Shown here: positions 1 through 64,000 of the stretch, one piece after another
How the letters are laid out: every line of letters begins with the position of its first letter
Position numbering within the stretch: the stretch's first letter is position 1
Assembly (NCBI GenBank): GCA_032622095.1
Contig: CP136065.1
Coordinates: 207,182,151-207,246,150 of the forward strand
Length of the DNA stretch: 64,000 nucleotides
Reading direction: 5' to 3'
DNA from: Siphonodentalium dalli
Taxonomy: Eukaryota; Mollusca; Scaphopoda; Gadilida; Siphonodentaliidae
Translations under genes and position numbers: made by a program
The notes under the pieces: generated by a model
Seen by the model: the letters and a program-made list of their open reading frames with translations, nothing else
Told to the model about the DNA's origin: nothing
The model's database searches: none

Positions 1-1797
1 ACAATATATTGTGGGATTGGAATTACGCAGTTACACAGTTTGTGTGGAATTAGAGTACGGGAGCGAATAGAGTGACACGGACATAAAATAATACAATAGC
101 TGTCATCACATGGCTGTCAAAATGGCCGCATATCCAAGCCATACCACGAAGAAAACAACATATTTCATAACCACCTACTATGTAGGAGTGAAAATACGTA
201 TTGATATTATACAATGGTGAAAGGTGTTAAATATCTTTAAAGTACACGTCATTAAACCAGATTGTTCTGAAGGATTTATCGGTCACTGAAACTGTCGGGC
301 CAAAAATAATAATTTCGGGCATGCAACACACGAAGTAATGTTTCGCCACACAGTACATGATAGTTTCATTCGGCATGATGATTAATTGTTGAATGTAACG
401 CAGGAACTGAAGTGCATACCCTTGTGGTATAAATAGTTGTTACTTTTCCGGAATGGTCAACACTCTCCGTGATAATAAACCATACACTTATGTCGCAATG
501 CTTATTATACTGTAAAGAAACAGTCATATCTTCTAAAGATTAGCACCGCATCCCACCAGATCAAAGAGACGGTACATCGTACAGTTTATGTATAATAAAA
601 TTCCATGCTGCCACCAAACAGGTTTCTTAGTAAACAATTGTGTTCAAATTACTTCAGTCCTCACTTTACAACTGGAATATGCTACCACACAATGCAAATC
701 ATTATTTTTCAGTATTCTTTTGTTTCAAATTATCTGACAATTACCATCCACGTGATCATCGTTTAAAGATGTTATTTCAACATTGAGCATTCACGGAATG
801 TTGCTATATGTGGTTGTGTGTGCAGCATCTAGGTATAACATTGGGGAGAAGGGGCTAACTCGGTGATGCGGATGCAGAAAACGTAGCAAGTTTCGCGTAT
901 AATATGGCCTTGGTGAATACAACCAAATATAATTTGCAGGTATAAACACTGTCTCTGCCACAGGGTATGTAGGCAATTTTGGTCAAGCTTAGCATGTATT
1001 GAAGATAGTCTATGGTACTCATTTGTGTTTTGATAAATTGCGTTCATGGTACGCAATTTTCATTGTTTTAAATAATTAGGAATAAACAATTTTGTGCTTC
1101 AGACCACCCACCCACACGGCCCTGTGTACGACATTTTTCGTAAAATCTCCCCGCTCCCTAATCAATATCCTAAATCGATCATTGTATGGCATTTACATCT
1201 TACTGATTCCAATCTTTGATTGGAATGCATACAACAGAAAATAGAATATCAAATGTGTTCACTAGATATGTAAAAAAATATCGGCATAAGGCATACAACG
1301 TCGCGCGTCTACCATATTGTAACAAATACAATAAATGTTGTCTCTTCCATTACTTTCATGTCGTTGTGATACATCAAAATGGGTTACGGCTGCCACGATT
1401 CAATTTCAAAATGATCGAATCTGGCGTGATTACTGCCGCTTCTCAGTGAAGCAGTTATTCTTTTACAGTGTAACCAAGTATTTCTTTTTCAAATATAAAA
1501 TTCTTCTTGTGTTTAGAGAGTCTTTTCTTGAAAAAAAAAAAACATTTGGAGCCGCCATTCGGAAATCAAGCCTCATATACATAACACGCCAGTAAAGGTA
1601 TATCTAAGACGAAGCAGCCTAATTGGTGGAATGAAGTTAAATTTAGCGTTGGTTTCAGATGTATCCCGTAATACATTTGATTGAATAAAAAAATGAAGTT
1701 ATCAACGCAATATCTTCTGAATAGATGGTGTTTAATGTGACATTTCAATTTCACAACTTTATATCATTGATTTTTCACCACGATATTTCTGTTTCAG
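1..1797. other. Non-coding stretch, no gene recognised
   Basis: No frame longer than about 90 codons and no recognisable domain. A pyrimidine-rich tract followed by AG at 1796-1797 is the splice acceptor of the candidate exon that follows. The start of the window may lie in an intron or 5' flank of a gene extending leftwards. Confidence 0.5.
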
Positions 1798-1955
1798 TTT
1801 GCTAAATTATGGACCCGAACAAAAAACAGTACGGACAGGCATTGGATAAATGGCGAGCATTTATTAGGGATAGAGACTACCCACTTGTGTATCTTCTGGA
1901 TGTGATGATTCATTCCGGGGGGTCTTGCTATAATCAGGCAACAAAAGTAACCAAG
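1798..1955 (+). CDS. Candidate first coding exon, unknown protein (CDS from 1809)
   Basis: The exon follows a good acceptor (a T-rich tract ending tttcag at 1797) and ends at a strong donor, AAG|GTAAGG, at 1956. The same frame has a stop at 1803-1805. The ATG at 1809 has A at -3 and G at +4, a favourable start context, and opens 49 codons beginning MDPNKKQYGQALDKWRAF and ending ATKVTK at phase 0. The composition is charged and protein-like, unlike the shadow frames around it, but I recognise no domain. It could be the first coding exon of the Mab-21-like gene downstream, but its phase does not join directly to the 9211-9251 exon: that join gives a stop after a few codons. A missing intermediate exon, a different gene, or a chance exon are all possible. 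Confidence 0.4.
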
Positions 1956-2314
1956 GTAAGGGACGCTGAACGTGTGCGGGAACATACCATTTGGATGATG
2001 ATTCTACCAACACTATTGGATTTACTTTGTTTTCATGTCTGTTTGTCCATCCATTTTCTCTCTCTATTCTGGAATATATATCATCCATATATTTGTTGTC
2101 AGATCTAAACACAGATTTAGTATGGATGTTCATGATCTGGAGTGCTCTCTTTTTCTGTTGTAGAGTTATTTCTTCTCAGCCATGGTTCATTGGTCCTCGT
2201 GCAGTTAAATTTGGTATGGTATGGTCTGCCATCCAGAGATTTCAAAAGAATGTTCAATGATATTTCACATTTTAAGTTACACTTTCTAGCTCGATCACCT
2301 TGACGTGTTAAGAT

Positions 2315-2874
2315 CAGGGTCAGCACTGGACTGAAATTTACTTTTGCCAAATAATTTGCTAAATGAAAATATTTTTTGCCAAATTATTTTACCATTTGCC
2401 AAATGCTATCGCTGATAGTGTCATTTCTGCAACTTTAAGTCTTACATTTCGTCACTCGCTGTTTGAACGATTTGATATCGATAGAAAGGCAGTTATTTCG
2501 CAAATAATTAACTATACTCGCATCTCTATTATGGTTTATCATATACCATGGAACCAATCACCGAACAATACAATGATAGAAGGGTTGCTTCATTAGAAGG
2601 GCACATGATTAGCAATGTAAACGCCAACCACCACCACACTAAATACTAGCAATCACTCCAACATCGGTACTAATGCTATAAGATAAAACGCCACTAATAT
2701 AATTATGTTGTAGAAGTTTCCTACAATGAATGGTATTGATTGACCAATATTGTTCAACTTTCTTGCGGAATTAAAAAGTGACTTGCCAACACTTTTGCCA
2801 AATGAAAATATATTTTGCCAAATGTGAATTATTTTTGCCATTGGTAAATTTGGCAAGTGGTGGCGCGAACCCTG
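2315..2874. mobile_element. hAT-like non-autonomous transposon, 560 bp
   Basis: Begins CAGGGT and ends ACCCTG. It is flanked by an identical 8-bp duplication GTTAAGAT (2307-2314 and 2875-2882), as expected for the hAT superfamily. Both subterminal regions carry many copies of a TTTTGCCAAAT-type motif in opposite orientations. No transposase is present, so it would have to be mobilised in trans. The intact duplication makes the boundaries secure; the superfamily call rests on duplication length and CAGGG ends. Confidence 0.85.
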
Positions 2875-2882
2875 GTTAAGAT

Positions 2883-3755
2883 GGCGCTGTTCTCATTAGT
2901 TCACATCAGTGCATATGTCCGTGTGTTCGTTCGTTCGCCAATAATTTATTTCAGCACAATATACAGGCCATATCCCTCACCTGAGTGTCACCAATCCTCA
3001 TATGGATAGTTGTGGTGACATTGGGTGTACGTTATTGGTTATCGCCAATAGGATACCTCAAGCGCCACATCTGGGAACGCGCAACCAGAGAACAAAGCAA
3101 AGCCCCAGTAAGCCCTTGCCCACATATATGGCAGTCATCTCGTCGTGGTAGAAGCTATGTTGTGTTGTTGAAACAGTGATGTATTTGGTAATGTCAGTTT
3201 AGTTCCCACCATGGGACACGAAGTGCGCGGAACAGCGACAGGCACCACTGTCCCGACTGCAGCACTGTTTTTCCTTTTCATCGCTCCTTATTTCTCGCAT
3301 AACCACCGATATGGTGATAACTTTTCCAAATTGTGACACTTTTAGTAAAATTGTTTCCAAACCAGACAAACCATGCTAATTTGAAAATGTTTGAATCAGT
3401 CAACATATTCAGTGTCGATCTCGATTGGCTCATCAATAGTATATGTTGTCTTTCATCATCCAGGAAGCATGTCGAATAGATGGGAATGAGCTGTGTATGT
3501 CTACAATTTCCGTGTATGGTGATACCAATGATGATACATGTAGCGGGTCCATATCAATGTCGATGGCATCATTATACAGGTGAGCAAGTAACTCGAACAG
3601 GTGGGCAATACAGCTCACCGTGATGATGATTTATTCCCATTAATTCGTATGCATATTGGGACTTCACGGAACAGAACATAAATAGTATGATAGTATATAC
3701 ATATTAGGTCACTGCAAATTTATAGCCTGTTTACGAACACCGCGAACACTTTGTT
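2883..3755. other. Non-coding stretch
   Basis: Between two inserted transposons. No frame with a recognisable domain and no convincing exon signal pair. Confidence 0.4.
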
Positions 3756-3759
3756 TTAA

Positions 3760-4204
3760 CCCTTTACCCAACAGAACGGGCCTGTGCCAATGCATTCTCT
3801 TATATATGCGAGTCGACCATAGGTCGCCTCGCATATATAAGAGAATGCATTGGCTTAACAGATATTAAAAATGTTAAAATTGTCAAAGAATGTAGAAAAA
3901 TATTATAAAAATTGTTTAAAAAATGTAAGAAAAAATTATAAAATTGTTAAAGAATGTAAGAAAAAATGGTAAAAAGTGTTTTTTAGGCCAATGCATTCTC
4001 TTATATATGCGAGGCGACCTATGGTCGACTCGCATATATAAGAGAATGCATTGGCACAGGGCATAACTGTAACCATCACAATGCGGTCAATGAACCGGTT
4101 CCAATGATATCCATATTTGTATGGTGTTATTGAGACAGACCGAAGATATTTTAGGCTGTTGAAGCTTTATTTGGGCGTTTTTGGCCGGTTTGTTGGGTAA
4201 AGGG
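3760..4204. mobile_element. piggyBac-like MITE with paired 69-bp hairpins, full copy
   Basis: TTAA stands on both sides (3756-3759, 4205-4208). The ends are CCCTTTACCCAACA and its complement: TTAA targets plus a CCC terminus are the piggyBac hallmark. Two 69-bp hairpins lie inside, A at 3786-3854 and B at 3987-4055. Each has 27-bp arms, one T/C mismatch, a 5-bp inner stem and an ATA loop, and B is the exact reverse complement of A. The spacer between them is AT-rich with repeated ttaaagaatgtaagaaaaa-like units. There is no coding capacity. A nearly identical copy lies at 60271-60714. Confidence 0.85.
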
Positions 4205-4459
4205 TTAACGAAATTTGGGAAACAAACATTATGGCATTGATATCCATGTAGAAAGGACGACCGGAACTTATTCTGTCCCGAACTTTATGTGATGAATTAT
4301 ATATATGTAAATAACCATATGTAATCATATATAGGCTATTCCTCTCATATCTACATATTACATGAATAGCCTATATGTGATATGTGGACTGGCTCATTAT
4401 CAAATAGCCCCCACCAACACCCATGGGTTGGAAATTCCAACTTGGGCTCCAATGAGTGA

Positions 4460-4855
4460 AAACACACGTGTCTGTATGATGTCGCTTTGGATACATCTGA
4501 CCTCACATAACAGTAAACCGTTATGTGCAGTACGATGTGAACGTGTGTTTACTAATTTACTAAACTAATGACAAGTTTTGTGATTATTTTGACAAACATT
4601 TACCAGACATTTTCGAGGTGAATAATGTTGTTTTGGCGATGTGCCTGACGAAAATTGTTTAGATTTCGGAATGCCATAGCAACAATTCCGGTCGTCCCTA
4701 TTTAACATTTTACTAATGGTTATTGTTTAAAGTATAACCCATGTAACGCCTTTACGCGATGAATGATGATATGTTGGCTATATGAAAATAGAATGTTTTC
4801 AGTTTAAATTTAATTGCAATGACGTTTCCAAGATGCTGAAAAGCGAAAATTAGTA
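4460..4855 (+). repeat. Diverged direct repeat, copy 1
   Basis: Matches 8325-8650 with many substitutions and indels. Shared landmarks are a gtatgatgtcgctt block, a ttttactaatggttattgt block and a tttccaagatg end. It is an old dispersed repeat or segmental duplication with no intact frame. Confidence 0.7.
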
Positions 4856-5074
4856 TAAGGACAACCAGCGATTGCGTTGTTACGTAACATATGCGCGACA
4901 GGGCAGTGCCCAGTTGGTCGTCATTAAAACATAAATTATTATTTGCCTGTTTGTTTCAGATTGCTTCTGTGTCCGATCCCTGTTCCGTGTTAGTAATGGT
5001 TCGGCGTCCGGTTCCGATTCCGTGTTTTAACTGCGTGCATCTAATGGTTACAATCACAACTAATTAGTTCCCAA

Positions 5075-5345
5075 AGGCGACAGTGTTAGGGTTAAGCCAT
5101 GCCCACGATTATTTACGGTACTGAGCCAATCTTGAAATAGTTTGGCGTTTAGAACTCTACTCTATAATGGTGCCTTATCATACTTATTCCTGAAAATAAA
5201 TTGGCAGTTCCACAACCACCCCTTTTGTGCACACAATTTCAGTGTAGCAAAAGTGAATTAACATTGCCTATGAATTTCTTTTTTCTTTCACATTATACAA
5301 CCGAAGATAGTATACACCATTCAGCTGCCGGTATTTGTTTATGCT
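5075..5345 (+). repeat. Diverged direct repeat family, copy 1
   Basis: Related to 6300-6425 (left part: ttagggttaag, ttggcgtttagaactc) and to 7435-7690 (right part: tttcagtgtagcaaaa, then agatagtatacaccattcag). Three partial copies within 2.6 kb, all non-coding. Confidence 0.7.
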
Positions 5346-5537
5346 GACTCCAGTTTCCCTACACAAATAACAATGGGCATAATTTCAATTATTTAGATGC
5401 TTATAACTTATACGCAACCAAAAATGTGTAGATTTTTGTTTATACATATATCAAATTGTCACAGAAAACATAATATTACTCAAAAACGTGCTTTCCATAC
5501 AAGAACTACATCATTTCTCCTGCATTGGGCTGTGTTT

Positions 5538-5556
5538 ACCCCCCCCCCCCCCCCCT
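5538..5556 (+). repeat. Poly(C) tract
   Basis: An almost pure run of C in AT-rich surroundings, one of several in the window (also near 53385, 53500, 53838 and 60165). Confidence 0.9.
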
Positions 5557-6299
5557 ATTCCCGACATTGGGTACCAAATAAAACTTCGTCGGAGCACCTA
5601 TGTTCCACTTTAACCCCCAGCAGACATCACGCCATCGGGACTCTAGCAACTTTTTCCTGTTTTATGTGCTATTTTTTTAACAGAAGTCGTAAAGCTGTGA
5701 AGTAGCTTTGACAGAATAAGCTTTAAAAACAACATAAAAACCCAAAAAGCGCGATTTTCGAATCGAAAATCGTTTGTTTTGGTCTGGAAAAACACACAGG
5801 GATACACAATTACGCCGATTTGACAATGTCAGTAATAACAATCGTCAAGACGTAAAACAAATTAACATTTCATTACATCAAAGGAAATGACACATTTGTG
5901 ACTTGAATTGACCCCCATCGATTTTACGGACTCCAAACTGGGGTTAGCTGCTTCCGAAGAATTGCCTGGTCTACTCCCAATGGAAATTCGAAAATAGTTC
6001 GATCACTAAAAACGATGAGAGGCGGCTGGGCTCGTTAGTCCACTTTTCGGCATTAAAAGTCAACTATCTGTCCCAAATAACTCATTTTAACAAAACTCCA
6101 ATTTTTGGGCACAGAATCTGAATATTGTTGCTAGGGGTTCATTTGCCAGCTTATGTGGCGCTGCGACACGCTTTGAGTCCCTAATTATTTTGTTCACGCT
6201 TGGATTTTATTTGCTTGGTGGCCAAAATGTCACCCCGTTTCCCTACAAGCCGATGATACCACAAAACACGATTTGTGCCTATAGATTACAATCAATTAA

Positions 6300-6425
6300 T
6301 TATTTCCCATAGGGACAGTATTAGGGTTAAGGCATACCCATGATTCATTACGGAACTTGAAATATTTTGGCGTTTAGAACTCCACGTCGGATATATGTTG
6401 TCAAAAAAGAAATGGTGCCTTACCC
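6300..6425 (+). repeat. Diverged direct repeat family, copy 2 (left part)
   Basis: Matches the left part of 5075-5345: the cagtattagggttaagg and ttggcgtttagaactcc landmarks, ending at aatggtgccttac. Confidence 0.65.
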
Positions 6426-7434
6426 AGTCTGGAGTAAACTACATACCCACATATAAAAAATAGTGGGTCTGACGACCTTTCGTTCAGTTTTCATTTCCCA
6501 AACCCGGGATTCCTTGTAATTACCGCCAATCAAAACTTAGCTCCAAGAAATGTGTGCCCCAATAAAAAAAACTAGTAACATGTCACGTACTTTCGGTGTG
6601 GAAATTCCGAAGGTGTGGCTAAATGTTGTTAAAATAGTATCCATGACGTAATGTTATACCAGAAGAGAAATTCACAAATCGACAAATAAAGTAGATTGTT
6701 GACGAGCGGTCGAAAGTTTAAAATCAAGAATCACCGGAATTTGGATTGCAGGCAACTGTAATTAGGGTACAACTGGCCAATCGTTGGAGCTAATAATACG
6801 GCTGTGTAAGGTCGGGAGGGTTTCGGTGGGGTTGGTGGTAGAATTGTGTTGCTCTTCGCTCGTTTTGGCTGCGGTGGTACTACTGCCGGTACTGGGGAAC
6901 TGATATATCGTTTTGTTATGTCATTTAACTTTTTTTTAGTTCTGGAGTTGTTTTAGCAAATAGTCCCGACATTCATGTATTTTTGATTCGTGGCCGTTGA
7001 TTTGTGTTATTTTTTGACAACATGGTCGACAAATCGCCAGGCCAATCTAAAAAATAATTCGTTCTGAGTCCGAGAGATCCACATAAATTTACATTTTTTT
7101 TATAATTTCAAGAAGATCTGTCTTAGTTATTGTACATATTATTTTGGATCCCGGAAGTTAGCTGTTTCCCTTTTTTGTCAGTAAAACAACCGCCGAACGA
7201 AAAGTCACAAACCCTGCAACTATTAATTCCGATTCTTAGAATCGGCTTCACAGGGTTGAAGCGGCCATGACGGCACTGGCACGTGACCATGTTTACGCCT
7301 GTCAATCACAACTAATTTCAGATTTATATTTAGTGCCGTGTGACGTAATTTGGGGGAAGCCCACTACCGTTCAGAAATGAAAAGTTGATGGGAATGCAAT
7401 AGACTCAGTATCAGTATGAATCTGAGTGTATGTT

Positions 7435-7690
7435 TACATAGACTGTGCCTTACCATGCTTATTCCTGGAAATAATTTGGCATTTCCACAACTACCCAATT
7501 TTGTGCACAAAATTTCAGTGTAGCAAAATACCCCCACCTCTTCTCAATTTGGCGACTAAGGTAGACGCTTGACGAACAATCTCACACAAATGGTCGAGGA
7601 ATTAACATAACCTATAAATTTCTTTTTTCTCCCACATTAAACAACCGAAGATAGTATACACCATTCAGCTGTCGGTATTTGTTTTATTAT
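7435..7690 (+). repeat. Diverged direct repeat family, copy 3 (right part)
   Basis: Matches 5160-5345 from the tgccttac..ttattcctg landmark through atagtatacaccattcag. A short insertion with no match to copy 1 lies near 7530-7600. Confidence 0.7.
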
Positions 7691-7699
7691 TGTACTTCC

Positions 7700-8275
7700 G
7701 ATTCAACTAAAACGCAGAATGGGACGATGGGACGGGACGGTATATGACGGTATTAGAAAACGCAGAACAATAGCTAAAATGCAGAACAGTGCAGATGGGA
7801 CGGGACAAACCCCGACGTTTATCAATTATACAGCATGTAGCAGCATCGACATGGTTTTTAATAGTTGGTATTAACATGCGTATAGGCAGAAATGTTTTAA
7901 TTGTCATATTTGCCAACTCAAATCTCGTAGTGTCAGCTAAAATAGACAAATAGAAAGTAGGCAATTTGGTAAAAGACAGAACAAAAATGTAAACATCAAA
8001 ATCACTCGATGGATTCATATTATCCCGTCCCATGGTGAACTTTTTCAACAAAATATTAGATTAATATATTCTCGATATCATTCTAGCATTTTATTGAACA
8101 TAATCAAGTTTAAAACAACTTGTTTCGTCGATGGGACAGCCGCGGTAAAACGCAGAACGAACATGTAAATCGCTCAATACATTCATAGTTAGCCGTCTCA
8201 CGATGATATCTTTGCACAAATTGTCAGATTAATATATTCTAGCATTTTATGCGACATAATCAAGTTTATATATAG
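7700..8275 (+). repeat. Imperfect tandem repeat with acgcagaa motifs
   Basis: Short motifs acgcagaa and gatgggacgggac recur. A block around ttagattaatatattct through ataatcaagttta occurs at about 8055-8115 and again at about 8225-8272, about 165 bp apart. No convincing coding frame on either strand. Confidence 0.5.
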
Positions 8276-8324
8276 CATCGTTGGAACTGCGCTGGCAAAA
8301 CATCAAAGACGTTGGAGGGAACAT

Positions 8325-8650
8325 ATGCGTGCCAGTATGATGTCGCTTCGTATACGACATCTGACGCAAAACCACGCGAACGTGCGTTTACTAAATTTCT
8401 AAACTTTCTAAAGGAAAGATATTTACGAGATGAATTGTTTTGATGATGTGGCTAACGACAATTTGCACTTCTACGTAATGCCAGAATGGCATATGAACAG
8501 TTCCTGTCGCCCATATTTATGATTTTACTAATGGTTATTGTTTAAAGTATAAACAATGTAACACCTTTACGCAATGGATGATGTTATGTTGGTTATACGA
8601 AAAAAAAAATTGCAGTTTGAATTTAAATGCAATGCCTTTTCCAAGATGGC
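8325..8650 (+). repeat. Diverged direct repeat, copy 2
   Basis: Second copy of the 4460-4855 repeat, in the same orientation about 3.9 kb away. Confidence 0.7.
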
Positions 8651-9210
8651 GCAGAATCAAAGTAATAATGGTGGCGCCCATGTTGAAAAACGAACTTAAT
8701 ACACGCAACACAGCTCGTCGTCCTTAAAAAATGGTGAAACGTAGTCCAAACGATAAAATACACATTCGCTGATATTTGCGATAATTTTGTCATCCGTAAA
8801 ATTAGAGCAAAACATGTGGCGAAGAGTCTAAACAAAGCAGGTGCTCGATTTGCAGCTTGTGACCATGGAAACCTATGTTTACAGAACCCGGTTAATGGAA
8901 AGCCTATAACATAACTCATGTAAACACATATCATAATAAAGTGTGATTCCAAGCATTTTGTGAGAATTATAATTTCTATTATTCAACAAGCATATGTAAT
9001 AACCGGAGAGAACCTCCCAATTATGACATTATTAATAACAAATATTATGTCACTTAACTTTGTCTTGATGATGCTGGTGATAGACTTATAAATGAAATTT
9101 ATCCTAGTCTCAAATAAATTTAAAAACAGCGACATGAATAAGCACACAATACCACTCTTACTATTGTACAATAATAAATATGTATTTATAATCATGTCAT
9201 TGCTTTTCAG

Positions 9211-9251
9211 AATGTCCATGATGTGGGATAATTTGATTGCACTAGAACCAC
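9211..9251 (+). CDS. Short candidate exon upstream of the Mab-21-like exon
   Basis: This 41-bp exon has a good acceptor (cattgcttttcag ending at 9210) and a consensus donor CCAC|GTAAGT at 9252. Read from the ATG at 9212 it gives MSMMWDNLIALEP and leaves one base (C). The Mab-21-like exon at 18071 needs exactly one base: C+GT makes Arg, followed by ELCWRYSP. The phase match and strong sites support it as the N-terminal exon of that gene, either initiating at 9212 or continuing an exon with a two-base overhang. It is short, so a chance coincidence of sites cannot be excluded. Confidence 0.45.
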
Positions 9252-9693
9252 GTAAGTACTTGATAATTTGCCTTAAACATTCAAAACAAACACGTGTGTT
9301 GTTACTGAGACAATGCTGCGCTCATCTTACAACCATGTATTCCCAACATCTTAGCAAGGCCAGAACAATACAAATATGTAAATATGTGGGCCTATAAGTT
9401 AGAGGTATACTGGTATCCATTGTTTTTCTAAGGTTATGTGAGAAATAAGTACCGGTATTATATATGTTATTGTTGCATCAATCTTTATGTATATTCGCCT
9501 GTATATTCGTCCATGTTCGAAAATTTGTTTTCCAACTTCATCCTAAGTCGGCATATCTCTATCAAGCCAACAAACTTTTGTCGGTTTCGCGTAACACCGA
9601 AATAATATACGATAATTTATTAATATTTCGTGGTAGAATATTGTTAATCAAATGTAAAAAAATTGAACCCAAATAAACATATTGCCTCAATTC

Positions 9694-9979
9694 TTAACCG
9701 ACTAAACTTTAGTTAAAAGTAACTAAATTAATTGTGTCTGCCAATATTTGGTTACAATCAACCCAATATTTAGTATAGTTCCGCAACCCAATATTGGGTC
9801 ACCCAATGGTATTTAGTTACAACATCTGGCTAAATATTTAGGCATTTTGAACTGAATTAATTGGGTAATCAAATATTTAATGTTGAACAAATTGGGTATG
9901 GTCTGTAGTTACGGAATGTATCCGAATGTTTAGTCATTTTGAACTGAATTAATTGGGTAATTAAATATTTAGTCGTTAA
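9694..9979. repeat. Inverted-repeat (MITE-like) element
   Basis: The ends are imperfect inverted repeats: TTAACCGACTAAA at the left, and TTTAACGACTAAA on the complement of the right end. TTAA is present at both edges. An internal block (ttttgaactgaattaattgg) occurs twice, near 9848 and 9942. Non-coding; the family is unclear. Confidence 0.45.
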
Positions 9980-12009
9980 ACTGAAAAAAGGTCAGTAAGG
10001 TTTGGTGAGCAGTGCCCCTTCTAATGGGAGTGTTTCAAAGTTTAACTGAATATAACAAAATGAAATATTTAATTCGCCATTGCAGAATCATCCAAAAATC
10101 AACAAAAAATATTCTTGCAATTAGTTCTTTATTTACAAAATAATACTAAAGGAAATATAATATTTGTCTTTGTTAATTTGAACAGCAAAGTATGTATCAA
10201 TATCCACCAAAATATTCCTTCTACTAATACATTTATACTAATAAAACTCAGTACTTAAAGATAATTATTATAGATATTAAATAGTTTCACCCTGCCCGCT
10301 GAATCCTGGATACCAATTGCCAGATAGGTGAATCATGAGCACCAGTTAAGAAAATATGGAATTACAAGACAATAATTTCACACTGATATCATAGTTTCCA
10401 CACTTGAAGAGATCTGAGATTGAACTACATCAAAATATATAATTTGGGCAGGAAAATACTAAACAATTGAACAACTTCGTGCTATAAAACCTGAGTACGA
10501 GCCTTTCTGTTGAATCCTGAATAGCAGTGTACACTGTCGTCTTACCCCTTGATATTTTCCCCCGTGGGGAAATATATCTTACGAAATCTTCACCACCACC
10601 CTGTATATACCCTACCACCAATGACAAAAATTAGTTTGACTTCATAGCCTAAAATCCTGAGAATAAAAATTATTTTTGACAATAAATATAAAACTCTATT
10701 TTGTTAAACCTCCAACTCACCCAGCAGCTATATGACAAACACATATCTTATGATTTTATTGCTTTTGCTTTATATAGTCATGACATAGCAAACAACGTTT
10801 CCCGGTAAGATAATAGCAATATGTTGAGTCAGGCTTTGGTATGGGCAGATTATCTTGGCCCCATCCCCCCACGGACATCTACATGACAATATTATTTTTT
10901 GCTTATTTTGCTTTATATAGCCATGACAAATCAAGAAATTGTCATATGTAGCTGATGGGCTGCGTGGTGAGAATTTGTTCATACATACTGAAGCAATGAA
11001 CACTCCCGATTAGTCCGTGCTTCCATAAATATGGTATACTTGATGCAATATAATCATAAGCATAAGATGACAGTTTTGCCATATCTATCTGCTTTGGGGG
11101 ATATCCGAAGATATCCAGGAAAATAAGCATATACAATTATAGGATTTTCTGTCACATGTAGACTTGTCAGTGGGTGGGGTTGGGTGGGGTAACACAATTG
11201 ACTTGAACCAAACTTGTTCTGGAATATAGTTTTCTTGGCATTTCATGATAAACTAATAACATAGTAAATGAAATTATTTGCTGGGGTGCGGTATATCCAT
11301 GGTGAGAGAAGGTATCCTACTGGGCCAAGACATGCAGGGAGAGGAATATACCATGTTACACCAGATAAATTAAACATATGAATCCCGTGTACCAGTTTAA
11401 CACTAACTGAATCACTTTGATTATTCTTAAAACTAGTATTAATGCAAGTTAAATTACTATGAAAGTGTCATAATGGGTTAACAGTTTGTAGAACCATCGT
11501 CACTAAGAAAAACATGGAAAATAGATAGACTTTGTTTTTACTTTAACATTGAAAACTCTTCAATGACGACAGATCACAGGAAACAGCCTTCTTGTGTAAA
11601 CTCTTCGCTGTAACAGTACTAATTTCATAATAGCGGTTTAAACACGTGAACTCTCGTTCTTGGAGTTACAAGTAATAAGAGTCAGGTCAATGTCGACTTA
11701 TTTTCCATTTTTTTATTTTACCCATTTACCCACTGCAAGTGCCTCATGTCTCATTACATATAGGTAGCACGGGAGCTTAAATGTTAAAAGTAAACAATCT
11801 AATTCGATGGTCCCCGTATCTTCAGATTCCAACATGCCTTCAAAAGACGATTTAGTTATAAGAATCGATTAAATACCAAAACAATAATGATAACCACTGT
11901 ATTGCTGACAATGATTATGCCACCGTAGTCGGCATAATAATCTCTAACTTTGTGTTTTTAATTTGCTCAACTAAATATACAGACATCATCGTATTTAAGC
12001 CATGGATAT
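9980..12009. other. Non-coding stretch, probable intron
   Basis: AT-rich, with no frame above 77 codons and no recognisable domain on either strand. If 9211-9251 and 18071-19438 belong to one gene, this is intronic. Confidence 0.4.
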
Positions 12010-12711
12010 TCTACTATATATTTTGAGAACTACGTATATGTGTGTGTATATATATACTTTATAGAATCGAAAACGGCTGGACCGATCGAGACCAAACTTC
12101 CCATCTAAGGGTAAAAAACCACGGGAATGGTCGTTTTGTAGAAGCTCCGATCACCCGTTCTTCACTCCCAGTCACAAAAAACGACACTGTGGAGTTAATC
12201 GCGTTGATAGTTAAAGGGCGTTCGTATCCACAGTGTCGTTGATAAAGAGCGTATGCGTATAATGTGATTCTTACGTCTGGGTCCGGGCTTGAGCGTGACT
12301 GTATCCAGACATGAGCGTGTTGTGTGATTCTTACGTACTTAGGACTTCCTAGGAACGGGTGAAATTTTCATCGGGTCAGTTTTTCAGCACGAGGTGATCT
12401 TCACCTTGAAACGGGTACCCACAAATGATATATATGTGTGTGTCCTTTATAGACTCGAACCGATTGAGCTCAAACTTGCTACATACGGGAAGTATCATTG
12501 ACGGGTTAAATTGTGACCCGACCTGACCTTGACCTTGAAAATAATCAATTCAAGGTCAAATCGGGTAAAATTAAAAAACAAAAAATTAAATTAAAAAGGC
12601 ACAATTAACTCATTAAAAAATAAAAAATAAAATAAAAAAATTAATTAAAAAAATTAATTAAAAATTGGTATGTTTCTGACGATTGCCGCCAGTGGCGGGC
12701 TAACCTGCTAG
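12010..12711 (+). mobile_element. Helitron-like unit 1 (702 bp)
   Basis: Starts TCTACTATATATTTTGAGAA and ends with a short GC hairpin (GCCGCC-AGT-GGCGGG) ten bases before CTAG. This is the Helitron 3' architecture (hairpin then CTRR). A TG/TA microsatellite lies just inside the 5' end. Non-autonomous, with no Rep/helicase coding. First of five head-to-tail units; it is preceded by T. Confidence 0.75.
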
Positions 12712-14388
12712 TCTACTATATAATTTGAGACTTCCGTATATATATATGTGTGTGTATATGTGTACTTCATGGAATCCAAAACGCGTGTACAGATTGCGCT
12801 CAAATTTCGTATGTAAGTTTAAAATCCCACCGACACGGCCGTGATCGCGTTTTGGAGAAGCTCAGAGCACCGTCTCTCCCTTCCCAATCATCAAAATCAC
12901 CGCAATCGGCACTTCGGGGTTAATTGATATTCGCTCGCGATCCAAGAGGAGTAACTCTACATTTTTTTATATCTGTATATGTATATTTTTATATCCATAT
13001 TCACTTCAAACTGATAAACCCGTTGAGCCAAAACTTGCTAATACCTCGCAAAATATAGAATTTACATTTTCTGATATATACATTTTTTGTTACGGCTGAA
13101 AATCTTAGTCTATTTCCGAAACATTCAGATTTTAAAGTCTAAACTTGCACACCTCAATTCCTGCTAACTGACGCAGCTATATGGCAGTGCCCCAAACCGT
13201 GAACGCCAACGACATTGTTGGCGAGAAAATAGCCCCCAAGCCGTAAATATCAACGACATTGTTGGCGAGAAAAAAATAGCCCCCAAGCCGTAAATATCAA
13301 CAACAACGACATTGTTGGCGAGAAAATAATTAGTTCAAATTACTAAATACACGTTTTCGGCAATGTGAGATTTTTCGGGGAGCCGTGATGCCAACAACAA
13401 CGACTCGAAGCCGTGATTGCCAACAACAACGACATCATCGGGTCAGTTTTTCTAAATACACGCAATCCTATTTTCCCTTTTCGGCAATGTGATATTTTTC
13501 GGGGAGCCGTGATGCCAACAACAACGACCCGAAGCCCTGAATGCCAACAACAACGACATCATCGGGTCAGTTTTTTAAGTGAATCCAAGGCACTGCGAAA
13601 CGTCCCGAATCTGACGGGACTTCCACTGCCCAAAACCGTGAACGCCAACGACATTGTTGGCGATAAAATAGCCCCCAAGCCGTAAATATCAACAACAACG
13701 ACATTGTTGGCGAGAAAATAATTAGTTAAAATTACTAAATACACGCAATCCTATTTTCCCTATATGGCAATGTGAGATTTTTCGGGTAGCCCCGAGCCGT
13801 GATGCCAACAACAACGACCCGGGTTAATAGCATTGATATATAGAGCGTTCGGTTTCCGCAGTGTCTATATAACGAGCGTCGTTTTCGCTATCTACTTATC
13901 TGTATGACGGGAGTCGCTCGAAATATTTCGGACGGGTACGGCAGACTCGAAATATTATGCAGAGAGATTTCATGACATTAGGACGGGTACGGGCAGGTTA
14001 AAAAAAAAAAAAAAAACAAAGAATGTGTTGTCTGTCGTTCTCAATGGCCACGGGCAGGTTAAATAACGGGGAAGTTTAGGACGGGTACCATGAATTAACT
14101 CATTGAAAAACAAAGAATGCGTTGTCTGTCATTCCTAGGAAGGGGGGATTTCATCGGGTCAATTTAAAAAAACAATTAAATTATAAAAAAGAATTAAATT
14201 AAATTAATAATTAAATAAATATTCAAAAATTCAAAAAAACATAAATTAAATTTAAAAACATTAAATTAATATTAAAAAATTCAAAAAAACATAATATTAA
14301 AAATTAAAAAAAAATATAAATAACAACTAAATAATTAAAAAAATGTCATGTTTCGGACAAACGCCGCCGATGGCGGGCTAACTGCTAG
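12712..14388 (+). mobile_element. Helitron-like unit 2 (1,677 bp) with internal minisatellite
   Basis: Begins TCTACTATATAATTTGAGAC directly after the CTAG of unit 1 and ends with a hairpin plus CTGCTAG. It is the longest unit because of internal tandem repeats around 13190-13830, carrying motifs such as acgacattgttggcgag and atgccaacaacaacgac. Confidence 0.75.
13190..13830 (+). repeat. Minisatellite inside Helitron-like unit 2
   Basis: Repeated blocks of about 60-160 bp contain gccaacaacaacgac, acattgttggcgagaaaa and ttttcggggagccgtgat in shuffled order. Frames through it are repeat shadows, not genes. Confidence 0.7.
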
Positions 14389-15233
14389 TCTACTATATAT
14401 TTTAAGAACTACGTATAGATATATATGTGTATGTGTGTGTATGTGGGTACTTCATAGAATCGAAAACGGCTGGTCGGATCGAGCTCAAATTTCCCATATA
14501 AGGGTAAAAAACAACGGGGATCGTCCACGTCGTATTTTGGACGAGCTCTGAGCACTCATTATCCACTCCCAATCATCAAAATCACCGCAAACGGCACATC
14601 GGGGGTTAAGGCACCAACGATCTTTATATTGACCTTGTTTGAAGTTGTTAATCTAGAAACGCTCTTTATTGCTATCGACGTTGCTAAACGGTTACCCATG
14701 AGTACTAAATTACGGATGCAAAACGCGAAATGCATTTATCTTGATTAAAAAGGCAGAATTAACGTGTTGTATGATTCTTATGTCTGTCGTTCCTAGGAAC
14801 GGGGGAAATTTTCAATCATACCTCTTTTAGGGACGGGTACTGCGTGTTGTGTGAAAACAAAAATGCGTGTTGTGTGATTCTTATGTCTGTCGTTCCTAGG
14901 AACGGGGGAAATTTTCATCGGGTCAGTTTTTTCGCCCGATGTACCTTAAATCATACCTCTTTTAGGGACGGGTACTGCGCGTTGTGTGATTCTTATGTCT
15001 TCTTCACCTTAATAGGGTAAAATAAGGTCTAATCGGGTAAAATATTGAAAAACCAAAAATTAAATTAAAAAATTAATCAAAAAAATTAATTCAAAAATCC
15101 AGTAAATTCAAAATGCACATTTAACTCATGTTATAAAAAAAATATATATATTAACTCATTAAAAAATTAATTTAAAAAAATAAAAATTGTCATGTTTCCG
15201 ACGAACGCCGCCAGTGGCGAGCTAACCTGCTAG
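14389..15233 (+). mobile_element. Helitron-like unit 3 (845 bp)
   Basis: Same start (TCTACTATATATTTTAAGAA) and 3' hairpin with CTGCTAG. Internally it has repeated cgttcctaggaacggggg blocks and AT-rich aaaattaaa stretches. Confidence 0.75.
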
Positions 15234-16456
15234 TCTACTATATATTTTGAGAACTACGTAAATATATGTGTATATATATATATTTGTCCTCTATAGACTC
15301 GAAAACGACTGCACCGATTGGGCTCAAAGTTCCCATCTAAGGTTAAAAACCAACGGAAATGGTCATCGCGGCGTTTTGGAGAAGCTCAGAGCACCCGTTC
15401 TCCACACTCAGTTACAAAAAACGGTACTTTGGGGTTAATAGCGTTGATTGTTAAAGAGCGTTCCCATCCGCATTGTCTTTGATAAAGATCTTCCATATTT
15501 GGGTTCGTTAACCGATTAACGCTCTTTATTCCCTTCGGCTTTCACAAACGGCGTTTGTTTACGCTCTTTATTCCCTTCGGCTTTCACAAACGGCGTTTGT
15601 TTACGTTATCTGGAACTCGCTTCCTAGGAACGGGGACATTTTCATCGGATTAGACCCCACGGCATCCCCACGGCAATTTTAATTCACATTCCCAACACCT
15701 AGCAGTGGCAAATATCTATTAGCGAGCATCAAGGCGAGTCTTGTGGCGTATTAATTCAAATGCTTTCGATCAAACAATATTCTCTGTCGCACTGATATTT
15801 CGTCATCTATACGATTCCACTGCAATCGACCTATTTTTAGAACGCAACACATGGTACAAAAATTACGTCGCGTTGGTGATGGGGTGCACGGCAGGATTAA
15901 TTTAAATATGTCATGTTGGTAACAATATCTAGCCGAGAATTCCTCAGACCTACAGACGAATGCGACCAACAAATTTCAAAATTGGTCACTTGACCTCCCC
16001 ATGAATATGTTCTGGGAAATTCAATGCCGATTGAGCTCAAACTTGCTACCTACGGGAAGTGTCATATATATGTGTGTGTCCTTTATAGACTCGAACCGAT
16101 TGAGTTCAAACTTGCTACCTACGGGAAGTGAAATGGATGGGTTAAATTGTGACCCCGACCTGACCTTGACCTTGAAAATGATCAATTCAAGGTCAAATCG
16201 GGTCAAATTGAAAAACAAAAAATTCAATTAAAAACATAAAAAAAACCAGTAAATTCAAAACGCACAATTAACTCATTGAAAAATTAAAAAAATCGGGTAA
16301 AATTGAAAAATAAAAAATAAAAAAGGCACAATTAACTCATTGAAAAACAAAAAATTAAATAATTAATTAAACAAAAATTAATAAAAAAATTAATTAAAAA
16401 TATTTAAAATTGTCATGTTTCTGACGATTGCCGCCAGTGGCGGGCTAACCTGCTAG
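15234..16456 (+). mobile_element. Helitron-like unit 4 (1,223 bp)
   Basis: Same 5' end (TCTACTATATATTTTGAGAA) and 3' end (hairpin, then CTGCTAG). It holds a direct duplication of a gaccgattgagctcaaacttgc-type block near 16028 and 16097, and a tandem duplication around 15510-15605 (acgctctttattcccttcgg). Confidence 0.75.
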
Positions 16457-17120
16457 TCTACTATATATTTTGAGACTTCGTATGTATGTGTGCATGTGTG
16501 TATATCCTTTATAGACTCGAAAACAGCTAGACCGATTGAGCCCAAACTTGCTACCTAGGGGTACTTTTTTCCTGGATGTGTTTTGGACGGGTCGAATCGT
16601 GACCCCGACCTGGCCTTGACCTGCAGAATGGTCAATTCAAGGTCAAATCGGATAAAACTGGCGGATTTCGACGAAATTTGATATCTATGGGTACTTTTGT
16701 CCGGGGAGTGTTTTGGATGGGTCAAATCGTGACCACGACCTGACCTTGATTTTCAAAATGGTCAGTTCAAGGTCAAATCGGGCAAAACGGACGGATTTCG
16801 ACGAAATTTTATATCTATGGGTACTTTTGTCCGGGGAGTGTTTTGGACGGGTCAAATCGTGACCCCGACCTGACCTTGACCTTCAAAGGGTGAAATCGGG
16901 TAAAAATTGCAGATTTTGACGAAATTTGAAAGCTAGGGGTAATTTTGTCGTGGGAGTGATTTAGACGGGTCAAATCGTGATCCCGACCTGACCTTGACTT
17001 TCAAAATGGTCAATTCAGCGTCAAATCTGGCCCGATATCGCATGCGACCTTGTCCTTGCTCATATACGCTCATAACAAAGCCATGGGACGAATCCTGGCA
17101 GTGGCGGGCTAATCTGCTAG
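16457..17120 (+). mobile_element. Helitron-like unit 5 (664 bp), end of array
   Basis: Starts TCTACTATATATTTTGAGAC and ends CTGCTAG at 17120, followed by T. The base before unit 1 is also T, so the array as a whole sits at a T|T junction, with no target duplication, as expected for Helitrons. Confidence 0.75.
16560..17045 (+). repeat. Tandem repeat of about 125 bp, roughly four copies
   Basis: Each copy runs from a gggtcaaatcgtgaccc block through a gacctgaccttgac block, a ggtcaaatcggg block and an atttcgacgaaattt block. It lies within Helitron-like unit 5 and is rich in AGGTCA half-sites in both orientations. Confidence 0.75.
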
Positions 17121-18070
17121 TTTTCGATAAATGAGAGGTGGGTATTATTTTTTTATTTTTCGTCTAGATTGAGTGGCATTGTATAAATGCACCATTATGG
17201 TAAGTAATAGAAGACGGACGTGCTGGCCTGAATGTCAATGTCTATCTGTATTTTCTATAGAAGAAATGGACGTTGATTTGCTTTAGTTCTATATAGTATA
17301 CAAGTTGGTCTGACATTTTGTTCTGAACGCGAAAGCTTTCCACACAAAAATGTCAGACCAACTGGCATCCATACTCTATGGAATGCAACAAAATATATTC
17401 CCATTACTAATATTCAAGTTCTTTATTTAACATAACGGTACAAGTGGTAACAAACATAAAATTATAACACTTTACTGGGATGGTGGCACGACCTTCTGGC
17501 CATCTTCCTGCCATCTCATAAGAAATACATTCCTTTCTGGCTCCGAGCCACCCTCGTCAGTGGTCATACAATCAAATTAAACTTGTGCTTATATTTTTAG
17601 TAACCAAGTCAACTGGTAGATTAAAGGAGCATATAAACGCTTCTCAAACGTTTTTTCTCGTAGCTCATTGCAAGTTGCGCCTACACACAATGGAAGCAAG
17701 TAGTGGTCAGCGTGTGCATCATGTGACTTAATGTCGACAAACAAACCAATGTCCTGCATTCATGCTCCGCAGCACGAATGCATGTAGGAGAGTAAATTTA
17801 CTGTCATGAAATTACACTGACAGCAGAGTGCCACAAAAAATATCAGGTAAAACAGGGTGAAATATGAATAACAGCTTTGCCTGTTATTTAATTTTTTAAG
17901 CTGATAGTAGGCTGCATTAATTGGTGCTACTGATAGGTTATATGAAAATGGTCAAATATCCAAATAACTTGATATGTCAAATACTGTGTCGCATGAGTAT
18001 ATATAACGCAATTATACAGATACTCCTGACATGATTTATTAAAATTATGATGACTGTATCTATATTTCAG
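17121..18070. other. Probable intron end, with a short inverted repeat
   Basis: No coding frame. An inverted repeat at about 17305-17365 pairs agttggtctgacatttt with its complement. The last bases (tatatttcag) form the acceptor for the Mab-21-like exon. Confidence 0.5.
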
Positions 18071-19438
18071 GTGAACTGTGCTGGAGATATAGTCCAACAA
18101 ATATCAACCAACAACACGACCTGCTAAACCAGTCCTCAGAAGTAATGCCACTGCTCAAAGTGTTGGTGAATAAAATGGACAGTTGCAATGCTGTGGTCCG
18201 GCTGAAGATCCGAGATATAGCACATCAGCTGAATTTGGCAGCACCAGACACAGGAAGTATGCTATACAGCATGCTATGCTCCTTCCGTTCGGACTGTGAG
18301 GTGACCGATCGACCAAGTAGTCGTAGTGTCATAAATGATATACATAAATTGTTGCAACATGGGCTGAACTGTCTGACAGAGGATTTTCCAGTCATATTCA
18401 AGCACAGTACAGCAGTACTACTCGGGTCAGTAGCGGAAAAGACCAAAACTGTCAAGATGGATGAGGGAGATTTTGTCATTTTCCTGCCGTGGCTATATGA
18501 TCACCATACAACATACTTCCCGGTGTCTACACATATGTATCACTTCCTAGTCAGTCATTCATGTGCTGAGTATATTAAAAAAACAATGGTGAAAGCTAGA
18601 GGAAATACAGAAGTACATGGCGATGACGATGATGATGATGATGATGATGAAGAAGTGGGAGCATGCCTGAGGAGGCTCATAGTAGACTCGCTAATATGCA
18701 ATGTGAAGACAATACACAACCTTACATATATCAAGCAATGCAGCAGCCATAAAGCCACAGCTGTAACATTTGAACTCAACAACTCAGAACTCAAGCTCGA
18801 TATATCAGTCGGGATGATGGACGAGAAACTTACATCAATTAGAAGTGATCGACCGGTACAACCACTCAGTGAACAACCACCATTCGCATTCTACATTATT
18901 AACGATGTTGGAGATAGGTTCCTTTTGACAACAACGTTCGCTGAGTCCAGGCTGCTGCATGGTTTGTCGGGAACTGGTGCAGGGATGGCATACCAGCTCA
19001 CTAAATGCGTAGCTCATTATTTCCTCCCGGATTATAAACAGCTTGACTATGAGTGTCCAAAGGCAGTCTTCCCTTCATATCATATCAAACTGGCCTTATT
19101 TTATCTGCTGAAGCATTATGGTGTGGGAGAATCATGGTGCAGTGAGCAGCTGACTAACCGGGTTATGGAACTGGTCGCTGTGTATGCTCTATGTCTGAAT
19201 CAGGAGGCGACCCATAACATATTCCATGACATCGGAAGTACATTGTTGATGGAAGATATCCAGAAGATACTATGTTCATCTGATGTCTCTCGCCACAATG
19301 GTGGCCGATGGGATGGTACAATAGAAGAACATCGTGGTATATACTTGGATATATACCACTCTAATGAGGAATTGTGTCCCAGTACTCTGATGTTAGATCT
19401 CTGCACCTTACTATGGTCCATGCGAGTTACTCCTGCTG
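18071..19438 (+). CDS. Mab-21/cGAS-like nucleotidyltransferase, main coding exon
   Basis: The exon runs from acceptor tttcag (18070) to donor CTG|GTGAGT (19439); the frame is open from the acceptor. Numbered from the Met at 18145: a helical N-terminal part, then GS at 94-95 in LLGSVAEK, 11 residues later E107-x-D109 in DEGDFVIF, and a third acidic residue D219 in LKLDISVGM. This is the G[S]...[E/D]h[E/D]h plus distal Asp signature of MAB21/cGAS-family nucleotidyltransferases. All three metal ligands are kept, so catalysis is plausible. The C-terminal half has the family's helical pattern (FAESRLLHGLSG about 265-276; PSYHIKLALFYLLKHYG about 310-326). No cGAS-type zinc motif is visible. An Asp/Glu run at about 160-170 interrupts the core. 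Known relatives make cyclic (oligo)nucleotides on sensing nucleic acid, or are developmental MAB21 proteins; which applies here is inference. The stop shortly after 19438 is intronic. Confidence 0.85.
18625..18655 (+). repeat. GAT triplet microsatellite coding for an Asp/Glu tract
   Basis: A (GAY)n run inside the nucleotidyltransferase exon encodes nine Asp followed by two Glu. It sits between the metal-binding strands and the third catalytic Asp, probably in a surface loop. Triplet repeats vary in copy number without shifting the frame. Confidence 0.85.
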
Positions 19439-19490
19439 GTGAGTTACTGTTAATTTCATAACTTTCCTTACAAACTTTGAGATATAGTAA

Positions 19491-19546
19491 AACCTCTCCA
19501 AACCGAACACAGTTCGGACCAGCCTTTCTGTTCGGTTTAGAGAGGT
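19491..19546. repeat. Short hairpin resembling a DNA-transposon terminus
   Basis: AACCTCTCCAAACCGAACA is followed about 20 bases later by its near-complement. The motif resembles pogo/Tigger-type ends, but no partner end was found. Confidence 0.45.
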
Positions 19547-22500
19547 GTTTGGTTTATAGAAAATTGCACTATAATCTGAATGTAGTAACATCGTTACTAA
19601 GACTATAAGAGTTGTCGGAACACAACCAACTCATTGTTGATTAATTAAACTGTATTCAGTAAAGTACCAACTAAAATATAAACAAAAATAGATAAAACAT
19701 GTTATAATAAGAATTAAAAACATGGTCTTATTAAGATATAAGACATATTGATAAGACAGGAAACACGGAAAAGAAAATTTTTACAGTAATTTTTTTTCAA
19801 ATGTTGCTAAATATTGTCACATCGTTAGTATAGTAATTATGTACTATTGAATATTCGTACCACTTTAATTAGTGGTGTTTTGTTTGGCGAATGTTTGAAC
19901 CGGATTATAATGGCAGCTGTCTGATTAGATAACTGTATGCTTATTTAACACTTTGTGTGAACAATGGTGACTTCACAGATAATACAGTGCTGACACTCTG
20001 CTTTACATCAAGCATAGAGCTGAATTGGACTCTTAATTTTATGACCACTGTACAAACTAAACACTAATTAGCTAAAAGTACACGAAGGTAGTGTATTGTC
20101 ACCAATAAAGTTTTACTCAACCTGTCACAATGAATGAGCCGTCACGAAAACGACCACTCAGAGTTGAATGTATAGACCAAACGTTTAAACTTATAAATGA
20201 TCCCCATTCTACACGAGTGCCAAAACGAGCTCAGCGTCAAGTATATTAAATCTGCCAGTATCCCTTTCCATGTTCGGATTTCGGAGGTAAAAATTAATGT
20301 TCACATTTTGCAATATAAAAGCCATCTGATGTTCATAATAGAGCGTTTCTGGTCTACAAAGATAATTTTTAGTAAAATGTACTTTGGTGAATTCGGGACG
20401 GACAATTTGTTTGGTATGGCGAAGGATTTGGTTTATATGGGATCCGGTTTGAAGAGGTTTTACTGTATTTTTGAAAACTATAAAGCTATCAATAACCAAC
20501 CATTTCTGTGCCTGTGATTAATTTCTGAATCAAATGCTAGCAATACATCAATGGTGAAACAACAATATGTTTGGGTATGAATAATGCGAAATATTGTATA
20601 ATGAACACGCAACCTGACACACGAAAACACACTGATAGATGTGATTACCAGCAAAATCAGATGGGATATCAGATATTTCTAAGCAATACCTTACTCACCA
20701 AGGCACTCGATTGTAAAACTGTGAATTTAATGTTTGTAATTGTGTGGCAAGTGTGACTCTGCTGTGTATATGGGTGAGAAAATGTACAGTGATTGGCAAA
20801 CTGAGAGAATATATGTGAGATATGGGACGGCACAACAGTATACAAGCATTTCAATACTGTAGAGGTTAGCTAGATCACAAAGTATTGAAGATGGAAACTG
20901 GTGAGTGGTGGTACAAGGAAATTGTTGGCCAGAGAGAAACAGTATTGTAGATTAGGTGTTTAGTAAAGACAAATGCTATGACTGTCCTATTGGGTGGGAC
21001 TGTTCTACCATACTTGGGACGGTTGATATGACTATATGACTACCCTGTTCGATGTGGGATTATGATATGACTACTGTGTGTGGGTGAGACTTCTGATAAT
21101 GGCAACCCTGTTTGAGTTGGGTTTTTGATTACAGACTAGCAATTTGCATTTTGGTTCCAGTTTTACTTCTGCGCAAAAAAATAGCATAGTTTGTGTTCGG
21201 TTTTCGGTTTTGTTTCCACAGTGTATGTGGCAGGATACGCTTGGTTTAACTCAGATCATCGGCTATTATATAAAACAACGACACTACTATTCTCAAATAT
21301 GTGGTGGTAGATACCAAACTGAATGATTATTAACCCTTTTATAGAAGTTCCAAGTATATCAGCCTTATTCAACACAGTTGGGATGGCACTGTTTAATGTT
21401 AAGCATCAAACATGCTGCCTCACATCACATCGTGATAAGAGGGAGTCTGGAGAATATTTGCAGACAGGAGGCTCAAGTGTTTTTCCGACCACAAGGTACC
21501 CACCACCTCTATTTACTTGCGCCAGTCTATGCTGGACGCAAGTAATGTTTTCGGTCTGTCTGGATCTGTTTATTTGTCTGTTTATCTGCCTGTCCTTCCG
21601 CGAATATGTTACGTCATACTGGAAGTACAGAATGTAAAGAATGCACATGCGCTAATATGAAATGGTTGCACCAATTGTAATATAAATCCACATTTATACT
21701 TAATTTGCATTGTTAATTGTTTTTATTTTGGTAATAAGTCATTCTTCTTTTTTTTCGCATGGAAAGTGACGTGCGTACAAATTTCTGGAAACTTTCTTCG
21801 AAGTTCAAACATTTCCGAAAGACGCAGGTGCATATAAACCATGTCCGGACAAACAGTCCAGCGCATCGTTCTATCGAGAAAAAATTGTACTGAAAAATAT
21901 GTTGAAACATGGATTATTAAACGCCTTATTAATTAACTGAGTAAACAAGCTTTCTCATTCTCAACGCAATTGACATTTTGATGATATGTTCCCGAAGACC
22001 ACAGGTCAGTCGCTAAGGGCATGTTCACATTGACACAATACTAACCATGATCTCGTGTCTTTTACTTAAAAGTGTCGGAATTTGAAATTGACTTTTTTTT
22101 TGCCGCTGAAGTGCAATGGCATACACAAAGCATTCTTGTCAGACTAGTAATGTAACCCAATTGGTATATAATATATAGCATTATCGGCAACCAATCGTAT
22201 TCACACCCTTCACATGAGCGATGTCTATATTGTTCTATAAATATGTCAAACAACTCGTACGTCATTACTAAGACTATCATTAGTGTAATAGATCAACTGG
22301 ATATAACAGATATTCTGTCCGTACACACACATATTTCAGCGATGGGTGAACTGAAATTTGTTATCCATATTTGCTATCGATCTCTCAAACGAGGGCCCAG
22401 CACCCGCGGTTCAAACTGTCCGATTGTGTAGTATGCCTGTCGCTCACATGGGGCTAATCGTTTTACAGGGTTAAAGCCATATTATGCCGCTACGGTGTCA

Positions 22501-23179
22501 TAACAATGATAACCGAGTCAGGTCATGCCTTTATCATTAATTTAAAAAAACAAATGATATCGCCATTTAAAATAAAATAACAAGTTAGGAAACCTATCTA
22601 TTGTACAAGTATCACTTCGACCACATCTTTCGTCGCCAAATATAAATTAGTCAATGGAACCTCCGCTCATACTGGCTCATATTTGAATGTTCAATCTGTG
22701 CGACAATCTACCCATGACTGCTGACCATAATATCGAGTTTTAATAAGGTAAATTGTCCAATTGAACCCTGACACAGGCTCGACACGTTGTCATGAGCACA
22801 TTGCATAATGTAGGTTACCCAACTGTAACCTTATTACAAGTGGGGTATAAAATATAATTTAAAAATATGTTGTAATCATTGAGTCCAACGACTGATAACA
22901 ATATACATATATACACGATACTGGCGACATAATATTGCTTTGGTCCCGTATAATGATTAGCCTGCAAAACTGTAAAGTCGCTATTGTTTCAGGAGTTTCG
23001 TATTCGGTTTTATAGGCAAATGCAAACTGCGAATCTCAAACAACATATTTCAGTGTTTCTGGTGCCAACTAAATATAAATATCTGATGAGTGCTCGATAG
23101 AAAACGTCAACTATATATCACACAATTATTCGCGGGTTGATAGTCTGAGTACGATCGAGAGAGCTCGCTGGCTTACCGA

Positions 23180-23230
23180 GGATAGCCTAATAGGGGATAG
23201 CCTAATAGAGGATAGCCTAATAGAGATTAT
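23180..23230 (+). repeat. Three-copy 15-bp tandem repeat
   Basis: Units of gatagcctaatagrg repeated three times in non-coding DNA. Confidence 0.8.
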
Positions 23231-23639
23231 AGTGAGCTTCCTGCTCACGAGGGTGAGCCAACTGAGCTAGTGATCGACGGAGATCAATACCTTGAAGACA
23301 TTGAGACATCATCTCAATGCGACCAGCTCCCTTCGGCTTGAGACTTGGACCGAGCTTTGGGCCCACATAACTTAACTCTTTCAACACAGCAGCCCGATTT
23401 AGCGGTCACGACGTAATTTACTTTCACCACCGCAGCCCGCTTTAGCGGCAGAGAATACTTTTTCGAGAATAACAGGCAACAATACCATGTTTTCGGGGAT
23501 ATGCTAATTATTTTATTGGTTGGCGACTTAGATATAATTAGGGTGATAGTCTGTATCAATACTAAATGATTGTTGAACACGCAGACCTGACAAATACGGC
23601 CACACCGAAAGTTTCCGGCCTAAATATAGACAGCACATA

Positions 23640-24730
23640 TATGACGTGACAACTACTATTTTGGGCTTTCCCTGGGTTTTCCCAAAAATGGTCTAGAGTA
23701 GCCACATAATATGGTTTCACTCAGTTCCGTTTAGAAGTTCTGCCCATTTCCGTTCACAAATATGGCCAGAGTCTAAAAAAGACATCTTTGGCAAAATTCC
23801 ATACTGCAGTACATCATTTAAAATGAATTGGTCATGCCTCAGAAGGTACAGGGACAACGAGAATGAAATATGTCGTAGTCAGTGGATTAAGTAACATTGT
23901 TAATAACAAAGTGAGTTACAATTTGCTAACACTTTGGAACAGAGAATACTGCTCAGGATATATGTAAAAACAACACAAGAATTTACCAAATGTGGTTGCC
24001 ATTTTGGAAGCTATCTCGAGTAATGTTGTCTAAAACGCATTAGTGTGACGCATTTAAGACAAATAACAAAAACAAACATCTTTGATACCAAAGTTAGCTC
24101 CATTTACTTGAATAAATGGTCCAAACCTGAAAAGTAAATGTTGGCCCATTTTGATGTCAAGTTTGTGATATAAAAATCCAATAATTCTGGTAATGTCAGT
24201 GCTTACATTAGTAAAACTTAACAAATGTGCATCAGAAATGTTCTAATTTAATGTATATAAGACAGCATAGCCAACTATATTCATCAATCACAATCTGTAA
24301 GCGATTACATGGCATGATGGGGGAATATTTACCATTTTCCAGGTTTTGGCTGCCATTTTCAGACAGTGACAATTTTTTTTCCATTGGGTTCATATTTTCA
24401 TAATAAATTGTATGTCTCTCTAAATTTGCTCAGTTCTGTCAATTTCTTGTTAAAATATGACTAGAATGCTAATGGTGAGTTTTGGTAAAATTTCATACCA
24501 AGTTCTCTATACTCGAATTATTGAGGGATCGGAAGGGACCGGATCCCTCGAATGGCATATTTCATTGATCCAGTTTTCACTTAACATGAAAAATACAAAA
24601 TAAAGTCACATTTCCGAACCAGTTCCATACTGCAGAACCTGATCTAGAAGATATTAATGAAAAAACGTAAAATTTCCTCTTTCAGCTGCCATTTTGACGG
24701 CCATCTTAGACGGGGGAGTTCAAATTTTAC
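23640..24730 (+). repeat. Loosely tandem diverged repeats
   Basis: ttccatactgcag recurs near 23798 and 24626, and a gctgccatttt-type block near 23993, 24350 and 24685. This suggests units of about 340 bp, heavily diverged. Non-coding. Confidence 0.4.
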
Positions 24731-24830
24731 CCTAAAATGTGGCATTATATCTCTCAGAGCCATACTTACTGTATATGCCTAATTTTAAATTGCATATTTC
24801 ATGGTAAGATTAATTGTGACTAATAGATTA

Positions 24831-24954
24831 ATAGTGTAGCCGAATAAAGAATTTATTCTTGCGAGTATGTGGGCATCTATTTGGCGAGCCTCTAGGCGAG
24901 CCAAATAGATGCCCACATACGAGCAAAAATAAATTCTCTATTCAGCTACACTAT
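24831..24954. repeat. Long hairpin (about 55-bp arms)
   Basis: atagtgtagc at the left edge pairs with gctacactat at the right edge. The arms match almost throughout, apart from a few single-base differences, and close on a loop near 24886-24899. Stem segments include gtgggcatctatttggc and its complement. It is probably a MITE or its remains; no clear target duplication was identified. Confidence 0.8.
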
Positions 24955-25769
24955 GCGGATGTTCTGTTTATCCACCGAACAAATTTAAATGTATTTTATC
25001 GCAGTTTTTGTAAAAAAAACATCGAACAATTCACAGGTTCCTTATAGAGAAGCGATGACCTACTTAGCGACTTTATCTGTATAGTAGAGGCTAATTAATT
25101 AAACAGTTTTGTATTCATGCAACTGCACCGCGAAATAGTCCGCTTTATAATTTCTAAATTATTCCGGAAAAATGTCATAGCATGGTGTAATTTCTAATAA
25201 AATCTAAATGATTCGCGTAACGTTCAAACCTAAAACTGAATTGTACAGGTATAGCAGTCATGTGAATTTGGATTGAAACTTATTAATGAATTGAAACTCT
25301 GAACTTTAGCAGTAGCACTAGCATTAGCACCAAGATCGGCAGTGCAAATGCAACAGTTCACGGAAGAATATCGTATATTTTATAGTAACAAACTGCCAAT
25401 TGCTTAATCAAGTTATAGACTGAATATTGAAAAATTATATTTAAGTGCGTTTTGGGGTGAATCGTGTGTTCTTTTAGAAAGTTGTCGCCACCGATTGCAC
25501 GAAAATACGTTGTGGATGTTGACGTTTCTAAGGACACTGTCCGTTGTAATGATGCTCCATAACGTTGATACGATCCAGTGACGTCATTCGTGAACTGCTG
25601 GAGGTTAACTGTCCCAAGTTCTTGTAACCTTTCTTCCTTGCATATTTAAGTTTATCTGTCTAGTAGAGGATGCTTTATCTGTCTAGTAGACGGATAGAGG
25701 GGTGGTTTATCTGATGGGCTTTAAATGTATAGTAGAGAGGGGTAGGATGTGGATAAATTAAATATCGAT

Positions 25770-26070
25770 AGTTTTGTTCATATGCGAAACATAATCAGCG
25801 CTTACATAGTATATTGTCATCAAGACGTACTATGGTGTACGTAAACAAGAGCGGACTCATGTTACAGAAGTTGTGCTTCTGTTTACATAACACAGCGCAA
25901 TTCTATTGGTTAATCACACACAAATGATATAAACGCTCTTTATTATTTCCATATAACGCTCCATATAACAAATAACGCTCGTTATGTTAACCATATCCGG
26001 ATCTAAATAAAAGCCAGGAAATGTAACGTTTTTTGCTTTTGTTTACATAACAAAGGGGACAAATTTACAA
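25770..26070 (+). repeat. Dispersed repeat, copy 1
   Basis: About 300 bp matching 56295-56595 in the same orientation. Shared blocks include gtgcttctgtttacataaca, ttaatcacacacaaatgat and acgttttttgcttttgttta. No coding frame; an uncharacterised transposon-like repeat. Confidence 0.8.
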
Positions 26071-27405
26071 TAACATACCATATGTAAAGTTTTCTTATAT
26101 GTAGTGTCTTCTTTTCACACCAAAAAAGTAGAATTACGAAAAGTGCCATAAAATTAGAATGTGACACTTCTCATATGGATGCGGAATGTCATGCTCTATA
26201 ATAATAATTGGGTCTTCAAAATTCCGCAGGTTTCCATATGTCGGCCCAAGGTCTATATCACGGTTGTTGATGATAAAGTAAATTTGATACAGTTTAGGGT
26301 GCTGTCGTTGTAACACAGTGTGTACTCGTTATGCAGCAACTGGGCCCGCCATTCTGAATGCTTTCGGAGAATTATTGTATCATTGATATAAAGAGAGTGC
26401 ATATACCATGAATTGTTAATTTTACACTGATAATAACTGGAGGAAACATTTTGTGATTTTTTTGTCATTTCGTCATTTGTTTTTAGTAATTTAAAAAAAG
26501 GAGATATACCCGTAATTATTCATCTTATTCTGTCAAATAGCACTATGAACCAGCTAATTTGGTCTTAACACACTTTGGTATAATTTGTCGTCATCCCAAA
26601 CGCGGGGGCGAATATTTGGCGAAATCCGTGTTATTGCGTAATTTAGGGGATGTGGTTAAATTTGACCCATTAGATACAATACCTCATATCCATAAGTTTA
26701 AAATGAATGTTTATACTAAATAAAAGAGTAATAATTGCTGATGTTTTTAGTGTAATTTCAAGACAATGGGACATATATTGGCTACATAACACCCGGACTC
26801 AAAGGTTGGAACATATTAAATTTAAGCGTTTTTTGCGACAATCCGAACAAAATAATTTCGAAAACATACGGTCATACGTCGGGAAACTATATATTATGTC
26901 GTATATATATCGTATACTATATTTTCGAACGATTTCGATTAATCTTGATGTAATGGCCCATCATTCACTGTCACCAAGGTCACTGGAAAATAATTGGGTA
27001 AAATTCTATTTTAATGGGGTAGGAGTTATCCCTTGTAATTTTCGCAATATCTGGACACTTTGCCGGCCTGGCTACAAATATTTTATAATCCTGGAGATGG
27101 TGACCTTTAATTTGATATGAAAAAAACTTTGTTCGGACAAAGTGGAGCGAAATCGAAAACTAAACCCCTTATGAAATTTGGCCAACGGACCATCAGAATA
27201 TTCATATATGTTACTTCATAGCATTGACTGTTTATACACTTGCCATGTTTGAGTGAGGTTTGTTCATATGATTTCTCTGTTTGGAAAAATTACAATTGTC
27301 TAAATGGCATGCTTGCTATACATATCTTATACGCATTGGACAGTACTGTATACAGACATTCTGCCATTAATATGATTATGTTTTTTCTCTCCACATCATC
27401 ACTAG

Positions 27406-27578
27406 ACACTATCACGGATAATGCCAGAGAGTTCACAAGAGAAATGGGTGACACAAATGTCTCACTTCCCAATAAATCCAAGGTCAGCTCAGCCAAACAT
27501 GAAAAGGACGAGACATCAAATATGGGAGATCATAAAGAAAATAAAAGTGTAGATGAAGTATCAGATGAGTTCCTACAG
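27406..27578 (+). CDS. Candidate linker exon, phase-compatible with the Mab-21-like exon
   Basis: The exon is bounded by acceptor ccacatcatcactag (27405) and donor CAG|GTTAGT (27579). The Mab-21-like exon ends with one spare base (G); joining it here gives G+AC = Asp and the frame continues TITDNAREFTREMGDTN to the end without a stop, closing at phase 0. The 57 residues are hydrophilic and rich in Lys, Glu, Asp and Ser (for example SSAKHEKDETSNMGDHKEN), which suggests a disordered linker. No domain is recognised. The sites and phase support an internal exon of the nucleotidyltransferase gene; other exons inside the 8-kb gap before it cannot be excluded. Confidence 0.6.
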
Positions 27579-30500
27579 GTTAGTTTCTCATCAAATCCAC
27601 TGCACTATTTCGTGAAAATCTCAACAATACCCCTGGACATGTCTATGGAGGGCTGGGTGAGGGGACAACTTGCAGGATCAGAATTTCAGCCCCAACCATA
27701 TTGATATCTGATAGAAATATATATCGAGAACAGAAGCTTTTCATGTTCCGAGTTGGATCACTTTACTCACGCTATCTGACTTATAATATGATAATAGATG
27801 ATATCTAGTTGTGAACAAAGAGAATATGACCAACCATGTGTTTTTCACTTTGAAAATTGGTCATCAATATAACTGGGTGTGAAATGATAGACAGTTATTG
27901 TAATTTGTAAAGCAATATACTACCGGTAGTACCTACCCCGTGAAATATAAAACGGTAAGCCGAAACAAACCCCCACACCATTGCATACAATCTGCTGTCA
28001 TAATAGTAAAATTAAGTAGTATGGGTACACAGAACACAAGAGCAATGTCAGGTGAACATATATATTACTGTAATATCTTGAAGCTTTTTACTGGCCAATG
28101 GACATTGTTAAGTTGGAAAATAGATATTGCACCATTTTTTATGTATAATAAACATGATCCAGTACTAATGTATGTCAAGAAATAGTGTCTATACAATTCT
28201 TCGTATATATATGGTCTCGATAGAGTAACACATTGAAGCCACATGACAGTCCAAAATACACCTGATAACGTTGAACTACATTTCTACGAGCATTATATGT
28301 CACAGAAAGACGCATTGAGCACGGTGTTTGGGGCTCGAAAAAAAACGTACTGGTTTTATCCATTCCTGATATGATAGAAATATAGAGCGTTTTTTTTTCA
28401 CCTCATTGTGAAAAATTGAAAACAGCTGGATGATGGTTTTGACCATGGCAAGTATTTTCCAGAGCACATGAGGCCAGTATATCAATATGTAGTGTATTTG
28501 TTAACCTACCTGATCCATCCTTCCAAATAACGTAAACACAATTAGGAAGCCCGATTGAGCTTGTCCGTTTAAGATTTCTCGACAAATTTAGATCCAGAGA
28601 ATTTCCTAACTACACGTCAATTTACCTCTTCCTGATCAATCAGATGTATAATTTGGCTGATATAACCCAACAACTGGATGAAAACTTGATGTTACTTTAT
28701 CACTATAACAACAGGATGTTATACCAACCATGCATTTATTTACTCAAATGACTTTCAAAATTCAATTTATTCCCAAGATATCCCCCCATTTCACGAATAC
28801 AAATAGAACAATAATTACCAATAAAAATGAAAAAAAATACTGGTTTCACTAATATCTTCTACCGGTACGATACATAATATATGATATTTGGAACTGATGC
28901 TCATATATATATGCACAGAGAAAGACACATAGCAATTCATATGCATCGACATTTGGGCTATATGTTCTTTTACGATGTAAAATATAATCTGTTTTGTTAT
29001 TAGCACAATAATGAGATGTATATTGAGGTGTCGTTACACTATTATACATGGCTAGCTACCGCCTGTGCGTCTCGATATTGTAGTGACACCTGGTACAACC
29101 GTACATTGAAATGTGCATCTTGTTCATAACACAGGCATATATTCTAATCACTCCATATTCAGGCAGTGGATTTTATACCTCTACATGTCAGGGCATGTTA
29201 TATATATTTATATATATTGTACGCATTACACTTTCCCAGTATGCATAGGCTTAACTTTATATCACAATTAATTCCGAAAAAGAGAGTTATTGTGTAATTA
29301 TCATGTAACCACTGAAGATCAAGCCATGTAAACATTATTCCTTTATTTGTGGAATCACCTATAGTGTGAAACTCAAAAAACTGAACACCGAGTTTTATGT
29401 TTACCTATATTATTCTGCAAAATAGCAGAGAAAATATCTCAATAGGGGTTGATAATTTGAGCATTAACCTTTTAATTACGGGTGTTTTAAGGTTCTATTC
29501 CAAGCTAATCGCGACTGTTACGGTTCCATACAGGAAATGTATTCGAACGATTTCTGCACGTTGGTCCGAATATAGTTTTGTGTATCAAACATGTTAAACC
29601 CGGGGTAGGGTGTGTGGGGTGTATAGTTAGGTGTCTTACTGGCCACCTACAACATCATTTGTATGACTTAAATGTGTCAAGGGGCCGCGAAATGGCATGG
29701 GACCCATAGCTGAACCTCTCTGAACGACGTCCGTTTTGGATCGGGTTGGGTGTGTGATGAAAATTCAGGGTGTCTTGGGGCCAACATACAACACTCTTTT
29801 TTTGTCATAAATCGGATAAAGAGCCGATAAATGAATGACAAGGGTCCCCCATTTGAATCACTCTGGAAGGCTGCGATTTTAAATCGGTGGGGGTGCGTGG
29901 AATGGCTGTTTTGTGCCACAATACAGCATCCTTTATTTGAGCGATATATTAATTTTCGAATGAGGAAGAAGGCATGGAAGTCACCTGCATCGCATACGTT
30001 GAGTACAAGCTGAAAACGGTAGCCATTTTAAAAACAGTTGCGGATGTTTTTAATGTCGACCTTTATAACTGATTTGTCGGGAAAATGTTCTGTCTTCTCA
30101 CTGAATGATTGGCGTTATCACCTAGTTGGCTCACAAATCTAGTTTTACCTGTCAAAACTAATTAGAATGAACCGTGAACAAATCTTCCCTGAACCACCAC
30201 AAACCGGAAATAGTTCCCATACAGTACTGTTAACATTGCCTAGCGATTTAAAGATACAAAAAGTCAGTTGGATGAAGTTAAGTCCGTGAAGGGGTGCAGG
30301 TGGCCTAGAATCAGCTCCCGGATTAAATCAAGTTGGCACATCTTTATTATTCTTTGTGTCCATGTTGCACCATAAGGAAAGAATTAAGAACACCATTATA
30401 GTACAGGCATTCTAAAATTCATAAGAGTAAATTTACCCAAACATTGCAGCCCCATATCAATGAGTTGGAAACATTAAGTATGTTCAGTTGCTGCTTGGAA

Positions 30501-31063
30501 AATTGCATAAAATGGTGAGACGTCTATGACATAACCTGGTAAAAATAATATCAGAGACCAAACTTAAAACCTTATTGTTATTTATTTGGTCTGTAAATGT
30601 GTGCAAGAGATAGGATGGTGTAATATGTCTACCAATACAAATGTAATGTTGTATATTCAGTCATATATAAAGTATACTATTTTTTATTTGCGCACACACT
30701 AATAGTACACAAATTTAAAACTGAGAAAATTAAAAAATAATACAACTTCCAAGTAAATCCACAAGGAATTTACCAGATTTGTGATATAAATTAACTAGTA
30801 TAGTTACGTAGCGCTTAATTCGCTTGGTTAACGGCGGTTAATCTCAAAGACAGTATTCATGTGTAAAACGATAAATTACGGTAAAGTGTTAAATATGATA
30901 TGACAATTCGTGTATGGTACATGTAAGAGCTGGTACACACAATAGTACTCGACTGATGGGGCAGGTAAGCAGATCTCCAAATCCACAGCACAGGAGTAAA
31001 GCCTTTGTCACAAAATAATATAGTCTGAGTAAATTTTGTCACATCAAGTATCCAAAATGCATG
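27579..31063. other. Probable intron
   Basis: Non-coding apart from repeats. No frame with a recognisable domain on either strand. Confidence 0.4.
29600..29950 (+). repeat. Imperfect tandem repeat, about 140-bp units
   Basis: Three diverged copies are marked by ggttgggtgtgtg-like starts and by cacctacaacatc / caacatacaacactc / cacaatacagcatcc segments near 29647, 29782 and 29918. Confidence 0.55.
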
Positions 31064-31071
31064 GAGTCAAG

Positions 31072-31859
31072 CAGGGATGGGGTAATGCTAATGCGTAATG
31101 GTAATGTAATACAAGCATTGCTTTTTTAAGTAATGCTAAGTAATGTGCAATGCTACCTTTTTACATCACATGTAATGCATTACTTCACCAAAAATGAATA
31201 TAATTCAATTAGATTCGCATTACATTTAAATTAAATTAACATACCAGAATGCCTTAGTTGTCTTTTGGAAGATACTGATTGATTTGATTGGGTTTGGTTT
31301 TTAATGTATTCTGTCATATTAAAGAGGCTTGGCTCATTCGAGCTTTCAAATGTTTCTACGTAATTTGGAAGGAAATATAAGATAGGTTGACAGATAAAAT
31401 AAATATCGATTTACCGGCTTCATGTGCTCTGAACAAAAGACCTACCATGCATGGTCACAGCCATTTTTCGCAGTTAAACAAGCGCTCTTTCTTTCTTTAT
31501 TTGGCTGTTTTTTGGGTCCCAATTTCCAAACATTCTGTTCGAAGTTTTTTTAAGACTTCAATGTTCTTGCTGGAAATATACTGATCATCGAAAGGTGACT
31601 AAAATATTTATCGACCTATTTCAATACCGGAAACACTTCAAAAGCAAAAATTATTAGTTGAATTGTGGAGCGCAAGCCGCCAAGTGGGTTTAATAAGGGT
31701 CACATAACTATTCATATTGTCATAATGTATCTAACCCAACAATAAGTAAATGAAATGTGATGCATTACTTTTTAAAGTAATGGTAATTGTAATGCAAAAA
31801 TTGTCCAAGTAATAGTAATGTTAATGTATTACATTGCACTGTAATGGAGCCCATCCCTG
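31072..31859. mobile_element. hAT-like non-autonomous transposon, 788 bp
   Basis: The ends are CAGGGATGGG and CCCATCCCTG. It is flanked by 8-bp duplications gagtcaag (31064-31071) and gagttaag (31860-31867), which differ by one base. Subterminal regions are rich in taatg/taatgcattac words in opposite orientations. No transposase. A related, more decayed copy begins at 51018. Confidence 0.85.
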
Positions 31860-32485
31860 GAGTTAAGTGTTGATACTTTCTGGACAAGCCGCCTCTGAAG
31901 TTGAGCTTCACTCCTGTCAATTTTATACCAATGAGGTCCAACTATTCAACTGTCATAATAATTATTTGCAGCACTATAAACAACAATCGTCACCTAATAA
32001 TGAACATAAATTTGGTGTTCAATTGGGCCATGGTGGTCTTTAGTCTAAACATATACCTCCAAGAACGACTAAGAACTGAAACTCAACAGATACACAATAT
32101 TTAATGAAATATATCTGTCAGCTTCGAATTCAAAGTACGTGAATTTGAAAATGAGCCAAATAGATATTACTGTGCTAATTTAAAGATGGATTATCTCTTC
32201 CTATTCATTCGACAAGTTTTAAATTGTTTCCTGGGTATAAACTAATAGTTAGGAACTTAAGACCTGTGTTCGGAAACGCTTCCATAAATTATATTTTGAA
32301 TATGTTCTAGTATGGACAAGTGTGATCATTTATCTAACGACCGTCAGTGGTTACTGTTAACAGAGACCAGAAATATTATTGTGTAATTGTGTCACAAATA
32401 AGCGTTAATTACTGTTAAGACTCATAACATATATATAACAATGTACTAAAACTGATGATACCCACCCTGTTTGGTCTCATTTCAG

Positions 32486-32538
32486 GAACGATAACTCTAT
32501 CCGAAGTACACGACCTATATGCAGTACATGGTGTTTGA
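32486..32538 (+). CDS. Possible alternative last exon of the Mab-21-like gene
   Basis: Acceptor ggtctcatttcag ends at 32485. Joined to the nucleotidyltransferase exon (one spare G), G+GA makes Gly and the frame reads TITLSEVHDLYAVHGV then stop at 32536-32538. The competing exon at 27406 also starts with Thr-Ile-Thr in the same phase, so the two look like alternatives. It cannot follow the 27578 donor, because a stop appears at the third codon. Evidence is splice-site quality and phase only. The exon begins 33 bp inside the left arm of the large palindrome, so an inverted copy exists near 46143-46196. Confidence 0.3.
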
Positions 32539-32644
32539 CCTATATTCTCCGCCCACGCGTCGGTCTATTTGTATACCGGTTGGGCATGTCCGGACATGAC
32601 CCGTTGGTTATATCCAATGGGATAATGTTAAAGTGACACTCGCA

Positions 32645-32945
32645 TTGAAAACTTACAAAAAATTCAAAAATTCAAAAACTTCAAAAATTTCAAAAATTTC
32701 AAAAACTTCAAAAACGTCAAAAACTTCAAAAACTTCAAAAACTTCAAAAACTTCAAAAATCGCAAAAAATTTCAAAAAAGTTTAAAAACTTCAAAATACT
32801 CAAAAATTTCAAAAAACTTAAAAAACTTTTCAAAAAGAAACAAAAATGAAAAACAGAAAAAAATTCATAAATTAAAAAAATATGAAAAACTTAAAAAACT
32901 TCAACTTTTTCTAAAATTCAAAAATACTTTAAAATTAAATTAAAA
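32645..32945 (+). repeat. ttcaaaaac-type short tandem repeat (left arm)
   Basis: About 300 bp of near-continuous ttcaaaaac/ttcaaaaat units; mirrored at 45736-46036. Confidence 0.9.
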
Positions 32946-33082
32946 TTAACTGTCTTTTAATATATCTAACCCACTGCCACTTCTAAGGGTTCCACACTAC
33001 ACCTGAGGGGATATTGAGTGGTCTACACACGTCTCCTAAACCCTAGAATAAGATCCAGCCCATAAGAAACACCGCCTCCTGC

Positions 33083-33205
33083 AATGCCTGTCATTCGAAT
33101 CTGACGCAATCCCTACTTCTGGCGCAATGCCTGAGTCATTCGAATCTGGCGCAATCCCTACTTCCGGCGCAACGCCTGAGTCATTGGAATCTGACGCAAT
33201 CCCTC
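33083..33205 (+). repeat. Tandem repeat of about 45-48 bp, three copies (left arm)
   Basis: Units carry cattcgaatctgacgcaatc-type sequence followed by cctacttcyggcgcaa. The frame reading PESFESGAIPTSGATPESLE is a repeat shadow. Mirrored at 45476-45598. Confidence 0.8.
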
Positions 33206-35289
33206 GCGAAACCTACCGGCTGACTCCACACCCATCGGCTAAACGTTGTATCACATGCTTATTATTTGATCATATCGTGGAAATTCAATGTTTTGTCATC
33301 ACTCATGAGATATAACCCATATCCACTGAAAAAGGGTGGATATCCTCTATTTATTTATAATTTTTTCTTTGTTATCTTTTTTTTATCCCTCTTTTTTATC
33401 TACCACTTCCTGTTTTTATTCGCTCTTCTTTTTCTTACAACTTCTAATCCCTCATAATCTTCGAATATCCACTTTCATCTCCAAGTTTTTGAAAAAATTC
33501 CTTGTTTAGTAGCACCTCCAGATGGGCTCTATAGAATTTGAACGAGGCATCCATCTTGGATATTACTCTTTCTATGACTAAATCCGTTAGCACGCTCTAC
33601 AGATATCATATAGGTAGCACGCTCTACAGATGTCATATAGGCCTCTTCACATCTTGTTTTCCATAATTTATTCATTCCTAATCGCTCCATTGACTGTAAC
33701 AAATTAAATTACCCCCTCCCCCTGTATTTAGAATACATCCTTGATTATTAATATTTCCTCCTTTCATGGTGTGCATGTTCCTTGGGACATCTTCGCTAAT
33801 GTGAAGCCACACCTATTATATATATATATATATACAACTTTAAAAGCCCGCGAAAATATTACTCATATTATAGACTTCCCTTTGAAGACCTTTGTATGTG
33901 ACAATGATCCGTAATATTGTTTCTAAGTGACACTGGCCAGTGAAACTGATACTACGGGTATGAACTAGCCAACTTCACATCGTAACAATAATAAAAGGGA
34001 CACTTCATCTATATCAGTCTCAAAACGTGTTGGTACACATCTGTGTGGAAACTAAAACCAATCACTCTTCGTCCGTCATCCGTACATAATTGTAATATAA
34101 TTTTCTCAGAAACCACGGGATCCCTTTGGCTGAAATTTGGTCTCAACATGGGATAAGAAATTATCCATGGAAGACAACAGTGTCCGTGTGGGGGAGAAGC
34201 TTCGTAGTGTTTCGCTGTCGCCATGGTGTTTGTTTGGGTATAGGCATGGGTGGTGAGTGTGGTTCTCATATGGTATGAACTAGCCTTTACTGACTGAGGT
34301 AATTTAGTGCACATGTCATCACTTCACTGATAACCATTATATGGTCAAATCCCTACACTATCAAACGCAATGTTTCAATAATGGGTTTTCTTAAAATTTT
34401 GACTAAATATTGGTTATATTATACGCATCAGCGATCCTTCTTAATAACGCTCTGTATATTTTCAAACGCATTGCACTAAATGGGTTTGGAATAGCCATAC
34501 AGGAAAGGAGAAACTGAGGTCCTGGGTAGGTCGACTGCATATAGCAGTATATATGGGGTACAGACATGGACAGCAATGGGTTCCTCGTGGCTTCTGGTCT
34601 ACACATGACATATTAAAGTTAACCACACCCATCGGCGCGCCTTTATTGGGCTATGAAGCGCCATACAGGCTCGAATCATGGCTTTCGCCATGTGTTTCTA
34701 TTTGAACCCACATTAGTAACTAAATAAAATCTTTCTCTCCAGGTTGTTTCACGCCATAACCTTGATTTGGAAAGCTTGAAGGGCTAATTAAGCTTCAATT
34801 TAAATCCCAACATTTTCTTATTTGAAGAACGTATCTGGTTAAACATGTCCACCATAGTAAGCTCATTTAATTCAAAGAGCTTCACACATAGTCCCACTAG
34901 TAATGATGTGTCGTTATTTACTACAGAAATGGTCATATAGAATACAATACAACACATTTTGGTCACATACCTTAAAGGTGCACGTCACTTTCGCAAGATA
35001 TCGAACTGACCATGTATAGAGTGGAATGACATGTCGGGTATCAAATGTATAATCAGTTCCAGTATTTCGTCCATAAGGCAGTTTTGGTTGTAACATCATT
35101 GTGTATGACGGTTCATTCATATGATATCTTAGCGGTTGCACACGATACTGTCTGTTGTATTTTATGTCTTATATCATGTATATTAATTGCTCCATGGATG
35201 GTAGGAGTATGGCATTGGTGTCTGGTTCTTCGATGTATTCTAGTCATAGTTCATTCATATTATTACTCTAAAATCTCCATTAAATGGAG

Positions 35290-36560
35290 AAACTAAAGAG
35301 CCCATATTATGTAGACTAGTGTATAAATACTTACTTCATGCATTATTTTTATCAATTATATGTATTATAACTCCCATCAAGATAGGCTGTTATACAGAGG
35401 AAACAAAGCATGTACCAAGTGACAGTCTGTACCAAGTGACAGTCTCATGTCACGAAAGGCCTACTATGTGGACACATTTTCTTATCAAAACGCTCTATTA
35501 TGTAGGGGGTTATCAACCATTGGTCTGGAAAAGGCATACGAGCGGAAGGCGTGTATACACATTTATTCGATGTACTCTTTAATCGTCGATTTCTCTTTAT
35601 TGTCGTTAATTTATAGCATTATTAGTAGGAATCTAAACTCGCCGTTATATTGAGAAAATAATGCGTCAATACCAGTCAATACTGCTTTATTGGCGGTAAA
35701 TGAAATTATTGAATCATGTATCGCAGCTAAACAAGCGAGACAACTGATCACAACACAAAAATTAGTAATATTTCTGAAGCCTTGAGTGGGTTGTAATACA
35801 CAGTGTAAATTTTCATTATTGCTACCATTTAAGGAAACATGCCCCCGATAGGGCTACTATGCGAACACATGTCTATATTAATTTCACATATTCCTTACCG
35901 TTCATTCATATATACTCCAAGCTCTCTGTTAATACAGAGGCATCAAAACATTGGTCTGGAAGAGACCTACTATGTGGATGCGTGTATACATATTTACTTG
36001 ATGTATTCTTTAATCGTTCATTTCTCTTTATTATCGTTCATTTATAGCATTATTAGAAGAAATTTAGTCTAAAATCTCCATTACATGGAGACAATAAAGA
36101 GCCCATATGGTGTAGACTAATGCATAAATACTTACTTCATGTATTCTTTTCACCAATTATATGTATTGTACATCCTATACATTTAGTCCGTTATACAGAG
36201 GAAACAAAGCATGTACTACGTGGCAGTTTCATATGACGATAAGACCTACTATGTGAACACATGTGCATATTAATTTCACATATTCTTCTCAAAACGCTCT
36301 ATTTTATACGGGGGGTATCAAACATTGGTCTGGAAAAGGCATGCTATGTGGACGCGTGTATACATATTGACTTCATATATGCATTCATAGTTCATTTCTC
36401 TTAATTGTCGTTCATTTAATAGCATTATTAGTAGAAATATAGTCTAAAACCGTCGGTATATGGAGAATATATAGCGTCAATACTGTTTTATTGTTGGTAA
36501 CTCAAATTATTGCATTATGTATCGCAACTAAACAAGCGAGATAACTCATAAATTCTTAAT
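35290..36560 (+). repeat. Tandem duplication of about 800 bp inside the left arm
   Basis: The block from gagcccatat..gtagactar at about 35300 recurs at about 36096, with aggaaacaaagcatgtac, ggtctggaaaaggcat and aactaaacaagcgaga landmarks in the same order. A partial third copy of the middle part lies at 35840-36060. Mirrored at 42121-43391. Confidence 0.75.
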
Positions 36561-37904
36561 AGTTCTGATGTCTATGGCAGTTCACACAGTGTATATTTTC
36601 ATTGTTGTTACCATTTTAGTGCATACATTACTGATTTCTGTGTAAGAACGCCGGTCTCCATTGTTGTTATGATTGTGCCTATAACTGTCCATATTCTTAA
36701 AGCAAGTACGGTACCTCTATGTGATATGATCTATAAAAATTTCCATTTTCACAGGTAAATCACGTATAAACGCTCTTTAATGTATAGTTAAACTGAGTTT
36801 TCACATGCAGGGCTATGTCTTTGTGGACTATATACGTGGTATACTTCAGTATATACACGAAGTGAATGTGTTCTAAGTATACGTATCTGATTTATGTATA
36901 CGTCCGTGTTTCTTAAAGCAAATCCAATACATATTAGTGCGTTATATTATGATGTACATTAAGTGCCCTTTTCACTGTTAAATCAAGTAAAAAGGCCCTC
37001 TACTATAGTTAACTATTCAGTTCCACGTACGCTATAAGATCTATGGTGGTCCGGTGTGTCTTATCAATATGCCATTATATGCACGAATGTAATGTGTTCA
37101 AATATGTGGGTTATGATGTATACTTTAATGTTAAAGTATATAAGCACTCTTTAAGATATGCATATGCAGAATGTTGCCTCTTTACACTGACAGAAAAAAA
37201 AGGAATATATAATTTTGAGTACTACTCTTCATAAAACGTTAGAAAACCATAATCTAACAACGAATATCGAAGAACAATGTAATTACTTGATAAGCATTGT
37301 AAATATTTCGTCTGTTTTAAATAAAATGGAAATATTTCGTCTATTTGAAATACAGTTGGAAGCAACAATCAAGTATTTAAATGAAATTTGGACCAAAATC
37401 TTATAATTTGAGAAAACGTATATAATTTCTATCGAAGTCTTATAATAAAGGAAGGCTTTGTGCGAATCCATTCGGTCTAATGTGTGAATGTGTTCATCAT
37501 CGCAAATATAATGATGCAGAAATGAATATTTCCTAGAATAATGTTAACATAGCTTGTATTTAACCGAAATAATATAGCATTTGAGTTAAAATGTTTCATA
37601 TTAGGACCATAACGAACCAATGCATAAAAATACAATATTTTGTTTTTCATTCTCGATCAAAATAATGCAGGGTTGTCAATTATCAACAAAAAACAAATAC
37701 TTTGAAACAAAAACGATGACATAAGAAGGAATATCCAAGAGCTAGTGTGAAAATAACCCTCACATTTATAAAAAAAAAACAATAAAATTAAAGTTTTCGA
37801 GTAAGTCCTTCAAATTTATTGAATTTTTTCGTCTATGTTGGATAAAATTTGACACAAAAATCAATTAGCTCACTAACAGTTCGCGCAATATCTCATATTT
37901 TGAG

Positions 37905-39050
37905 AAAACGTTTGCAATTTTAGACAACAATATTGCTAGTGAAGGTGAATATTTCATCCTGGAACTCATGAAATATGATAAAAATAGATGTAAAGACACT
38001 TCACGAGCCCTCATATATTTGAGTTATGAACATAAAGTCATCTCATAGTGCCATTGTACCCCATAATTTGGTCAGGAGAAATATGTATTTCATATTTGAC
38101 CCTTCATCTGTGGTAAAAAATGAATTAAGGGACATGGGAGTGGTGTCCCTGGACATTAACCTAGAGCATAAATTGACTCAATTATGCAATTTTAGGCAAC
38201 ATTCTTGCCAGGGAAAGTGTATATTTCATGTTGGAACTCATCCAATGTGATAAACATGCATCATAAGACACTTAATGAGCTCTGATGACTTTGAGTTATG
38301 ACAACAACGGCATCTCATACTAGATTGTAAGCCATAATTTGGTCAGGAAAAGTGTAAATTTCATATTTTATCCTACATGTGTTTTAACAATCAATGTAAT
38401 TACACCCCATCGGTCGCCTAGACACAGCGTAAATGTTCTCAAGTTTTCAATTGTAGGCCACAATGTCGGCAGTGAAGGTAAACATTTCATGTTGGAACCC
38501 ATGAAATGTGATAAAATGGATAAAAAGACACTTCCTGAGTCCTTATGACTGAGTTATGAACATAAAGGGAACTCATAGTGTATTGTAGGTCATAATTTGG
38601 TCAGGAAAATTGTAAATTTCATGTCTTAAGCTCCATGTGTTTTTAAAATATATGTAATTACAACCATTGGGTCCCTAGAGATCAATCCACAGTCCATGTG
38701 TAGTCCATATGCAATTTTAGGGAACAGTTTTGCTAGTGAAGGTGAACATTCCATGCTGGAACTCATGAAATATGATAAAAATAGATGAAAAGACACTTTC
38801 TGAGGCCTTGGTCGGGAGAAATGTGTATTGTATTTTGACCCTTGATGCGTGGTAGCAATCAATGAAATTACACCCCATGGTATCCTCAGATATGAAGCAA
38901 CATCATAAATGCACTCAGTTTTGGCAATTTAGACAACATTGTTGATGGGGAAGTTGTACATGTCATGTTGGAACTGGTGAAATGTGATAATAATTGATCA
39001 AAAGACACTCGATGAGCCCTGATGGGTTTCAATTATGGTCATAAAGGCAT
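37905..39050 (+). repeat. Tandem repeats of about 260 bp, four diverged copies (left arm)
   Basis: A cataatttggtcaggaraa landmark occurs near 38061, 38334 and 38591, and a shorter form (ttggtcgggagaaatgt) near 38806. Each copy also holds an atttcatgttggaac-type block and a tgataaa..aaaagacact block. Mirrored at 39631-40776. Confidence 0.8.
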
Positions 39051-39202
39051 ATGATAGTGTCATTATACAACGGGGAAATTTGGGAAGCGCTAACAAAGCG
39101 TATCTGCACGGTGTTATACGAATCAAAATGATCCTGATATAAGAAATGCAATCTAGATCATACTCAGTATCTTCGTATCGACTGAATATATCGTTATTCG
39201 AT

Positions 39203-39478
39203 GGTGTTCCTGGCATACCTCCGTCTTTACTTTTCTTATGCTTTTGTAGATTGTAGTTCGACGATAATATCTTTCTTCACAAATGGCACCCGTGTATTGT
39301 CTCGAATCATGGGAAGAACTATCGTCCTTATACCAGCGAAAAGATGAGCAAATATGGTGTGGTATTATAAACTCGCCGCGTTCGTACCTCTATTTATCGT
39401 TTAGAGTAATTGTTCTTAGATAAAAAAAAAATAGGCGCGGCGGCAGTGGGGATGGGGGGGCCGCACGCGCGCCTATAT
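39203..39478. other. 276-bp spacer at the centre of the palindrome
   Basis: Unique sequence between the arms. Its right end is unusually GC-rich (39434-39473, including a G-run and a cgcacgcgcgcc block), in contrast to the AT-rich arms. A 78-codon open stretch without ATG crosses the spacer and left-arm edge on the minus strand (39156-39389). No domain recognised. Confidence 0.8.
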
Positions 39479-42400
39479 ATCGAATAACGATATATTCAGT
39501 CGATACGAAGATACTGAGTATGATCTAGATTGCATTTCTTATATCAGGATCATTTTGATTCGTATAACACCGTGCAGATACGCTTTGTTAGCGCTTCCCA
39601 AATTTCCCCGTTGTATAATGACACTATCATATGCCTTTATGACCATAATTGAAACCCATCAGGGCTCATCGAGTGTCTTTTGATCAATTATTATCACATT
39701 TCACCAGTTCCAACATGACATGTACAACTTCCCCATCAACAATGTTGTCTAAATTGCCAAAACTGAGTGCATTTATGATGTTGCTTCATATCTGAGGATA
39801 CCATGGGGTGTAATTTCATTGATTGCTACCACGCATCAAGGGTCAAAATACAATACACATTTCTCCCGACCAAGGCCTCAGAAAGTGTCTTTTCATCTAT
39901 TTTTATCATATTTCATGAGTTCCAGCATGGAATGTTCACCTTCACTAGCAAAACTGTTCCCTAAAATTGCATATGGACTACACATGGACTGTGGATTGAT
40001 CTCTAGGGACCCAATGGTTGTAATTACATATATTTTAAAAACACATGGAGCTTAAGACATGAAATTTACAATTTTCCTGACCAAATTATGACCTACAATA
40101 CACTATGAGTTCCCTTTATGTTCATAACTCAGTCATAAGGACTCAGGAAGTGTCTTTTTATCCATTTTATCACATTTCATGGGTTCCAACATGAAATGTT
40201 TACCTTCACTGCCGACATTGTGGCCTACAATTGAAAACTTGAGAACATTTACGCTGTGTCTAGGCGACCGATGGGGTGTAATTACATTGATTGTTAAAAC
40301 ACATGTAGGATAAAATATGAAATTTACACTTTTCCTGACCAAATTATGGCTTACAATCTAGTATGAGATGCCGTTGTTGTCATAACTCAAAGTCATCAGA
40401 GCTCATTAAGTGTCTTATGATGCATGTTTATCACATTGGATGAGTTCCAACATGAAATATACACTTTCCCTGGCAAGAATGTTGCCTAAAATTGCATAAT
40501 TGAGTCAATTTATGCTCTAGGTTAATGTCCAGGGACACCACTCCCATGTCCCTTAATTCATTTTTTACCACAGATGAAGGGTCAAATATGAAATACATAT
40601 TTCTCCTGACCAAATTATGGGGTACAATGGCACTATGAGATGACTTTATGTTCATAACTCAAATATATGAGGGCTCGTGAAGTGTCTTTACATCTATTTT
40701 TATCATATTTCATGAGTTCCAGGATGAAATATTCACCTTCACTAGCAATATTGTTGTCTAAAATTGCAAACGTTTTCTCAAAATATGAGATATTGCGCGA
40801 ACTGTTAGTGAGCTAATTGATTTTTGTGTCAAATTTTATCCAACATAGACGAAAAAATTCAATAAATTTGAAGGACTTACTCGAAAACTTTAATTTTATT
40901 GTTTTTTTTTTATAAATGTGAGGGTTATTTTCACACTAGCTCTTGGATATTCCTTCTTATGTCATCGTTTTTGTTTCAAAGTATTTGTTTTTTGTTGATA
41001 ATTGACAACCCTGCATTATTTTGATCGAGAATGAAAAACAAAATATTGTATTTTTATGCATTGGTTCGTTATGGTCCTAATATGAAACATTTTAACTCAA
41101 ATGCTATATTATTTCGGTTAAATACAAGCTATGTTAACATTATTCTAGGAAATATTCATTTCTGCATCATTATATTTGCGATGATGAACACATTCACACA
41201 TTAGACCGAATGGATTCGCACAAAGCCTTCCTTTATTATAAGACTTCGATAGAAATTATATACGTTTTCTCAAATTATAAGATTTTGGTCCAAATTTCAT
41301 TTAAATACTTGATTGTTGCTTCCAACTGTATTTCAAATAGACGAAATATTTCCATTTTATTTAAAACAGACGAAATATTTACAATGCTTATCAAGTAATT
41401 ACATTGTTCTTCGATATTCGTTGTTAGATTATGGTTTTCTAACGTTTTATGAAGAGTAGTACTCAAAATTATATATTCCTTTTTTTTCTGTCAGTGTAAA
41501 GAGGCAACATTCTGCATATGCATATCTTAAAGAGTGCTTATATACTTTAACATTAAAGTATACATCATAACCCACATATTTGAACACATTACATTCGTGC
41601 ATATAATGGCATATTGATAAGACACACCGGACCACCATAGATCTTATAGCGTACGTGGAACTGAATAGTTAACTATAGTAGAGGGCCTTTTTACTTGATT
41701 TAACAGTGAAAAGGGCACTTAATGTACATCATAATATAACGCACTAATATGTATTGGATTTGCTTTAAGAAACACGGACGTATACATAAATCAGATACGT
41801 ATACTTAGAACACATTCACTTCGTGTATATACTGAAGTATACCACGTATATAGTCCACAAAGACATAGCCCTGCATGTGAAAACTCAGTTTAACTATACA
41901 TTAAAGAGCGTTTATACGTGATTTACCTGTGAAAATGGAAATTTTTATAGATCATATCACATAGAGGTACCGTACTTGCTTTAAGAATATGGACAGTTAT
42001 AGGCACAATCATAACAACAATGGAGACCGGCGTTCTTACACAGAAATCAGTAATGTATGCACTAAAATGGTAACAACAATGAAAATATACACTGTGTGAA
42101 CTGCCATAGACATCAGAACTATTAAGAATTTATGAGTTATCTCGCTTGTTTAGTTGCGATACATAATGCAATAATTTGAGTTACCAACAATAAAACAGTA
42201 TTGACGCTATATATTCTCCATATACCGACGGTTTTAGACTATATTTCTACTAATAATGCTATTAAATGAACGACAATTAAGAGAAATGAACTATGAATGC
42301 ATATATGAAGTCAATATGTATACACGCGTCCACATAGCATGCCTTTTCCAGACCAATGTTTGATACCCCCCGTATAAAATAGAGCGTTTTGAGAAGAATA

Positions 42401-45400
42401 TGTGAAATTAATATGCACATGTGTTCACATAGTAGGTCTTATCGTCATATGAAACTGCCACGTAGTACATGCTTTGTTTCCTCTGTATAACGGACTAAAT
42501 GTATAGGATGTACAATACATATAATTGGTGAAAAGAATACATGAAGTAAGTATTTATGCATTAGTCTACACCATATGGGCTCTTTATTGTCTCCATGTAA
42601 TGGAGATTTTAGACTAAATTTCTTCTAATAATGCTATAAATGAACGATAATAAAGAGAAATGAACGATTAAAGAATACATCAAGTAAATATGTATACACG
42701 CATCCACATAGTAGGTCTCTTCCAGACCAATGTTTTGATGCCTCTGTATTAACAGAGAGCTTGGAGTATATATGAATGAACGGTAAGGAATATGTGAAAT
42801 TAATATAGACATGTGTTCGCATAGTAGCCCTATCGGGGGCATGTTTCCTTAAATGGTAGCAATAATGAAAATTTACACTGTGTATTACAACCCACTCAAG
42901 GCTTCAGAAATATTACTAATTTTTGTGTTGTGATCAGTTGTCTCGCTTGTTTAGCTGCGATACATGATTCAATAATTTCATTTACCGCCAATAAAGCAGT
43001 ATTGACTGGTATTGACGCATTATTTTCTCAATATAACGGCGAGTTTAGATTCCTACTAATAATGCTATAAATTAACGACAATAAAGAGAAATCGACGATT
43101 AAAGAGTACATCGAATAAATGTGTATACACGCCTTCCGCTCGTATGCCTTTTCCAGACCAATGGTTGATAACCCCCTACATAATAGAGCGTTTTGATAAG
43201 AAAATGTGTCCACATAGTAGGCCTTTCGTGACATGAGACTGTCACTTGGTACAGACTGTCACTTGGTACATGCTTTGTTTCCTCTGTATAACAGCCTATC
43301 TTGATGGGAGTTATAATACATATAATTGATAAAAATAATGCATGAAGTAAGTATTTATACACTAGTCTACATAATATGGGCTCTTTAGTTTCTCCATTTA
43401 ATGGAGATTTTAGAGTAATAATATGAATGAACTATGACTAGAATACATCGAAGAACCAGACACCAATGCCATACTCCTACCATCCATGGAGCAATTAATA
43501 TACATGATATAAGACATAAAATACAACAGACAGTATCGTGTGCAACCGCTAAGATATCATATGAATGAACCGTCATACACAATGATGTTACAACCAAAAC
43601 TGCCTTATGGACGAAATACTGGAACTGATTATACATTTGATACCCGACATGTCATTCCACTCTATACATGGTCAGTTCGATATCTTGCGAAAGTGACGTG
43701 CACCTTTAAGGTATGTGACCAAAATGTGTTGTATTGTATTCTATATGACCATTTCTGTAGTAAATAACGACACATCATTACTAGTGGGACTATGTGTGAA
43801 GCTCTTTGAATTAAATGAGCTTACTATGGTGGACATGTTTAACCAGATACGTTCTTCAAATAAGAAAATGTTGGGATTTAAATTGAAGCTTAATTAGCCC
43901 TTCAAGCTTTCCAAATCAAGGTTATGGCGTGAAACAACCTGGAGAGAAAGATTTTATTTAGTTACTAATGTGGGTTCAAATAGAAACACATGGCGAAGGC
44001 CATGATTCGAGCCTGTATGGCGCTTCATAGCCCAATAAAGGCGCGCCGATGGGTGTGGTTAACTTTAATATGTCATGTGTAGACCAGAAGCCACGAGGAA
44101 CCCATTGCTGTCCATGTCTGTACCCCATATATACTGCTATATGCAGTCGACCTACCCAGGACCTCAGTTTCTCCTTTCCTGTATGGCTATTCCAAACCCA
44201 TTTAGTGCAATGCGTTTGAAAATATACAGAGCGTTATTAAGAAGGATCGCTGATGCGTATAATATAACCAATATTTAGTCAAAATTTTAAGAAAAGCCAT
44301 TATTGAAACATTGCGTTTGATAGTGTAGGGATTTGACCATATAATGGTTATCAGTGAAGTGATGACATGTGCACTAAATTACCTCAGTCAGTAAAGGCTA
44401 GTTCATACCATATGAGAACCACACTCACCACCCATGCCTATACCCAAACAAACACCATGGCGACAGCGAAACACTACGAAGCTTCTCCCCCACACGGACA
44501 CTGTTGTCTTCCATGGATAATTTCTTATCCCATGTTGAGACCAAATTTCAGCCAAAGGGATCCCGTGGTTTCTGAGAAAATTATATTACAATTATGTACG
44601 GATGACGGACGAAGAGTGATTGGTTTTAGTTTCCACACAGATGTGTACCAACACGTTTTGAGACTGATATAGATGAAGTGTCCCTTTTATTATTGTTACG
44701 ATGTGAAGTTGGCTAGTTCATACCCGTAGTATCAGTTTCACTGGCCAGTGTCACTTAGAAACAATATTACGGATCATTGTCACATACAAAGGTCTTCAAA
44801 GGGAAGTCTATAATATGAGTAATATTTTCGCGGGCTTTTAAAGTTGTATATATATATATATATAATAGGTGTGGCTTCACATTAGCGAAGATGTCCCAAG
44901 GAACATGCACACCATGAAAGGAGGAAATATTAATAATCAAGGATGTATTCTAAATACAGGGGGAGGGGGTAATTTAATTTGTTACAGTCAATGGAGCGAT
45001 TAGGAATGAATAAATTATGGAAAACAAGATGTGAAGAGGCCTATATGACATCTGTAGAGCGTGCTACCTATATGATATCTGTAGAGCGTGCTAACGGATT
45101 TAGTCATAGAAAGAGTAATATCCAAGATGGATGCCTCGTTCAAATTCTATAGAGCCCATCTGGAGGTGCTACTAAACAAGGAATTTTTTCAAAAACTTGG
45201 AGATGAAAGTGGATATTCGAAGATTATGAGGGATTAGAAGTTGTAAGAAAAAGAAGAGCGAATAAAAACAGGAAGTGGTAGATAAAAAAGAGGGATAAAA
45301 AAAAGATAACAAAGAAAAAATTATAAATAAATAGAGGATATCCACCCTTTTTCAGTGGATATGGGTTATATCTCATGAGTGATGACAAAACATTGAATTT

Positions 45401-46228
45401 CCACGATATGATCAAATAATAAGCATGTGATACAACGTTTAGCCGATGGGTGTGGAGTCAGCCGGTAGGTTTCGCGAGGGATTGCGTCAGATTCCAATGA
45501 CTCAGGCGTTGCGCCGGAAGTAGGGATTGCGCCAGATTCGAATGACTCAGGCATTGCGCCAGAAGTAGGGATTGCGTCAGATTCGAATGACAGGCATTGC
45601 AGGAGGCGGTGTTTCTTATGGGCTGGATCTTATTCTAGGGTTTAGGAGACGTGTGTAGACCACTCAATATCCCCTCAGGTGTAGTGTGGAACCCTTAGAA
45701 GTGGCAGTGGGTTAGATATATTAAAAGACAGTTAATTTTAATTTAATTTTAAAGTATTTTTGAATTTTAGAAAAAGTTGAAGTTTTTTAAGTTTTTCATA
45801 TTTTTTTAATTTATGAATTTTTTTCTGTTTTTCATTTTTGTTTCTTTTTGAAAAGTTTTTTAAGTTTTTTGAAATTTTTGAGTATTTTGAAGTTTTTAAA
45901 CTTTTTTGAAATTTTTTGCGATTTTTGAAGTTTTTGAAGTTTTTGAAGTTTTTGAAGTTTTTGACGTTTTTGAAGTTTTTGAAATTTTTGAAATTTTTGA
46001 AGTTTTTGAATTTTTGAATTTTTTGTAAGTTTTCAATGCGAGTGTCACTTTAACATTATCCCATTGGATATAACCAACGGGTCATGTCCGGACATGCCCA
46101 ACCGGTATACAAATAGACCGACGCGTGGGCGGAGAATATAGGTCAAACACCATGTACTGCATATAGGTCGTGTACTTCGGATAGAGTTATCGTTCCTGAA
46201 ATGAGACCAAACAGGGTGGGTATCATCA
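39479..46228 (-). repeat. Right arm of the 6.75-kb inverted repeat
   Basis: Reverse complement of 32453-39202, nearly identical over its full length. If the candidate exon at 32486 is real and oriented with the gene, the left arm is the ancestral copy and this arm the inverted duplicate. Confidence 0.95.
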
Positions 46229-46341
46229 TAAAACAATACAAATAATTAATCTGGGATTTTTAGCGTAACAATGAGAGAATTTTAATAACATATATCGCTA
46301 TCTGATATCGCCTAAACGGTCTGTTAAAAACAGTAGCTAAT

Positions 46342-47137
46342 GGTGGATACACACATGCATGTAATGTCTGTAATTATCGTGTATTTGGCGTTTTACATGG
46401 ATCATACAGACCATGTAATATGTGTCCGTTGACAATCCAATCATTGCGGCTATGTTTGACCACAGTGAGCCGAGCTCTGAGCGTGCAGAGAACCGTTGAC
46501 TGAACGAAGTCGTCAGGCCGTTCGCGCGATAACCCAAATGTCAGTCTTCTCTTGATGTTTATACCGATGATGGCCCCAGGAGTTCCCCAACCCAGGGGCT
46601 ATGATCCCCAACATGGGGGCAATATTATCAGGATTTCCTGACGCAGGGGCTAAATATGACCCCCGACTTGGGGCTATATATGATCCCGAAAGCTACCAGA
46701 CGAGGTGGCTAACTCTGAGCTATTTAAGTAAAAATATTGTACATTCTTGCCCAGATTATTCCAACCGATACATTCAACTATGTCACTTAGCGATTTGAAG
46801 CTTTCGAAACCCAACGCCAAGCAAGCATCATGGTCGAAAATGTTCTATATCAAGCCTGTATACACCAGATGTGTCGCTTCTGATGATGTGAATTAATAAA
46901 ATGTCAGATATCACACAGACTTAACTAATTTCCACATCCGTAAGAGAAGACATGTTTTGGACTGGCCTTAAATGTCCTGATAGCAGAGAGTTTGACTTCG
47001 CTTATGACTACTCACTTGTCTGGCCTGTTAACAATGAACCGCTCGCGCGCAGGTGATTAATGTTGTCAATTATTGGTGTGGCCATGTAAAATACATGTAT
47101 TTTACATACAGAGATTACATGCATGTGTGTATCCACC
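46342..47137. mobile_element. Non-autonomous DNA transposon, 796 bp
   Basis: The ends are inverted repeats GGTGGATACACACATGCATG and its complement, flanked by a 5-bp duplication CTAAT (46337-46341 and 47138-47142). Just inside the right end lies a perfect 24-bp palindrome (47084-47107). No coding capacity. It sits about 110 bp outside the right arm of the large palindrome. The superfamily is not assigned. Confidence 0.75.
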
Positions 47138-47142
47138 CTAAT

Positions 47143-49414
47143 CCCAGTTGATCAGCGCACTATATAAGAACATATTCGAGAGAAAAAAATCAATATTAAT
47201 TGATATCTCCGGGCAGTGATGGTTCATAACTATTGTTTTATACCCATGAAATTATTTAGAACATTTTGTAGGAACAGATAATCCATCTTTAAATACGAGC
47301 AAGGTAACCGAGTGCCAGTTAAAATCGTGGGCTGATTTAACTATGCACAAAGCAATATTTCAATTAATAAACTGTTTGCTGTTTATTCAACAAGTTAGTT
47401 ACTGACCGACATTCGCAATTGCAACATCAATAAGAAAAACTACATAATAATCATATAAACGTTGCATGAAAATTCCGTTTAACCACGAACGCGATGTGGT
47501 ACCATGGTCGGCCGCATCTGGTGGTCAAACTAGTTAAAGATGGTCTATTAATTACACCACAGCTATATATATGGGGCAATGCATAATGTTGTTATCGAAA
47601 CATTTGTGACAATGAGTATTGAGAACCTTGTTAAGTCATCGACCAATTTTTATGGAGTTTGCTTATAACTGACTTGTGTTTCAATCCAGCTATCTGTGAA
47701 TGTTACTAATAGTGTTGTCATACATGTACAGTATAAAGATGTGATGTGCACCCACTAGAATGCATCAAGACAACAAGTGCACACGCGAGTAACTGGAAAA
47801 TTTCACGCCTGTCACATTTCATATCAAAACAAGTATTCCAATTCAAATGTTTTACTTTTTAAATACTTTGATTTATCAGCTTTGTTCCCGTGTGTCTTAA
47901 AATGTGAGGCCCAATTCATATGATTTAGAATGGTCGAAATTTGTATTACTCGTAATCCAAAAGCTTGCTTGAAATAATTATTTTTAAATATAGATGCAGT
48001 TAGTAGGTTTGTTCTCATTCAACAATGCGTCAAAATTACACCTGTGTTTTCATTTACCTCTAATAGATAAACACAAATGATTGTTCAATAATTCAGCACT
48101 ATGATGCAGTTATGCATGTGTGTGGGCCTACTGACTACTGTTTATGTACATACAATATGTAAGTACATAATAAACATGTATACTTGAGAGAACATTACAT
48201 GTGTTGCTATTATGCCAAATGTCCATCTTCAGAAATTACCCGATTCCCTGTATCACGATACATTGAATTGCTGCAACCGAGCATTGTTACTTAAAACTAG
48301 GTGGCATACACCCATCATGTATTTATGGAAATGTGGTTCAAATATCCGCGAGAGCACCCAGAGCATGTGTTTGTGCCATTATGTGTATGTCGAAGTTCGA
48401 ACATAACTGTTGTGGTATAACTGTTAATTCTACGATATACTGTGGTATAGGGCAATACAGTCCAGTAAATCTAGTAAATTTCTCAGTATAACCTTTCAAT
48501 CTAAGACGCACATGAGTTTGTCGTTAAAGCGAGTAAAATATCAAATAAAAATATACAATTTAAAACAAACGCGCCAGCATAAAGACAACGTCATTACACA
48601 TAGCTATGTGTGTATAGCGGAGCGATATTTTAGGTGGCACGCTCGGTTTAAATTTAAATATTTTTAAATTTACATTTTACTTGTTTTAACGACATGCCCC
48701 TGTGACAAGCTTTAAGGTGCAGGAAACTATATGGTGCACTATTTGTTTCGCGGTTTATTACTGGTGACAACTCTGCTACCGGTATTTTACCGTAAAATTT
48801 ATAGGCTATATTTTACAGCGAAGATAAAAAAAACACAGGATGGTCTTCAGAATCCAACGTGGTCATATGAAAATGTAGTGAAATGGCTGGGATTATCGAT
48901 TTGTCAGCCTTGTCTGACTAATATAAATATTTTAACGGGTTGTAAGAGAGGGATCTTTAAATTTCTTGACTATTGAAATTCTGTTTGTTTGAAGATTTTG
49001 TATATTTTTATTTTAAATATTGTCAGTAAATAATTATTCCGTGTCTTTCAAAATAAATCAGAATTTTGTTAAAGTATTGGTTGAACGATAATAACAGACA
49101 TTATAACTGGTTTGTTTTCCGTGAAGTTGAAAACACAGATTGTTTCTGGAAATGATCGTTAAATATATAGAACGAAGTGGGCGAACTGGTTAACGTTATT
49201 ATTATCTGAATAGTTAATGAGGAGTTTGGTAATACACAAAATATTGGTCCCGCTGTAAAAAAAAAAAATGGTAATATCCCCTGGGGATAAATACCAGATA
49301 CACCAATTTATTATATACTTGCCCATGAATTATAAGGTTTTAGCAGTAAGATATAATTGATATCAGGTATTAAGGTTGCATGTACCTCTATTACTTTCTC
49401 ATCATCCATTACAG
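47143..49414. other. Non-coding stretch before the propeller exon
   Basis: No recognised gene. The 81-codon frame at 48731-48973 has no family resemblance. The stretch ends with a pyrimidine-rich tract and acceptor ccattacag (49414). Confidence 0.5.
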
Positions 49415-50641
49415 CGCAAATCATGCCATGGCGGCCGATGGGTGGAACGTTCTGTAATCGCAGTGCTGTCCAGGTTAAAGAATCTGAGAGAGGGTCTGGA
49501 GTCCAGACATAATGTTATGGTTAGGACAAAGGAGGCGCTGCTGATACGAGTCATCGATAAGGAAGAATCACAAGAAGGTCCAATCGACCTATGTTGTCAC
49601 ACGTTAACGCAGCTACACATAACACTGACCAGAGCAAATAGGGAGGAAAGAGATGAACTGGAGGACAATGGCATCGCTCGAGACGGTCACTCCCAAACAG
49701 AGCTTCACATAGCTCTGTCTGGAGTGAACTGGGCCGAAGGAGAGAGGCGACAGGATTATAACGTCGCTTGGTATGGTATAGGTAAGGAGTGTGGAGCCTT
49801 CAAACATGATGGTGAAGATCACATACAGGTGAGATACATCGACCCGACGGCGGCCTCCGACCTCATCATCGTGGTTAGTGATGGTGAGTTAATACATAGG
49901 AAGGAGGAACGAGGCTGGAGTACAGTGGCCGAGTCCCCGCGGTTACCAGGTAAGGCAAGTGACATACACGTGATGAGGGACTCTGTATATGTCAGCCTCG
50001 AGAACATACCCGAGATAGCTGTGTATGATATCGTAGGCCTCCGTCACGTGGGCACGATCCCGACACCTGGGAGGTGCATGAACCTGGTGAGTATAGCTGA
50101 CGATCTCCTCGTTACTTTTCGTGGAGACAGCCGAATCAAGAGGATGACGGATCACGGCGTCGTACTCAGCGAGTCATGGGCTGTATTCTCAATGTGTGGT
50201 GAATTACATCTCGCTGCTTCGGAGTCAGGAGACCTCATCGTGGTGTGTGACCGAAGTGGACATTCTGTGAGCATCATCACAGGTGATATGCAGAGCTTCC
50301 TACACATCGTAATGGGGATGAGTGATCGTAATCGGACTGGTAAGTCCGTTCTGCTCCCCCGTGGAGTGACGGCTGATAATGCGGCACCTACCATCTCACA
50401 TCACCGGGACCTGAGTTGTCCAACAGGGATATGTATCAACCGGGACCGCGTGTTTGTATGTAGCTGCTGGGGACACGCTATAATAGAGATAATGGTCCGG
50501 CCCCCGTACACAACGAGCACGCTACTGACTGAGAAGGATGGGATAACATGGCCGCGGTCAGTATCATACAACAGTCACTTCCACCGACTCGTCGTGGGTG
50601 GTTATGAGGATGCATCTTATGTACCGATCACGGCAGGGTAG
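49415..50641 (+). CDS. NHL-like beta-propeller exon with a tandem 30-residue repeat
   Basis: Starts after a strong acceptor (ctctattactttctcatcatccattacag) at phase 0 and ends at a TAG (50639-50641), giving 408 residues. Numbered from the first Arg: residues 12-45 look helical. Residues 65-91 and 95-121 are two copies of a repeat with the pattern T.LHI.L...N..E.....D...A..G. From about 145 to the end the sequence shows recurring beta-blade patterns (SDIHVMRDSVYVSL 182-195, MNLVSIADDLLVTF 222-235, LHLAASESGDLIVV 264-277, PTGICINRDRVFVC 336-349, WPRSVSYNSHFHRLVV 379-394), as in the six-bladed NHL/TRIM-type propellers. Such propellers usually bind RNA or protein. The first Met lies 35 residues in, so an upstream exon is expected; the 27406-27578 exon fits in phase. 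No RING or B-box is present. GC content is visibly higher than in its surroundings, as expected for coding DNA. Confidence 0.75.
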   Translation, partial: RKSCHGGRWVERSVIAVLSRLKNLREGLESRHNVMVRTKEALLIRVIDKEESQEGPIDLCCHTLTQLHITLTRANREERDELEDNGIARDGHSQTELHIALSGVNWAEGERRQDYNVAWYGIGKECGAFKHDGEDHIQVRYIDPTAASDLIIVVSDGELIHRKEERGWSTVAESPRLPGKASDIHVMRDSVYVSLENIPEIAVYDIVGLRHVGTIPTPGRCMNLVSIADDLLVTFRGDSRIKRMTDHGVVLSESWAVFSMCGELHLAASESGDLIVVCDRSGHSVSIITGDMQSFLHIVMGMSDRNRTGKSVLLPRGVTADNAAPTISHHRDLSCPTGICINRDRVFVCSCWGHAIIEIMVRPPYTTSTLLTEKDGITWPRSVSYNSHFHRLVVGGYEDASYVPITAG

Positions 50642-51017
50642 ATTGTTATGTACCGGTGGTATAACAGCGCGGTCCACGTGGATGATAGTAACCGTCCGTA
50701 AGTGAGGGTGATGAGTATTGCTGTACGCTGGGCCAGTTATGCTGTTGATAGTGTTATCGATATGTTGTGTGGCGTGAATCTCTTCATATGTGAGCATAGC
50801 AGACGACCTCGTGAAGTTTGGAACAGGCGGGTTGCTGGTAGCGTTGCCGACGAGATATCGGAAGGTAACTCATCTCTTCAGTTCACCAAGTCAGTTACTT
50901 GAATCATATAAGGTATTGCTCTTATTGATCATTCACCTGCAGTTTGAATGTGTATTAGTTGCTCTTGACTATCCTTGCATATACTACGACTCGCGCAGTA
51001 GAAGGGCAACACCAAAC
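50642..51017 (+). other. Putative 3' untranslated or flanking region
   Basis: Follows the stop of the propeller exon. I found no canonical AATAAA signal here. The short open frames look like chance. Confidence 0.35.
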
Positions 51018-51340
51018 CAGGAATGGGATAATGGTAATGTGTAACGGTAATGCATTGCAATACATTAATTTTTTCTAAAGTAACGGAAAGTAATGTGGCA
51101 TGGGCCCTATTGTGCATTACATGTAATTCAAAGTGAAATTCTTCACACAAAAAAAACAGGTAATAGTGAGCATTTTGATTGCATAATATTTATCTAATTC
51201 CCCAGTTAAGTGTATTTAACCATAACATGGCTCCCGGTTTAAGTTGTATGTGGATGTTTTAAATTCCTATTAACTTTCATTCCACATATAGCTGCTTATA
51301 TATATCAACTGTGGAGCGCCGAATGTGATTCAGCCAGGAC
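51018..51340. mobile_element. Decayed fragment related to the 31072-31859 hAT-like element
   Basis: Starts CAGGAATGGG followed by taatggtaatgtgtaacgg words as in the 31072 element. An internal actgtggagcgc block matches the aattgtggagcgc of that element near 31664. The other terminus was not found. Confidence 0.55.
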
Positions 51341-51967
51341 CATGGCAAGGGTGGGTGCTGTTTACGGTCGCGACTACAGGGACAGGGTCTCCGTTTTTTT
51401 GAATTTACGACTGTTCAAATTCCAAGCATTCCAGCCTTCCAACAAGAGTTTTGGCTGCCACTAGCTCGATTGACATATTAAAAACCAAGCTCAAATTGCA
51501 AGGAAGAGTTCAGTCCCTTGCTACGCTAAACTATATGAACTCGATAACTTTGGCTGATAAACTAATATAAAAATTTGGTTCAGATCGAATATATCGGAAA
51601 ATATTTCAGTTATCGCACCATGCGTAAAGTGTCTACGGTTAGACGGACATGCGGACGGACGAACGACGAGTGGCCAATCAGGACGTCGACACTATGTGTA
51701 CCACACTATGTTATGGGTACACCCCGATTGATCCAAACAAAGCAAAATGCAGTTAATAGTTACCACGAATGACACTAACAAAACTAAATGTGGTCAATAA
51801 TTATACCCATAATGACCCACACACAGCATAATGTAGTTAATACTAACTTAATAGTTACCCAGAATGGACAACACAAAGCAAAATGGAGTTTTGACTCACT
51901 TCATATATATTTACTATCATACAGACATGAATCGATTTTCGTGAAATGGAAAAGTGTGCTCATCGAA

Positions 51968-52723
51968 CACTGAGAAAATATTCAGGCCAATATGACTAAC
52001 TTATGGTTAGTCACAAGCATTTGGTGTCACTTTTACTAACCCATACCTTTCATCGGGTCTCTATGACTAACTCTAGTGTCAGTCATAGTGAATAAGTTCC
52101 ACCAAGAATAACTCTAATTGCAAGACTGTCTTAAATTATGCTTAATATTCATTGCTAAATATTCATTTTACATTTTATCTCAGTGCTATTTGATCTATAA
52201 TTGAACGAATGTGATGGGATGATATAATGGCATATATATCAGAACTTCACTCCCACATCAAAAGATACACTATTTGGATAAAAGGTTCTTATTCCATGAC
52301 ACGACCGACATCTCTGAATTCTGAGCTAGTTCAACAAACCTATACCACAAACTAGTGTTATACCTTCAATAGACCAGTAATGATATCTGTGTTTTAGAGA
52401 ATGGATTGACAGTTTGTCCTGCTTTCAATTCGACCTTTGATTCTGGATAATATATCATATGGTTAAGTATTTATATTATTTACACACAAATTCCACTAAA
52501 TTACACGTTCACCTACTCAGTGACTTAGAAACGTTAGTCGTTGTTACTCAATCCTAGATAGTCGTTTTGACTAACCATTCCTTAGTCGTTAGGACTAACA
52601 TCACCCTATTTATTGACAGTAAATTTCTGTCTTAGTCATTATGACTAAGCTAAGTTAGTCATCCTGTGGACAAACAATTGACTAACCTAAGTTAGTCATA
52701 CTGACTGACTTTTTTATTCAGTG
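51968..52723. mobile_element. Non-autonomous transposon with CACTG ends, 756 bp
   Basis: Begins CACTGAGAAAATATTCAG and ends TTTTTTATTCAGTG. The subterminal regions are packed with ttagtca/tgactaa words in both orientations. CACTR ends suggest the CMC (CACTA/Mirage/Chapaev) group, but I see no clean target duplication (gaa against caa). Confidence 0.6.
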
Positions 52724-53383
52724 CAATAATGCGAAATGGCCCCGAGAACTGAAGCATCAATTTGAAGCAACGAAATAAATGCGCACTATGTCTTTAATTA
52801 TTATGTTGTTCATATATTGAATATGTTTTAAAAGCCGTATAAACTCTTCAAATTTTATTATTATGCAAGTCATATATAAATTTAAATTTAAGTTTCGAAG
52901 AAAACTGTTTGACATAATTTCTACAATTCGTGTCCCTATTCGTTCTCTTGTGTATCTGGGCCCTGTTTCATGAAAGCAACTTATGACATAGTTGGGACTT
53001 AAGATGGTCATAAGTTCAAACTTCAGTCATAAGTGCGTTTCACGAACAAGGTCTTAACTTAAGATGGTCTTAACTTTGGTCTTAACTTTAAGACTGCTGT
53101 GAGGTGTCATAAGATAATCTTAAAGTTAAGACCCACGTGATAAGTGGCATATCGATCACAAGTATGGCGGCCTATGTTATTTTGCAAATTACGGAGATAT
53201 CTGTACATTGTCTGGGTGGGCAATTCGTCATCTGTGATACAGGGTCGTGGCTACAGAGTGAGAGGGGGTGTTCGCCTCGAAATGTCCAACTACACCCCCT
53301 TAAACAACACCAAATTATCTTTGGGTTTAAACATTCCAAGTGGTACCTCAAACTTTCCAAAACCAAAGTTTGGAGAGGGCACC

Positions 53384-53404
53384 CCCCACCCCCCCCCCCC
53401 CCCC
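53384..53404 (+). repeat. Poly(C) tract
   Basis: Near-pure C run; frames through it are artefacts. Similar tracts follow at about 53498-53513 and 53836-53850. Confidence 0.9.
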
Positions 53405-54459
53405 ACCGTATAACCATATGGTTAGTTTGGTAAAACAATTCAGAGCGCACAGGCTTATCATCAGGGACGTGGCGGATGGGGTTTGTGTGTTGTCTACCCC
53501 CCCCCCCCCCCCCGCCCCACACACACACTTTGGTCAAAATGTTTAGCAATAGGAAATTTCATGCCTGACAACAACATTAATCGTACACTATATATAGGTT
53601 TCAATTGTTTGAATTTCTAACTAGTAAAGGAATGTGTTGTTTTAGACAAACAGCAGCAACCGAAAATCACCAACTTTAGAGGCGTCAGGTTAGACATTTA
53701 GAACTGTTGGAATATTTGAGATACCAATTGGAAAGTTTAAATCCAATGTGTGGGGTGGACATGGCATTTCGCGAACATGGAAGTTTGGCCCGCTTCAATT
53801 AAGGGGCGGGTGCAGTTGGAAATTGCACGATGTACCCCCCCCCCCCCCCCACAGAGACCAACTAGCCACCCCGAGCCTCGTCGAATGTAGCATATAGTCA
53901 ATTATCAGCTGTGTATAAGACCTGTAGATAATATATATTATAAAATTGTATTACCCACGAATTAAACTTTTTGATCAGAATAATGGCCTAGCTCAAAGCT
54001 CACAATCTGCTCTATGTTATTCCATATGTATGTGGGGAGATGGGGTTAAATGAGATCAATTAATGCATTGATTCTTTCCTCTTTCCAAATTTCCGTCGGC
54101 TGTTTACAAAGCAGATATGTCATATAGGAAAGGTAACACAAACGCTCTTTATCAAAATATGTTTTAGAAATAGTGACAATTTTCTATAGAGAATATTATT
54201 TTTATTATGCCCACGCCCATATGTCGTGATTTTCAAGGCTGTCCAAATTTTGGTCATGTTTTTTTTGCAGGGGTGGGATGACCTTTGTACAGCATACTAT
54301 ATATATGATATACACACCCGTAACGATGACACCCCTTAATACGAGTGTGCTAATGAAAACGTAGTTATATATATATCCATGGTATGACAACCGCATAAAA
54401 CATCTGCATAAAAATAATAAAAAAGTTACTCTAACAAATATTTTTCATTTCCCTTTGAA

Positions 54460-55010
54460 TCGGGGGGGGGGGGTCGGAATAAAAATTCAGGCACGTATGG
54501 AATTTTTTCCCTTTCGATAATTTTTTGTACCCACCCACCCCCCACCGCCAAATTTGTTCTGTTTTCGGCATTTTTTTCCGACCATTTTTTGACACCCCCC
54601 CTCCCCTTTTAACACTAAAACAGAGATTTGTGGGGGGAAATTCACTGTAAACAGCAGTATATGAATTTCTGTGCATACTATTTATCATGGATGTTAACAT
54701 GGACATGTAAATAGGAATGAGTCATTTTGAGGTCATTCGGCCAAAAAAACATGGCTGCCAGCGGTCATCTTGGATTTCCAAATTTGCAACAAAATACAAC
54801 ACGATAACTGCCTGCAGTCAGTTTACCAGTTAGAATTACATTATTTCTCTCATTCAAAGTGGTTTTGCCAAAACACTAAAAAAACAAGTAGGAATTTTTT
54901 TTAGTTGCGGAAAAAATTGCTTGTTGGTGGCTTTGAACACCCACCCACCCCGGCATACGTGCCGGAATATTTTTTTTCACACCCCCCCCCTGTTTGAATC
55001 GAAAAATGAC
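54460..55010. repeat. Two related C/G-run repeat copies
   Basis: Copies near 54460-54610 and 54900-55005 share acccacccaccccc blocks, ttttttt stretches and a cacccccccc run near one end. A third relative lies at 60040-60180. An uncharacterised dispersed repeat. Confidence 0.5.
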
Positions 55011-55839
55011 CTATATGTGTGTCCTGGTGACATCGCCGATTTATTTTGATTATTGCTACACATAGAGAGCGGTGGTCGATAATACACGAGTTATGTCGGC
55101 TCACACAAAAAAAATCGCCGCCTGATCATTGCTCTCAGTGGATTAACTCGGCGTGAATGCATGGTTGCAGTCATGCATCGATCCATATAATAATATTGTC
55201 TTATTTCTGACACCGCCACTCGTCAGTAAACGCAAAGCTCGTCATTTTAAGAGCCTGCTATGTACTCATGTTCGAATTCACATCGTGGAACTCATACAAG
55301 TCTAAGATCCATGTGCGAATATAAGGCCACTGACTATAGACACTGAGATACATGCGCTGATTCGCCCACCCCCACCCCAGCCGCTATCCAGCATCCCTGT
55401 CACACAATAATGTCAACTCGGACTCGGCTATTTCTCGACAATCTCTCAATGCCGTACATAAAGATTGCACAAGCCCACATTTTTTTGTTCCGGACTGTAG
55501 ATAACCAGTCTAAATGAGCGGGAACTTAACTTACTACTTAAGTAGGACTTAATCTTGTTTTGTGAAACGCGTTCTTGAAACAGAAGAGTTACATCATAAG
55601 ATCCACCTTAGATCTTAGATTAAGTCCATCTTAAGATAATCTTATGACCTTGCTTCATGAAACAGGCCCCTGGACCTTAGGGATGGTCTAAGTCTTCCCA
55701 GAACGTTTTATATTATAGCTTCCGTGGTATCCTGGGGCATTTTTTATACTTGGTTTACGGATTTTCCGACCAAAAAAAAACACTGTTTGTCATAAAAAAA
55801 ACATCAGATTTGGGGATTTTTTATTCCCGCCGATGGGAA

Positions 55840-56250
55840 TATTAAAGACATATTATGTACTTGTTCGGGTGAGTGAAACTGATAAGTTAGTATTCAGGTG
55901 CAACGCCAACTAGAGTAATGTAGCATTCTACTAACATCGCCGAAAATCTGAAGCAAATCGTCCGTAGCACTCGATAGAAAACATTGTCTGAACTACGCTA
56001 ATTTGTAAATATTTACTACTCGAATCGGGACGTTTTTATCGGCGATAAACTAACGAAAACAATTTCGCCATCGGCAGTCACTGCAATTAATTAATATATA
56101 AGAATGACGGTGTGTTTTGTCAATTTAGATATAATATTTGTAAAAATAACTTCTTTGAACAAGATTATTCTCCATTTCTATTTGATCACCCTACCGGAGT
56201 GTTTCAGATCATTTTAAAGGCACGAGCGGCGTTTGTTGCAAAAACATTCA
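55840..56250 (+). repeat. Old duplication, copy 1
   Basis: Shares ordered landmarks with 58080-58800: aagacat, ataagttagtat, aatgtagca, agtcactgca, and gagtgtttca followed by atcacttta-type sequence. Heavily diverged and non-coding. Confidence 0.5.
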
Positions 56251-56294
56251 TATTTGTTCAAATCGCCATCAACAGAAGGAATATTAAAATATAT

Positions 56295-56595
56295 ATAGTT
56301 TTGTTCATATGTCAAACATAATCAGCGCGTAAATGGTATATTCTCGTCAAGACGTACGATGGTGTACGTAAACAAGAACCTGCTCGTGTTATAGAAGTTG
56401 TGCTTCTGTTTACATAACACAGCACAATTCTATATGTTAATCACACACAAATGATATAAACGATCTTTATTATTTCCATATCAAGAAAACAGTAACAAAT
56501 AACGCTCTTTATGTTTACCATATTCGGATCTAAACAAAAGCCAGGTAACGTAACGTTTTTTGCTTTTGTTTACATAGCAAATGAAAAATAATTGA
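56295..56595 (+). repeat. Dispersed repeat, copy 2
   Basis: Second copy of the 25770-26070 repeat, with scattered substitutions and a short indel near 56482. Confidence 0.8.
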
Positions 56596-57041
56596 TAATA
56601 ACATACTGTTTATGCCATATTTCTGATTGGTATAAGAACAAGGTATGTCTATATTTTACTATTCTTTCTGTTTATGGCGGTTTTTGACGGAGCTGAATAT
56701 TTTAACAGCATACCCACCGCCAACGCCGCCCGTATCTTTAACCAAGTTATATAACAAACATGAGAACAAAAAGTTTAAGTTGCATAAAACAACATAAATC
56801 AAAAATACGGCGAAGTTAGTGTCCACATCGATAGTTCAATATGGTACGAAACATTACAGTACGTAGATGCACAAGACCGGTTGCAGCAGCTGATGGTCGT
56901 AAAAATGGCTGATGCCGAACAAGGCAATATCTTTTTTCATGTTTCAATTTTCTGTTTCAAGGACTCCTTCAAATCGTGTAACATAATTATTTTCCCGTTC
57001 GACTTGTAATACAAAACAATAGGAAATCTGCTAACGGATTA

Positions 57042-57306
57042 TCCTTTACCCAACAGAACGGCCCTGTGCCAATGCATTCTCTTACATATGCGAGTCGACC
57101 ATAGGTCGCCTCGCATATATAAGAGAATGCATTGGCCTAAAAAAAATCTTTTTTTAACACTTTTTACCATTTTTTCTTACGTTCTTTAACAATTTTATAA
57201 TGTTTAATGTGTTAAGCCAATGCATTCTCTTATATATGCGAGGCGACCTATGGTCGACTCGCATATATAAGAGAATGCATTGGCACAGGGCCGTTCTGTT
57301 GGGTAA
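57042..57306. mobile_element. piggyBac-like MITE, deleted copy
   Basis: Same family as 3760-4204 but about 265 bp. The left end is cctttacccaacagaacgg, hairpins lie at 57068-57136 and 57216-57284, and the right end is ccgttctgttgggtaa. The region between hairpin B and the right terminus is replaced by an inverted copy of the left terminus. The flanking TTAA is degraded. Confidence 0.75.
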
Positions 57307-58079
57307 TCCATCACTCCACTGGATACCCCGGTTTCGATCACAGCATCTTGTGCGGCTGATATGCACGAACTTCATCTCTCCCGGGAAAACACCAGCAGTC
57401 AGATAATTATGCTTTAAACGTGGAGTGAAAAAAAAACTGATACATATTTATATGGTGTACACTTAAAGATGTTATATCTTATTCCCTATAGATTCAGAAG
57501 TTAAATATAACACTTCTCAGTCAGAAAAATCACCCAACAGTAGCGATTGTCACTGGGAAGTTGTGCGCAGAGCCACGACAAAATAGACTACTGGTCAGCA
57601 TTATAAAATAAACTCAGGTGGTGAATGGGAGCCCTGGGGTTTTTCTTGTGGTTCTAATATTGGTAATATAAATACAAACATGCACTCAAAAAAGGGTTAT
57701 TTGGAATGTGTGTGGTTGCTATTGGTGTCGGGTAGAGATAGGGCATCTTTAAATTTGCTGTTGTATTGATTATATAAAAGCAACATGTAAATTAATATAT
57801 GACCATTTATATAGATTTCTCTTTTTAAAATGCCCACATATTCTGTAAAGATTAAAACTTACATCTCAGTATTCGTAATCTTTGGCCGCACAATGGTTGG
57901 GTTTGAAATCTCGATTCATATATTTAATACATTTATATACATTTTGTTTTCTACCCTAATTTTTAACAAACTATTTTTATGTTAATTTTTTCCTCCCAAC
58001 TCCCCAAACGTTTAGCGCAAAATATCCGTAAACCAAGTAATACAAAATAAAATTCCTGTGCTTCGGATTTAATCAGCGG

Positions 58080-58800
58080 TAAAAGACATCACGGACTTAC
58101 TTCAGTGAATAAAACCAATAAGTTAGTATCCAAACACTATCTCCACTTGAATGTAGCAATCAACTAAGGTTATCGAAAGTAAAACTAATACACACCATAG
58201 ACCATTTTAGCTGTTTTAATAAGGCTATTTAAAGTTTATGCCGAAGGCTAAAATTTCATTATCACCATTGTTTAGCTAAATAAAGCACATGAGCGGAAAA
58301 GGTTATCCAAGAAGTCCAGATACTGAGTTGCTTCGTCTCGTTTTAATTTGAACATTGTTATTAAAAAATACTCGAACGCTGGGAGTCTTTAAATATGTTC
58401 TACTCGCATCTCGCATGTAAGTGGGCCAGGGCATAAAGAGTTTCGCGAGTCCATGTCCTGTATTGAGAGCATTAACGTGTGCAGTCATGCACGTTGTCGA
58501 TCGTTTCTCACTTGTTATTTTTTAATTTTGGTCTCAATAAAAAAACATAATTCCAATCACATCGACTGTACTATTTCAGAGAATACAGCGTTTGAATTAC
58601 GTATATATTTACAACTTTATTCGGGCGAATTATTGGGCACAGACATAACGCCAACAATAGTCACTGCATGCGATTCGTTTGAATATAATATTGTATTTTT
58701 GTATACATTGTTAAGTAACTTATTTTGGCATGATTCTTTGTTATTCTGTTTTGAGCAGCTCAGTGGAGTGTTTCACATCACTTTAATCCTGAGCTCGCAT
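58080..58800 (+). repeat. Old duplication, copy 2
   Basis: Diverged relative of 55840-56250. The 122-codon frame that opens at 58453 overlaps it and is not conserved in the other copy, which argues against a gene. Confidence 0.45.
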
Positions 58801-58977
58801 TGGTGGTTACACTCATATTAACAAATTATCTTGATAATCCGATGTCGACATCTTCACTTTTCAGGTGAGGTCTGCTGTTTATTGGAGTGGGTTCACTGCG
58901 TTCGACTGTAATATCCGGTAACGCATATATAGTGTTTGACATTGTATCATCATAATATTTACAAAATCAGCGCTGGG

Positions 58978-59300
58978 TATAGTTTGTAATGATGACACAA
59001 CATATCCCGGTTGTAGCAAATTCACAGACGACAATCATAACAACCGACGGAAGCAGGGGTGAAGCTAAAGAAGTAGTCGCAAATGGTGTATATTCTGTTG
59101 TATATTCTGTATCGGAGCGGCTAGACAAGTCTTCAAATACTTTCAGTCTTTCTGTTAACTCGCGGAGAATTTGCTCGGGAAAAAAGACCGACAACATATT
59201 CAAAACATGGGAACTGTTTGGTGTTGTGCCAGGAAAGTTTATAACAATGTAAAACAGTACAGTTAATATATTTCTTTGTTCATACCTGTTCTTAATACAA
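58978..59300 (+). repeat. Diverged duplication, copy 1
   Basis: Shares gacacaacatayc, aaatt.acagacg, aggggtgaag and taatatatttctttgtt landmarks with 62105-62360. Open frames on both strands (87 codons +, 78 codons -) are not preserved in the second copy. Confidence 0.55.
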
Positions 59301-60039
59301 TGTAATCTGTTGAACAGTATATGGAGCGTTAGAAGGTCGTGGTTGTATGATCTCCCTGTGACTGATTATTAAGGAACAAGTATTAACAATGAAATATTTT
59401 CTCTGCGTTGCCTGGTCAATTATATAACGTTCCCCACCAGAACGGGTCGGAATATCATAAAGTCCAGGGTTTTGAACTGGTGGAGTATGATCTTTAAAGA
59501 CGCCACAAAGCCAGAGTAGAGATTCATATCATGATCTAAAATCGCAGCACGCATAACATTGTCTCAGACGAAATATAGATATACCGAGTTCACTACGAAT
59601 GGTTCAGAGGCTATATATAACCTCTACTGTGAATTGAACATAATTCCAGCCTTTTATGTGTCCGTCTTCTACCATACTTAACAGAAAATATCCAATAAAG
59701 TAGTTAATATGAGTCAAGAATGAGAGTTAAATACCATATCGTACCAAAACGAAAACACGCATAACAACCTAATATCTATAAGGAAAATGAGTAACAGACT
59801 TGAGTCATTTACTCAGTTTCATTATAATTACTGATAATTATCAAGTTATTTTACATCGTTCATAGAATAAATTAGTGTATTTTTCACTCCGCCCCGATTC
59901 AAATTAATTCCTTTGTTGCCAATTTTCTGCTGAATAGAGTAGGAGAAGACCCCATATATCTCCCTTTAAGGCACAAATGTTAACAAAGAAGCAGTATATT
60001 CCCTGCTCGTTTATTCAATGTTATAAAAGTTTCTCCGTC

Positions 60040-60180
60040 AGAACAGGGGGTAGTAAAAAATTAGCAGGAAGGTATGCCGTTTTTGGCATCTGGCATTTTC
60101 GGGGACCCACCACCCCCAAACTTGCAAGAACAGATTATTTTTTACTCCAAATTTGTTTACACCCCCCCCCCCCCCCAATT
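60040..60180. repeat. C-run repeat copy
   Basis: Ends in a 15-17-base C run (60162-60177) and resembles the 54460-55010 copies (acccaccacccc, ttattttttactcc, ttacacccc). Confidence 0.5.
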
Positions 60181-60270
60181 TCACTAATTTTGGTCTGAAA
60201 CCACATAAATCCATACTGATATCATTCATATGACTGGGAAATTATCTCGTTTGATTATATGTCAGTTTAA

Positions 60271-60714
60271 CCCTTTACCCAACAGAACGGCCCTGTGCCA
60301 ATGCATTCTCTTTTGTATGCGAGTCGACCATAGGTCGCCTCGCATATATAAGAGAATGCATTGGCTTAACACATATTAAAAATGATAAAATTGTCAAAGA
60401 ATGTAGAAAAATATTATAAAAATTGTTAAAAAATGTAAGAAAAAATTATAAAATTGTTAAAGAATGTAAGAAAAAATGGTAAAAAGTTTTTTTTTAGGCC
60501 AATGCATTCTCTTATATATGCGAGGCGACCTATGGTCGACTCGCATATATAAGAGAATGCATTGGCACAGGGCATAACTGTAACCATCACAATGTGGTCA
60601 ATGAACCGGTTCCAATGATATCCATATTTGTATGGTGTTATTGAGACAGACGGAAGATATTTTAGGCTGTTGAAGCTTTATTTGGGCGTTTTTGGCCGTT
60701 TTGTTGGTAAAGGA
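60271..60714. mobile_element. piggyBac-like MITE with paired 69-bp hairpins, full copy
   Basis: TTAA at 60267-60270 and 60715-60718. It is nearly identical to 3760-4204 over its whole length (444 against 445 bp). Hairpin A is at 60297-60365, with a small change in its left arm (ttttgtatgc), and hairpin B at 60498-60566. The terminal GGG has decayed to GGA. Confidence 0.85.
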
Positions 60715-61066
60715 TTAACCTGTTTCAGAAGCTGTTTTAATTGAAAAAAAAATCAAATACTGGCTGATAGGCATTTGTCTACCAATGTACATGCATTGGA
60801 GTTTCCAGGTGAGAGTGTGATGAGAGTATGCTAGGTCTAACTAGGTGGTCAAATTTGGCACTGATAATTGGAAATTCTAATGCATCGATGTAGTGGACAA
60901 ATAGAGTAACACACCATTAGCTGATATATACACACACAACACATGTGTAAGGTATGTGCATCAAATTTTCCAAAAACAAATTTTAAATTTCCCAGCATAT
61001 CCAGTGAGATATCGTTTCCCCCTGCAAGCTATTACATGAACAAAACATGTGTTGTGGCTATATAAA

Positions 61067-61348
61067 CCCTTTACCCAACAAAACGGCCAAAACCGGCCAA
61101 ATAAAGCTTCAACAGCCTAAAATATCTTCGGTCTGTCTCAATAGAACCATACAAATATGGATATCATTGGAACCGGCTCCTTGACCACATTGTGTTAGTT
61201 ACAGTTATGCCCTGTGCCAATGCATTCTCTTATATATGCGAGTCGACCATAGGTCGCCTCGCATATATAAGAGAATGCATTGGCCTATGGTCGACTCGCA
61301 TATATAAGAGAATGCATTGGCACAGGGCCCTTCTGTTTGGGTAAAGGG
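61067..61348. mobile_element. piggyBac-like MITE, inverted and internally deleted copy
   Basis: Opposite orientation to the 60271 copy. It keeps both termini (ccctttacccaaca; tgggtaaaggg followed by TTAA at 61349-61352), one full hairpin at 61216-61284 and half of a second at 61285-61322; the central spacer is lost. The left TTAA is mutated (taaa). Confidence 0.8.
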
Positions 61349-61698
61349 TTAAGCTAATAACAGGACAGTGAACACAATCTTCACATAGACATATCCAAGA
61401 CATAACAGTTTTAAGCTCCAATTCAAACAGAGTTGACATATTTTTTAAATAACTACATAGAGAGTCTGCAATTGGAAATATTATTTTATATATTGCTGAT
61501 ATCTGCAAACCTAGACCATTGTGCTTGATACACACAATTCCATCTAACTATTTCATGATTAGTCGGTCAATCAACCCATTATCTAGCATTATTCCATACC
61601 ACATATGTTAGTCTGGTGGCGCAATTTCAATTATACTAAATGACAAGCAGACATTATGCCGGACTTGGATACTTTACATATAGGGGTTTGAGAGTAAC

Positions 61699-61898
61699 CG
61701 GTGTGACTCAACACCACCGGACCAGCCGGACCGCCCCTGTGGAGTAGCCGGGCACACATGTGTAATTCTGGCTGAATCTGGCAAGTTTAGGGGTTAATAT
61801 CGGTACTTCTGTTTGGCCGTGATCACTTTCCGTGTGTATACTCCACGTGGGCGGTCCGGGCTAGTCCGGGCTGGTCCGGGCGGTGTTTAGTCACACCC
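61699..61898. mobile_element. 200-bp MITE with identical 8-bp target duplication
   Basis: Flanked by AGAGTAAC on both sides (61691-61698 and 61899-61906). The ends are CGGTGTGACTCAACACC and the complement of the right end, GGGTGTGACTAAACACC. Inside, ccggaccagcc-type blocks form an extended inverted repeat with an unpaired centre. GC-rich compared with its surroundings. An 8-bp duplication fits hAT-like elements, but the ends are not the usual CAGGG. Confidence 0.85.
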
Positions 61899-62104
61899 AG
61901 AGTAACAGATCATCTGAGTTGATACACATACAAATAATTCACTGATGAAAGTTATTTTCTAGCCATTGATGGCCACATTAATGTTTGGGACATTTGCTCG
62001 CTCTTGTTCCGTGCACACAAAGATCTACATGTAAGCTTAATTAGTTACATCAGGACAATTGGTTTATTTCAATTTTGCATTTCTGGAAGCTTGAATATTG
62101 TGTG

Positions 62105-62360
62105 GGTTGTAATTAAAGACACAACATACCCTAGTTTTAATATACTAAATTTACAGACGGCATCCCCATAGCAGTGGAACGAAGGGGTGAAGATACGGAG
62201 CGAATATCGCCAATGTTTTACTCGGAAGTATAGATCATGCCATGAATCGCTACTATTATAGCTCCGCGCGTAGAGATCATATTCCACCAGTACAAAACCT
62301 GGGTACTTTTTTTATATTAAGCAGTGCAAGTAATATATTTCTTTGTTTTGCTAATACAAG
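62105..62360 (+). repeat. Diverged duplication, copy 2
   Basis: Second copy of the 58978-59300 sequence, in the same orientation, with indels that break every frame. Confidence 0.55.
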
Positions 62361-62431
62361 TTCTTTAATAATGTATTTCACTGCAGGTGAAGGTCCCAAC
62401 TCGAAATTGTACGATTTATGTGACTTTGTGA

Positions 62432-63127
62432 TAGGGAACTGCGAATATTCGAGATTCGATTCGATGTCGATATCGGACACCCGATTCGAGATCGACACCG
62501 AATCGGTCCGCTGATTCGGATATTTTCGAATCGGTGTTACTTTGGTATAATCTCGTTTTTATGCGTCTAAATAACACAATCATGCCAAATGACCTGAACT
62601 CACAAAAATTGAAGCACAAGGTTGAATAGACGTGCGTTATGCAAATTATGTACTTCGATCGCAACCACGTGACGGTGATCAATCGCCGCATAATGGTAAT
62701 GTATGGACACTATGTAAATTGTCCACAATCGTGATCGCTAGATGCGGAACTCAATTTATACCTTATGTTTAGAACTTCAGATATCCAATTCAGATTATAT
62801 GAATAAAATTCAATGTCACTTCTTGCGATGTTCGCCATGACACAGCTAGATAGAAATGCAATGCAACATATCCCAAACCCTCCATGAGACTGAGAGTGGC
62901 TTGCCTATGTCACGATTTTCCAAAAAAAACCCACACACAAGTTCCAACGGATGTTTAAGGAGATTAACATTGTTGTATAATATCTAGTGAATTTTGCAGT
63001 TTTTTGTCATGAAACAATGTCAATCACTAGCTGATTTGATTCGAGATTCGATTCGATGTCGATATCAGGATGGAGATTCGATATTTAGATTCGATTCGAT
63101 GCAAAATCCCCGATTCGCATATCCCTA
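62432..63127. mobile_element. hAT-like non-autonomous transposon, 696 bp
   Basis: Identical 8-bp duplications CTTTGTGA (62424-62431 and 63128-63135). The ends are TAGGGAACTGCGAAT and, on the complement of the right end, TAGGGATATGCGAAT. Both subterminal regions carry gattcgattcgatgtcgata blocks. No transposase. Confidence 0.85.
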
Positions 63128-63279
63128 CTTTGTGAGCAATTTTGCTTTGCCTCGCTTACAATCGTGGACTTTCTCCCTGGTAATTAATTCAATATTTATT
63201 GCGATATCAGCTCACCTCAGTAATAAATGAAAGTGTCAATGACACTGTAGCTCAACTTGGAGAAGCGATATTTCCATGT

Positions 63280-63520
63280 GTTACAATAAACGGAGCGATT
63301 GGGAATACCGAAAGTTAAATGTCTAAGTAATATTAGATGTGAAGAAATATATATAAATTAAATTTCAACAAAATTCAGGATAATTGTATGGCTCTAATAT
63401 AGTGGTCACCCATAAGTTCCATATGAAGTCTGGTGATGATCAGATGAGGGATGTCATCTGTAGGGCGTGCCGAAGGATTTAGTAATGCAAGATTAAAATC
63501 CAAGATGGCCGCTGGCGGTC
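63280..63520 (+). repeat. Diverged relative of part of the palindrome arm
   Basis: Ordered landmarks shared with 44984-45140: ttacarts followed by ggagcgattrggaat, agatgtgaaga, atgtcatctgtagrgcgtg, ggatttagt, and atccaagatgg. This shows that part of the arm is itself a dispersed repeat. Confidence 0.6.
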
Positions 63521-64000
63521 ATGTTTTTAAACATGCCTGTAAATTTTCAAAACATTTCTCCAATAAATGCGGAGTGCAGAGTGGCTATCAAATAAACTAA
63601 AATATGCAATGAGAAAGGCTTGATTTATTTTTTCGCAGACAGTAATGGCAGATGGTAGACTGAGAACATACTCTAGTTTGGTTTCACAAGCTAGATAATG
63701 TACTGTGGGTTTTTTCCCCAATATTTCCTGTAAAACTTTTCTAACTAAAAACAGCGTTTTTATTTTTTAAACTGTTTTAATAATTAGAATATATCTCTCC
63801 TATTGTGAGTGTGAACAGGTATTGTTATAATACTATAGCATACATTGCTTATAGAGAATAATAATTTTCACATTTAAATTTATAGTTTGAAATTGAGAAT
63901 TTTGGAAAATCACAAATGGGGCGCCCCCACAAATAGTTTCTCACTTCAAGATATTCCGCGTCAGTGAATACTGACGAAAACTTCGAGCAGGGTTCATCTG
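63521..64000. other. Non-coding end of window
   Basis: No coding frame or repeat boundary recognised. Confidence 0.4.

Follow-up and report, generated by a model that had tools for sequence, protein, structure and literature searches.

Do a cGAS-like nucleotidyltransferase and an NHL-like beta-propeller, encoded by exons about 30 kb apart in the genome of the scaphopod Siphonodentalium dalli, belong to one protein or to two? The question is raised by the stretch of 64,000 nucleotides analysed here (the window), for which a preliminary description had proposed four exons joining in phase on one strand, with a product of about 935 residues. Both the exon structure and the size of the product were borne out. 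The exons (Table 1) are bounded by canonical splice sites (9251^gtaagt; tttcag^18071; 19438^gtgagt; cactag^27406; 27578^gttagt; ttacag^49415, with ^ as the exon boundary), and together they form a 2808-nt frame of 936 codons including a single terminal stop (50639-50641), hence 935 residues. The joins are in phase as first described, and the boundaries were corrected in that exon 2 ends at 19438 and exon 3 comprises 27406-27578 inclusive. Exon 2 leaves one spare base at 19438 and exon 4 is entered at 49415 in phase 0. If exon 3 is skipped, exon 4 is read out of frame and a stop is reached at residue 502 (about 33 codons on), so an exon with a length of 2 mod 3 is needed between them. The interval of about 30 kb from exon 2 to exon 4 was scanned for internal exons of 120 nt or more that are entered in phase 1 behind a pyrimidine-tract acceptor and left in phase 0 at a donor; exon 3 alone was returned, with two alternative donors. 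The start codon is the ATG at 9212, or at 9218/9221 as in a paralogue. Because exon 1 carries an acceptor of its own (tttcag^A, directly 5' of it), the transcript probably begins with another exon, and an upstream non-coding one is likely. No Rfam RNAs or tRNAs were found in the window.

Table 1. Coding exons and active-site motifs of the cGAS-like/propeller gene, in window coordinates
Feature	Position	Strand	Description
Exon 1 (5' coding exon)	9212..9251	+	MSMMWDNLIALEP + 1 spare base
Exon 2	18071..19438	+	Mab-21/cGAS-like nucleotidyltransferase core and helical lobe
Active-site motif D-E-G-D	18460..18471	+	First two metal ligands, E and D
Third metal ligand region L-K-L-D-I	18790..18804	+	
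Exon 3	27406..27578	+	Charged linker, 173 nt (2 mod 3), phase 1 in, phase 0 out
Exon 4	49415..50641	+	Coiled-coil-like start, short 30-residue repeats, NHL-like beta-propeller, stop TAG

The enzyme exon has about 47 matches in the host genome (2.23 Gb in nine contigs), and the propeller exon has about 45 close matches, plus weaker ones to other propeller genes. Thirty-three enzyme exons have a propeller exon downstream of them, within 165 kb and on the same strand, and no case of wrong strand or wrong order was seen among neighbours within 300 kb. Matches unpaired within 300 kb number 14 of 47 for the enzyme and 12 of 45 for the propeller. By a rough estimate, random placement would be expected to yield about 0.1 such pairs, although the observed pairs descend from one another and are not independent. 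Distances among 15 enzyme exons are strongly correlated with those among their paired propeller exons (Mantel r = 0.885, P = 0.0001).

Paralogues with identities of 67% to as little as 39% preserve the splice sites and phases. The acceptor (tttcag^GTG-like) and phase-1 donor of the enzyme exon were found in all twenty close copies examined, the spare base being A in one close copy (L016), and the same boundaries were seen in diverged copies with readable boundaries (39-51% identity). Paralogues of the linker exon with the same phases lie downstream of enzyme exons with few exceptions, and sit between the enzyme and propeller exons wherever both flanks are known; reading the introns of two deeply diverged genes revealed no recognisable linker exon. 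The linker has a dN/dS of about 1 and is thus without sign of selection. A homologue of exon 1 with the same donor (ACgtaagt) was found upstream of one paralogue only (C5:260M).

The two halves might instead be adjacent genes, conserved as neighbours but transcribed apart, an arrangement that would accommodate how far apart enzyme and propeller lie in many copies (6-161 kb). However, the enzyme exon has no conserved stop among the paralogues and ends in a conserved phase-1 donor, and the propeller exon opens at a conserved phase-0 acceptor and has no early Met that the paralogues share. Furthermore, the middle exon restores the frame, and order and strand are never broken among the pairs. We thus consider two separately transcribed genes very improbable. 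Judged from genomic sequence, one transcription unit is by far the simplest reading of the pairing, splice, linker, exon-1 and divergence data, and a single mRNA would then cover both halves; the fusion proposed at the outset is supported by the 33 ordered pairs, the kept splice sites and phases and the correlated divergence of the halves.

Many family members are located near contig ends (for example C3:0.26-9.6M, C7:0.06M, C9:0.9M, C1:275-277M, C6:232M), positions that suggest a subtelomeric expansion. In one diverged lineage (L071, L073, L075, L079), a donor-like site (e.g., cctcccag^gt) lies close to the end of the propeller exon, just ahead of the stop, so an additional C-terminal exon is possible in that lineage.

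The domain calls for both halves were upheld. Exon 2 matches Pfam Mab-21_C above the cut-off (2.8e-6), and each of the 18 sequences in the close alignment matches it with an E-value no higher than 0.1; the Pfam N-terminal Mab-21 domain was not detected in exon 2. The best PDB sequence matches of the enzyme half are cGAS and cGAS-like receptor 1 (cGLR1), both weak (E 0.02-0.08). These weak alignments (E 0.02) cover both the core and the lobe of cGAS, and place GS and E-x-D at the cGAS positions. Profile comparison with other Mab-21 proteins of the same genome gave weak similarity. AlphaFold2 models of single exons, made without an alignment, had mean pLDDT values of 31 and 34 (34 for the enzyme exon), too low for use.

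The active-site residues are G118, S119, E131, D133 and D243 (exon numbering from 18073), and the metal triad described earlier as E107/D109/D219, numbered from the Met at 18145, holds. All five residues are invariant in a 13-member alignment reaching 39% identity; across the paralogues the first ligand, E, is nearly invariant and both D are invariant. Compared with the strict cGLR motif, h[QT]GS[X8-20][DE]h[DE]h[X50-90]h[DE]h (Li et al. 2023; PMC9980059), the GS, a spacer of 11, the E-x-D and the D are present, whereas Leu replaces Q/T and the second spacer is 107 (91-118 in relatives, against 50-90 in the motif).

These departures could be explained if the Mab-21-type half were a catalytically silent scaffold that leaves the work to the propeller and synthesises no second messenger: Leu stands throughout at the Q/T position, the spacer before the third Asp is long, and one paralogue (L012) has lost the Glu. 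Nevertheless, the GS, E, D and D are otherwise retained even at 39% identity, and in recent copies the motif regions vary less than most of the enzyme, which makes a silent scaffold unlikely. To our knowledge, activity is likewise unestablished for the developmental Mab21 proteins. An enzyme that would be active is the reading followed here; the genome also holds at least 150 Mab-21_C exons and 8 STING_LBD exon matches.

The beta-propeller begins at about residue 128 of exon 4. An NHL repeat was detected in 12 of 16 paralogues (best 1e-4), the copy in the window scoring 19.3 bits, just under the cut-off of 20, and profile matches in the PDB are the NHL domain of Thin (1.2e-4) and TRIM2/TRIM3 (about 0.01). 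By NHL repeats and homology to solved NHL propellers, the domain is an NHL/TRIM-type beta-propeller. The N-terminal part of a TRIM protein was not found, there being no Pfam match to RING or B-box in the enzyme exon, exon 4 or the linker. The two 30-residue repeats of the preliminary description are present in this copy and in some diverged paralogues, and most close paralogues have one.

The propeller is related to those of single-ORF TRIM-like genes of the same genome (hhalign, 99.4%, E 5e-21). These genes consist of a Cys/His-rich start, a long middle stretch and the propeller, and their start looks B-box-like (Pfam zf-B_box E 0.42, in one gene). The family under study shares with TRIM2/3-like proteins, Thin and the TRIM-like genes L062 and L063 the propeller homology and a coiled-coil-like stretch before the propeller. 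Unlike TRIM-type proteins, it has an enzyme in place of the B-box/RING at the N-terminus, and unlike the family, L062 and L063 each consist of one ORF and lack an enzyme exon. From these comparisons, the propeller may have been acquired from the TRIM-like stock of the same genome. Clusters of single-ORF TRIM-like propeller genes (about 500-570 aa), weakly similar to exon 4, occur at C7:18-26M and 112-114M, and L063, a similar gene, is on C2.

Amino-acid change among recent copies was found to be uneven. Variable patches were defined on one random half of the copies and measured in the other half. The pN/pS was 3.9 in the enzyme patches against 0.84 in the rest, and 1.44 in the propeller patches against 0.68 in the rest, with pN exceeding pS in 40 of 40 splits; these simple counts treat related copies as independent and take no account of gene conversion or alignment noise. 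In separate enzyme lineages, the same enzyme patches have a pN of 0.32 and a pS of 0.23, compared with 0.20 and 0.31 elsewhere. The replacement peaks of the propeller have an autocorrelation maximum at 42 residues (0.33), about one blade, and this periodicity of about 42 residues suggests a variable propeller face. Replacement-rich patches are as expected of a pathogen-sensor repertoire.

It is probable, in our judgement, that the locus is a single protein-coding gene of a large paralogous family, encoding a cGAS-like receptor, a charged linker with a coiled-coil-like segment, and an NHL-like propeller, with a product proposed to be read by STING. Under such circumstances, the ligand, either a foreign molecule or a partner protein, would be bound by the propeller and/or the variable surface loops of the enzyme, the coiled coil perhaps helping as an oligomerising part. 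Binding would order the active site, and the GS/E-x-D/D site would make a cyclic dinucleotide to be read by STING. The family is best read as an expanded, diversifying set of cGAS-like receptors with an added binding domain. More tentatively, it may form a lineage-specific repertoire of dozens of cGLR-propeller receptors, partly subtelomeric, in which a hypervariable propeller face and enzyme loops would sense diverse ligands and trigger cyclic-nucleotide synthesis, possibly in an immune role.

Among known cGLRs, 87% are stand-alone enzymes, and the fusions named are with ankyrin, TPR and death domains or of several cGLRs (Li et al. 2023; PMC9980059). The same study reports cGLR radiations in bivalves, which the numbers of Mab-21_C and STING_LBD exons seen here resemble, and Stylophora cGLRs fused to ankyrin repeats or death domains. 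The words "NHL" and "propeller" are absent from its text, its supplementary Table S2 aside, and no fusion of a cGLR or Mab-21 protein with an NHL domain or propeller is named in the literature searched; a paper on the hoary bat that holds both terms is, by its abstract, unrelated. The architecture is better called unnamed in the text searched than unknown. Like the cGLRs of that study (PMC9980059), the present family has a Mab-21/cGAS-type nucleotidyltransferase with a helical lobe, the order GS/E-x-D/D, a large radiation in one genome and STING homologues in that genome, but it differs in the NHL-like propeller at its C-terminus. It also resembles the Stylophora fusions (PMC9980059) in adding an interaction domain to a cGLR core, although the domain is another one and several dozen paralogues share one fusion here.

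The family thereby adds an architecture to those named in the papers searched, and its enzyme has retained a dedicated propeller across deep divergence, with change concentrated in patches of both parts. As far as we know, most animal cGLRs have neither an added domain nor a known ligand. The family offers a testable handle on how expanded cGLR repertoires gain new ligands.

The copy in the window may itself be functional or decaying. A real fusion of which this copy is a decaying or silenced member would account for the loss of the last propeller strand (RILIYQ, the closing strand present in nearly all relatives, is absent from its C-terminus), and some other paralogues are decaying, with stop codons, a frameshift or a linker exon that carries an insertion. 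In addition, a palindrome of 13.8 kb in intron 3 would fold back in the pre-mRNA. On the other hand, the enzyme and propeller frames are open over 455 and 408 codons, all four exons have usable splice sites, and the dN/dS of this copy against its paralogues is 0.42-0.63 for the enzyme and 0.44-0.50 for the propeller. We consider decay or silencing of this copy rather unlikely.

The palindrome (window 32453-46228) is perfect, with arms of 6750 nt that are 100% complementary and 276 nt apart, and no ORF of at least 120 aa was found inside it. A 1-kb probe from the arm gave 1101 candidate sites; at least 40 of those scored are 100% identical to it and lie on contigs C2 to C8, mostly as inverted pairs about 4.9 kb apart. 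A probe from the palindrome centre found copies on all nine contigs, with the two arms nearly meeting. Given its many genomic sites, the palindrome is unlikely to be an assembly artefact, and it has the look of a very young mobile element with giant inverted repeats. A family of short repeats with inverted parts was also observed, at 3757-4209, 57037-57306 and 60268-61352 of the window and in the paralogous loci L010, L050 and L059, with the L050 copy placed where the linker exon of the C6:216M paralogue ends.
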